Below are positions 1 to 64,000 of a DNA stretch of 64,000 nucleotides, piece by piece (the first letter of the stretch is position 1; each line of letters starts with the position of its first letter). The position numbers were made by a program, and so were the translations under genes. Source of the DNA: Cladopsammia gracilis (lineage: Eukaryota > Cnidaria > Anthozoa > Scleractinia > Dendrophylliidae). Location: positions 62,001-126,000 of the forward strand of contig JAJGOT010000358.1 of NCBI GenBank assembly GCA_022457155.1, written 5' to 3'. The notes under the pieces are model-generated. The model ran no database searches and was not told the origin of the DNA. It saw only the letters and a list, made by a program, of their open reading frames with translations.

Positions 1-866
1 TTAACATGCACCTGGTAACTCTCAGGGTATTTAAACATTAAAAATTTGAGTTGTCCATATTCTCATCCTCCCGGCCAATAGTACTGTTCAATTAAAAACA
101 TGCAGCTCTCAATATTATATATCTTTGGATCTGTGACACCTCCATGCAAATGTCTCGTTTTCAATACCATATTTAAGTATTAAGCAGTTTGTTTTCCTGT
201 CTTTGAGAGCAACACCAGAGGTAAGATGTAGTAGAGCTTCCTAGATAAAATAACCTTGATAAAATGTGAAAACCCGACGATCTTTACACTAGACCGAAGA
301 AATGAATTCACTTAAGTTTGCACATTGAGCAAATATGTAGGAAATTTAGGCCTCTTAATTTGAACCAATTTTGCACTGGGTGTGAAATGAATGTAAACAT
401 ACATCTTTGCTCACGTGCAAATTGTGCTGTTGTTACCCCAAGCAAATTTCATATTTGCTCATCTTTGCCATTCCCAGCAAACGTAAAGAAAATGTGGAAT
501 TTACCAGCTTTGCTATCTTTGCAAATAAAGTGCAAACATTCAAGTTTGATTTGCTGCAAGTATGGTCAAAGTTGTGCAAATGTGGTCTTTTACTGCATAT
601 TTACTACTGTTTTGTCACCCACTTAAATCCATTTTTCGTGCAGTGTTAACAACCGAGTTATGGAGAAAAGAATATTTGAAAATTGGAGAACTTTGTATGC
701 ATCCGTCATTGGTGTAAGAAATGCTAACTTCTTCCCGTGTCAGTTAGAGTTCCTAAAATAACACCCTGGAGTTAATATGATTCTTGTTTCTATAAGATTT
801 AGTATAGCCTCTGAACACAAGCCTTGTATTCGGAATTGAATAATTGCTTTGATTTCTTTTTTCCAG
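1..866. other. Probable intron of the ABC transporter gene
   Basis: No exon is supported here. The stretch lies upstream of the first visible transporter exon (acceptor just before 867), which begins in phase 1, so at least one coding exon lies to the left. The part between about 310 and 650 is rich in TTTGC/GCAAA words and has short open frames without recognisable protein. Confidence 0.5.
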
Positions 867-3800
867 TGTTGTGGATTTTGCCCTATTGGTGGCTTTCACG
901 AATGGCGGAGATGCCATTTGAACAGCAGAAGAACTACCTCACGCTTCTGGTGTGCGGATCAATAGTCATGGTCTCCTTCCTTCTTACAACTATATCCTCC
1001 TTCTGTTTCTATCTCGCCACTTTGAAAGCTGCTGAAAACCTTCATGATGAGATGACAAAAGCAGTTATCAAGGCACCAGTCCTGTTCTTTGACATCAACC
1101 CAGTTGGCCGCATCTTAAATCGCTTTTCTAAAGACATTGGTAACATGGACGATCTACTCCCAGGACAATTCCTCTTTGCAGTCCAGTTGTGTCTTTATTT
1201 TGTCAGCGCCACAATTCTTTCAGCAGTTGCGAATGTGTGGTTGTTTATAATTTGTGCTCCCTTGACAGTGTTGTTTATTTATCTCGCAAAGTACTATCTG
1301 AAGTCATCAAGAGAGATCAGGCGGCTTGAGGCAGTGACGTGCAGTCCAGTGTACTCTCTAATTGCTGATACTGTGGCAGGCTTGGAAGTAATTCGATCGT
1401 CAGAGATGGAAGATAATTTTCTTCAAAAGTTTTACAAGTTAGTACTTTATCTCTAAACCTGTTTTCTTCTGTTTTAATGATTTGGTCAGTCGATGAATTG
1501 CGCTATAACTAATGAAATGTGTCTAAAAAATTGTAGTTGTGTATTATGCTGGACAAATGTTTGTACGAGATGTAGTCCTTTTGCCTTGAAGTTCATTATT
1601 AAGGTGTATTTAAGACAAAACGGAGTTTTTAGTCATCGACGAATTGATAAGCTTGTTTCTCCAAAGTTAAGAAACCTTACTGATTCGTTATACCATATGA
1701 ACCCTTCGACGCTAAGAGTACCCATTTTCAAAGCCAAAAATCTCAAATTTCATTGTAGAGAATATGAACAAAACAACAGCACCTTGGATAGCTTATATAT
1801 TCTATGTGTGGGTGTATGTGTGTGTGTGTGTCAGCTCAGAAGACCAGAAATAGAAGGCCGGTCAGAATAGGATTAATATAATTGCAATAGTTTGTTTAAA
1901 ATATGGCTTACAAGTCTTGATGCATAGAGTAGCCATGCCTATTAAAACATATAAAATAATCACTAGTCATCAATAACGCAGAGCCCAATATACACAAAAT
2001 TCCATTTGAAGATCATGATGAAGATAGAGAGTGGATTCTTAAAGGCGGAACAAACCACAGTCATTTTTTTGTGGATTTATGTTTCAAGTTGCAATCCATT
2101 TCGTCCTGGCCATTAAACAATATTTATTGTAATACAAAAAAATTGACCAAATGACTCTTTTTCAGAATCAAGCCAAACGGAATTCTCTTCAGCATAAATG
2201 ACTCTAAACAACAAGGAAGCTTAAACAATCAATAGATGACTCTTTTAATGATGTTTTTAGGTACCAAGACAAGAACACAGCTGCCCTGATAATGCTGAAG
2301 GCCTCAACCCGCTGGCTCGCTATCCGAGGAGATCTGCTAAGTAATTTACTTGTGACTTCTGTGTCAGCTGGAGCTTTGTTTACAACACAAAGCCCTGGTG
2401 GGTATCATTCTCAAATGTAGACTGAGGCAAACCGTTTGCGAAAATGGCATGTAAAATTATGTCTGTACTCAATTTTGGTCTTTGGAGCGCGCATGCTTGA
2501 TAAGAGAGACATGGTTTTAATTACTGGAAGCGAATTTGAAATAAAAAATAGCCACGACAATAAAACCTTTATTGGAGAAGCTTGCTCAGCCAATATTAGG
2601 ACAATATTGTTCTTATTTCTTTTTGCAACGGGCTTCGGTTCGGATCATTAACTTTCAAGAAAGCTTATAAGAACTTGTACTTCACAGACCTGACATTTGT
2701 TCAATGACATATATATCAGGGTAAACTTATGAAATAAAAGTTATAGTAAGTGTTTAACCCGTAAAATGCGGACGGAACAGGCCCGCTAAATCAAGTCTCG
2801 AATGTTTAAAATTAGTGAAGAATCGAATTAGTCTTACGGACGTTAAGGCTTTTTCGGCTTTTTGGACCCAATACATGCATTTTGCACAGTATGTCTGAAA
2901 AGTTCGAGGACGGCTATTTTCACTGAATAGTTTTTTTCATTTTTCAAAATGTAAAACGCTTTTTACCTGTCAAGTGTCCCTTCAGGCCAGTATGTTTTTT
3001 TTTCTGGTTTCCATGCTACGAGGCGACTAGAAGTCTTGCTGCTTGCCCTGGGTTGGGTGCTTGCCCCAAGACTAGTATTTTGTTTGTGGCTATCCATTCA
3101 TTTATCTGAGTGGCGAAAGAGACAATTTGGGTTTAAGTGTCTTGTGGAACAACACATAGGCATATATTAGTTTCTAAATTTGACTGTGCAGTGGGGGACA
3201 CAATTACATCGGTTTAAAATCAGTTTGAATTGCGACTTCCACAACTCAAATGCAACCCGAGAATAGTGCACGTGTATGCTATCAATAACTTGGTTAGTGT
3301 TATTTTTTGTTGCAGCTGTAGCGGGTATGTCTCTGACATTCGCAGCGGAGACATTAGAAGCTTCACAGTATGGCGTCAGTATGGCGTCCGCATGGCTTCG
3401 GAAACAGAAAACCATATGACGTCAGTGGAAAGAGTTTTCACTTACACTGAAATCGATCCAGAGCCTGGGTACAACACTGAAACCCAACCTCCTGAAGCGT
3501 GGCCGACAGCGGGCAGCTTGACATTACAAGACTTGTCACTGGCGTATTTGAAAGGAGCTCCAGCAACTCTGAACAGCATCAGCTTCTGTGTCGCTGCTAA
3601 AGAGAAAGTTGGTGTAGCAGGTCGCACGGGAGCTGGAAAATCGTCTTTGGTGGCTGCTTTGTTTCAAATGCCAGAGCCTGAAGGCAGCGTAAGAACTGTT
3701 ATATCTTGCTGTTTAACTGTAGCATTATATAACATTAACTCATTGCTGGCATCAAATGGTTGATCGGATTAATGAATCTGGTTCCAGCTGATATACAGCT

Positions 3801-5037
3801 ATTTCAATTAACGTTGTCAGATGAAAGTTCAAAGCTGCAAGCCAAGATAGTCGGGAGCGGCGCAAAAGATACGTTTTTCCCGCTCGTCGTATCGCTCATT
3901 CGCGCCGTTTCTTTTCGTTTAGCCGCTCCCAACTATCTGCATGCCTGGAACAGGCGCTCGGTTTACTCGTTCGGTCTTGACTTGTAGGCATTGAACTTTG
4001 AGCTTTGAGCTTTGAACTTTCACCCGACAACGTTAATTGAAATAGCTGTATGTCTACTTTAAACTAACGAGGAAATCTAAAATATTTTTTAATTATTATG
4101 TATTGAAGCGTAACATAGGAGGTTGCTGAGGAATCATGAGGCGGCATTTGTGTTGTCCAAGGTTGGGAGTGGCAATTTATTCTCTATCATTCGGCCGTGC
4201 TTCTCTCAACTTGTACATTATTAAAACCAGACCGTTACACGTATTTGGGGTAAAAACCTGCAAAAATGATAACACCCGTGATGGATAATCGTCGCATTCA
4301 GACAACGGTGCATCAGTTCATAATCATATACTAGTCCTGTCTTGAAGTCCATTTTTGACTCTGATGGGCTTGATACCTAGCAAAATCGTGGACATTCTAG
4401 TGCTAAATTGGTGTAATATCATACCCAAGTATTTGGTAGTACCTAATTCGTATTTAAGTGTGTGTCTCCATTTACTTAGGTGATGATAGATGGAGTGAAC
4501 ATCAGAGATCTCAATCTACAAGCGTCTCGCAGGTCCATGGCCGTAATAACTCAAGACCCCATCCTCTTTAGCGGCAGCCTCAGGAGGAACTTAGATCCTT
4601 TTTGTTTGTACGAGGACCATGACCTGTGGGGTGCTTTGGAAGAAGTACAGATGAAGACTATGGTACAACAACTACCTGAGCAGTTGGAATACAAGTTGAG
4701 AGAGTCTGGAAGCAATTTCAGTGTTGGAGAACGCCAACTGGTATGCTTAGCGCGTGCCCTGTTACAGAAAAGCAAGATCATAATACTGGATGAAGCCACT
4801 GCTAATGTGGATTACAAGACAGACCGTCTGATTCAAGAAGTTATACGTAACAGATTTAAAGATTCCACAGTATTAACCATCGCTCATCGTTTGAACACCA
4901 TCATGGACTATGATAAAGTGTTGGTTATGGATCAAGGACGAGTGGTGGAGTTTGACAAACCTGAAGTTCTGCTGCAGAATGACAATGGATATTTTTCTCG
5001 TCTTGTTCAGTCTCATAACATGACTGCAGATCAATGA
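867..5037 (+). CDS. ABCC/MRP-type ABC transporter, C-terminal half, frameshifted
   Basis: Visible exons are 867-1437, 2261-2397, 3316-3688 and 4480-5037 (stop TGA). The first two and the start of the third encode the second membrane domain; a conserved stretch reads APVLFFDINPVGRILNRFSKD. The third exon carries Walker A (GRTGAGKSSL) and the fourth has the Q-loop (TQDPILFSG), signature (SVGERQ), Walker B (IIILDEATANVD) and H-loop (IAHRLNT). These are the hallmarks of ABCC exporters, which move organic anions and conjugates out of cells using ATP; the text most resembles the ABCC4 group. The N-terminal half lies outside the window. An exact 11-bp tandem duplication at 3367-3388 shifts the frame and gives a TGA at 3417-3419, removing the second ATP-binding domain. 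Downstream of it the exon is intact and conserved, so the lesion is recent, allelic or an assembly error. The assignment to the family is firm; the subfamily is less so. Confidence 0.9.
3367..3388 (+). repeat. 11-bp exact tandem duplication breaking the ABCC frame
   Basis: The 11-mer AGTATGGCGTC occurs twice back to back inside the third visible exon. Before it the frame gives AGMSLTFAAETLEASQYGV; after it a different frame gives RMASETENHMTSVERV. Both match the conserved linker between the second membrane domain and NBD2 of ABCC proteins, so exactly one extra copy separates the two frames. Confidence 0.9.
3793..4051. mobile_element. MITE in the last ABCC intron
   Basis: Both ends carry a terminal inverted repeat beginning ATACAGCTATTTCAATTAAC and continuing for about 44 bp, with small differences. 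At about 260 bp and with no coding capacity it looks like a non-autonomous DNA transposon lying between exons 3316-3688 and 4480-5037. I could not name the superfamily. Confidence 0.75.
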
Positions 5038-5290
5038 CATTAGTATATTTTAAACAAGAGGATGTTTTTTTTTCGCTCGCTCTGATTGCCAGCTAAGGGA
5101 TATTATGTTCCAAGAGCCTGCTCCCCGAGTTAGGTGGGGGAGGTGGGGGGGGGGGGGGGGGGAGGGATTCCATGAAAAATGATTGGGTGATCTTTCTATA
5201 TTTTAGGAGTTTTAAAATTGGTGTTTTGGTACCACTACGCGTGTTTTAATCACAGATGACTACTGTCAGAGTTATTCTGATACCTTTAAC

Positions 5291-5472
5291 CGTGATCAGC
5301 ATCAAATTTCTCCTTGTAATATCAATGCCTTATCAATCAAAAAGGTCATGAGAATTAAGGACATGATCACACAAGATGAGTTCTCTTGATATCCAAACAA
5401 TACTTCTATAGGAAATGTATAGGGACAAGAAATGAGAATTTAAATTTTGATATTAGGGCTTAAAGGGTTAAG
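5291..5472 (+). repeat. Dispersed ~185-bp repeat, copy 1
   Basis: This block matches 36991-37176 in the same orientation almost word for word (shared stretches include GGACATGATCACACAAGATG) and ends in GGGCTTAAAGGGTTAAG. A more diverged relative lies at about 9463-9590. There is no coding potential. Confidence 0.8.
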
Positions 5473-5678
5473 GGTAACAAAAAGGCTGACAAGACCAACC
5501 TTTCACAAATAATTTTTGCCTCTTTGGGCTGTAAATACATGTAAGCCACACCCACAAAGCAGGTTTCTGGGACCTTGGATTTAGAAAAGAGAAATATTTT
5601 GTAATGATAATTTGTTGGCTTTCACTGTTTTAAACTTTTTATCTTTTTGGTTCGTGGCTTACAATTTCTATTATATAT

Positions 5679-5838
5679 TAGGTGGTTTTCACGTTACATC
5701 ACGGCGGCCATGTTGGTGCACACATACAAAATAATTTTAATGAACTTCTTTTTTTATGTGCACCAACATGGCCGACATGGCCTTTGTCATTTGAGTCCCA
5801 CAGGACTGAAGGTCACGTGAGTGAAAACCATCTTTTGC
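5679..5838. mobile_element. Short palindromic MITE
   Basis: The left end holds GGTGGTTTTCACGTTACATC and then GGCGGCCATGTTGGTGCACA. The right end holds TGTGCACCAACATGGCCGAC and then a sequence ending GTGAGTGAAAACCATCT. The halves are inverted copies around a short AT-rich centre, as expected for a foldback MITE of about 160 bp. Confidence 0.75.
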
Positions 5839-7704
5839 TAAGTGTACGATCGATACTGAGATTGATTGAATTGGTAGTGTAAATCTAACTTTTGAGTCTG
5901 TCGTCGAAATTCTGTGGTGTGACCATTGAAATAAATCTTCTTATAGCAGTACTTTTGCATGGTACCATGATTTCGTTTTCAATATTTTACAAAATGAAAT
6001 TTTAGATTTTTCTTTAATTTTGATTTTTGGCACTCTCGAAGTCAAAGAGTTAAAAAGAACGTTGTCTGGTAAAAACGCTGAACCATGAACATTACAGCTG
6101 TCAAGTGGTTCTCTTGATACGAGTGCAATCATTACAATAGATCATATTCTCATTATTAAACTGCAATGGAGGCTCATACGGGGGAATATCATTAAAAATA
6201 TTTGTATGTGGAAAGATTGTCCCGCATGAGCCCCGACTGCAAACTAGTTCCAGTTCAATGCTGAGAATACGGAAATGGTCTATTAAGGATAACCAAAATT
6301 ACACTATAAAATCCTTTTGGAAAACTTTGCATTTAGAAATCAACTCAAGGCTAAAAAGAGACTGGATGGAGAATAAGGATGCAGAGAAGTACTGGGAACG
6401 CTCTCCCAGTTCTTCCTCTTCAGAGGCTCAGTCTCTCACGGACTAAACCCAATTTCTCCCATTCTCTCTTTTTGAGTTGATTGCTAAAAATATTCACAGC
6501 GGTCAAATGTCTGCGTACGCGTCAAATCAAAGCCATGTGAAAATGATTTTCCGGTTCAAACATTAAAATGTATACTGCGCGGACCTGTCTCAACATAAAA
6601 AAGCTTGAAACGTTTTATGTAAATCGTAAAATGATTTAGTAAAATTACAGACTCAGGAAAATGTTATAAACTTTGACTTCTCAAATTAAAACCTTGGGCC
6701 GGATATTTAAACAAAGATTAGACGGTTTGTAAGAAAACCGCGGTCTCAACCAATTTCAAGATGGCAACTCTAATATTTAAACGTTAGTTACTGTAAACAT
6801 GAGTGCCCAGAAGACTTATAGCACGGACTAGAAAAACGTTTATCTACTTTAAATGACCCACTTATAAAAAAATGTGGAGGTCCATTAATTGTCTTAAAAC
6901 CGCGGTCTAAGTTAGACCCCTTATCTTTAACGGACTTTTCTTATTTATTTATTAAGTATTTCTGTCGTTCTCGAAATTGTTTTCGCGACACCGGGTGGTT
7001 ACAATGGTTTTACGCGGGAAATTCTGGCGGCCGGCCGACTGAGAATGAAGGCATTGCGCATGCTTACAATTTGGCCGCGGTTAAACTGATAAGTACGACC
7101 GATATTGAAGTAGTCATTTGCTAGACACGAAATAACGACTGATAGTTTTTCCGCGCTCCTCCTACTTGCTATAAAGAAAATAAGCAACATTAGCCGCCAG
7201 CCAAATATTATTTTTCTGATCCCCCACTGCAGTTATTTCGGTACTTTAGGGACTTAAATTGAGCAATACGAAGGGAAGCAATACGAAGGAAACGCCAAGG
7301 AAAAGGAGAATTAAAGGCTGAATTCACGTTCTTTGAAACTACCTTGCGATTGTTCCATTTCGTTCACCTCGTCTAATGTGGCCACTTAAGTAAGAGCTAA
7401 ATTCTTAAAGGCAGCGTTTCAGAAAATTTGGTAATTTCGCGTTGTAGTTGGGGAAATTACGGCAAAGAAATCTACTATTAAAAAGTGTATAAAGCACGTG
7501 CTAGGCCGTTGTTTTGTTAATGAACTAGTTGTTTTGTGTCGGTCTTTTTTTGCGTGTGTGTCGGTCTTGTTGGTGTCGCCGTCGTGGTTACCTCAAGTCC
7601 CTATTAAACTAAACAATACGACAGGAAGTACTTGTAGAAAAGAATTTTAAAGATAAATTTGAGCCACGCATATAAGAAAAGATTTTGGTATAATTAAAGA
7701 TTTC

Positions 7705-8773
7705 CTTTCACCCTTTCACTCCAAGATTGAGTCGTGTGACGTAATTCAAACTTTTGAGTCTGTGGACGAAATCCTAAAGTGTGATTATTTTAATGTTTAA
7801 GCTATAGAGCAGTACTTCCCTGTGTTGCAGCTGTTTATTATGCTGTACAAGGTGGTTCTAATTTTTAAGTCTGGACGAAATCCTACAGTGTGACCATTAA
7901 ATGAAAGCAGCTAAAAATACCTTCCTGTGGTTCTGTTTGTGATGCTGTACAAGGCGGTTCTAACTTTTGAGTCTATGGACGAAATCCTAAAGTGTGATCA
8001 TTTAAATGAAAGCTACTGAGCAGTACCTTCCTGTGGTACTTTTTGTTATGCTGTACAAGGTGGTTCTAATTTTGAGTTTATGGACGAAATCCTAAAGTGT
8101 GACCATTTAAATGAAAGCTACTGAGCAGTACGTTTCTGTGGTGCTGTTTATTATGCTGTACAATGTGGTTCTAATTTTTGAGCCCGTGGATGAAATCCTA
8201 AAGTGTGATCATTCAAATGAGAGCTACTTAGCGTACTTTCCTGTGGTGTTGTTTGTTATGTTGTAGAAGGCAGTTCTAACTTTTGAGTCTGCGAATGAAA
8301 TCCTAAAGTTTGACCATTCAAATGAAAGCTGCTATTGAGCAGTACTTTGCTGTGGTACTGTTTATTATGCTGTACAAATTGGTTCTAACTTTTGAGCCTG
8401 TGGATGAAATCGTAAAGTGTGACCATTCAAATGAAAGCTACTGAGCAGTACTTTCCTGTGGTGCTGTTTATTATGCTGTACAAGGTGTTTCTAACTTTTG
8501 AGTCTGTGGATGAAATCGTAAAGTGTGACCATTCAAATGAAAGCTACGGAGCAGTACTTTCCTGTGGTGCTGTTTATTATGCTGTACAAGGTGTTTCTAA
8601 CTTTTGAGTCTGTGGATGAAATCGTAAAGTGTGACTATTCAAATGAAAGCTATTTTAAAATTAGTACTTCCCTGCACGTGGCGCTGCTTGTTTTTCTAGA
8701 TCAGTAGTTTGCAAAATTAATTTCGGGAGTTCTCTTGAATTTTGATTTCAGCAACTCTTGGTGGAAAAGGGTT
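7705..8773 (+). repeat. MITE-like element with nine internal ~106-bp tandem units
   Basis: Nine units begin near 7753, 7859, 7960, 8066, 8170, 8279, 8386, 8493 and 8598. Each has the words TTTTGAGTCTGTGGATGAAA, GTGTGACCATTCAAATGAAA and TGCTGTACAAGG with scattered changes; the last two units are nearly identical. The array sits between CCCTTTCACTCCAAGAT on the left and CTCTTGGTGGAAAAGGGTTA on the right, which are rough inverted repeats. One- or two-unit versions of the same element occur at 5885-6060, 12648-12830, 16660-16870, 28312-28560 and 34957-35173. Short open frames in it reflect the repeat period, not a gene. Confidence 0.85.
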
Positions 8774-10702
8774 AAAATTCCATCTCCCAGTACTTTTTTG
8801 TAGAAGTCTGTTTTCCATTCTGTTGTACATGATAGAACTATAAATTAACGTTACGTTGCTAATCTCTATTTTGTTCGGTTCAAAAGTATTCGGCCAATAT
8901 TAATGACGCAACTATATGGCTTTGTTTTCGATTGTGGCATGTGTATAGTTTCTAGAAATACATAATCACCTTAACTCCCTGGTGTTGTTGTTATTAAATA
9001 TAAATATTTGGTTGGATTGGAAAGTCGGAAAAAACACTTCGTTGCAGAGATCCAAAATGTTAAAAGCATTTTCTTGACAAGAAAACAGAGATAAATCTTA
9101 CGCACTCTGATATAATAAGAACTAGCATTTCCGTCATACCAAGGAAACATGTATGGCAGTTAAACACTCTTCCTGTTTAGGTGATCTATAAAAAAATGCT
9201 TTTAAAGAACAACGAGCGCGAGCTCACTGGCTATTAGTGAATATTTACTGATTAAATAGCCAATAAGATTGTACGATTCTTAAAAGACCACAACAAGTGT
9301 GTTTAAACGAAAGTTGGAAAAACTTTGATGTAACTTATTAGTTTCCAAGTCTTGTGCAAGTGACTTGCTCTTGGTCAGTTTTCAATAATTGCAGTGAATT
9401 TTCCGTTATTTTTCTATTTTCAGACGACACAATATTAAACAACAGTTGTGAAGAGATATCAACCCTTTGAGCCCCATTACCTAATTTCTCCTTCCAATAT
9501 CAATGCAAACATGAAGGATCATGAGAATAAAGAAAATGATCACCACGGCTGCATGATAAATTATCTTGATGTTTAAACACCTTCTCAGCCCCAACTACTA
9601 CGCACAAATGTTTCTTCAATCAAGATGCAAGAAACATATTAAATGAACAAAGCATATTTGGCTTATAAACTAATAGCTTTGCTTCAAAAGATTTAGATTT
9701 ACTATTATAAGAAATATGTTTAAACCATTAGCTAGAATTTGCATGTTGATATTGGAAGTTAAAAGCCACTGTTGCCTTGGTGACAAGATGACGTCATGGC
9801 GTTATCGTGCTCTATTACAGGAATGTTACAAATACACCTTAATTAACCTACAAGTAGATCATTTTGGTAAACGCATTGAAGCATTCGGAGCTCACATAAA
9901 TTAAGTAGCCTTATTATGATCAACAAAGCTTTCAGTGTTCTTCCGCGGTTGAGCTTTTCACTTTCTATTCGCCGATACTTTTTAAAACCGCTCCTGAAAG
10001 CGTCTTGTGATATTTGATTTTTAATTTCGCATAACAGGTACCGAGTCGTCTTTCAGTGATATGAACAAAAGAAAGGAAAACGTTCTGATGCGCATGCAAT
10101 TCTTTTATTCAACTCTTAAGTTCTACTAATGAGTCATATATCGTTGCGTGATATTAAACCTTTGCCTTAAATCCCCACCTTCAGTAAATAATACTCAATA
10201 TAGGTGTCAATTAATTGCCACAGTTTATAATTAGGATGCCTTTCGGAACCTCAAAAGCTAACAGCACCACAGGAAAGTACCGCTGAACAGCTTTCGTTTG
10301 AATGGTCACAATTAGGCTTTCATTTTAAAGAATTAGGCTGATATTGAAAAAAGGTATCCATGTATTTTAGTCAAGACTTAAAAATACTTCAAAAGGGAAA
10401 CACTTAAGTCCAATATTGTAACTAGCATAAAGTTATTGACGTCAAGGAGGGCAAAAAATATCCCGTGAACGTTGCCATTTGCTGATAAATTTAGCACCGT
10501 AAGGCTAACATCATTTCGAAACTGGAACGCAAAGCAGAATTGTTGTTGTGAGCAAAGCCACAATTTCTGATAAATACAACCCTTGGTTATTTCGTCTTTA
10601 ACTTTAACATAACAGGACAGATGAAAGACAGATTGGTTGCACGAGCGTTAAGAAGAAACTAAGAAACATTTTGTTTACTTGGGTTGTGAACAGTCACTGA
10701 AA

Positions 10703-13700
10703 ATGCCATCCCTGCCTAAAAACATCATCGTTGTGGTTTGTGTACTTATTTGGACTAAAGTTTGTTCATCGCAGGATTTCATAATCGAAAGGAGAGATTC
10801 GACGGACTATTTTACCATTCCTCCGTCGATGTGTGACCAGAGAAATCACAATTTGTGCACTAAATATAATGCACAATTAGACAAAAAGTGCGATTGTTTT
10901 TGTGGCGGCCACAACGCGACCTTTTCGTTTCACAGTCAGTCTTGGTCTTGCCGCAACGCAAGAAGTATTTTTGGTAAGTGTTAGAAAGTTGAATAGATAG
11001 ATAAATATGTACCTACTAATGGCTGAGAAATAGCCAAAACTGTCGTCTTACAAAATTGAAAAGTGAGGGAAAAAATCAAACTTTTATCAGCAAATTTATT
11101 TATTTATTACTATTTAGAAACTATATTCAAACTCATTGAATATGTACAATAATAAAATAAAAAAAAAAATAAAAAAAAATATAAACAATACTACATAAAG
11201 AACAAAAAGGAGAGTTTTAAAAAGGGGCTAGCGAACGGATACGAGTTCCCGACGAGGCAACGGCCCACTGTATGTACTACTATATAATATTATATGTAAC
11301 ATAAGTAAAGTCGCGCACCCGAGCCAGAAGGCTCACAACGACCGGAGCTTAAACCCGGTTTCTATAGCATGAAGCGACTAGGAATATTGCTACTCCCCCC
11401 TGGATGGGATGCTAGTCCGTCGCAGGGTTACCCCCAGCATTTTGTCGCCGGTACCCATTTATACACCTGGGTGGAGAGAGACAGTGTGGAGTAAAGTTTC
11501 TTGTCTAAGGAAACAACACGACGGCAGAGACCAGGCTTCGAACCACCGACCTTCATGTTGAAAGTTCGACGCGCTAACCACTAGACCACCGTGCCGCCCA
11601 CTCTATCTAATATACTAATAATAAAATACTAACAATATACCAAAGTTTATGACATCATAACTAACAAAACTTTTCAGCAGCAGAATTGGGAATTGGATAC
11701 ACAGTCTTCCACGATCTGGGTCTTATACAAATACAATGTTCAACTTGTCAATAAATAATAAACAACAAACAACAACAACAACAACCACAACAACAATTTT
11801 TTCAACAAGAAACAACAACAACAATGTATACTTAGTATAATAATGAAAGAGTTGACTGATTTGTTTGCCCTGCAAATAGCTGGAAAGCTAATCGGTGCGG
11901 GACAAAACAAGTATAATTCATACACTTTCAGTTTAAAAGAAGCGAAAATTGCTCCTGACGGATTCAAGAGGTAAAATATTCCATAGTAGAGCAATGCGAT
12001 TCTGTCTGATACATATTTTCATTCGTTTCTTAGGGTGCAGACAGGGGATGTTCTTTGAAGATGAGAATTCAGCAGACAGTTTAAGATTCCTAAACAGGAA
12101 ATCATCGGAAAAATTGTTTTTAGGGTTGACATGGAAGAACAATTGCACAGCAAACGCATCTTCTTCATGGTACATAGGTTGTCAAGGAAACAAGGAAAAT
12201 TTTACGCCGACACAGAAGGCGTTTAAAATCGAATGGGATTCAAGTGAATCGGAGTACACTCTTAAGGTAAAAATAGATCTTTAAGCGTTTAAAGGTGAAT
12301 TACAGTCCGTACTGCGCAATCTCGGGGTTTGTTTTCATTTTTTGTTCTGAATTTGTTGATATGTTACACTTCGGTAACAGCATACATGAAGTAAATGGAG
12401 AGTTAACCGTCAGTCCGCCATTACGGCCGTTGTGTTTACGAATACTCGATGAGCTGAAACGTCGGTTTTGGAAAACTTTGGGGTTCTTTTACTTGTTATT
12501 ATTGTTTGGCAAGGACATCTGACGTTAATAATGAAGGAAAAGGTAAGTTTGTCCCTTAATTTTAATTTTCGCTAGTAAACGTTCCTTGTTTGTGAGTCTC
12601 ACAAACATTGCCGAGCTGAGATTGCGCAGTACGGACTGTAATTCATCTTTAAATTTTACTCCCAAGTATGCCCAAAATCAAAATTCAAGAAAAATTCCAA
12701 ATTTCATTTGAATGTATAATACTTAAAAAATAATATTAGTAATAATAGCACCATGCGACGGAATTGTCGAAGAGGTTTCATTTGAATGGTCTAACCATAG
12801 TATTTCGACCCAAGACTTAATAGTTAGAACAGCATTAAATGTCCCCATAATTGACTCTGGCAGAGGAAGTGTTAATAATGCTATCAAAGGCGGCTTATTA
12901 ACCAATCAAACAATAGGTGTTGATTTCCAAGCCAATGAAATGCGATATGCCAGAGCCAATTAAGTCACACTGAGGAATTTCCCACCTTTTTAGTTTACTC
13001 TTAATGTCATCGCTTCAAATGATTTATTGAGCCGTTAAAAATAAATTTATTTATTAAAAATAAATTTATTATAAAAAATAAATGTATTTATTGAGCATTT
13101 AAAAATACAATAGCTCCATTTAAATGCGGGTAGAAAAAAAATGTAATTTATATCATTATTATTGTTTCTAAATAAAGCGAAATTCTAGATTTTTGTCAAA
13201 TATCAAAAGAGGCTTACAAAAATATATTTTTTTCAAATTAGGATATACAATTGGCAAAACAAAAGCGTGCCATTTGGAGTAATTCGCATTGTTCAGCACT
13301 TTTTTTTAAATCAGGTCAAAATTCGAAAATTCAAAACAATATCACGGCCATAACAATTTTTCGAGTTTATGTTTCGAATTCTTAAATGCGTTAAGCTCTT
13401 GCGAGTGTCAGTTTGGGTTGAGAAGTAATATCAGAAATTTGAGGAAGAGTGGTTTATGAGAAGTTCCCAACATCGCGAACTGGATGAGTTGAAACACTCT
13501 TTCGGTAATTGTCTTAATTATCGATAGCTCCGCTAACTATCTTATCGTTACCTTCACTTGTCCTTTCCGGAAAAAGCTCGTCCACATTTCAAAACTGACC
13601 GCCATGTTGGACGAAACAGAAAAAATACAAATCTGTCATAATGTCTGCTGTGCGTCTGTTTAACAAATAGATTCCATTTGGCTGTGTGTCTGTTCAGTTA

Positions 13701-16700
13701 TAGATTACAGATGACGTCAAAATGTGCTAAGAACAAAAAAGTGGCGCACGAGCCGCAGGCGAGTGTGTCACTGATGCTCTTACCACATCTTGACGTCTTC
13801 TGTAATCTATAAATGAACAGACACGCAGCAAAATGGAATCTATTTGTTTTATACAATGAACAGAAAAGTAAAAAGAGTAAGATTACGAACTTGCCTCCTA
13901 GCGCTCAACTGTTCGAAGATTTGTTCCAGTTTAGGTATTTTTCAAGTCGCCAAGAACACTTTTCGTCTTGGTTTGGTCTTTATCTTGCTCGTAAACAGCT
14001 CCTGCTGAATATTTTTCGAGCCTTTCACTTGCTCAATCTAGAAAAATCTCGCAAACATTTTCAAAACTGTGCGCCATGTTGTACAAAACAAAGCAAACAA
14101 AATTTTCTATGACGTCAGCCGTGCGTCTGTACTCTGATAGATCATAGGCAACGACCAAACACAGAGCGCGTAGTATTCAGTTCATTGTATAAATTCTAAT
14201 AGATCATAGGTAATGGCCAATCAAAATACGCGTAGAATTTAGTATATTGTATAATACTTTTTCGTAGCTGAACATACCAAGTGATGATCCGCCGGTAGGA
14301 AGAGTCGTGAACCTTGGAATCACCTGCACCATGCCGGACAGCACTACGGAACACAGCTGTCTGCTGTTCAAGATAGAAGGAACGACTAACTGTAAGTTGT
14401 TACCACACAAAATAATAATTAATAGAGCGGTTTTTATTTCGTGAACACACGAAGCGTTGAACGAGATATACTATAGGTAAACTTTTTTTAATTCACCAGT
14501 GTATTACGCCATTCAATTGTCGTGACAGTCTCGTTTCACACAATGCATCTTGGACTTTAAACTCAGTATGGAAAATTAAAACCGATCTGTGGACTTAACC
14601 TTACATTGTTTCGTATTCACGAGAGGCTCTTAGAGAAAGGACGATAAGAGCCATCTAACTAAACAACGACCCCCATTTTTATTATCGAATTGTAACTAGA
14701 AACTTTTGTGAGTCACCTTTAACCCTATTTTTATGCAAACATGCATTTTCTATTGTTTCTGAGTACCAACATTGCCTCTGTGCATACGCGCTATATCTTT
14801 GCTGATGGGAGACGGCGTTGTCGTGTGGTTAGAGGCACTGGCTTTGTAATCCAGAAGCCCCAAGTTCAAGTCCGCTTCTCTGACCACCAGCTGGATTGGG
14901 AACACGATAGTCCCTTTAGTAAATCCTAAGCCACGCAATGTGAATAGGCAACCGGTTTGCCTCACAAGTTTAGTTTACTTTGGAGGCTCAGTTCAACGAT
15001 TTGTAGTGTCTCCAATTAGCATCGAAAATGGAGTGATTTATTATTATTGCAACTTTTATTTTCACTCAGGTCCAGTAACGGTACCAGTGACAATACCTCA
15101 CCCTTCGAAGGGCATGACTACAATAATCGACGAGGTAATAAAATCAACAACCGCTGTGACAGGGTCATTTCGGAGGTTATCCACTAGTCGACCTCCTTCT
15201 GAGGTACAAGCAGGTCACATGTTATAGTTATGAGTATTCTTACATGCACATGTCCGCACAAACATGGCCATTATACTGGCAAGAAACTCCTCAACATCTC
15301 GATCTTGGGCATTTTTTTGAGTCCCTGAGCCGGGGGAGGGAACAATGTGCCACACCTTCGTAACTTCGGAGCATTCAACACTATAACACTAAAACTCGTA
15401 GTTGTATAGTAGTTCTCAAACTCATTAATAATTCATGACGAGAACACAAAGGAAATCACTACCGTGAAGGAGGTTTTGAAATCGTTTCTTAATTTGCATA
15501 GATTTTGGCGATTTTATTCCTTCGTTTTCTCCGCATTTAACGATCAGTTTGAGAAGCTATATCAAACACTCGAAACAGTGTTTCATCAGATTACCAAACA
15601 CCTTGAAGTGGTTTTTCCAATCCACTTCTCGGTGTTTGGAAATCTGATGAAACACTGTTCCTCGTGTTTGATATATTACGTCCAAAACTCTTTCCTTTGC
15701 GTCAAATGACGTGGAAATCATGTCAATAGTTTTGCACAGCCACCAGCTTCAGTTACTTTTCTCGATTTCTTTAAAACCTAAGAAAACCTTCCAAATTGAC
15801 CAAAAAAAAAACAATCAAAACCAATAAAGAAAAGCCAAAAAGGTAAAATTGTGCATTAAAAGGTAAGAAAGAACAAAATTTCGAAAATGATACATTTTAA
15901 GTTTGGTGGTATATGCTTTAATATTAAGGAAAGTGTGTATTTCCGAATAGGGTTTAGTTGCAGTCACCATTGTGGTTGTTTAAACTGACGAGTATCCATG
16001 TTTGTCTTATCTCTATCTAGGCCAAAGCTGGTCCTAGTTCTGCCGCAGATCAACATGGTGATGACGTCAGTCTTCCATCATCTGTGGTTCTCACAGTAGC
16101 AGGAATCGGTGCTTCTCTCATTCTTATTCTTATAATTGGGTTCTTCATTTATCGTTGGAAATATTCAAGGTGGTTATTTGCAAGATAGATTTGCGATATG
16201 TGGTTTAAAGAAGTGACGTTGCACAAATTGCTTACTTTCTAAAACGTTTTTATATTGTGCTTTTTCCAAACAGAAACCAGTCTCATACCAGACATGCAGG
16301 TCAAACAGATCATACAAGTCATGCAGGTCAAACAGGTCAATCAGGATTGCAATCTGGTGAAAAAAATGCAGGCTACGCGACACTAAGTTGTAATGGCTCC
16401 GGTAAGTTTGAGAACTGATCGTTTTTGCGAATATCGATTGCTGATTGATTTGTTTTTAACTTCCTGACATCTTTAAAATAGCATTTTGTGTATTTAGCAA
16501 TTTTACAAATAAATAAATTAATTAAAAGTCTTCATTCTCCTTAAGACAAAAAGACATATCTTAAGTTAAATAAATACGTTCTAAATTATAATTAATACAT
16601 ATAAAAAGCGACCAAGAACAAAGACATACCAATTTTCAGTTTTCAATATACCGAAAGCATAGAGCACCAAAAGCAACTACTGCTCATCGGTACGACAGGA

Positions 16701-18729
16701 AGGTACTACTCAGTAGCTTTCATTTGAATGGTCACACGTCAGGATTTCACCCACAGACTCAAACATTAGAACCACCTTGTACAGCACATGAATAATACCA
16801 TTGGCAAGTACTGCTCAATAGCTTTTGAATGGACACACTTTTAGATTTAATCCGCACAGACTCAAAAGGTAGATACATATTATATTAGTATCGATTCATA
16901 TAAGGAAAATATTGATAACGTTTTGAGACCATGCGAGTGCCCGAAAAGTTTGGTGAAATAAAAAAAAGAAAAGGATGTTAGAGAGGTTCGAAAGATTAAA
17001 TTTACATCGGGTAAATTCCACGCTATTTTTTACAAGGGGAATCAAGAGAAAAAATATAATTATTAGAGAACAGATCCCCTGTACATGGGCCTCTTCCAAT
17101 GACAATTATTTTTAACCTATTATTAGTTCGTTGTCATTATTATTAGTTCGTGGTCATTTTAAGTTCGTCACCCGATTGGTCAGTTTGAATGACGTCATCT
17201 AATTTTAGAGTTGGCGGGATAATTGATTTCCATAGCCTCTCACACAACACGCGATTTCCCTAGTGAAGTTTGCGGTATAAGCAAAATACCAACAGCAAAT
17301 GATGAGAGCTATAGAGCAGTTTTCAATTGAGTATCGAAAGAAATGACACAATTGCTTTGGTTTTGCATTGCTACGCTTTGTGATTGGCTACAAAATCTCG
17401 CGCCACTTTCTTGACCAATCAGAAGTAAAACCAAAACCAATCGTGACTTGCTCGCACGCGTTTTCCCGCGCTTGGCGCCGGCGACATGTAGTTGCTTCGA
17501 ACTCTGATTGGTTCATTGGATTGTTTACGACTGCTGTGATTGGTCAGACTAATTACTTTGGTGTTGGTTTTTGTTGATAAAATAGAATGATGTAATCTTT
17601 AGTACCCACAATGAATGCCTAGTATTGCTCCCATGATACAATTCAACACGACTCTCGACCATGTGCTCGATCTTGTAATGGCTTCCATGTTATATTAAAT
17701 GTTGTTGTGTTTACTCTTCCCCGTCGTGTTCTTTACTCTAAACGCAAGCCAATCAACAGTTTTACGACACTCAATGATATATGATATATGCTCTATGATA
17801 TATAATGCTCTATGATATATAATTTCTGATATCTGTGGAATGGAGACCGTCCGGTCCGGTCCGGTCATGGAAGCGAGATCGGAATGCAAATAACCTTCAC
17901 AGCATGGACGCAAGCTAATATTAGATTGAAAATAATTATCATGGGATAAGGGGTTTTGTTCTCTTAGATTATTTTCTCTTGCGAGAATATATTTTCATAG
18001 ATGATGAATATTGTCTCAGCTAGTTGAAATTACATCCAGTTATTTTTTGTTTCAGTAACGTATGCTTCAAACTATGAAGTCCCCAATGATGTCCAGAATG
18101 ATGCTTCATTGAATGTGGTCGACATGAGGGCTTCAAATACAGAAAACACAGACCACACCTATGAATATATCCCTACTGAAGGTTACCAGAAAGAAACGCC
18201 ATTGCGTGGGGTTGAACAACCTGAGTACAACCTTATTGAGGTCCTTAATACAGAAAACACAGATGGCAGCTATGAATATATCCCTACCGAAGGTTACCAG
18301 AAAGATGTTCCATTAGATGGGGAGGAAAAACCAGAATATAACTTCATTGAGGTCCTTAATACCGACACCACAGACCGCTCTTATGAATATGTCCCTTCTG
18401 AAGAAAACCAGAAAGATGCTCCATTGGGTTCGTTTAATAATCATGAGTATAACCTCATTGAGGACTTTGATACAGGATCCACATCCGAAATGCATAAAGA
18501 CCCTGCCATAACCGAGAATGCTCCTTTCAGCGCTGAACAACGTGTATACAACTTGATCGAGGACCTCAATACAGGAACCTTTCAAGACCCGAGGGATGAT
18601 AATCCTCGAGAACCAGTGTATAACGTTTTGGAGCAGTCTTCACCAAACGGTGCTGGAAATAATGCTGATTGTTATGGTAACAGTGATGAGCAAAGCCCCG
18701 TGTATAATGTGCTATGTAGAGGTCCTTGA
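10703..18729 (+). CDS. P1: receptor-like type I membrane protein with tyrosine-repeat tail
   Basis: Seven exons: 10703-10973, 12034-12266, 14268-14391, 15070-15134, 16021-16169, 16274-16401 and 18056-18729. Intron phases are 1,0,1,0,2,1 and the spliced frame gives 547 residues with no internal stop. Residues 1-25 are a signal peptide (hydrophobic IIVVVCVLIW). A six-Cys module C-x7-C-x10-C-x-C-x-C-x15-C with NATF follows. Exon 2 holds SSSWYIGC and exon 3 holds GITC and CLLFK; intron 3 splits a Cys codon. The stalk is short (about 20 residues). A transmembrane helix spans about 253-275, then basic residues. The tail (276-547) has GYATLS and three 37-residue units with YEYIP and EYNLIE, then two EPVYNVL/SPVYNVL motifs at the end. 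The ATG at 10703 is chosen because it starts the signal peptide; the frame is open further upstream without another ATG. Likely a plasma-membrane receptor; ligand and function unknown. Confidence 0.88.
11155..11599 (-). mobile_element. tRNA-derived SINE in P1 intron 1
   Basis: Read on the minus strand the head is tRNA-like: GGCACGGTGGTCTAGTGGTT resembles an A box and GGTGGTTCGAAGCC a B box. The body (about 11300-11500) is the same sequence that forms the tandem array at 49160-49500. The distal end is a simple A/T-rich tract on the + strand. Confidence 0.75.
12288..12653. mobile_element. MITE in P1 intron 2
   Basis: The two ends share an inverted repeat of about 35 bp containing GAATTACAGTCCGTACTGCG. 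The element is about 365 bp without coding capacity. A one-unit copy of the 106-bp repeat family (minus strand, about 12648-12830) abuts its right side. Confidence 0.8.
13664..13847. mobile_element. Foldback element in P1 intron 2
   Basis: Left arm words ACAAATAGATTCCATTT, GTGTCTGTTCA and TAGATTACAGATGACGTCAA recur inverted on the right as TTGACGTC, CTGTAATCTA, TGAACAGACAC and AAATGGAATCTATTTG. The arms are about 60 bp each around a GC-richer centre. Flanking sequence on both sides (about 13560-13660 and 14000-14150) is also weakly inverted, which suggests nesting in a larger element. Confidence 0.7.
14806..14900 (+). mobile_element. tRNA-Thr-like SINE head in P1 intron 3
   Basis: The sequence has an A-box-like TGTGGTTAGAGGC, an anticodon arm CTGGC-TTTGTAA-TCCAG (would-be anticodon TGT) and a B-box-like AGTTCAAGTCC. 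The acceptor stem is not paired, so this is a tRNA-derived repeat rather than a working tRNA gene. Confidence 0.6.
15411..15677 (+). mobile_element. MITE family F1, copy 1 (P1 intron 4)
   Basis: About 265 bp, found again inverted at 45198-45491. The right half (about 15561-15673) is a palindrome: ATATCAAACACTCGAAACAG at one end and CTGTTCCTCGTGTTTGATAT at the other, with inner arms TGTTTCATCAGATT and AATCTGATGAAACA. Confidence 0.8.
17312..17574 (+). mobile_element. MITE family F2, copy 1 (P1 intron 6)
   Basis: About 260 bp with outer ends related to AGAGCAGTTTTCAATTGAGT. It contains several CCAATCA/TGATTGG words and the GC-rich core CGCACGCGTTTTCCCGCGCT. It matches 51975-52253 in the opposite orientation and a degenerate copy near 58196-58400. 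Confidence 0.8.
18157..18480 (+). repeat. Three 37-residue (111-bp) tail repeats in P1
   Basis: Units start at 18157, 18268 and 18379. Each begins (T/S)YEY(I/V)P, continues with a QK-x5-LG/PL segment and ends in EYN(L/F)IE. The first two also carry GYQK, so they have four tyrosines each (YEY, GY, EY). A degenerate continuation (VYNLIEDLNTG) follows. The repeats are in frame and do not disturb the reading. Confidence 0.85.
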
Positions 18730-18818
18730 CCAGGAACAAACAGACAGTTTTGTCCCGTTTTACACCTTCATGGATGAAGGTGTGGAATCGGATAGCAACG
18801 AAACGCATTTCAAAGCAG

Positions 18819-18824
18819 AATAAA
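18819..18824 (+). terminator. Polyadenylation signal of P1
   Basis: AATAAA lies 90 bases after the P1 stop codon, in a plausible 3' UTR. Confidence 0.55.
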
Positions 18825-18949
18825 AATAAGGAGAAAACACAGAGGAAGGGGAAATGGCAGCATCAGCCGCAGCAGCAGCCGCAGCAGCAGCAGTAGTAGT
18901 ACTAAAAGTATTAATAGTAGTAGTAAAAGAAGAGAAAAATAAGAAGAAA

Positions 18950-19190
18950 GAAAAGAAATTAACGCAATTATCAAAGGATATAATAAAATACGAAGAAGCA
19001 ATTCTGATTTCTTGTCACAAAAAGTAATTTTGAAATTAACGCAATTATCAAAAAGAAGAAGAAAATAACAAAATACGAAGAAACAATACCGATTTCTTGT
19101 CACAAAAAGTAATTTTGAAATTAACGCAATTATCAAAAAGAAGAAGAAAAAAGAATAAGATAGGATAAACAATACTGATTTCTTATCATA
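18950..19190 (+). repeat. Tandem ~70-bp repeats in P1 downstream region
   Basis: The words TGATTTCTTGTCACAAAAAG, TTGAAATTAACGCAATTATC and AAAAGAAGAAG recur about three times with small length differences. There is no coding meaning. Confidence 0.7.
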
Positions 19191-21038
19191 AAAAAAGCAA
19201 TTTTGGAGGAAATTTTATAACGTCAATACTACTTATTTGGGTTACCGGGAGTGATAATAACAGAATAAATAGATGAATTTGCAAACCGTTTAGATGGCTG
19301 AGTTTCTTTAAAGCATCACAGCCCACTTAGAACTCTCTCCCATACTCCAGGATTTGTTAATTTTAATACAATTGTAATACATGCACAATTTTTATCAGTT
19401 GTAAGAAATTAAAGATATTTATATATTTTGAACCAATGGTCCGTAGATTAATCAAGCCGATACAAAATACAATGACATCAATAATTAGTGGCCAAGCCTC
19501 ATGTTTGAGTAGTACGGAATATTTTAATAACTAGTGTATCCAAAAGATAGTAATTGCTGCGGTAAATTTGTTGTAACAATGCTGTTTTATCGTCTCGCTG
19601 GAATGTTCTCTTTCGTTTTTTTGAGGCGAAGCAAAGCAAATGTAACCGGGATGAATCGACGAAAATTCCAGCTAATAAGACTAATTTTGGTTTGTAATTC
19701 ACGCATCAAGTTCCTGCAATGTCTGTAGAATATTGTTGAGTAAAGGACGCGTTCACCACGAGGAAGGTGTGAAAATGTAGGTTAATTACTGTGTGTTCGC
19801 GTCTCCCAAGCTCAGCTAAGGTTTTGCGTCCCCAAGCGCTCAGCTTACCTCAGTCTCATCGACCCCTGTCGGAGTGATTTCAAAATAAATTTGTCTTTTA
19901 TTCCGTACAATCTTCGAAAATCTTTGCCATTCAACGGTCCTATCGCCATGCCTCGCAGTCCCCGCTCAACTCGTAGTAGTCTTCGACACTTCAGTTCCGA
20001 TTTCGACTGAGACATGTTGGACCAAAATACTGTATTACAAATTTCGCAGCGAACACTGAGCTTGAAGCAGCAAGCGAGGCTATTGTTCGTGGCGCAGTGC
20101 ATTCTGGCCCAAAATGTGTTCGTGGCGCAGTGAATTCTGGTAAAAAGCGATCAAATCGAGATTTTTCCTAGCTTATATTTTTTTCTCATATATTTCTCTT
20201 AAATCCTGATTATGTTGCTGCTCACTCGCTACGCTCGTTTCGCAGCAATAAAAAGTAAAATTGGTTTCGATTAACTCGAATATCTTAAATAAGAGGGTGG
20301 TCTTTCAGCGTCAGATTTTGTTTCTTGTTATTTCATCATCCAGAAGTTAACAGTATTTATAGCGAAAGTCAAATGTTCTGTTAATAAAATTGTGACTGTC
20401 GACGTTTAACTGTTGTCTGCTGATTTCGAAAATTCACGCACAAGGGACAGACGATTACCATTCGAAGGTCTAGAGGGTGGTGTTGAAATTTCAGTTATCA
20501 GTCAAATTCTATAGGCCATTTCTCCGATACTGCATCGTTAGATTTTTAGCTATGTCTTTGAAATTAGTTACTTTTGACTGATTCCAGATATCCGTTTCTG
20601 TAACCAGCAGATCTTTTGACAGGGTGGAGTGATTAGCTCCACGCCAAACCCCAATCTGAAGGACCAGGGTTGTACATACTTCTTTCTTTTTATACCTCTC
20701 ACCCTTGGTTGAACCTGAAAAGAGAAAAAGCCCCCTCCAGCATAGCTCTTAGGATCATAAAGACACACCCCGTCCTATTTCCCACACGGGGAATGATGAT
20801 CATCCCAGATCTCAATTATTAGTTCAAAACGTGGCATTTATCAGCTGACAGTTAACAATTTGGTCACTTCAAAGCTATCATTGAAACTGCATCCAGACCC
20901 TGTCATTCTCAACACCTCATATGGGCAGCTGAACTTAAAACAGTGTGGCGTTTGTTAAAAATCATTCATTCGACCTCATTTAAAATGGTGAGTGGGGTTT
21001 GGACAAGGCTGCTAAAATATCCCTGACATCCCCATTCC

Positions 21039-22278
21039 AAAGGGAACCTCCATTGTCAGAACAAATTGACGTTAAGGTCGCGGGGGATACCTGGCCATGA
21101 ATAAATTCATAAGGCAAAATTTTAGCCGGGGTGTCACTTTGAAAAACGTTATATCGTGAACATTTGAAAGCCGATTTCGATAACATTTAACAGAGATATT
21201 GGAGAATAATGGAAGTGCATAAGGATTGTATTTTATTGAAGGGATCACGCTTTGCGTCAATACTGTAAGCTACTAAAGGTAGTTTTTGTTTTAAAACGTG
21301 GTTTTGTGTCCAAGTTTGCTCCTCGAGAAGAACACAAAGCAAGTTGTTTTCGCCACTCACTGATCCGTCAAAACGTCTATTGTGTCATATCTGACTCCGA
21401 TTTTTTGATTTCAACTTTAATTAAAAGTTATTAGCTTTTAAAGGAGTAAAATTGTCCATGTTAGAATTTGAAACCTCATATCTTCCCTTTAAAAGCCTAT
21501 TTAAAAATTTTGAGTCAGATATGACAATCTACAATACACCTAGTTTACCTCCCTGCAGTGTCAGCTCATGAAATTCTTTATCCGCGCTGAATTCTTGGAC
21601 ACAAAATTGCTTGTTTTTACGCTTCCGAAGGCTTCCCGAGCCAACACGAATGCAAAAATATATATATGGTAATTTTGCTAATTTTAATCCACGGGCTATT
21701 GTCAACACTTCATGCAGAAAGAACAAAGCGTTGACACGCTTTGCACGTGCAATTATTGATGCAGAAACATTACAGAGCCTGTTCGTGAATATTTCGCTCA
21801 TTTTCGGTATCAGCCGTCGAACTTCGTGCATACTCTTTTCATAAATGCATACTGATGAGCGGAACCTGTCCCCCGCGACCTTAAATTGTTGGAAATAAAG
21901 TCGAAATTTAAAATTTTTAAAAAGCAGGTGCAAATATAATTTTAGTGTACAAATAAAATGGATATAAATATCGCCTATTTTCGCTTTCAAATTTCCCGCG
22001 CGCCGCCATTTTGAATATTTGTGACGTGTTACGGTTGTGGCTATTGTTAAGAATCGACGTTCTTTTGTATACAACAATAAGACAACCGTAACACTTCATA
22101 AATATTCAAAATGGCAGCGCGCGGGAAATTTGAAAGCGAAAATAGGCGATATTCATATCCATTTTTTTTATACACTAAAATTATATTTGCACCTACTTTT
22201 TAAAAATTTTTAATTTAGACTTTATTTCCAACAATTTAAGTCAATTTGTTATAACAATGGAGGTTCCCTTTAAAGATA
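21039..22278. mobile_element. Nested foldback DNA element with long inverted arms
   Basis: The outer ends are inverted copies: AAGGGAACCTCCATTGT near 21039 and ACAATGGAGGTTCCCTTT near 22262, continuing into ACAAATTGAC/GTCAATTTGT. Inside, two arms of about 150 bp (about 21885-22045 and 22080-22245) are near-perfect inverted copies containing GGTGCAAATATAATTTTAGT and CGCTTTCAAATTTCCCGCGC. A second, inner inversion pairs TAAGGTCGCGGGGGA near 21075 with TCCCCCGCGACCTTAA near 21870. The structure suggests one element inserted in, or duplicated within, another. No transposase is recognisable. Confidence 0.75.
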
Positions 22279-22701
22279 ATTTATTGTTAGCACATGTCGT
22301 TTACAATATAGCTGTGGGAAGAATCGGTTTATATGGTAACGAGTTATGACGTCATAAGTAAGGTCAAGCTATTGTTTGCGTGTGTTGCAATCTGAATCAC
22401 TGCAAGCTGAATCACTTTTAAAAGACAATTTTCGTCAAATCTAATCTAAGTGGATCTCATGTGTCACCGACCGTCCAAGCGAGTCAAATCCAGGCAAAGT
22501 CAACACGACGTTTCTGTGGCTAGATTCGATAGCGCGCGCTTAATAATACATAACGTGGTATAACACTGTGGCATGAGTGATGTGGGGAATACGGATGCGC
22601 ATAAATTACACCACGTGGTTTATCACACGTTTGAAAATCTGGCATATTTTCTCTGAATTTTAAAATCGGATTCTTAGAGTATAAGGAAACGGAATGAAGT
22701 T

Positions 22702-23623
22702 TTAGACTGGGGGGGCTTTTCGAACCCCCCCCTCCAGTAAAATTGCAATAACTCTTACACCGAAATAGCTATGAGGCTGAAATTTTCTGACTTTTCCTAG
22801 AATTTATCTAGAGACATTTTGGTATCCATAACATGTCAGTGTGATTAACCATGTTGCCATGGCAACCGGTTTTTGACACATAGGTTTTCAAAATATTAAA
22901 ATATGGTGAATTTTTTATTTTAAGATCTTGTTTTTTGACTTATAGTGCATTTTCTTATTAGAATAGTTTTTTCTTGGGACTAGTTCTTGAAAGACATCAA
23001 ACATTTTCAACATCAAATATTTGGGGGGGAGGGGTAGGTAAATTTTTGCTCACTTTTACTTATAGAGAAAAAATTTGTACTATTTATTAAATAACGCTTC
23101 TAAGTTCATTGTTTGGATAATAGACATTAGTTTGATACGTGTTTTATACATTCTGATCCTTTTCTCTTTTAGATATTTTTTAAGTTTTAATTTAAACGAA
23201 AAAAAAAGGAAATCCAAGATGGCGGATCCAAGATGGCGGATCCAAGATGGCGGACAATAATTTCAAAATTATAGTTTTATCGCCTTTTTTTGCCTTTTCT
23301 CGCTTTACAAGTGTGTCCTTGTTTTTATTTATTATGTTTTAATATTAAAGAGATGATTTTACAGTTTTATTTGATATTTTAAGTATCTGGATGGAAAAAT
23401 ATCAAAGAAACGTCGGAAAAACAAAAATTACGTCACTGTGACGTCATAATTGGGTGTGGCAGGTCAAAACTGGGTGTGAGGTTTCCTTGTATGGAGATGA
23501 ACATTGTGTGAAAATGTCATGGTCCTAGCCTTACTGGTTCCAGAGATATGAAGGGGGGGGTCCGAGGAGCCCCCCCCCCCCCCCCCCCAGTCACAGATTG
23601 CCTAAAAAAGCCCAGTCTAAATA
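22702..23623. mobile_element. Non-autonomous DNA transposon, ~0.9 kb
   Basis: The left end TTTAGACTGGG...GGGCTTTT and right end AAAAAAGCCCAGTCTAAA are inverted repeats, both followed inward by poly-G/poly-C tracts. The interior lacks a long open frame and contains three tandem copies of a 14-bp unit at 23214-23255. Confidence 0.7.
23214..23255 (+). repeat. Three tandem 14-bp units with AAGATGGCGG
   Basis: The unit TCCAAGATGGCGGA is repeated exactly three times. The core AAGATGGCGG resembles the known YY1 binding consensus. Two similar units occur at about 48178-48207, inside P4 intron 1. Confidence 0.7.
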
Positions 23624-25187
23624 GGGTTAAACGAGCAATGGATGGGAATTGAAGACCAATGTAGCAAATTACTTAGAATCAGTATGATCGCAGTACATAT
23701 GTTGTAGTTAAGCTGTTGTCACTGACTGAAACGTTGAAGGTTCTAAAACTTTCTATTCATATTAGTAAGTCGAGTGAATGGGCTGAATTTATAAATTGTT
23801 TTCTATTGTCAACACAAGGCGGCATAGATGCAGTACCACTTTTTCTTTAAAACATGCTTTTTCTCCATTTTTATCTGTTTGTCAGCCCTTGAAAAATTTA
23901 CTCGTGCGAGTAACGCCTCATTTACTCATATATTTATTATAGGTAATCAAGTGATTACCTACACAAAATAAATATTTTGCTTACTTTATTTGTGTTCACA
24001 TTTTTGACTGATAAGATCTTCTCTAGGTCCTACGTACACCAGCAGCATTTTCGTTCGCGGTCTTTTACTTCTTATTCGCTAATTATAAGTCATCTCGAAA
24101 CAAAAAGTTTCATTCTCACATGAGTTTAAGTCTCCAGCTCAAAAAACGGCCAAGTACCATTTAATAACTTCCGCTTTGATCGTCCCACTCAGGTGCTCCA
24201 AAGACTACTGAAACGCGCTTTCACCAATTGCGCGTGAAGCTCTTTTGACTAACCAGGGAGACCACATTATTCTCTCAGGCCTCAGCCGATCAAGTTCATA
24301 ATCTTAAGTGAAGTCATTCATCAATGACGTGGGTCATGAAATTTTCCCGCACGTTCTATATATTTTATCTTTGTTCTGATTGGTTCTCGATTGTATCAGA
24401 TTGTTATCAAATAATTAATTCAATACATGTAGATTCGGAAGTCAAACAAGAGTTTCAGAGTTTCAACATCCTTTTTCTTTTAACTGAGCAACCACGATGG
24501 TTCGTTTTGCTTTCGTTTACAACATTATATCATTGACATATTTGTTATAGATTTTCATTACTACAATGGATTTTTTACGGAACTGTAATATACAGTACTC
24601 TGGCAAACCAACTATTTCAAGTGATGTTAAACGCGCTTTAACGGCCATTTAAGACTACGTATAGGTAGTTGAATAATGAGGAAAAATATAAAATAAATGC
24701 AGTTGTGGTTTAATCCATTAAAATCAGATATAAAGTAGACACTTCATCTTATAGCCACAACAAGTAAACAATGTAAAAAAGTCATTTGAAAAGACAAAAA
24801 AAAAATTAAAACAGAACTATATCTAAATTTACAATATCCAGACTTTTGTACGTAATACCCTCGCCTTGCATCACGTGGAAGACTATTTGAACTCAATAAA
24901 TTAAATGATAGGAAATAATCATGATGTTTAACGTAATAACTTCTATGGACAATGATAATTATTCAAGCGTAAAATCGACAAAAACAAAAGTTTAGCACGT
25001 TTCTCTGTAGAATTCATTCAGCAGTGTTTTAGCAAATTCCTTGTCAGCCCTTGCTTCTTATACTTAGAACCCCGGAATATTACGTCGATGCCAACTTGCG
25101 CTTGATATTTCACCGAGAGTAGCAGAAGTTTTGAACATTTTGTTGATGTCTTCACCTCGATGTCCTGAGGTTATGACCTGAAATAAA

Positions 25188-28100
25188 ATGCAGAAATTAA
25201 AAATTGAACTTACCGTGGCAATTTTGATTTGCCTGACTGCAGTCACGGCATCAGAGGTTTTCGAGATTTTCAGAAGAAAGGCAGCTGGTTACAATGGATG
25301 GAAAGAAGGGACAGATTCATTCACGATTCCTCCCTCGTTGTGCCATGTAGGTGAAAGCAGTTCTATGAATTGCGCGCGATTTAACGCCAAAACCAGAAGA
25401 TACAACTTCGATCCGTGCCATTGTTTCTGCTCCAGTGAGAACGCTACTTTCATGTTTGCTAAAGGCCAATGGAAATGTACAAAGACATCCGATGTTCACG
25501 ACTTGCTTGGTGAGTAAAAACTCATTTTAATATTATACCTTTCGACTCTAAGTACTGATCAGGTTCAACATAATAAACTACACCACAGAAAAAAAAAACG
25601 GCATCTATTTGAATTGTCACATTTTAGACATTTTTGGATCAAGATAAATAGAAAATAATTTCTCGAGATACAACTGTCGGAATGGATTAATAAGTAATGA
25701 CATTTAATGCCATTTTTTTTATTTTAGACGATAGTAACTTGCTGAAAAAAATAGCCCAAAATAATTCAGTAGACATATGTCTCTTCAAAACTATTGAGTC
25801 AAAATAACTTTTAAGAATTTTGCTAAATGATGTATAACAAAATAACTCTAATTTGTCGCCATAGTGTTTTCAACTAAATAAATGGCCCATGACATCAACA
25901 TATTGGCTATATTTAAGCAAAAAAAAAAAAAATAGAAAACCGATAAAACTTAATATAAGAAACATTCTTTCAATAAGAAGTTGCGATCAACAGTGTTATA
26001 CGTCTTGAAACGGATTGACGAATATTGTATTTATAATAACCTAATTTCTGTGAATCCAACCAGAGCTGGTTAAAATTTTGTTCATTTTGTAAGATGATAA
26101 GATCCGCATCCACCGAGGTGTCGAAATACTTTTTCAAGTTGTTAGCCATCAGTAAATGTTTTGAGCTATATCCAATAAAAAAAAAAAAATGCCGGCATTA
26201 AGTCACCATGCTCTCAAAGTTAATATGATGGTTTCATAATTCCAATATCACTTGTGAAATGTTGAATGCGTGTTCATTCTAACGAGGCTCCATTAGGGAG
26301 TATCTATATATCTCGTATCCCATTTTTTTTTGGTCCAAATATTCCGTATTCAGTTCAAGGCAGTCGTGTATACCAAAATTGTTGTTCCATATACCAGATT
26401 TTCCTTCCCCAACATCCCACATCCCTGTTATTTTCCCAAGATATATCTCTACATTTTCCCATTGTTTTCCTTACGTTTCGTTAAAACAAAACACAGAGAA
26501 ATAATCCATCGGATGTAGGGAACAATTTAACGAATAGATGAGGAACATTATAATAAAACAGCAGTATTCTTATTAAGAACGTTTCAGCTCTGTTGCATTC
26601 GTATTTATAGGTCATAATATTATTCCCACGAATAATAAAAAGGTTCGCATTTCTGAAATACTGAACATAATGTGGATTACTCCATGATGTACAAAAAAAG
26701 ATATATCACTGTTTGTTTGGCGGAAAATGCTAAGTTACTTCAACGGTAAAATTAGTCAAAATAATCTCTCTATGTTTTGAAACGTGCGCCAACACCTGTG
26801 CAGACACGCTGATGACGCAAGCAATCTGCGCAGTATACAAGGAAATCAAGTTAAGGATATGTTTCGTTGTCATTTCTTATATATTAAAATAGAGATGAAA
26901 CAGCCATCCTCTTAATTCGAAAACGAAAAAAACAAAAAACCGAAACAAAACAAAAACAATTTAACCTGTTTTAGAATTGAAGAGGTGGATTGCGATGATG
27001 TGTTGAACTCAGCCTATATAGTTAAGTGTCCCTTTCAAAATCTAGAGTTCCGTGAAATATACAATATAATTACCACTTTCAACTTGCAAAGGGAATGTTC
27101 GTCGTTCTCATTTAAAATTTAAATAAAACAGCTAGCCATTCAATGTAGTAGAAAACAAACTAAAGTAAGAGTGAAATATGTGATCCTCGAGTGTGCTATC
27201 AACTAAGGAAGTTGAAAAACATTCAGGCTTGAACGGGATTCGAACCAATGACCTTGCGATACCGTTGCAATGCTCTATCCACTGAGCTATCAAGCCGCAT
27301 GGATGGATGGTCAATTGTGGCATATGATTTTTATATATTCACATACATAAACAAAAGCAAATACTATTTTATTTTTATTTTATATTTTATATTTAGTGAA
27401 TATGAAATAATAATGAAAAAAAAAAACCTCATTAAACTTGTGTTAGAATTGTTGTTGCAGACCCTTTAGTTTATGAAACTCAGCCTACATCGTATCCTTT
27501 TCAAAATCTGGAGTTTCTTGAGACGTACTCTTTTCGCGTTCGAAGAACGCAATCCTAATTTCGTGTTGGTTTCCCTGTGCCTTACATGCAGTAAAATTTG
27601 AGATTTTTTGGTGTCCGGTCTTCCAAATGGCCGCCCCTGTTGCTTTTTCAGGGGCTCATTTCCGGCGGAAATTCCTTCGAACGCGTCTCCATAATCTCTG
27701 ATTACTGCCGGTATAATTTATTTAACACTTCCAACTTGCCAGTCTAATATGTATTGTTTTGTTATAGGGTATGCTTTTCTGAGGTACACACTGTTTTACG
27801 GCCAGAGCAAGGATAATCCGCTGCCTTTGCTGGACACCGGTGACGAAACAAGAATAGATGTATTATCGCCACCATTTGTGAAAAACTGTAGAGTAGATAA
27901 GGGCTATTCCTTGTATATTGGATGTGACGGCGTGGCAGTTCCATTTAATAGCAGTCAATTTACAATAAAGGAATATGGAAGAAGTGATTCAGATGGCGGT
28001 ATTCAGTACTACCTTAAGGTGGGTGTATATATTCATCCTATTTAGCTAACAGCTGGTGAATTAGTATAAGAAGCTTGCAAATGTACATGTATCCGTCTAC

Positions 28101-31100
28101 CATCTCTTCTGAATGTTAGCCTTCGCGGCAACGCGCCAGCTCTTTAGTGTTCCTGACGAAGAGAAGCGGCTGTATTGCAAACTTCAGTTAAATGCCCTTG
28201 ATACATTTTTCTCAGGGTTACGACTCTTGCCTGGTTAATACGGGGCAGGAATCGAACCTACGATAAATCACCCTTTCTAACCCAGAGTCGGTATGGAGAC
28301 ATGTAGTGTAGATCTTACTTTTGAGTCTGTGGACGAACTCTTATGGTGTGACCATTCAAATGAAACCTCTTCGGCAGTACGTATATACTTTTGCATGGTA
28401 CCATTTGTTCTAACTTTTGGGTCTGCTGATGAAATCCTATGGTGTGACCATTCAGTGAAACCTCTTCAGCAGTACTTTTGCATGGTACCATTTTTTTTTT
28501 CAATTTTTTACAAAACGAACTTTGGAATTTTTCTTGAATTTTGATCTTTGGCGCGCTTGGGAGTTAGAAACTAAGATAATTGTTCTCGTTGTTTTTCAGG
28601 TAAATAGTGGCGAATCAAGTACAAATGTAGTAATCGGACACATCATCAAACTGAGTATTAGATGTGACTACAGGTTTTTATTCACTGGTACAAGTCGTTA
28701 TTATACTCGTTCGCTGTTGTTCAAATACGTGGGGAATGTTACCTGTAAGTACTTTCAGAGTTTGTTTAGGCAGGTTACATCATCAGTTACATTTCCCCGT
28801 GTGGGCAATAAGGCAGGAAATCATCTTCACCCTTGGCTAGTCACCTTGTCGTGGTGGTGATGCTTGTCTTTAGACTATGAGAACTATGTCGGCGGGGGCT
28901 TTTTCTTCCGGCAGATTCAACTATGTCGGATTTGTCAAGGCCTAGGGTGAGAGGCTTGACAAAGAACTGCCGCTCCCCAAACCATTTTAGCTGCATTTTG
29001 CAACCCTATTCTAGACTAAACACCGAAAAACCCTACCCTATCCTAGACTTATTCCAGACTCACTATTTTCCAGAAACTCGTTCACTATCACAGTTATTAG
29101 TTATCAGGGGTCAGTAAAAATGCCGTACTGCTCGCCGTACCGATTTTTAAATGCCATTTGCTAGTAAACCTCGTCTAGACGAAATTCTTCACGTAACTGA
29201 TCAGTTTCGCGTAAAATGATACCTTATTCTAGACCAAAAATCTCTGAATACTATACCCTATCCCAGACTAAACTGCCTGAAAACCATACCCTTCAAAGCG
29301 GCACATATCTATGTAGCTTATATATGGGAGTACCCCCGCCCCCCTGCCCCCGGGTGTTTGGCGTGGGGCTAATCACTCCACCCTGTAAGAATTCTGCTGA
29401 TTACGGAAACAGGAAATTGTCTTAGCCACTTTACAGTTAGAGGTAAATAAAACACAAAAGACATAAAGACCACCCCTCTGCAAAAACGATATCGATAAGG
29501 CAATGAAATGTTGCCTAAGAACAAAAAATTACTACACTCAAATATAAATATATTTTTCTATATATTTCGATAGCTTAATATACAATTAGTTATCTTTATT
29601 TACATTGTTTGTTGTTACCATTTCAGGTCCTAAATTACAGCCTTCTAAACAAGGCTTATCCATCACAAGACAGAGACACGCAACATTACTACCATCTACA
29701 ACATTGCAAATGATAACGGCCTCAAAATACACTAAAACTGGTTCGCTGGTCGCTTCGCCGGTCAGTACTGTCACCACATTTCCGACCGAAATCGCTCCGA
29801 TATCGGCTGTTTTGACTACTCAATCGGCATTCTCCGACAGCTCACGGAATGTATCCATGACTCCAACGACCACCTCTGTTATTCAGCGAACTGTTGTGGT
29901 TCCATTACCAACAAAACGTTCACGAGAAATCCAGCCAACTGTCAACTTTTCATCTGTCGTAAGCAATCCAATTCTTGTCTTAGATTTGTAAACAAATACA
30001 AACAGATGCAAACTAAAATCACGGGGACATGTCACCGATTTGAAGTATCACCTTAAAAAGCCAAACAAAATATGTTTTTGGATCCAAAAATGCCAAAATT
30101 CACACGACATTGCTCCTTTATGCATGTCTGCGTTATTAAAATGGGCCAGCTAATTTGGACGGGACGTGTGGTAATGACAGCAGTAAACTCATGTGACCAT
30201 TTTAGGAATGCTTTCAATGCACCAATAATACCTATGAATTGATACCACATCTGTATACAGTTTGTTAAATTGTTGGCACTCAACAACATTAACATTATAA
30301 CATTAATTCGATTAATTAAGTAGTAGATAAAATACGAGCGGGAGATCTGTATGGGCGTTTAGGCGAGCCATTGTAAACGCCCATACAGATCGTACGCGAA
30401 TTTAGTTAGCTGAAAATCAGGTTAGCTCAAAATCAAATGTGTTCTACGAAGTATCAGCCTTGCTTAATTTACTGTTTAGTGATCGATTTCATATCACATG
30501 GTTACTACATGTAGCTTAATACAGCTGTAGAATCACGTTAGGTCACTACTTAATGCTTTCTTGTGTCTTTTGTTCGCTAGGTTTCCTCCCAGCCTACCGC
30601 CGGTAGTGAAAGAACCAATGGGGACGACAGTTTATTACCTCCCAGCCTCATAGCAGTAGTGATAGGAACAACTACATTTGTATTCGTTGTCATCATCGTT
30701 GGCTCTCTGGTTTATCGCCGACGCAATTTAAAGTAAATAACTTATGTCTCTGAATGCGACCGAACTCGATGCTTGTCCATACCTCAACGTTCATTTGTTT
30801 CCATTCGTTTCGTATTCCAAGCATACCGTCAAACAACGCTAAGCGGCGAACCATTAGATTTGGCATAAATGTGTTTCGATACAGTTTTCTGGAGACCACA
30901 CCTACATTTTTCAATCGGCTTATAAGCAGTCTTTTCCAAGTCAGATCAACGTAAAATTTTCACTAAGTATATATTCTGGTAAAATTATATATATTATATA
31001 TCGGTGTCAAAGAGTAGCTTTATATTATGTTTGTAAACCTTCAAAGTTTTGTTTAATTTCTCTTTTGCGATCTTAATAACTACTTTTTTTTTCCTAACAT

Positions 31101-33342
31101 CGCTTCATGTGCACTTTTTCGGTAATTTTCGATTTTAATCGCTTTTACAAAAGTCTGAGAAACGGCTCGATGAATTTTTTAAAACATTCACTGCGCATGG
31201 TTACCGATGTGCAAAATATTATCTGAAAGTTTCATTGACATTGATTCACTGGAACGCCTTTAAATTAAAGATGAAGAATATATATCTTGCCAAAGTTCAA
31301 TTCAAAACCAGTAAGTGGTTAAAATTTCACCTTCATCTGACTTGGAGAAGACCGCTTAAAAGCCGATTGAAAAATGTAGGTATGGTCTCCAGAAAACTGT
31401 ATCGAAACACCTTAAATGCACAGGGATTACTTTCTTATACGAAAATAAATCCGATCATATTTCTTCTAGAAAATCAGGTACATTCTTGCTGATTACAATT
31501 TCATACTATTGTGTCCACAGTAAAACGCCACGTGCGAGCACCATATGTATTGATGAGACAAAATGGGTGAGTGCTTTACCAAAAAGTTAACTGTTTGTTT
31601 TTTACGGCTACATAGCTTTACATTCACCAACTTCTATTGACATTTTCGTTTTAGGATTCAGTTATCCTGAGCCCGCAAATAAACTCAGCGTACGCGCCAG
31701 ATGATCAAGACTTGTACAGATCACTCAGCATCGAAGAACCACGTGAGTTTATCAATCTTGCCTTATATATGTGTTAATGAAATTTTTCAAAGAAAATGAT
31801 ATAGTAAATTAGGTGAAAATTGCTATAGATAATTCTTGAGATGAAGAAAAGGGCAAAGTTTTGCGAATCGATTATTATAGGACGCTTTGAACTCACGCAG
31901 GATTCAAAACCAGTAAATACAATAACACGATAATCTCGAATCAAACCTCGGTCTCGGCGTCATATGTGGGCTGCTCCTTGCTCCGAGAGGTTTTTCTTCG
32001 GTTTTCCCTTCTCCTCAAAAACCAACATTCTAAATTCCAATTCTATCTGGAGCGCACGAGTACGTTTGAACGAGCTCCTGAGCTAATAGGTGCTATTTGG
32101 GTAAATACAATAACATTTTTTTTCGCGGGAATTTTCATTGCCATGTTCTTCACCAATTGATTTTTACTGCATTCTAAGATGTAGGTTAAACCTCCCTTTT
32201 ATAATGGACAAGCATGGATAACAAATCTAACTAATTAAGTTTAAAAGGTATTCATTCTGGAGCAAAATTAATTGAATGATTGAAACATTGCAGGGACCAA
32301 TTCCACTTTGTCGGCACAGAAGTGTTTACATTTGAGGTTGTTTGTCTGATAAGGATGTTTGTCTTAGGTGGGTGTTGGTTCAGTGGAGCGAGATGATGTA
32401 GAAAGAATTGTCTGGACAGACATAGCCTGTCCGTGAAGGCAGATGAACATTATATGAGAGTAAATTGGCTTCTTTACAAAGTTTGTTTATTTCATTTCTT
32501 TTTACTATAACTATTTCTCAGCAATCTGTGGCACATATTGCAAGGTTCGTAACCATCCATCTACAGCCGTCATACTAAGCAACCTGGACACACGGTCAGG
32601 TGAAGCTGATACCGCTGAGGAACACTACGCATCTCTGAACAACTCAGATGAGCAAAATATTTATGGACACGGAGAAACTCAGGAGCCATTGTATAATGTT
32701 ATAGAGGAACCAGTCTCTGAAGAAGAAATCCTTTATGAATGTTATGGTCCCACTGTAGAAGAGCCTGTCAATGATGATGTCGAACCAACATACAACGTCT
32801 TGGAGGACCCTTCTGTTGAAGGTCCAGAAGGGTCTGTCAATGATGATGTCGAACCAACATACAAAGTCTTGGAGGACCCTTCTGTTGAAGGTCCAGAAGG
32901 GTCTGTCAATGATGATGCCGAACCAACATACAACGTATTGGAGGACCCTTATATTGAACATCCAGAAGGGTTTGTCAATGATGATGCCGAACCGACAAAC
33001 AACGTCTTGGAGGACCATTATATTGAATTTCCAGAAGGGTTTGTCAATGGTGATGCCGAACTAGTATACAACGTCTTAGAGGATCCTTATATCGAAGTTT
33101 CAGAGGGGTCTGATCATTATGGTGCCAATTCTGGGCAAGGCCCCTTTCCCAGAAATACTTTAGATAGATCATCTCAGGATTGTACTGTGGGACCAAATAA
33201 CGATTCTCAATTCATCAATGAACCAATTTATGATGTTGCGAAAGATGACAGTTGTCAAACTTACCAAAGTCCTACAGCTGAAGACGATTTTGTTACAACA
33301 GATTTTGTGAAAAACGTTCTGAAAAAACTTGAGTTGGAATGA
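25188..33342 (+). CDS. P2: receptor-like type I membrane protein with YNVLE-repeat tail
   Basis: Eight exons: 25188-25509, 27768-28018, 28600-28744, 29627-29958, 30581-30732, 31521-31566, 31655-31742 and 32522-33342. Phases are 1,0,1,0,2,0,1; the product is 718 residues. A signal peptide (about 1-21) precedes the six-Cys module C-x9-C-x14-C-x-C-x-C-x15-C with ENATF. Exon 2 has GYSLYIGCDG; exon 3 has SIRC but lacks the second Cys seen in P1, P4 and P5. The stalk exon encodes about 110 residues rich in Ser/Thr. The transmembrane helix is at about 373-395, followed by YRRRN. Exon 7 carries DLYRSLS, and the last exon carries HYASLN, LYNVIE and five 23-residue repeats with TYNVLED. P2 and P3 share exon lengths (322 and 88 nt) and motifs, so they are a close pair. 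Function unknown; receptor role inferred from architecture. Confidence 0.88.
27226..27296 (-). repeat. tRNA-like sequence in P2 intron 1
   Basis: On the minus strand the 71 bases form a perfect 7-bp acceptor stem (GGCTTGA/TCAAGCC), a D arm GCTC...GAGC and a TTCGAAT T-loop. The anticodon loop reads ACGGTAT with C instead of the universal U33, and the anticodon and T stems each have a mismatch. It is more likely a tRNA-derived repeat or pseudo-tRNA than a functional tRNA. Confidence 0.55.
28312..28560 (+). repeat. Two-unit copy of the 106-bp repeat family in P2 intron 2
   Basis: Two units with TTTTGAGTCTGTGGACGAA or a close variant and GGTGTGACCATTCA, followed by the family's conserved end (TTCTTGAATTTTGATCTTTGG) just upstream of exon 3. 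Confidence 0.75.
30344..30391. repeat. Perfect 18-bp hairpin in P2 intron 4
   Basis: GATCTGTATGGGCGTTTA (30344-30361) is followed after 12 bases by its exact reverse complement (30374-30391). It may be the end of a decayed foldback element; no partner copy was seen. Confidence 0.8.
30868..31415. mobile_element. MITE in P2 intron 5
   Basis: About 75 bp at 30868-30945 (with GTTTCGATACAGTTTTCTGG and CATTTTTCAATCGGCTTA) recurs inverted at about 31337-31415. The region between is non-coding. Confidence 0.75.
32770..33114 (+). repeat. Five 69-bp (23-residue) tail repeats in P2
   Basis: Units start at 32770, 32839, 32908, 32977 and 33046. Each encodes NDD(V/A)EPT-YNVLED followed by an acidic PEG segment. 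Units 1 and 2 differ by a single base (AAC to AAA, changing YNVL to YKVL), pointing to recent duplication or conversion. In unit 4 the tyrosine codon TAC is AAC, giving NNVLED. Confidence 0.93.
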
Positions 33343-34291
33343 AACTTAAGAAACTTCAGTAGGAATGAGAAACTTGAGTTGGAATGAAAGGCCACAGTAG
33401 ACCCAAGGCGCGGACTTGAGATCTTTGAGAAAACTGGATTCTATCCAACCGTTCGGTATAACCCATGCAAGCATGAAAAATAGGAAGGAAATTGATTTTG
33501 TGCATAGACGACTCGCAAAGATATCGATCTTGCATGCAGGCGTTCAACGAGTTATGATTCATAAACGAATACTCTCAGTAGAGAACAGTCACATGGTTGG
33601 GTTTGTTCTATTACTATATAGAATGTCTCACGATGCTGGTTATTGTTTCATCAGCGAAAATATATTTTATACAACAGTGAGAGTCAGAAGACACTTAGCC
33701 TATGTACAGTCGCGTCTACACTCCCCCTCAGGAAAACACTTCAGTATTTATAAATAATTAGAGAGAGAAAATGTTTAAACTGATTAAGCATAAAATCACA
33801 AAGATATCGATCTTGCATGCTATGCTTCCATTGAGGTATGATTCAAAGACGAACACAGTATGCGTGTGTGCGTAGAGAAGAGTCTTATGTATTATATCTA
33901 GAATTTTCACGATGCTGGTGAATGTTACATCAGCGGAAATATGGTTCTTACAACAGCAAGATCAGTTCTGGAGCCTGACTTCGGGGGGGGGGGGGGAGGG
34001 GGGGAATTCCACATATAAAAATGACGGAGGTGCTCGTCGGAAATTAAAAACAGAAAACACACTAAAAGGTACCAGAATCTTGTATGATGGGTGTAGATCA
34101 AATGAATAACTACCCCTAAGATCTAGAGGTACCAATTCTAAACCAACACATATCTGTGATATCCCCCCCCCCCCCTTCAGGGAGCCACTGCTTACTTTTG
34201 TTATGTTGTAAATAAATATAGAATGTCCACGACGCTGGTGAATGTTTAATCAACAGAGTTGGTTTATACAGCGGCGAGAGTCAGAAGAGTA

Positions 34292-34957
34292 TTAGGGCCC
34301 GATTATATCAGCCTGGCTGGCTCGGTTCGCCGAAATGCCCATTTTGCCGAGATGACTTTCAGCCCGGTATTACATGAAGCGAGCCAGCCCGAGCGACAAC
34401 TAAATTTAGCATCAACGGTTTTAGCCATGTTGGCTGAAAGTTGTTGTTTGAAAATTATTGGTAGTTTCTTGGTGTTGCAGATGGTGTGATCACCAAATGA
34501 CGTAAAACAAAAGATTCAAAAGACACTGAACAATACCCACACCACAACACTAACCAACAATGGCTTCCGCAACACCAAGAAACACCCAAAATGGGGAAAA
34601 GTGTAAAATGTTTCAATTAAGGATTTTCTCTGCATGTTAGCTCATTTACTTCGTTCTTACGCACTCTTGTGTACCTCTTTATCATTTAAAGAGAAAAAAG
34701 GGACATTTACAGGCGAGCAGGTTTGCTCAGAGGCAATTTTTTGTCATGTCCCGGTTAGCTGGGCTGGTCCGGTAAACGCGATTACATGGAAAATTTTAAG
34801 CCCGGTTAGCCGGGATCCCGGCATCGCGATACTGGGATCCCGGCTAACCGGGCTGGCCAGGTATTCATGTAATCAAAAGTTGATTTTTGTTGCGTTTAAC
34901 AGGCGTGCCGAGATCTCGGCAAACCGGGCCAGCCCGGCTCATATAATCGGGCCCTTA
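34292..34957. mobile_element. DNA transposon-like element, ~665 bp
   Basis: The ends TTAGGGCCCGATTATAT and ATATAATCGGGCCCTTA are inverted repeats. Subterminal GC-rich words such as CCGGCTAACCGGG and GGCCAGCCCGGCTC recur in both orientations. No transposase frame. Confidence 0.75.
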
Positions 34958-35173
34958 AACCTTTAACTCCCAAGAGTGCCGGCCAAACATAAAAATTCAA
35001 GAAAAATCCTAAATTCAATTTTGTAAAGTATTAAAAAACAAATGCTACCATGCAAAAGTACTGACGAAGAGGTTTCATTTTAATGGTCACACCATGGGAT
35101 TTTGTCCACAAAATCAAAAGTTAGAACTACACTACATGTGTCCATAAAAAAAAAATGGGAGTGAAAGGGTAAA
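34957..35173 (-). repeat. One-unit copy of the 106-bp repeat element
   Basis: Ends CCTTTAACTCCCAAGAGTG and GGGAGTGAAAGGGTAAAG are inverted repeats; the interior holds one minus-strand unit (ATGGTCACACCATGGGATTT). This copy defines the basic element, of which 7705-8773 is the expanded form. Confidence 0.75.
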
Positions 35174-36990
35174 GTAGTCATAAGAAAGAAAATACTTGTC
35201 GCAAAAAGAGAAATAAACAAAGCTGCGCCAACAGCGAGCACGGCAAAGTTGGTCATGTGTAGTGGAGTGGAGCTTTTGTATACCCCTCAAATACGTTTTC
35301 GAGAACGGTATTTGAAAAGGGAAGATATCAGTAGCAGAATCAAAGAAGCGATTTCAGGAATCATATTGAAGTATTGAAGGAATAGGAGTATGATAGTTTT
35401 TGGTAGCGTAAATTAATAGCTCATTTTTTGTTACAGACGTTTTACTGCTGACTCGTCCCCAGTGGTCTCTAATGGCAAGACGCGAAGACGCGGAGACGCG
35501 CGTGGGGGATAGACGCGGAACGATAGAATCACGACCGAAGGAGGTGATGGGAAGGAGGAAAAGGAAAGGGAGAGTTCCCCACTGTTTCCTCCTTCCCATA
35601 ACCCCTCGCGCTCCTCTCGGTCTCATCTCTCGTTAATATTAATAGGAGAAAGAAAGACGACTAGGACGAGTCAGTGAGTAACACTAAAGAAAGCATGCTT
35701 TTTTTTAATCAAAATCAAATCCAAATATACAATCATTATATGGGACATGAGTGCGCAGCTCTTACAAGGTCTTTTCTGATTGGCTGAGAAAACAATAGAA
35801 CAAACAACACAACAATGACCCTAGCCCTGAAAACAGTAGAGCTGCGAGATACCCAGGTCCAATGAAATTGGAGGTTCTAAAGAGCTGCGTGGCTACTGGG
35901 GCATTATAAATGGATTGGAAGGTGAACTTAGAATTTTAATCGCCTACATGTAGCTAGTGAACAAGCATACCAAGTTTAAAACCAGTTGTAAGTCATGTAT
36001 TACACATGTACTTACTTTTGATACTTTAAACAGGCAAGTTATTTAAATTATTTGAAGTATCCAGTTCCTTTCTTCTTCTGAAAAGGACGAGGTCACCGCG
36101 ACCTACTAAAATGGAAGTTATTTCCGTTTTTGTGTTAGTTGGTCGGTAATTAAGTTGCGAGAGATTGAACTTTCAATATCTTTGATAATTTTCAAGTCGA
36201 ACCGAAATTGAGTTTTTGAAGCGTAACGAAGTTGACAACATCAACTGTTTCGAAAGCATTAGTATTCAATGATATTTCCTGTTTGGAAAGAAAGCAATAA
36301 ACATGACAATACTACGGTCATCGCTACGTCGGAAATATATTTATATATACATTTATTTCATCTTGCTAAAACAAGTCTTAATGCTACCAGTGCAGCGAGT
36401 TACAGAATAAATGTTCCAATGAATTGGTTTAAAATAGACTGGCAATATCATTGACATCATTTGTGGTTATCCAAGTATTCAGTTGGTTTGACGGAACAAA
36501 GCGTTGACGTTTTGGTAATTAAATTAAACAGACCGTAAGAAATACCCGCGGAACAGCAGAAACTCTATTTAAATTCGGCCTATTATATATTATATTATAT
36601 ATATAACCAAATTGTTACTAGAATGTTACTAGAATGTTACTAGAATGATTCACAACTTAACGGGTAACGGTCGTAACTGCTAACTTCGGACGTTCATCCC
36701 AGGCAAAATAACTGTTTTTACGTCAACTCGCCTAAGTTCTATTCAGGCCATAAATAGAAACATTTTCATGAAACACTGATCCTTTGGACAGAAGCAAATA
36801 AAATAAAAGCGAAATATTATAGTGCCCGTTATTTCACTTTATTATATTATTTTGCTTCTGGCTTTGTTTTTATAAGCCCAGTGGTTTCTTTTCTTTTACT
36901 ATAACTATATACAATATAGGGAAATAAACTAAACTTGAACTTGAAACAAAACTTGTTTAGTTTGTTTCACTTAAGCCGTAAGAGTGATCA

Positions 36991-37176
36991 GCATTATATT
37001 TTTCCTTGTAATAACAATGCCTAATCAATCAAAAAAGTCATGAGAATTAAGGACATGATCACACAAGATGAATTCTCTTGATATCTAAACAATTTCTCCC
37101 CACTACTGCTATAGGAAATGCATAGGGACAAGAAATGAGGATTTAAATTTTGATATTATAGGGCTTAAAGGGTTAA
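36991..37176 (+). repeat. Dispersed ~185-bp repeat, copy 2
   Basis: Direct copy of 5291-5472, sharing GTGATCAGCAT, TCATGAGAATTAAGGACATG and the end GGGCTTAAAGGGTTAAG, with about 15 bases inserted in the middle. Confidence 0.8.
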
Positions 37177-37813
37177 GTATTAGTACCGATCTAAGTATAG
37201 AAGCCCACCACATTCTCAACGGTTTGTGGCAGAGATCGCGCAATGCAATCTATGTGTTGTTGAACCTTTTCATGCTGCTAAAGAATATTCAAGTTGTTCA
37301 AGTTTCCTGTTATTTTCTTTGAAAGCCCACCTTTTTATCATTTTTCGTGTCAAGTTATGATTTATCTTATAGTAGAATCTTGTAGAATCTGATCAACAGT
37401 ATATAAATGGTGCTTTTTGCTTTTATTTTCTATTTCTTCCAGCCATGAAAACGATTTATCGTGGTGTACGTGGTGGGCGAATGGCGATGTTACAGATATT
37501 TAAGTGCATAAACTGACAATATCTGTTATTAAGTACTTACGTACTCAACACACCTTTGTTGTCACCAAAGTCGATATACAAAAAACAGGAAATGATAACT
37601 TCTAAACGTGAGGTTAACAAACCTTTTTAAGGAATCATAACTATGATAATGACGTTGCAATTTTTTTTCTGTAAACCACACGATACCATTTCCCGTTCTA
37701 GTCATTCTACCAATGTCGTTTGGTTTCGAAACCAAATCTAGAGTTATCATGAAAACGAGCATGTATTAGCTGTATTTCAAACAACTATTCATGAGATAAA
37801 GGCTTCAAACGAA

Positions 37814-40212
37814 ATGGAGACTTTTAGAATTGAGTTTACCGCGATAATTTTCTTCTATATGACTGCCATCACGACTTCAGAGGTTTTAGAGATTTTCAGA
37901 ACAAGGCCAGATGATGACGGTGGATGGAAAAAAGGCACTGATTCATTCACGATTCCTTATTCATTGTGTGGGCAACATGGTAGCAATTCTATGAATTGTG
38001 AGAGTTTTAACGCCAAAGGTCCAAGTGGAAGTACTGATGAATGCCATTGCTCATGCTCCAATGAGAACGCTACTTTGATGTTCAGAAACAATAAATGGAA
38101 ATGTATAAAGAACTCCGAAGCTCGTGAATTGCTTGGTGAGTAACATATGGTCGTAGGCGCTTGTTATTGTTGAAACCTTCGGAAAGTGCAAGTGAGACTA
38201 ACCTCAGTTGTGATAGTATCATACCATGTAGGCATAAGATTTACTAGCATAACATAAACTTTAAACTAGCCAAGATCACCAAAGGCTAAATAAACTTAAT
38301 GTTTATGTTTCCTTTGATGATTTAATGCCGTTTATTTGTATCGGCTGCCAATTTGCGATGTGTTCGGATGTATGCCTGAGCTGAAAATTCAACAGGCCAG
38401 CTAAAGGACCCGAAAGTATTATAGGAACACAATATTTTTCTCAGAAAAAGTTGGCCCAAGAGTTTTTTTAAGGGAGCTTTTGCCTTCTGAAATTTTTAGC
38501 TTTACTTTCTAAGAACCAAAATAGCATTTTCCATCCTCTCGAATAAACGTAGCTCGTTGGAATTAACTTTTGTGATCATCTATTTTCCTAATCACCAACA
38601 ATGTGCCTCCGTATAATCCTCGGTATCATTGAAAAGAGTATTGGATTGGATATTGGATAATAAGATTAAGAAACAAAGAGGCCTTATTTAAAATCCATTT
38701 CGCTAATCATTTCATAGAACCCCCTGCATGGTATAACAAATGTCATTTAGTTATTTATTTTTCTCCTTCGTGCGTGTACTTCCTGAATAAAATGATTTAT
38801 AAATATTCTTCTTGCTTTTAGTAGGAACAAATTCTATAAAAGGATCCGGGAATCATTTTTTTTTTAATTGGTGATATTGTGTTTGGAGGAAAAGGAAAGA
38901 ACTTAGCGGAAAGCTGTATGGGGTCCCGCAAATTTCGGCTAAGTTTATATACATGTACTTGTAATCATAGGTATGTGGTGGAAACAATTCCTAGTGTTAT
39001 TTTTGTTTTCTTAGTTTCTTTCAATTGATCGTAATATAATTCCCAACAGCTTAAAGTTATCACAATGAATGCAAAAAATTCGCATTTTACCTGGGAGTGA
39101 AAGTTAAATTTACTGCTTCGGATTTTTTAAGTGCAATAATTAATTATATATAATATTTGTTTTTAATAGACCTTGACTTTTCAAATCACATCTTCTTTAA
39201 AAGCGAGAAAGAGAAAAGTCAATTGCGTGTGCTAGACACAAACGAGTTCCGTCGACAGTTACAGTCAAATAGGAGGTTGAAAAACTGCGCTGTGGATTCT
39301 AGTTCTTCTTGGTTTATTGGATGTGATGGTATGGACGTTCCATTTAAAAGAAACCCATTTACCATAAACAAAATAAATAATAAACACTACCTGCAGGTGA
39401 GAAAATATTAGCATTTAATATTGTCAAAAAGCTAATGTATCATCATAAACGATCGATCTTATTTGCAAACTTAAGTTCTGAGTTAACTTTCATCTCAGTT
39501 GTGTTGTTATGCTCATTAGTTATTCATAATGTTATAAGCCACACACAGGTGAATGAGTAACAAAACTCAACGAAACACTCCGGTCGGTGCCTTTTTTAAT
39601 ACATCATGTTCTTGCGGAGTTTAACATCACTTTTGGTACTCACATCTGATTTTAAAAAAAGATGCATGTGACTAACGTGATAACCATGTGACCGCTCATT
39701 TATGCAGCTAATGTCATTACTGAAGATTCCCAATTAAGTAAGGCATTGTATTTTGTTAAGATTCAAGTAATTGAAAAGAAACCCTTGATTTTGTTTGCAG
39801 GTGGGAAGAACTACTACAGATCTCTTAAGAGGAAAAATCATCAAGATAACCATCCAATGCAACAAGCCAGCCGTCATCAGGAAAAAACTGTTATTTAAAT
39901 TAAAAGGAACACTGAATTGTAAGTTACTAGTTATCCATCGGTTTGCTCGACCTGACTGCTTATTGGCTTTAATTAAATAGTTGTTTATATTTCGCGATCT
40001 CCGGCAAAATTCGGGTGTGTTAGGATTTCAACTCGGAAACTGTCATGTGATGTTAGTACAACGTGGCACGTGAGTTACTCTTTTAGCCAACCAGGACTAA
40101 CCAGCTTTCAGTGTTGGTTTTCATGAATAATATTTTTGTTGATGTTATCGTCGCAGGTTCTATACCAATACCGACATCAGTACAGCCTTCGGTCACAATA
40201 AAGTCACTATAC

Positions 40213-40244
<32 letters not shown>

Positions 40245-43200
40245 AAAAAGCACAACAACAGCAGCAGTAACAAGATCAACTTCGCTTCTGAGAAGTAAAA
40301 CGGAAACTACCCATACAAGTGCTTTGGTTTCTCTGCCAGTAACCTCTGTCACCAGTGCGACAAGATTTGGTACTGCGCCGACTGTCTCTTTTAGTTCACC
40401 GACCGTCACCGAAAGTCAAACGACTGCCTTTAAAGTTACACAGACCTTGCATGAGTCACCCATCTCTATTAGTCGATCTATCGTCTCTGTGACTTCACCG
40501 ACAAAGGCCGTCTCCGAAAGTCGAACGACAGCCTCTGAATTCCCACCGACCACATCAACCATTACTCGATCAATCTTCTCTGTTGCTTCAGTGAGCATGT
40601 TTGTTTCCGGATCAAGCGTCTCCTTTGTTCAACCAAGCGTCTTCGAAATTCCACAAACTGTCTTCAGTCCACCAACAACGATACGACCACCAGATACTTC
40701 ACATACCACAGATGTCTCTTCTAATGTAAGGATTACACTAAATACATGTACTAACTGCCGTTTTCCCTGATACCTATCTCGTAAATACTTATTTCTAAAA
40801 ACTTGCATTGCGTGTTGAACACCGTAAAGACGTATCGCGGTAGGGAATATAGATTAGCTGTTTGTTTGTACGGGGAGGGTGTGGAGTTGGACGTAGAAGG
40901 TAAGGTCGGTGGGGTAAAACGCCTAGGAGAGGGAAGGGTCCGAAGGTTGATTAATTTGGTATTCACAAGTTGGTTTCATAGGAGCTTCTGATTAGACCTA
41001 TGTTATTATGTATAATAACATTGTAATAAGTTACCCGCAACTTCAATTCCTGTTTCCTACAGTTTCCTACCCAGCCTAGCTCCGGCCGCGAACGAAGCAG
41101 TGGTGCTGACAACACATCTTCTCTGGGTATAATCTCAGGGATTGTTGCCTCCGTTCTACTCATCGTCATAATCATTGTAGGCTTCCTATTGCATCGTCAC
41201 AGCTGCTTAGGGTAATTGAAGATTGTCCTGAATTAAACAAAATCATTTAAGTAATTCTCCACATAAAAACTACAGTAAACTTCATTGTTCTGCGGCATTG
41301 GCTCTTTCTCACATAGAATTTCTTTGAGTTCAAGAATAGAGGAGAGGCTGATGGTTCATAGTTATATTTCAGTATAAAAATAAAGAAAATCCATTTGCAT
41401 CAAATAAATTTTAGGAAATGTTCGTAATTAACAAATCAGAATAGCAGAAGACAACAGCTAATAATTTTGCTTCTTTGATGAACTTCCTCAAATACAATTT
41501 CTCTTAAAAATTGCATCTTGTGCGATTGGGTCTCAAATTACTTGAAACCTTTAAAAAATCAGACAAAATGCACCTTGAACCTTAACTTTTTAGCGGTCTT
41601 TGAGTCTACGTCAATGAGATCACTAGTTGTAACAATGAAAAAAGTTGACATTCCATCGTGCATTGCCGTTAGCACTTTCCTTCTTATGTGGATCATTCCT
41701 TAATGATATATACCGTAAAATACCGGTTACAACCCCCTCCGCCTCCCGCGTATTATCCCCCCGGTTACAGTCTCAACGGTTTGACTGTACCCCCTCCTAT
41801 ATATAAGCACGCCGTAGTTCGTTAACAGTAATTCTTTAGAAAAAATTGCACCAATTAACTAAAACAACGCTTCTTTATCATGTTGTTTTTTTGCTTTTTA
41901 GCCAAAATACTCCAACGATACTCCAGAACTTATAAACGGCATTTTATAGTATATTTTTAACTTGACCACCTAACTCCCAAAAGATACATGTGCTAAGTGT
42001 AATTAACCAAGAACTAATGAACTATAGCTTTCAATCTTAAAGTTTGGAAGGGTAAATAAAACCTACAGAACGTACCTCTTTGGTCAATCATATCCTTTTA
42101 CTCATATACGCCTTAAACAAACAAACTTGTGGGCACACACGTTCTTAATATATTTCTTTACTAATCAGACCTACAAACGTACCCCCACCCCATGTTTAAT
42201 TATTATATGTCACTAACCGTTTCTTTTCTTTGTATATCTGCAGGAAACCCTGTTCGAGAGACAAAAACGAAGGAAACAAGGTAAAGACTGAAGAATTATG
42301 TATAACGATTTATTTTAATATTGAAATAATCACATGACCATCTTATTTCTAATTTCTATTAATCATTGTGTTTGTCTTAGCATTCAATAACGATGAGCCC
42401 GCAATCAAACTCAGCATACGAACCGGATGGTGAAAACTTGTACAAGGAACTCAATTTCAGTAAACAACGTAAGTCATTCTTTGTAATAATTTTACAAATA
42501 GCTGGCCAGGCATTCAACAAGTAAAAGCAAGTTTCGAAAACATGTTCGCTAATGAACAGTTGAGAATTTGGGTTTGATCATCAAGATTTGTAACTTTATT
42601 GGTTTATTTTCGTCACATAAAAATCACAGTGATCTTTTTAGAAATAATACTGATATTGGTAGTAAATATTCAGGGTTGTCAGTACAACAAATGACGACTG
42701 CGATATATTTTGCCATTCTTGTTGAAAACTTCTCCAACAAAATACAAAAAATACAAAAGACAAAAGTGTTGGGAATTAAGGTTCCTTATTTTTCTAACCC
42801 CTCCCCTCTCATCCCCCCTCTTTCAAAGTTGCTGTTAACGTAAATACTTAACTTACACTGCCTTTTGTATAGACGTCTTCAACACTGGATTTGGGGGAGA
42901 AGGGGGCTATAAAAAGCGTTACGCGCGTCTTTAATTGAGCTGAAACCCAAATGTGAAGTCATTTATTAGCGTTTTACAAATCTTACCAATTAATTTAGTC
43001 CTAGGTTGTAGTTATTAGGTAGAGTAAAACGAAAACCGTTTTTAGTTCTTTGCATAATCCTAAATGCATTCACCATTTTTTTCAGGATCAGTGTATGCTT
43101 CACACTATAACGTTCCTGATGTTCCAGCAACAGATGGAACAATTATTAATAAGAAGAAACTGTCGGATCACGCTGACAATGAAGAACATCATTTCTACGC

Positions 43201-43600
43201 TACTTTGAACATTCCAGAGGGACGTAATATCTATGGGCTTGGAGACAACCAGGATAATGACAACGATAAATTGTACCAAAATTATGGTTCTATTTGTATA
43301 GAACAGCCGCTCTACAACCTTATAGAGGAACTAAGCACAGTACAAGGATTGGAAGGTCCTACAATTGATGAAGTGGAGCAGGTCTACAGCGTTTTAGAGG
43401 AACCTTATCTTGATGTTCCAGAGAACTCTAGTCATTATAGCACCATATGTTCAGAAGAGCCAGTTTACAACACATTGGAAAGACCTTCTCAGAATGGAAC
43501 TGGAGGATCTGATGAAGATCCTAAACATATCGATGAACCAATCTATAACGTTTTGGATGAGGTGTCTACCCCAAGTATATCAACAGAAAATGAAGTTTGA
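37814..43600 (+). CDS. P3: receptor-like type I membrane protein, mucin-like stalk
   Basis: Eight exons: 37814-38135, 39170-39396, 39801-39918, 40157-40725, 41063-41211, 42244-42280, 42381-42468 and 43086-43600. Phases are 1,0,1,0,2,0,1; the product is 674 residues. Signal peptide about 1-22; six-Cys module C-x9-C-x14-C-x-C-x-C-x15-C with ENATL; SSSSWFIGCDG in exon 2; exon 3 has IQC and LLFKL but no second Cys. The stalk is the longest of the family (about 190 residues, mostly Ser, Thr, Val, Pro), with ten consecutive Thr coded by a pure ACA run. The transmembrane helix is at about 433-454. The tail has NLYKELN, FYATLN, PLYNLIEE, QVYSVLEE, PVYNTLER and PIYNVLDE, with no tandem array. Exon 1 and exon 7 lengths equal those of P2. 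Function unknown. Confidence 0.88.
40213..40242 (+). repeat. (ACA)10 microsatellite coding poly-Thr
   Basis: Ten uninterrupted ACA codons in the P3 stalk exon give ten threonines. Any length change in whole units would keep the frame. Confidence 0.95.
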
Positions 43601-43722
43601 AATGCAACCTGGTTTTGTAGTCCTTTGAAAGACCTAAATTACAATGAACTTGGACTCCTTGAATAATTCATATTTCATCAAGCATAAACATTATTTATCC
43701 CACACAAAGTATGGGAAATATA

Positions 43723-43728
43723 AATAAA
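43723..43728 (+). terminator. Polyadenylation signal of P3
   Basis: AATAAA about 120 bases after the P3 stop codon. Confidence 0.5.
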
Positions 43729-45197
43729 ATATAGTAGTATTACGAAGGACCACTTTGGCAAGAGGCCCTGACACACCTGGAATGGCGCAGCTTGAGGGAG
43801 TCAATTACTGGCACAAATGTAATTTCAACTGATACACTGTATATGCTTGTAGCTACTAGGTATTAGCAGCCAAAGAGGGCTGTTTTGGACTTGTTAGGTC
43901 TTTTCAACATAGCATAAACCTTGGTTTCCTACTTTGTGGCTACACACATACCACATGTGGCTACAAACATACCAAACACATTTGTACTTGTTTTTGATAT
44001 CATCACTCTTAGCCATATCACACAAGCGCCTCACATTTTCATTCAGCGTACATAGATATCTTGCTCCGAGCTACACGTCGTAGCGGAGCCAGATTCCATT
44101 TACCATATACACTTATTGACCCAACCCATGTAAAATACTAATGATCAACCCATGGGAAATACAAAGTTAGCTCTTGGTAATTCACTCTGTGCGAGTGTTA
44201 TACATAAAATTAAAATTATATGTATATGATCAGAATATTATCTAGTCATATATAGCATATACATTGTTTGACCCATCCCATCCTATTATGTGAATTATGA
44301 AAAACATTACACGTCTTTTACAAAGACCCACCCTAGTTCTGGCCCTGAAACGTGTGACAGGCCCAGCTTGAGGGACTTCACTTTGAACGAGTGTAAAATA
44401 GAAAGCTAGGAATGGACTTAGGAGTATTATATATATTGGAGGTTCTAGATTTCATCTAGCATATAGTTTATTTGACGCACCCCATGTGTGGGATGATAAA
44501 GAAATTTAAAATACAAAAGCTTCACGAAGGACCGCGCCCTAGTGATCCTGAAACACTTTACAAATTCAGCTGGAATGACTTAACTTAGATTTAGTGTAAA
44601 ATAGAAAGTCTGAAATGGATTATGACATATTGCTGGTTTGTATATGGCGGCCATGTTGGATGTCGTCAGACGATGAAATATTAATCCTTTGGGAATATAA
44701 CTCTATTTTTATGGAAATGATTTCTATTGTTTTTGTCATCAAAAATGCGCGCCATGGAAACTACCAATATGCCATAATATTCTTCAATCTGCATGTTTAG
44801 TCTTCAGCCTTTAGCCTCATTATTTCAATCTCCTTTGTTTTTGTTGCACAAACGAACTTAAAGTTCATATAACCAGCTTGTGCTTGAGCACTGTGTGTTC
44901 TGGAATCAGACACAACCGAAAGAGTACTTCTGACTTTGACAAATGTGAAGTAGGCTATAAATCACAAACACGAGAAAAACCATTTTGCCCGGTACTTTGT
45001 ACGTAAAATGAAGAAATATGTAAATTTGAGTGTCAAACCATTGATGTACGGCACGTGCACTTCGTACGAAGAACAAAGGTCGTTTTAAAGCATGCATCCT
45101 GACTACGAGACTATGAAAATGTGATGTTATTTTTAGGGAAAGCCTATTTCATCTGGCATATGTATTATTTGACCCACCACAGGTTAATATAGAGAAG

Positions 45198-45491
45198 TAA
45201 TATATCAAACACGAGGAACAGTGTTTCATCAGATTTCCAAACACCGCGAAGTGGGTTGGAAAAACGAGGCGCAGCCGAGTTTTTTTTAACCCACTTCAAG
45301 GTGTTTGGAAATATGATGAAACACTGTTTCGAGTGTTTGATATAGCTTCTCAAACTGATCGTTAAATGCGGAGAAAACGAAGGAATAAAATCGCCAAAAT
45401 CTATACAAATTAAGAAACGATTTCAAAACCTCCTTCACGGTAGTGATTTCCTTTGTGTTCTCGTCATGAATTATTAATCAGTTTGAGAAAG
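45198..45491 (-). mobile_element. MITE family F1, copy 2
   Basis: Reverse-complement copy of 15411-15677, including the palindrome (ATATCAAACACGAGGAACAG to CTGTTTCGAGTGTTTGATAT) and the flank with CACGGTAGTGATTTCCTTTG. The palindrome centre differs: it has an extra GAGGCGCAGCCGAG and T-run. Confidence 0.85.
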
Positions 45492-46628
45492 ATAAATTAA
45501 AATACACTGGATATAGCCATTTCCATTCGAAACGAGCAGGACTATGCAACAGTGGCTTCAAATGACAAAGGAGGCTCACAATATTAAGCGGAAATTATCA
45601 TCGTCAGAATAGATTAATATATTGGCATGCGCCAAATATAATCCGTGCAACGTTACCACGTTATTTCCATTTTACGAAAGTAATTGCTAATGATTGCAAT
45701 GATTGCTAATGCAGTTAATCTCTTGTTTAATCGGAGTATACAGTGACGTTGAAAAAAAAAACAAGAAATGAGAAATAAGAAATGAATAACATCAACACTA
45801 TAATATGCAATCAAATATCGCATTTATATATATTTTGAAATAAAGCTGAATACAATATCAAAGCAGTATAGAGGCCAAATGTTTGGAAAATCACACGGAA
45901 TAATCTTACTTGGTTTTATTCCTTTTTTATGTACTTCCGGTTTTAATTTTTAGCGAGAAACTTTGCAAAAAAGACCAGAAATTTTCTGATATGAATGACG
46001 CATTTCGGAATATATGGACAAAGTTTAGACGGTTTATTGCTTTCGCCGACAATTTTGGAAGATAGCAATATCAATAGGTGCCATTAAAAATATGGCAGCT
46101 CATCCATGATGGGTGACCAGAGGAAACAGAGAAAACAGTTTCTTTCCGGAATAATCGGAGAATCCTTATTTAACCACTCACAAACAGCCTGATGGTGACA
46201 CACAGAATGCTTACAAATACAGTCAACTCCATCACCTGATGAAGACCAGCAGAAAGCGGTGGAAACGTCGCGATTCGCTATTAAAGAAATCATATCGTGA
46301 GAGAAACAAAAAAAAGAGAGACAAAAAAAGAAAGCAAGCCTGATTTCAATATCACTAAATATAGGACAAAAAGGGAAATTTTAAAACAATATGGTGGCGC
46401 ACTCAATATTGGAAGAAATGTATATTTAGTAACAGCATAACAGAACTGTAGCTTTTTCCTTGTTTTTGGTTTCGTTTTCCTTTGTATGAGAGTGACACCT
46501 CCGTTAGTATGCAAAATAATTGTAAATAACGTGAACGAATAATAATGCAAGATAACAAAAAATGAACGATAAAAATATTAATAATGCGAGTCCTTACTAT
46601 TTTCAAAAGATCACGTGATAGGTTAGCA

Positions 46629-46661
<33 letters not shown>

Positions 46662-46677
46662 CATCATCATCATCATC
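46629..46677 (+). repeat. (AAT)n(ATC)n microsatellite
   Basis: About eleven AAT units pass directly into about five ATC units. Confidence 0.9.
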
Positions 46678-47486
46678 TTTATACATGAGCTTTATACAGC
46701 TCACAGTTTTTCTTTAAACACTATTGAAAAGGGGACAAACATGGGATGACAGCTTCAATGGGAAAGTACTAGTTGCAATTACAATATACAAACACAATTA
46801 CAGCATACATTCAAGTAAGAGGAAAATGTATGCGCACTTATAATTAATTCAGTTGTAAAAGAAAAAAAAATATTTCGAACATACGATAGATATTATTATA
46901 TTCATAAGCCCATCAATGTTTAGAGAGGGATACCTAAATTACCTGGAAGATTAACGTTTTATAAGCGTTTCAGAATAGTATTTCACCGACTGCACCAGTT
47001 CAGGTCTTGTATGATATTCCTTATTTGGTTAATATTCTTAACAACCAGGTAGGCTTCACAACGGAAGTTGTTTTGATGACCTAGAAATTGTGATGTTGAT
47101 CAAGTGTAACACCTTCCTTTCTATCTTTCGTGGATACATGAAACTATTTCACTCCATTATGTACCTGAAACGCGAGGGCACTGTTTTTAGTCAAACAGTG
47201 AAAAATACTTTCAACACTACATTTTTTGCTTCAAATACAAGCAAAATTAAAATGGCTTTTATTTTAAGTCAACCATAATTAAATTAAAGAGTCAATTGAA
47301 TTTATATGCGTTGTAAACTATAAGATATTCTAAAGCGCTCGACAGCGAAAATCTTTTTTCAAGCCAACCGTTAATGAAAAAAATATAATTGTATATAGAA
47401 AGGAACAAAAATGCAATAGAAAGTGTGTGAGAAAATTCAGATTCAATAGCTATCTTTGAATTTGGTAATTTGACTTCGGTAATTTA

Positions 47487-47523
47487 AAATATCGAAACAA
47501 ATTAAGAGAACAACATCAACAGT
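47487..47523 (+). promoter_or_regulatory. Upstream block shared by P4 and P5
   Basis: TTTAAAATATCGAAACAAAT followed by AACAACATCA(A)CAGT lies about 200 bases before the P4 start codon and recurs near 57500-57552, about 160 bases before the P5 start. It may be conserved promoter or simply remaining duplicate similarity. Confidence 0.4.
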
Positions 47524-47707
47524 TTCAAAACCCTTGAGATTGCATGCTATTTGGTGATGGATAGAGAAACAGCAACCCAAGCTCAAAACGTGAAAGTTCT
47601 CGTCAGATGGATGCGGATTCATCTTCATTTATTCTGCTGATAAATTTTAACTTGGTGCTGTTGGCGTAAAGTATATACTTGTTATTATATTAATTGTCGC
47701 CGATGTC

Positions 47708-50700
47708 ATGAAGTTAGAAATATTTATTTCGTCAGCTTTTGTTTTCCAAGTCTTCATTACCTACACGTTTGGAAAGGACTTCGTTATTTACAGAAACAGG
47801 TCATGGCTAAATCGAAATTGGGATAGCAGGGACTATTTTAAAATTCCAACTTCAATGTGCCACCAAAGCAGCGTAGTGAATAGATGTGACCCATTTGGTG
47901 CGACCATCGATGGCGGTCAAACATGTTCCTGTTCTTGTGATCCTGAAAGAGCCACGTTTGTTTTTCATGCAGGCCAATGGACCTGCCTTGATAACACCCT
48001 TGTTAGAGAGCTTGAAGGGGGTAAGACAACAATGGTTTAATTTCTAGTTTACTTAAAATGACAATGTTATTTGAACCCTATTCAAACCGAGTAAACTTTT
48101 CGTTTTTAGATAATTTTATCATGTATTTGATATTTTCATCTATTTTGACTACATTTTTGTGCATTTCTAACATGAAAATCCAAGATGGCAGATCCAAGAT
48201 GGCGGCTATTCGGAATCATAACACAATTCCCGCGTCATATGACGTCATCATTTCATATGACCTATCTTAACTGAAACAGGCTTGCATGTTCTTTAAATCC
48301 TCCAGGTTAGAGTTAAAGGGAATGAGGTTATTGTCAAGATTGTTATTATTTCGGGAAAAATATTTTGTGTAACGGTTGACTGTCTTTAAATCTCCAGACT
48401 GTGCCAACACTCACCACTTCCTCTCTGAGTTAGACAGTCTTCCCACACTTGATTTTGAGTTGGCGGCGTTAAACATCGGCGAAACAACTCCTACTAATAT
48501 TCCGTACGGTTCCGATATTCGCCGTTGCGAGGTTTACCCCAACACTTCATGGTACCTTGGATGCCATGGGATGCAACTTGGATCAAGTCAATATTCAGAC
48601 AAGATGAAGGAACTGTTTACGTTCACAGTTGGTAACGCATCTAGTACCGGACAATACTTTGATCTGAACGTAAGCAATTTTCATAAAACTTCGCTTGTAT
48701 CAAAATTTTCGCTTTGACGTTATACGTACTCTTGACAAATGTTGGTGTGGTTGTGATAAGGAAAGCAAAAGTGTACAGCCACAGCAGTACAAACATCAGA
48801 TTTATTTGAAAATATATAATAAATGAAATAATACGTGCTCTACCCGCATGAAAACGTGTCCTAGTTGACAATTGACAATTTACAATGCCGTCGTATTGGA
48901 GGGAGAAATCGTATGCTGACCACTGCAATTTGATGATGATACAACAGGATAATTTTATTTATTCTCATCAACACTTGGCTTGATAACGTATTGATATTTT
49001 CAGGAGAATTTAGATGTTGATCAACAGAATGTGGTTCATACTCATCAAGACAATATCCCCTAGTTAAAATGTTCTCATCACCCAGCTGGTTATGATGCAT
49101 TGATATTGTTTATCGATTGATTGAAGTTTGTACAACATTTATTCAGATGATAAAAGCTGGGGGTAACCCTGCGATGGACTAGCATCCCATCCAGGGGGGA
49201 GTAGCAATACTCCTAGTCACTTCATAGTATATAAACCAGGTCACCCTGCGATGGACTAGCATCCCATCCAGGGGAAGTAGCAATACTCCTAGTCACTTCA
49301 TAGTATATAAACCAGGTCACCCTGTGATGGACTAGCATCCCATCCAGGGGGGAGTAGTAATACTCCTAGTCACTTCATAGTATATAAACCAGGTAACCCT
49401 GCGATGGACTAGCATCCCATCCAGGGGGGAGCAGCAATATTCCTAGTTGCTTCACGCTAACAGAAACCGGGTTAAGCTCCGGCCGTGTGGGCCAAGTATG
49501 GCTCGAGTGCGACTTTACATTTACCTTACCTTATTCAGATGAGCTCAGTTATGCGAAGCTGGGTTTAATGGAATCTGCAAATTACATATAATAAATATGA
49601 AGAACAAAAAGACAAACTCATGTACAGTCACACCTCACGCTTATTTCACGAGAGATATTATTGAAAATCATTGTGTGACAGCGTCATGTGAGATTTCTGT
49701 AAGGGGGGATTGATTGTACTTTGTTTCATCAGTCTCAATCATTAAACTGAAAGCACGTATGTTTGTTTCTGTGACATACACTGGTGGTATATTTGTGCTT
49801 GTTTTTACATCATCCTACAGATTAAAAGAGGTGTACAAAACACACAGTTGTTACAAGGAGGTGTAATCTGCCTGGGTATTCAATGCATCGAATCCAGCGG
49901 ACACCAATATGACGGCTGCATGATGTTTAAATTAATAGGACGATTAACATGTGAGTATAATTATGCCATTTACGATTATCTGTACCATATTAAATTGTCT
50001 CAAATTTATTTACTGGTTAAAATATTTCACAACACAATTTTGCTCCAGGCAATGGAGCACATTTCTGTACCAATTTATTCATTTGAAACCCACTCACTTG
50101 CTTGGTACAAAAAAAATGAACATTGAACTAGTGCCATAATTTTTGCAGAGCAAATAACACAGCGGGTAATCCCGAGCAGGCAAGATAGCCCTCTCGTGCA
50201 GCCAATCAGAGCGCAGAATTTGCTTCTTCTTACCCGCACGCATAGCCAGCAATTAATCACATTAAGTTATTGGTCAATTTTTTGATACATTGTACATTGC
50301 TGTAGTTAGGTAACTAGATAATCAAAGAGATGAATTCATGGACAGAAATTGTTAAGTAAAGTGACTTTAAGCTTTTTATTAATAAGGTCCCGCGCAAGTA
50401 GAAGTGTCTTCCACCGTGATGCCACTGAAGCCAACTCAAACAGGGACACCAACGTCTAAAACAAAGATTCATCCAAACACGATAGTTACGGGGCCTACTC
50501 AACAAACCCGCACTCGGTCCATAGCTTATTCCACGCAAGCAACAACCGTTTTCCCCTCTATTGTAAGTATTAGAAGGCGTTTATATGTAATAACTTCATA
50601 TCGCAATTAATGCTAAACTTTGTAACATAAAGAGTAACTGGGTAACTTATCCTATGCAAAGAATTGTATTACTGAAATTTGGAACTCCCTGGATGTTCAT

Positions 50701-53700
50701 TTCGATGTCGCAGACATTGTTATATTTCTGACAGTCTTTAAGGTAAATAAATAAGCGGTACGTCTTAAATGCCTTGGGAAAAACGTCGCCTTGTGTGTGT
50801 CGTTTGGAGATGTTGCAATCTCACTCAGGGGTCATTCAATCAATTCAGTCCTGAGAAAAATGGACGTTTTTAAGACAAGATATAGTAAAAATAGTGTGAT
50901 TCGTTGACTAAATTTTGTTTTTATTCATTGAAAGCTGCATTATTATAACTCTATGACTAACTCTCTGCTTCTATTGCATCATTATAGCAATTTTAGTATT
51001 TATATATATTTATTTATTTATTTATTTATCTATTTATTTATTTATCCTAATCATGCTTCATATGCAATCCGGGTAACTGCAGCTGGGATTAAAACGTTTT
51101 CAGAGCGTAGAGCTTTTGTCTGTGACATCGTTTGTCAACCTATTGCAAGCAACTGTAATAGTAAACTGCACTGCTTTTTGCCACCCTTAAAATCCACGAA
51201 TTATAAATTGAGAAATGCAAGTTCGAGCGCAATTCCAACTTGTAGAACAGACCGATTCCAGAAGTCCTTCTTTATTGCCCAAGCATCGCAAAAAACAACT
51301 TGATTGCAAGCGTATATAAGTTTTCATTTTATTAGCCTCATGATTTTAATAGGATTTAAAAAATTATGATTGTAATTAGCTGCCAATATGTGTAAACAAT
51401 AGATATGTGTTATTCAGCTCTTTTTGCTGCAAGGCTGATTTAATAAACAATTATTATATATTATTACTATTATTAGACAGTTTGAAGGCTATTGTAGACC
51501 CTGATAATGTTATTTTTTCTTCTCTCTAGGTCCGTGTACGTCTGAGCCCAGACAGTGGACGTGATACAAACAATAACTCATCTTCATTGGGTCTAATCAC
51601 TGGGATCACTGTCTCGATTCTACTTATTGTTATTATCGTTGGGTTCATTTTTTATGGGCGCCGTTATTCGAAGTAAGAATTGATTACACGAAGTGTTGAA
51701 GTCGTCTTCCATATTTATTGCAAGAGAGCTTTGTTATAACTTAACAAATGTGTTTTAATTATAATACCAAATGAACAATTGGGAAATGAAATGAAAAGAA
51801 AACAAAAACAATACAAGGAAGCCTTATAATTGTGTCAATTGTTCAAACGCTTAGAGCGTAAATAAAGGGGAACGCAGCCGAGGGAATGGAACACAACACA
51901 CAACAGTTCTCATTTATAAAACCCCTCAACTTAATTCATTCTTAAGAGGGCTATGTCACCACTTTTGGTGTTACTTTAGAGCAGTTTTCAACTGAGTGTC
52001 GTAAAACCAAAGTAATTACTCTGACCAATCACAGCAGTCGTAAACAATCCAATGAACCAATCAGAGCTCGAAGCAATTGCATATCGGAGGCGCCAAGCGC
52101 GGGAAAACGCGTGCGAGCAAGTCACGATTGGTTTTGGTTTTACTTCTGATTGGTCGAGAAAGTGGCGCAAGATTTTTTAGTCACTCACAAAGCCTAGCAA
52201 TGCAAAACCAAAAAAAAAAAAAACTTTCGATACTCAATTGAAAACTGCCCTAAGATTAGCGGAAACTCAAAAATAATGGTCCAGTTGTGTTTAAAATTGT
52301 AATGTTTGTTCTCTAAGTGTAAAAGTAGATGTATTTGGCTGCAGATGATCAGGATGGAAATAGCTAGATTGCAACTTGAAAAATTGCCTTTTGCTGTTTG
52401 GTAAAACGATTTTAATGTTTACGAAATTTTATGTTCACAGTAAGATATCTGATGCAAGTAATTGCTGTACCGAAGACGGAGAAGAACAGGTAACAGTCGC
52501 AGAAAATATAAATAACCGCTATATAAGAATAATCGGCAACATCTTGCCATAATTTGCTATACGTAATCAATCAAATCAATAAACTTTATTTAAATGTCAA
52601 AAGACCGCCTAGCCAGGGAGAAATCTCCCTTACTAATATGGGGACATGCGGTTACACAAGTAATCTTTTCGAGGATCTCTTATAACTTTTGGCTAGCGAT
52701 AGTAAAATATGCAGGTCAAGCGGAGTACGGGCTCTGGAAAGGAGATTGCATTAAACAATATCTGAAAGCTTCTAGCGCAAAGTCCGTTTCCAGCCTCCTA
52801 CGCAACACCCTGACTCAGAAAACGGCCTGTCATTGGCTAATAAGTGGAAAATGATAACGCTTTTTAACATTTACTCTATTTTGCTATCTTCACAGGATAC
52901 AGTAATGATGAGAACGCGAACAAACTCATTGATCCAGCAGGATAATGAGAAAATGTACAAAGCTCTCAATATCAGAGCAAACGAACCAAGTAAGTCTACG
53001 TGTAAATCGTGTTTTTTTTTTATCGCAGTGGGAAAATTTTAAATAATAAATCTTATGAAATTCTTTAATTATCCTATTCCAGAACTTTATGCATTAAATT
53101 ACTGTGTGCCTCAGAGTGCAGCCACGAGAGATAATCACGACATTGATCACTTGTACGATACCATAGATGATCCCGAAGGGTACAACACGGAAGACAGTCA
53201 AGAATCATTCTATAGTGTTCGAGAGGAATGTACTCTCAACGGCGAAACTGAATTAAAACACCCTGCTTCGTACAACATCTTAGACGAAGAACGTTCCGCT
53301 AAGGAAGAACCTGAGGAGGCTGTGAATTATGGTTCAGAACCAATGTACAAAGTTCAGGAGGAACCATATCTTGTAGAAGGACAGAGCTCTGGTGATTGTG
53401 GTTCAATCTCTTCAGAAACACAAGTCACAGCGGAAGAATCTGACAGTAATGCTTCAGAACCAGTGTTCAACGTTTTGTTGCCTTATCTTGAAAATACACA
53501 GAGCTCTGCTGATTATGGTGACTTCTCTTCAGGAGGACAGGCCACCGCGAATGGACCTGATTCACCTGACAGCAGTGGTACAGAACCAACAGTGTCCAAC
53601 GTTTTGGAGAAACTTTATATTGGAGATGCAAAGAGCAATGGTGATTATGGTGTGAGCTCTTCAGAAAGAAAAGTCACGGTGAAAGGACCCGAGGTTCGTC

Positions 53701-54806
53701 ACGGTAATGATATCGAGGCAGTGCACAACGAATTGGAAGGAACTTACCTTGAAAATGCACAGAGCCCTGTTGATTATGGTGCCATCTCTTTAGAAACACC
53801 ATTTACCCTGGAAGGACCTGAGTGGTCTTACAGTAATGCTTCAGAACCAGTGTACCATATTTTGGAGGAACCTTATCTTGAAAGTGCAGAAAGCTCTGAT
53901 AATAATGGTGCCATCTTTTCAGAAACACAAATTACGGTTGAAGGACCCGAGAGACCCGACAGTAAATGTATAGAACCAGTGTACTATGTTTTGGAGGAAT
54001 CTTATTTTGAAAATGCAGAGAGCGGAGGTAATTATGGTACCATCTCTCCAGAAACACAAGTCACCGTGGAAGAACTTGAGGGGTCTTACAGTAATGATAC
54101 AGAACCAATGTACAACATTTCGGAGCAACCCTATCTTAACAATGGAAAGAGCCCTGGTGATTATGGTGCGATCTCTCCAGAAAGACAATGTGCCGTGGAC
54201 CCTGGACCTGAGGGACCTGGCAGTAATTGTACAGAACCAGTTCAAAACGTTTTAGAGGAACTTTATCTTGAAAATGCAGAGAGCCGTTTAGAAAGACAAA
54301 TCACTGTAGAAGGACCTCATGGGTCTGACAGCAATGCTTCAGAATCAGCTTACAAGGTTCTGGAGGAACCTTCTCTGGAAACTGCAGAGAGCCCAACTAA
54401 TTATGGTGCCTTCTCTCAAGAACCACAAGTCGCTGGAGACGGGCCAGTGCAAAATGTTTTGGAGAAACCTTACATTGAGAATGGAGAGAGCTCTGGTATT
54501 TGTGGTGCTATATCTTCAGGAGGACAGTCAACCGCGGAAGGACCTGTGACGTTTGTTAATCATGGAGCAGAACTAGCGTACAATGTTTTGGAAAATCCTT
54601 ACCTTGAAGATGCAAAAAGTCCTGGAAATTATAATGCCATTTCCTCAAGAGAACAGGCCACCGTAGAACAACCCAGTAATAATGGTACCGAATCAGTTTA
54701 CAACGTTTTGGATGAGTCTAAAGAAGAAGAGAGTTCTGGAAATGTTGATGTCATCTTCTTAGAAAGGCCAATTTGCAACAAGAATGTTTTTCGGAAGATC
54801 CTATAG
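47708..54806 (+). CDS. P4: receptor-like type I membrane protein with very long repeat tail
   Basis: Eight exons: 47708-48020, 48398-48669, 49821-49950, 50387-50562, 51530-51672, 52441-52489, 52896-52989 and 53083-54806. Phases are 1,0,1,0,2,0,1; the product is 966 residues. Signal peptide about 1-21; six-Cys module C-x8-C-x12-C-x-C-x-C-x15-C with ATFVF; exon 2 begins DCANTHHFL and holds NTSWYLGC; exon 3 holds GIQC and a Cys in GCMMFK. The stalk has about 59 residues. The transmembrane helix at about 317-339 is followed by GRRYSK. The tail is about 625 residues, acidic, with KMYKALN, LYALN and about twelve repeats of roughly 43 residues. A three-codon upstream frame (ATG TCA TGA at 47703) overlaps the start region. 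P4 and P5 share exon 2 and 3 motifs and the 130-nt exon 3, so they are a close pair. Function unknown. Confidence 0.88.
49160..49500 (+). repeat. Four ~77-bp units derived from a SINE body, P4 intron 2
   Basis: CCCTGCGATGGACTAGCATC (or one-base variants) recurs near 49167, 49243, 49320 and 49397, each followed by CCATCCAGG...AGTAGCAATACTCC. The unit and the tail after the last one (CTCCGGCCG...GGCTCGAGTGCG) match the SINE at 11155-11599 in reverse complement. Confidence 0.85.
51975..52253 (-). mobile_element. MITE family F2, copy 2 (P4 intron 5)
   Basis: Reverse-complement copy of 17312-17574, with ends AGAGCAGTTTTCAACTGAGT and ACTCAATTGAAAACTGCCCT, and shared core GCGCGGGAAAACGCGTGCGA. Confidence 0.85.
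53332..54720 (+). repeat. About twelve ~43-residue tail repeats in P4
   Basis: The typical unit reads EPVYNVLEEPYLENAES, then YGAIS, then an ETQVTVEGP-like stretch and an SNxSE end. Intact units thus offer three tyrosines (YxVL, PYLE, YGAI). In the first position tyrosine is kept in PMYKV, PVYHI, PVYYV, PMYNI, SAYKV, LAYNV and SVYNV, but replaced in PVFNV, TVSNV, AVHNE and two VQNV copies. Confidence 0.9.
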
Positions 54807-55483
54807 AACCCGAGTAATCTAGTTTCTTATGTTTTGCAGGAGGACATTCACTAATCCAAACTCCTTACCAGTTGATAAACATGAAGACACTAGTCTATAT
54901 TGTTCTGCAAAGGCCTGGGGGTGTAAAAACGAAATCTACAAGTAGCTACAAGTCTTTGTGTTCACGTATCACAGATATTTAAAAATATAACATTTTAGAT
55001 CTTTAAACATGATTTTACGCTGGGTTTAGAAGTATAAAAGTTGAAAGTAGTAGCATTTATGTAAGGATATATTAAGGTTATATGTACGGTAGGTTATCCA
55101 TGCCCGATCATCAAATTTGACGATGTTTTTAAAGTGAAGCTGTAACCATAATTTACAAAAAATCGAATAATTATATACTTTGAATACAATTGCCATTTTC
55201 TTAATAAGGTGTCCGCATTGTGTAAAACAGTTCATTGTTTTCGAAAATGCCCGCTCGTTGTTTTTGTTTAATGTACAGATCAAAACTAATTAAATGCTTG
55301 CCAGTCTTTCCCTTTCGCACTGAATTGTCTTAGAGATCAGGTGTACAGAAATACCAGAATTGACAGTTTTTAGGAAATATCCCTTCAGTGGCATGTTATA
55401 CACCGCTGGAAAGCTCATAAATACTGAAGCACCGAGACAACAATTAAGCCCGATAATAATTATTGATATCATCATGGATAAAG

Positions 55484-55489
55484 AATAAA
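55484..55489 (+). terminator. Possible polyadenylation signal of P4
   Basis: AATAAA about 680 bases after the P4 stop; nearer canonical copies were not seen. Confidence 0.3.
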
Positions 55490-57606
55490 TTGACTTTGCA
55501 GTTTGCAATTATGCAAACCTTTTTTGTTAGAAAATTTGAACAATTCATCAGTTTTCTCAAAATCAATCAAATACCACAGGAAACAAATTACACTGTCTAC
55601 TAGAAAGGTTGTTATTTATGTTACAGAAATATAATGCTTTTGCAATTTACGTCAATAGTAAATTGCACGAAATTAAGGGATTTTTCTGATACATTCATTC
55701 CATCTCAAGTCTGTAATTCGACTGAAATTTTGTAACACCTTCCAAGTCATGAGACCAAATATCACCAACATATCACAACCAACATTTGAAACAAATATAA
55801 CTTACAGAACATCATATTGTTCGTTATTTGTCTAAATGATGATAATAATTATAACTATATATTTCTTTTTGCTTGTTAATTTTCGATTTGTTGTTTTTAC
55901 TGTGCGCGAGTCTCTACACCTGCCAAAGAAAAGTCACCAAATCGCAATCGAAGACTGAAGTATACCTCACGAACTCAGTTAATAAAATCAAATTACCAAA
56001 TCATGGTCGCTTCTATATCGATGAAAAAATGTAAAACTATATTCCTATGTGTTATGGATCATTTTCTCAACTATTTTAAAGCTTTACAACTTCATTTATA
56101 TCCAAAAATGTGTCGCTATTAATTCAAAGTGCTATTTTAAAACGTAGAACACTGAGGTAAATTCTGTTTTGTACTATCATTTCATAACGGCCGATGCAAA
56201 GAAACATCACCACTGAATGATATTTGCTTGATTGCCGCTTTACAAGAGCAATGTATGCCTATCTTGGGGAATGGAAGCATTGTATAGACTGTTGGGTCAA
56301 AAAAGGTTTGGAACATGGGAAATGGGTTTCATCCAATAAGAGCGCCCTTTATTGAAAGAAGGTGTTTTGCTGAGTTACATTTGGCAACTGAAAACCCGTT
56401 TGATCGCCTTCCAAATTACTACATTCTTCAAATTTACCCAGTTCAAGTACTTTTATTTAAACGACTATAAATGCTTCAGATTAAAGATTTCTTCTTTTTT
56501 TTAAACCAAGCTAAAAAACAAGTTAAGCCACGAGTTGTTATTGATTTCCATTTTCACGATACGTCATCCTACCATAACTGCCAGTCTGCCAGAATCCTTC
56601 GTGCAAATTATGGCTATTGTTATTTAAACCTCGATATGATCAGAAAATGTAAATAAGAACGGGGCAACGCAATGAATTCAGTTGCAGGAAATGAATGTAG
56701 ATAGATGAAAATGGTCTATTTCTTACTTCTTGACTAACGGCTAGAGGAAGAAACACGCCAACGTTCCGAATAATTGACAATAATGTACAAAAAGCGCGCT
56801 GAAAATTTTAAGTAGTAAGCAACAACAATAACATTTTGGATGTGTTACAAATAACACAATATCAAATATTTCTCGAGATCGCACCAATTTTTACGTGATT
56901 TGCGACGAAACCATAACCCAGCTTAGTTTGTAAAAATATGTGCCTTAAAAGCTATGCAGAATGTTACGTGTTCTTAAATCTTGCGTTATTGTTGCAAAAT
57001 GTCTACCATTTAATCGTAGAATCAAAGGTTTTGTATTTGCCTCTCAATATTGGCATTTTGTATATTATATTATATTTTGTATCTGCAATCTTCTTTTCCA
57101 CCAAACGTCACGTCTCCATAAGTTTTTGTTCCTTTTTTAGTTTTTATTTTAGTTTAACTTGTTGAAAATTAAAGAATTTTGTCTAGATAATTTACTGATA
57201 CAGTTTTATGCACATAAGGATAAACGTGATCACTCTTGCTGCAGTTTGTATTTTAGATTGGTAAGTTTGCTTTTATCCCTATTACTACATCACAAAGTGT
57301 CTCTCGTTTTCAAAATATACCAGAAAACCAACTCCCCTTCATGTTTAATCGCTATCTTTTCAATCAGGATGGGAAAAAATGCGCTTAAACACATTGCACT
57401 TGATGCTTTAAGTAGAAGCGCGCCTAAAATGGCAATTGTTTTCTTAACATGACGTAAACCAGTGGCTTGTTGCTAAGAGATGCTCATTTAAAATCAAGAA
57501 TTTAAAATATCGAAACAAATATATAAATATTAGAAAGAAAACAACATCACAGTTCTTATTATCATTGCCAAATCATTGGGATCACGGTTATTATTCCATG
57601 GGAAGA

Positions 57607-57617
57607 GAAATCGAAAC
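57607..57617 (+). promoter_or_regulatory. ISRE-like site upstream of P5
   Basis: GAAATCGAAAC fits the interferon regulatory factor half-site pair GAAANNGAAAC, 63 bases before the P5 start codon. P1 has a looser pair (GAAACTAAGAAAC) about 40 bases before its start. Short motif matches are weak evidence. Confidence 0.3.
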
Positions 57618-57679
57618 CCACAGTTGAGACTGAAATGTCTTCTTGAAAAAAGCTAGCGCAGTTCCAAATTAATCAAATA

Positions 57680-60600
57680 ATGATACCGAATGATATGTTG
57701 ATAACAATATTGACTTCGATTATTTTAATCCACTTTTCCACTGGCTTCAATTTGGAAGACGTTTTCGTCATTAACAGAAACACTGGGCCACGTGGCAACG
57801 TTATGAATGGCAAGGACTCTTTTAAGATTTCTCCTTCGTTATGTAATCGAGCTTTGCCTAGCACAGGGGATGAATGCGAACCATTTCAGGCGGATCCTCC
57901 GACCAGCCAGTGTTCCTGTCCGTGTCCAGAAAGCAGAGCCACGTTCGTTTTCCAGAACAGTCTATGGACGTGTCTTGAAAATGGCAGAATAAGAGTTCTA
58001 CAAGGTAACGGTATGATGGTTCATTTTAATTGATAGAATGTAATTGATTTGATTTGCGTAATTTAGAGTGAAATGATATAGACATCATTAACCTCTGGTG
58101 CTGATTTATATGTACAAGGTCAAAACAACATTGATCCTTCATAAAATCTGAAATAAATAAACAAAAGACAGATACCAAGAGGCATTATTGGTTTGTAATT
58201 CAATGCAGTAAAAAATAAAACCAAAGTAAACTCACTGACCAGTTATCAGAGATATAGACAATGCAGTGAACCAATCAGAACTCGATGCAAATAGTTACGT
58301 GAACCCTGAGCCAAGCGCGGGAAGGTGTGCAAGCTAATTATAAGTCACTAATGGTTTTGGACTTATTTCTAATTGTTTTACAAAATTAGCGCGTGTTTAT
58401 TTGAGCAATTACAAGATGTTGTTGCCGAAAACCATACATATATGTATACGTCTGAGACCCGATACGGGTAAAATACAGAATCTAAGGATAAGTTTTCTGG
58501 AAAACGAAAAGGTTAAAAGTTAGATATTTCTTTATGTCAACTGGAACAAAAACAACCGTTATTAAAAAAGGTACGGTCGGAAATGTTCAGCAAAGTGAAC
58601 GAGACTACACTGTGTGATAAATAATGAGAATTAGTTGGTAACCTAGACACAAGTCAGGCAGGATATACGACTCGCACGTACCCAGATTTCCAAGCATGCC
58701 CCCGAGACAGGCCAATATCCTCTGTGCGCGATAAAGTTGAGCACTAGTCGGCACGCGTCGTGTAAAAGAGGCTATCAACAGATATGATGGAATCGAAATT
58801 CCTGTTTTGTAGTTGTCAAAGGCCAAGAACCACAACAACAAGAAAACGGTACTATAGCGGACGGCAGAGTGATCAGCTTCTCATCGTAGTAAAGAGAATC
58901 GAGTTCCTCTAATTGCAGCCGCCCATCGTGATAATAATGCTGACGCGCCTAATGAAGACTCGCAGTGAGGATTCAAAACGTCGCGATTTACATGGCTGCA
59001 TCATACGCTTTTCAGTTATAATTATTATTGGGAGCATTTATTTATTTACATTTATTTATTTATTTATTTATTTATTTATTTTGAAGTCTTACTATTAATA
59101 CGTTTTGACAGAACAGTTATTGAAGTGATTTCATGTACGACAAAAGCACCAACTTAAAATAACAAAAATATTTTCATTAAACTAAAATCACTAGGATACT
59201 GTTTTTTGATTTATAATTTTGTGAAGGGATGAAGTTATAGGTTATAGGTCAAGGCCCTGAGAGTGGGGTGGGGGAATCGATACATAGTTAGAGTTTTCAT
59301 TATATGCCACAATAAAATATATTGGTCTCGGTGGTCGTTGTGCTATTGATTCTTGCTTACAAGTACATTTTCGGATTGTTGGGCGTAAGGGCAAGGATAG
59401 AGGTTTGGCTTAAATCTAATATTAATTTGTCTTCTTTGTACACGTTATTTCATTAGATTGCAACCAAACAACTCATTTCTTGAATGAGATAAATCCCAGC
59501 CGGTTGTGGACGTTAAACATACCAGATACAAAGTTAATCCGTATTTCTTACGGTGGGCAACATGGCTGGCAAAGCTGTGAGGTACATTTACATTCTTCGT
59601 GGTATCTCGGATGTAACGGGACGCGAGCTAGTTCAAGTCTGTATCTTAGGAAAATGAAGGAACTGTTTGCATTTGAAGGATTAGCCTCTGCTAGTGGTGG
59701 TCATCTTGCTCTAAAGGTAAGAAATCGTCATTGAACTTGACTTTAATCTCACACAATAGGGCGATCTTTGTTTACACTTTTTGCCTCATTAGCATATGTG
59801 CATCATTTTCTAATCGAGCTACAACAAAATCAACTCTGAATATTGATAGGGCATAGTACAATTAGCCATCTATGGTTATTTAAACCCTTTTGAACCTTTT
59901 TCGAATACTCTTTGCGCAATGCTGTTTTCAAAACTCTAGATTTTACAAAGAATGTATGGCTCATAAGCGCTTTTGCCAGCCAGCAATTTTGCAGTTTTGG
60001 ATAGCTTATATTTTCTTAAATATTACATGCAAAGAGCTAAAAAATGGGGTAGATTACTAAATTTAACAAGCTCTTTCAACTGTTGAAGTCAATTCGTATT
60101 TAGCATAATTAATGTCTTCTCTACGTAAATTGGTTTGCTAATGAGACAAAATGTAAAATCTTTGATAACAATACACTGATAGATCGCAGCATACACAAAC
60201 CCATAGCTTAACCATATTGGGATTTAACCCTACCCACGTTGACTTTGGAAGTTTATAACAGTTAGAAGTATTTAACCAATACTCACCAAATGCGACTTGT
60301 TCTGAAATGTATCTGGAGACAATGTGGCGGAGTTTTGTTTCAATGTCAATTTCATTGGTTTCTTATTCCCTTTTCACATCTCGTCCAGTTTGAAAATATT
60401 TCTTTTTTTCTACAGGTTAGCGGAGGTATACAAAATGCACACTTGTTACAAGGAAAAATAATCAACCTCGGTATCCGATGCACGAGACCCAATCATCTTC
60501 CATATCACAGCTGCTTGATGTTCAAATTAATTGGACAACAAACATGTAAGCAAGGCAAATAAAGTATATGAATTGAATCATATATCAACTGCGGATAGAG

Positions 60601-62466
60601 AATGTAAAGTGAAGAAATTATCCTCGTAGTTGTGTTTGCAATTTAAGCAATTGCAAAGAAGCCTAAAAAAAATAGGGTTTCAAAGGTATTTAAACCCATG
60701 ACCGTCGCATTACCTGTGCAATGCTCTAAATAACTGAGTTTTGAAGCCACATACATTGGGAGCAAGGTTAATTGTGGGTTGATGTGTTCCCAGGAAAGTG
60801 GTAAAGAATGACAAAGGAAGCCGATCATTTTTTTTTTCAGGTTTCTTTGCAATTCCTTAAATCGAAACACAACTACTGCGAGAATCATTTCTTCAATTCA
60901 CAAACATTTAAGCTTGAACCTTTTTTACGTACACTTTAAGAACATTGTTTTTTTTTTTTATATTACCATATTACTCGAACAGATTATTATTATCTTCTTC
61001 CATTATTTAGAACAATTTTTGCTATATATTTTCACTTTGTCTTTTTGTGCTCATTTGGGCCATGTTTTTGGGCCATGGTTTTTGCGCCAAATGCAGGGAT
61101 CGCCTCATTGCACCATGTTTTCCATTACATTTGTATGATATTGTACCGACATGTTGTACCATATAGTTTTGCAGTATTTTTTAAACCTTATTTTCCAACT
61201 AGATCAGTTTTCTTTGTTCTTTTCAGGGGAATATATCACATAACCCGGTTCATTACAGTGCTCGAAAAGCTGGGTGCGGCTTTGATTATAACAGGGGAGC
61301 GGCGTGGCTGAAAACAATAACTGATAAGAATAGCAAAACAAAGGATTATATAGTCCCCTCGTAATATTCCCCTGGCATTAGTCCCCTAGTAATAGAATAA
61401 CACAAACGGGAAGACAAAATAGGGATTAACAAGGAAACACACAAGCATCAGTCAATATATTTTGTTTACATAAATCACAACTTCATCAATCTTATTCCAA
61501 CATAATTAACTTGCCGGGTCACGACCAAAAAGCGAAATGTTGATGACATTATTTGATGGTATCGTACCTCGATTTAGGTTTCGCGTCTTCAATAGTGTAT
61601 GACGCCTCCGTTTACGCTTGAACCTGAATATTTTTTCCGCCGGTTTCCCTTGGAAAACACACCGAAATCCACTCTATTGATCTTCGAAAGATGAAGGCAG
61701 GCAGTTGGGCCATGGCGAGACCACGAGTACTGTTCATCCATTTTCTTCTCTCTCTCTCTCTCTCCCTCCTTCTACTCATAACGAAGCAACGTGCTCAATG
61801 CAAATTTGGCAAAAGCAAAACATGTTTACCGTCTCGCTAGTATGCCGTAATCCCAATGCGGCCTTGCGGAATCATGCATTTTTGCATTTGAATTGAACGG
61901 AATGTTACTCGCTGAAAAATTAATAGTTTCTTTGTTTTTAGAAAACCTCACAAGGCTACGCCCTCGGGTACGCCACGAGGGGAATATATCACATATCCCC
62001 TCGCTCCAGGTCAATAACCCTTACATGTTTTTAATATTTGCGGTAATGATCTTCGAGGCTCAATGCAAGCTCAAGTCGGCATACCCTTTCTCTAAATTTC
62101 ATGCAAAAATTAGTTTTCGTAAGGTTTCGCCGTTTTGCAACACGATTACTAAAGAAAAGGCCTGTGAAAAATCGTGCTCACAATGCAGCCCTCTATGTCA
62201 TACATGCTATATATTTATGGTGAAGCTCAACGCTAGGCTTCTATTTATTTCTCCTGCCGGTGTATAAGCATTTAGGTACTGGTGCTATAAGGCTTGGCAT
62301 TTTAAGGGAATATAAAACAACTATAAATGCGACTGTATGTTTATTAGGTCCTGAACCAGTGCCCAATTTACAAACTTCTTCCACCGTGATACCACAGAAT
62401 ACCGCAACACCCACAGGAACACCAACTGAGATCGTTACGACTGCGTTACCGTCCAACATGTCCAAC
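57680..62466 (+). CDS. P5: receptor-like protein, 5' exons only (partial)
   Basis: Four exons: 57680-58004, 59457-59716, 60416-60545 and 62348-62466, phases 1,0,1,0, giving the first 278 residues. A signal peptide (LITILTSIILIHFSTG) may start at M1 or M6. The six-Cys module is C-x10-C-x11-C-x-C-x-C-x15-C with ATFVF; exon 2 begins DCNQTTHFL and holds HSSWYLGC; exon 3 holds GIRC and SCLMFK. The stalk is short (about 40 residues, Thr/Pro-rich). The donor after exon 4 is intact (gtaagt), but no transmembrane or tail exon appears before the LTR element. The remaining exons either lie beyond the window or have been lost. Closest to P4 in exon sequence and length. Confidence 0.82.
58196..58400 (-). 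mobile_element. Degenerate MITE family F2 copy in P5 intron 1
   Basis: Recognisable words of the 51975-52253 copy remain in order (CCAAAGTAA, GAACCAATCAGA, GCCAAGCGCGGGAA, TGGTTTTGGACTT) with many changes and lost ends. Confidence 0.6.
60636..60865 (-). mobile_element. Small element with inverted ends around a tRNA-like core, P5 intron 3
   Basis: Ends AATTGCAAAGAAGCCTAAAA and TTTTCAGGTTTCTTTGCAATT are inverted repeats. The centre, on the minus strand, is a decayed tRNA-like sequence (ACTCAGTTATTTAGAGC, then GTCATGGGTTTAAATACC). Confidence 0.55.
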
Positions 62467-62743
62467 GTAAGTATGCGATGAAATATTGTTATGGTAACAT
62501 GCAAACATGCAAAAGGAAAAATAGGAGTTAACGATCTATCAGTTGGATGTATAGCATACAATAGCATAGGAATGGACTTCAGCAGAGAGAGTGTCTGATA
62601 AGCCCAGACGATTAAATTGCTGAATTCCCGCATCTGGAGAAAATATAAAGAATACATGTGCATGTAAAGAGTACAGGAACTTTGCATCTTGAGTCGATAA
62701 TTATTTTCTTACGTACGTCATGTTGCTCGTAAAATACTTTTGA

Positions 62744-64000
62744 TGTCACAGCTCGTTGTTATGATATTGACTATTATATTTCCGGTACAATTGTTATAGT
62801 ATTTCCGGTACACGTTTAGACACGTGACCTCGAAGACTCGTGTAACTTTGACCATGCGGTCGTCTTGAAGTGAGCACTGATTAAACTGTTGTTGTTTATC
62901 TGCATTTACTTGATCGTAACATGGTGTCAGGAAGCGGGATTCGACCTAGCTGTTGATGTTCATATTGCTGCTTCGAAATTTTCAAGTTTCAGCGCTTCGT
63001 TCGCAATTGGTAGAAGGTTAAGTCTATAGTTTGCGTTCGGTTCGTTGCATCACAAGTGCCATGGCTGCTGTCACTACAACCGCTAAAGTTCCCTCCCCGT
63101 TGAATTTATCGGATCGCTTACACCAAGGAGAGAATTGGAAGTCGTTCCGTCGAGAATGGAAGTTCTACGAGATTGCGGCTGGCATTCATAAGAAATCACA
63201 GGATGTTCGAGTGGCATCATTGTTAAATGTCATTGGAAAGGAAGGCATGGATATGTATGAAACTTTTCAATGGAACGAGGCGTCGGATGCTCTGAAAATT
63301 GACAAGGTGCTGGAAAAGTTCGAAGAACGTTGTTTACCAGCCCGTAACGAGACTTACGAACGATATGTTTTCTTCAAGCGCGAGCAGTTGCCGAACGAGC
63401 CTCTGGATAGCTATATCACCGCGTTGATGAAATTATCGGAGTCATGTGGTTTTGGCACGCTTCGTGAATCTCTGGTTCGTGATCGACTGATTCTCGGTGT
63501 CAAAGACGACAAAGTTCGTGAAAAGCTTCTTGGAAAGCGAGACCTTGACCTGGATAAAGCCATCGAAACTATCAAGGCAAGTCAAGTCACTCACTCGCGA
63601 GCTACGGAGATTTCAGGAGAAATTCACGAAGATATCAACGCAATACACCACAAGTCGAAGTTTCAAGGAAAAGGCAAGCGCGGGAAAACACCGACTCGCA
63701 ATCCGTCTCACAGCAAGGGACTTCCTACATTTAAAGAGTGTTTGTTTTGTGGTGGTAATCATCCACTGGAGAGAAAATTGTGTCCGGCCTCTGGTCAGAA
63801 ATGCAAGAAGTGCGGAAAAGAAGGTCATTTCGCAGTCAAGTGTGGGAGCAAGCCTGGACACGAGAAAGTCAACATGGTTGAAGAAGTCTTCTACATCAAC
63901 ACTATAGTCGGCAAAGATCAAGCCCTTGTTTCGCTCAATGTGAATGATTCAGCTTTAGTAACATTTCAGATTGATACTGGTTCCACAGCGAACATCTTGC
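62744..64000 (+). mobile_element. Ty3/gypsy-like LTR retrotransposon, 5' end
   Basis: A probable 5' LTR ends in CA at 62921. It is followed at once by TGGTGTCAGGAAGCGGGAT, which looks like the primer binding site typical of gypsy-type elements, then a leader and a gag-pol frame. The left edge is uncertain (TGTCAC at 62744 is a candidate) because the 3' LTR is outside the window. The element lies downstream of P5 exon 4, so it is either in P5 intron 4 or has displaced the 3' part of P5. Confidence 0.7.
63061..64000 (+). CDS. Retrotransposon Gag and start of protease, open to window end
   Basis: The frame is open for all 313 codons from ATG 63061. Residues about 1-200 resemble a retrotransposon Gag capsid region. 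A first Cys/His cluster of odd spacing (C227, C230, H234, C241) precedes a canonical CCHC zinc knuckle (C248, C251, H256, C261) that would bind RNA. At 304-307 the retropepsin active-site motif IDTG appears in the same frame, so Gag and protease are fused without a frameshift. No stop or frameshift is seen, so this part of the element looks intact. Confidence 0.85.
   Translation, partial: MAAVTTTAKVPSPLNLSDRLHQGENWKSFRREWKFYEIAAGIHKKSQDVRVASLLNVIGKEGMDMYETFQWNEASDALKIDKVLEKFEERCLPARNETYERYVFFKREQLPNEPLDSYITALMKLSESCGFGTLRESLVRDRLILGVKDDKVREKLLGKRDLDLDKAIETIKASQVTHSRATEISGEIHEDINAIHHKSKFQGKGKRGKTPTRNPSHSKGLPTFKECLFCGGNHPLERKLCPASGQKCKKCGKEGHFAVKCGSKPGHEKVNMVEEVFYINTIVGKDQALVSLNVNDSALVTFQIDTGSTANIL

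Follow-up and report, generated by a model that had tools for sequence, protein, structure and literature searches.

The stretch of DNA analysed here (the window, 64,000 nucleotides of a Cladopsammia gracilis contig) covers the beginning of an array of at least 12 tandem genes, all on one contig and one strand. The first five, P1-P5, lie head-to-tail on the + strand of the window. A preliminary description of the locus had reported a cluster of five genes with a common exon order and common intron phases; GT-AG splice models and the exon 1 peptides of P1-P5, which share 18 invariant columns (6 of them Cys), bear out this architecture; the count of genes was too low. Searching the 878-Mb genome with exon 1 of P2 returned nine copies including itself, all on the contig and strand of the window.

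After GT-AG splicing, the predicted open reading frames encode 570 aa in P1 (7 exons) and 718, 674 and 966 aa in P2, P3 and P4 (8 exons each). In all five genes, exons 1, 2 and 3 have end phases of 1, 0 and 1, and the phases of the stalk, transmembrane (TM) and tail exons are common to P1-P4, with P1 being without one small cytoplasmic exon. The predicted layout of P1-P4 is type I: a signal-like N-terminus, a Cys-rich ectodomain, a stalk, one TM helix and an acidic, tyrosine-rich tail. The array proteins are predicted to be single-pass. The signal peptides of the preliminary description correspond to signal-like N-termini in P1-P5, judged from N-terminal hydrophobicity alone.

All exons below are on the + strand and taken from the splice models. 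Exon 1 encodes the signal-like N-terminus and a domain of likely Sha_B_N type (PF23328, discussed below), with matches that are below the Pfam cut-off in every gene: P1, 10703..10973, the domain being divergent (E 0.066); P2, 25188..25509 (E 0.47); P3, 37814..38135 (E 0.027); P4, 47708..48020 (E 0.0079); and P5, 57680..58004 (E 0.026). The ectodomain continues in exon 2 (P1, 12034..12266, containing the SSWYIGC block; P2, 27768..28018; P3, 39170..39396; P4, 48398..48669; P5, 59457..59716) and ends in exon 3 (P1, 14268..14391; P2, 28600..28744; P3, 39801..39918; P4, 49821..49950; P5, 60416..60545), with paralogue alignment as additional evidence for both exons in P1. Exon 4 forms the stalk, which is Ser/Thr-rich in P1 (15070..15203), P2 (29627..29958) and P3 (40157..40725), where it is long; the corresponding exons of P4 and P5 are at 50387..50562 and 62348..62466. 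The TM helix is encoded by exon 5, at 16021..16169 in P1 (hydropathy 2.69), 30581..30732 in P2 (2.71), 41063..41211 in P3 (3.11) and 51530..51672 in P4 (2.91).

On the cytoplasmic side, P1 has a juxtamembrane exon 6 with a YATL motif (16274..16401), and P2-P4 have a juxtamembrane exon 7 (31655..31742, 42381..42468 and 52896..52989) preceded by a weakly supported micro-exon of 37-49 bp, modelled from splice rules and mutual similarity only (exon 6: P2, 31521..31566; P3, 42244..42280; P4, 52441..52489). The tyrosine tail is a single last exon, identified by splice model and motif counts: P1 exon 7 (18056..18729, with 111-bp repeats at 18136-18475), and exon 8 of P2 (32522..33342, 69-bp repeats at 32757-33112), P3 (43086..43600) and P4, which has a long tail (53083..54806, 129-bp repeats at 53336-54285). 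The TM helix and acidic YxxL/I tail had been ascribed to P1-P4. This is correct for these genes, and the feature extends beyond them: P5 has exons 1-4 inside the window and its TM and tail frames 4.5-6.8 kb past the window edge, at 130536-130682 and 131866-132795 of the same contig (C1005). A further tail copy at C1005:190923-191657 contains a stop and looks like a pseudogene. Manual trimming was applied to the tail starts of P5, P9, P10 and the related C310 gene and to the end of P7 exon 3.

The tails are strongly enriched in tyrosine motifs: the 12 array tails contain 80 Yxx[LI], where 17.6 ± 4.0 are expected from 1,000 shuffles. The extended core [E/D]PxYNVL[E/D], a pattern picked after the tails were seen, occurs 36 times against 0.1 expected, and its fuller form reads [E/D]P(V)YNVL[E/D][E/D]P. 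Among 94 tail sites chosen by Yxx[LIV] alone, with no selection on positions +1 or +4, we found Pro at -2 in 44, Glu at +4 in 45, Asn at +1 in 38 and Glu at -3 in 34. Core motifs are mostly separated by 18-54 residues, the gaps being larger in P4, P8 and P12, and the P5 tail has lost some of its motifs. The parallel drawn with ITIM/ITAM-type YxxL motifs stands as far as the tyrosine enrichment is concerned, but the enriched motif is the YNVL core given above: strict ITIM ([ILVS]xYxx[LIV]) occurs at chance in the 12 tails (10, against 7.8 ± 2.6 in shuffles), and the hemITAM pattern [DE][DE]xGYxx[LI] is found in 0 of 13 tails. The ITAM pattern Yxx[L/I]-x6-12-Yxx[L/I] is present 8 times against 0.7 expected, confined to 5 of the 12 tails. 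The tail alignment (A4) comprises 7 hand-picked tails of the 12.

The ectodomain had been described as unrecognisable. In a Pfam search, the sole family listed for each of P1-P5 was PF23328, Sha_B_N, the N-terminal domain of Shavenoid isoform B. All five score 11.2-16.9 bits, and none reaches the curated cut-off of 24.4 bits; we therefore file the array proteins as divergent Sha_B_N relatives and not as Pfam members. Single-exon matches to PF23328 in the genome-wide search are likewise at noise level, since the two array exons listed score 22.1 and 21.1 bits and three unrelated places score 20.9-22.0. Five exons in the genome do exceed the cut-off, one of them on the contig of the window. The gene to which this exon belongs (C1005:6.8k; 33.9 bits in one search and 30.8 in another) is found by a profile of exons 1-3 of P1-P11 with E 2.4e-14 and 49 bits, where shuffling the two test sequences 1,000 times gave a best E of 0.026. 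Profile-profile comparison of the same exons with both test sequences gave 96% probability. The exon 3 profile alone finds the C1005:6.8k gene (E 2.8e-7) and a second over-cut-off gene, C310:18.4k (E 8e-9); exon 2 profiles gave no match to the canonical Sha_B_N genes (best E 0.095-0.25). A third such gene, C310:1.27M, is marginal with the cluster profile (E 0.0013; exon 3 profile, E 0.039), and its exon 1 finds only itself in the genome.

Gene structure points the same way. The C1005:6.8k gene has three ectodomain exons in the order of the array, after which the contig ends. The C310:1.27M gene has three ectodomain exons, a TM frame and a YxxL tail that is without the YNVL core, and the C310:18.4k gene shows an exon 1 with a Sha_B_N match of 31.0 bits, exon 3, a TM frame and, within a tail frame of 320 aa, six copies of [E/D]P[ML]YNVL[E/D], exon 2 not being found. 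Genome-wide tail searches from the array side and from the C310:18.4k side matched only this Sha_B_N-type family at E 0.01, although the tails of P1, P8 and P12 were missed by a search with the P6 tail. We link the array to Sha_B_N because the cluster profile finds a PF23328 gene and because the array shares its tail motif with the C310:18.4k gene. Both the profile and the gene structure thus make exon 1 a likely divergent domain of Sha_B_N type, and the array ectodomain likely derives from a Shavenoid-type domain. What sets the array apart from the PF23328 genes is its added SSWYxGC block, its high copy number and its scores of at most 22.1 bits. The Pfam search of the array proteins listed no Ig family; fold comparison of the ectodomain assigned no fold and gave nothing either way on this point, and a protein database search with the P2 ectodomain turned up no relative.

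According to PMC9375228, fly Shavenoid induces linear actin polymerisation in wing hairs, and sha is specific to insects and arthropods. The over-cut-off Sha_B_N exons in C. gracilis speak against such a restriction at the level of the domain. The likeness between Drosophila Shavenoid and the array consists of the N-terminal domain, by Pfam name only. The preliminary description considered that a receptor reading would be damaged if the ectodomain matched a known family of non-receptors. Such a match is half present: Shavenoid is an actin-hair protein in the fly, yet of the three over-cut-off Sha_B_N genes that we read, two have frames for a TM helix and a tyrosine tail, and the remaining one is cut by the contig end.

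Relatives of the tails were found by protein database search in Stylophora, Oculina, Desmophyllum and Porites, and in Oculina and Stylophora they share contigs. Restriction of the family to one species can thus be dismissed. Unnamed proteins with the same tail as the array, annotated as hypothetical or uncharacterised, include Desmophyllum OS493_035972, Stylophora LOC111340984 and LOC111340990, Oculina ACROYT_G032956, ACROYT_G032959 and ACROYT_G032964, and one Porites lutea protein; a literature search by five coral-protein identifiers found nothing. The OS493_035972 model, nearest to P11 (49.7% over 185 aa), combines a Sha_B_N-like exon, the exon 2 block, a TM helix and the tail in one protein, with exon 3 absent. 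Of 120 tail relatives listed, 13 were picked by hand for reading; the figure of 119 of 120 for the listed relatives is partly circular, since a profile built from these very motifs had retrieved them. In another search, matches P0004-P0007 are kin of the C310 gene already in the query and carry no independent weight.

In five hand-picked pairs of an array tail and a relative from another contig, motif windows were more alike than linkers in every case (identities 0.91/0.77, 0.90/0.67, 0.63/0.25, 0.67/0.35 and 0.59/0.33), in a comparison that is biased upward by starting from array-gene tyrosines and in which two of the five relatives are without species attribution and the pairs from Oculina may be paralogous. 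Within the array, dN was below dS in 7 of 7 paralogue pairs tested, hand-picked from 55 possible. Exon 1 of P4, P10 and P11 has relatives of 68-76% identity, each clearly closest to one array gene (for P4, a 76% identical exon frame on another contig), and this one-to-one nearness suggests stable genes.

The known systems that most resemble the array differ from it in instructive ways. Vertebrate ITAM/ITIM receptors such as CD3 zeta and the Siglecs also carry YxxL/I motifs, and the YNxL core of the array resembles a CD3 zeta half-ITAM, as its YASL/YATL resembles Siglec ITIMs. The array motif has Pro at -2 and acidic residues at +4/+5 instead of a hydrophobic residue at -2, and its core spacing of mostly 18-54 residues compares with 6-12 in vertebrate ITAMs. 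The invertebrate allorecognition proteins Hydractinia Alr, whose Ig folds are themselves atypical, and Botryllus FcoR both share tyrosine-motif tails and clustered loci with the array, and FcoR the type I layout. According to the review PMC12065747, FcoR tails have the core motif Y-x-x-I/L/V, and Hydractinia alr candidates are likewise said to carry ITIM, ITAM and hemITAM motifs. FcoR has Ig domains, sushi domains and ITIM/hemITAM motifs (PMC12065747), whereas the array has no Ig family by Pfam, lacks hemITAM and has ITIM at chance.

Several functions may be considered for such proteins. Endocytic cargo or scavenger receptors, in which YxxPhi motifs act as AP-2 sorting signals for ligand uptake without phosphotyrosine signalling, would fit the 98 YxxPhi in the 12 predicted cytoplasmic tails (34.9 expected), and many animals have tandem duplicates of multivalent clearance receptors. 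However, AP-2 recognition needs little beyond the tyrosine and the +3 residue, and the frequent Pro -2, Asn +1, Glu +4 and Glu -3 exceed those needs; many repeats, or sites lying hundreds of residues away from the membrane, would also be unusual for sorting signals, and the tails have both. We consider this function rather unlikely. Shavenoid-like morphogenesis proteins, organising actin-rich projections (cilia, microvilli, nematocyte structures) with the tail as a scaffold for actin regulators, are suggested by the Sha_B_N link and by the role of the fly protein in wing hairs; as that link is through the Pfam name of an N-terminal domain only, we find the idea improbable.

A polymorphic allorecognition or symbiont/microbe recognition complex, with self/non-self receptors whose tails set activation or inhibition as in the proposals for Alr and FcoR, is a still more doubtful proposition. 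The tandem cluster, receptor layout and Y-x-x-I/L/V core agree with it, as do the shared contigs of the Oculina and Stylophora relatives, but dN below dS in all pairs tested, ITIM at chance, the absent hemITAM pattern and the apparent stability of P4, P10 and P11 argue against it. The preliminary suggestion of a distinct cnidarian recognition or signalling family accordingly keeps its receptor-like, predicted single-pass, tandem character, while recognition finds no direct support. That the array is a chance or pseudogene assembly of open-frame repeats without an expressed receptor is very improbable: the stop-bearing tail copy and the motif loss in P5 are of the kind expected, yet the shared phases, dN below dS and the conserved motifs of relatives in other corals would be hard to reconcile with it.

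With moderate confidence, and from sequence comparison, we favour a coral family of Sha_B_N-type single-pass receptors whose [E/D]PxYNVL[E/D] tails likely signal through ligand-driven tyrosine phosphorylation and SH2 docking, the tails being likely multivalent SH2-docking scaffolds. The Cys-rich domain of such a receptor would bind an outside partner, upon which a Src-family kinase could phosphorylate the tail tyrosines, which sit among acidic residues. Docking would then fall to SH2 domains whose +3 pocket is hydrophobic (Src, Syk/Shark, Csk or SHP type), with valency set by the number of tail repeat units; Grb2- and PI3K-type domains would be less favoured partners. A tie to actin-rich cell projections would be a guess from fly Shavenoid. 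It is a speculation, and one we hold unlikely, that the Sha_B_N family, and not immunoglobulin, forms a tandem-expanded ancient recognition complex of stony corals, in which each paralogue senses a partner of its own, be it a neighbour, a symbiont or a microbe, and reports through its own number of EPVYNVLEE repeats, in a code distinct from ITIM, ITAM and hemITAM.

A fly hair-formation domain, called arthropod-specific in one paper, is here joined to a receptor-like family of corals whose tyrosine motif is repeated and constrained, and our literature search found no named coral receptor cluster of this type. The locus offers a concrete, testable gene set for studies of how corals may perceive a neighbour, a symbiont or their own matrix, and the EPVYNVLEE-type motif a route to study the origin of tyrosine docking codes outside vertebrate immunity. 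Candidate SH2 partners are present in the same genome, with 65 exon-level matches, all 65 over the cut-off.

The left end of the window holds ABC transporter exons (ABC_membrane E 1.9e-32, ABC_tran E 4.6e-14), and from position 10703 onward five receptor-like genes (P1-P5) lie head-to-tail on the + strand. Gene models, derived from a comparison of the five copies under GT-AG and phase constraints, bear out the shared exon order and phases of the preliminary description: P1 (570 aa) has seven exons, P2 (718 aa), P3 (674 aa) and P4 (966 aa) have eight apiece, and for P5 exons 1-4 were modelled inside the window. The exon-end phases common to P1-P4 are 1, 0, 1, 0, 2, (0) and 1, the bracketed exon end being missing in P1. 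All the predicted proteins start with a hydrophobic N-terminus, in keeping with the signal peptide claimed for every gene, followed by an ectodomain encoded by exons 1-3, a stalk rich in Ser and Thr, a single hydrophobic helix and an acidic tail. The helix and tail had been noted for P1-P4 and are present in those models; P5 likewise has transmembrane (TM) and tail frames, past the window edge (C1005:130536-130682 and C1005:131866-132795; C1005 is contig JAJGOT010000358.1). Between the P5 stalk exon and TM frame sits a long open frame (window 63022-63999) that matches a CCHC zinc knuckle just below cut-off (E 0.0011) and resembles a retroelement gag. At window 7745-8652 there is a satellite array of 8.5 copies of a 106-bp unit, whose frames are similar to a frame at 28281-28541.

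The array continues rightward. With a threshold of E 0.05, searches of the genome (877.8 Mb in 1,469 contigs) returned nine copies for P2 exon 1 and ten for P11 exon 1, the query included in both counts and all on the + strand of C1005; an eleventh P11 match, on contig C1029 (E 0.056), contains three stops and was taken as chance. In 150 kb read rightward, exon 1 and tail frames were found for further members P6-P12, and TM frames as well for P7-P12. Splice phases of exons 1-3 in P6-P11 are identical to those of P1-P5 (in P7 the exon 3 end was placed by hand), and profiles matched exons 2 and 3 of P12 (E 0.0022 and 1.1e-9). The tandem arrangement described earlier stands but the number five does not: the predicted array is of at least 12 genes, spanning about 191 kb. 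Between P6 and P7, an extra P6-type tail copy (C1005:190923-191657), 86% like P6 and with an in-frame TGA, is likely a pseudogene. Immediately right of the array, an open frame at L025:6593-7231 (C1005:272593-273231) matches a Pox_A32-type packaging ATPase (E 4.8e-15) and is adjoined by other long frames, together resembling a virus-like or mobile element.

When the proposed profile search of Pfam was run, Sha_B_N (PF23328, Shavenoid isoform B N-terminal domain; cut-off 24.4 bits) was the sole family listed for each of P1-P5 (E 0.0079-0.47), but no family scored over cut-off for these proteins, nor did P6 exon 1 by itself exceed the Sha_B_N threshold (21.4 bits; its N-terminus also weakly matches Rft-1). 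Among the ectodomains of P1-P11 and of two over-cut-off genes, nine of the 13 match Sha_B_N at E 1 or better, and six other Pfam families each match one. Genome-wide, five Sha_B_N exons exceed cut-off: C1005:6828-7016, on the strand opposite to the array, and four on contig C310 (at 1274921, 45071, 18479 and 1300513). The same search returned two array exons at 22.1 and 21.1 bits and three unrelated places at 20.9-22.0 bits, so single array-exon matches prove nothing alone.

The link to Sha_B_N that we propose is based on profiles, shared exon structure and a shared tail. Three of the five over-cut-off genes were read: the C1005 gene, C310:1.27M and C310:18.4k. The first two have three-exon ectodomains that translate without stops, with phases matching the array by eye, and are matched by a P1-P11 profile at E 2.4e-14 and 0.0013, respectively (best E 0.026 among 1,000 shuffles of the two sequences). 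The exon 3 profile alone gives 2.8e-7 and 0.039; the exon 2 profile has no significant match to either. The array ectodomains, earlier called unrecognisable, thus appear by this profile and exon structure to be Sha_B_N relatives. The C1005 gene reaches the contig end ahead of any TM. C310:1.27M shows a stalk, a TM frame and a tail that contains YQPL, YRLL, YLSL and YQTL and, as read, lacks the YNVL core; its exon 1 as genome query found itself only.

The shared tail is found in C310:18.4k. A P6 tail query gave 19 matches in the genome at E 0.01, missing the P1, P8 and P12 tails: 18 on the C1005 array (three in the pseudogene copy) and one at C310:1774-1971, which shares its strand with the Sha_B_N exon at C310:18479-18670 (31.0 bits) and lies 16.5 kb downstream of it. 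The interval between the two contains a frame resembling exon 3 (profile E 8e-9) and a TM frame; the profile search did not detect exon 2 (best E 0.21). This tail frame contains six [E/D]P[ML]YNVL[E/D], and the reverse query gave eight matches, itself and seven on the array. Because both searches match the array and this gene only, the tail was seen in this genome solely with the Sha_B_N-type ectodomain family.

The 12 array tails contain 186 tyrosines, and motif counts were compared with those in 1,000 shuffled versions. The many YxxL/I motifs reported previously are upheld (Yxx[LI], 80 seen vs 17.6 expected); strict ITIM is near expectation (10 vs 7.8). ITAM spacing occurs 8 times vs 0.7, in 5 of 12 tails. 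The pattern xPxY[NHS]x[LI][EDQ], picked after the tails were seen, is enriched (36 vs 0.1); ITSM (0 vs 1.1), YxxM (0 vs 1.2), NPxY (0 vs 1.2) and YxN (11 vs 15.0) are not. At 94 Yxx[LIV] sites, P occupies -2 in 44, V -1 in 37, N +1 in 38, E +4 in 45 and E -3 in 34. By pattern search, 7/12 tails have a second, membrane-proximal motif (e.g. IYASNYSVP) and 6/12 have N[IVM]YG. Tandem repeats occur in the tails of P1 (window 18136-18475, period 111 bp), P2 (32757-33112, 69 bp) and P4 (53336-54285, 129 bp), each period a multiple of three; since the repeats are each gene's own, valency seems to be set gene by gene.

The domain layout predicts a surface receptor. Both the motif's acidic setting and the residues it favours between -3 and +5 are more than an AP-2 signal requires; by the usual preferences of kinases and SH2 domains, they would suit a kinase target and a site for an SH2 domain with a hydrophobic +3 pocket. 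SH2 domains are represented by 65 matches in the genome, each above cut-off. Passages of a review describe a Y-x-x-I/L/V core in Botryllus FcoR tails, alone or with ITIM or hemITAM, and ITAM and ITIM domains in Hydractinia candidates (PMC12065747); the array tails resemble the former in carrying Yxx[LI] motifs, with strict ITIM near expectation.

A seven-tail profile matched 133 proteins, 120 of them listed; the core motif, in a slightly looser pattern, occurs at least once in 119 of these 120, a partly circular figure as they were found by that motif. Named among the matches listed are Oculina patagonica (four), Stylophora pistillata (three), Desmophyllum pertusum (one) and Porites lutea (one). 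The Oculina rows have a common longest contig of 23.46 Mb and the Stylophora rows one of 243 kb, and this sharing suggests that tail relatives are clustered in both. Likewise, rows with a common longest contig of 750,188 bases supply the pieces nearest P4 (76%), P6 (69%) and P10 (83.5%), suggesting that a relative has a single corresponding array. Desmophyllum model P0058 is one protein that combines an exon resembling Sha_B_N (E 0.15, below cut-off) with an SWYYGC block, a TM and the tail; it lacks exon 3, and its nearest array gene is P11 (49.7% across 185 aa of ectodomain).

Motif windows exceed linkers in identity in all five hand-picked tail pairs. For the ectodomain, dN (0.26-0.50) is below dS (0.54-1.36) in all seven paralogue pairs tested, so it is, as judged from these substitutions, under purifying selection on average. 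Arrays of GFP-family genes are usual in corals, and 39 GFP-family exon matches were seen genome-wide here, in arrays on contigs C1227, C580, C1408 and C1127, with two elsewhere.
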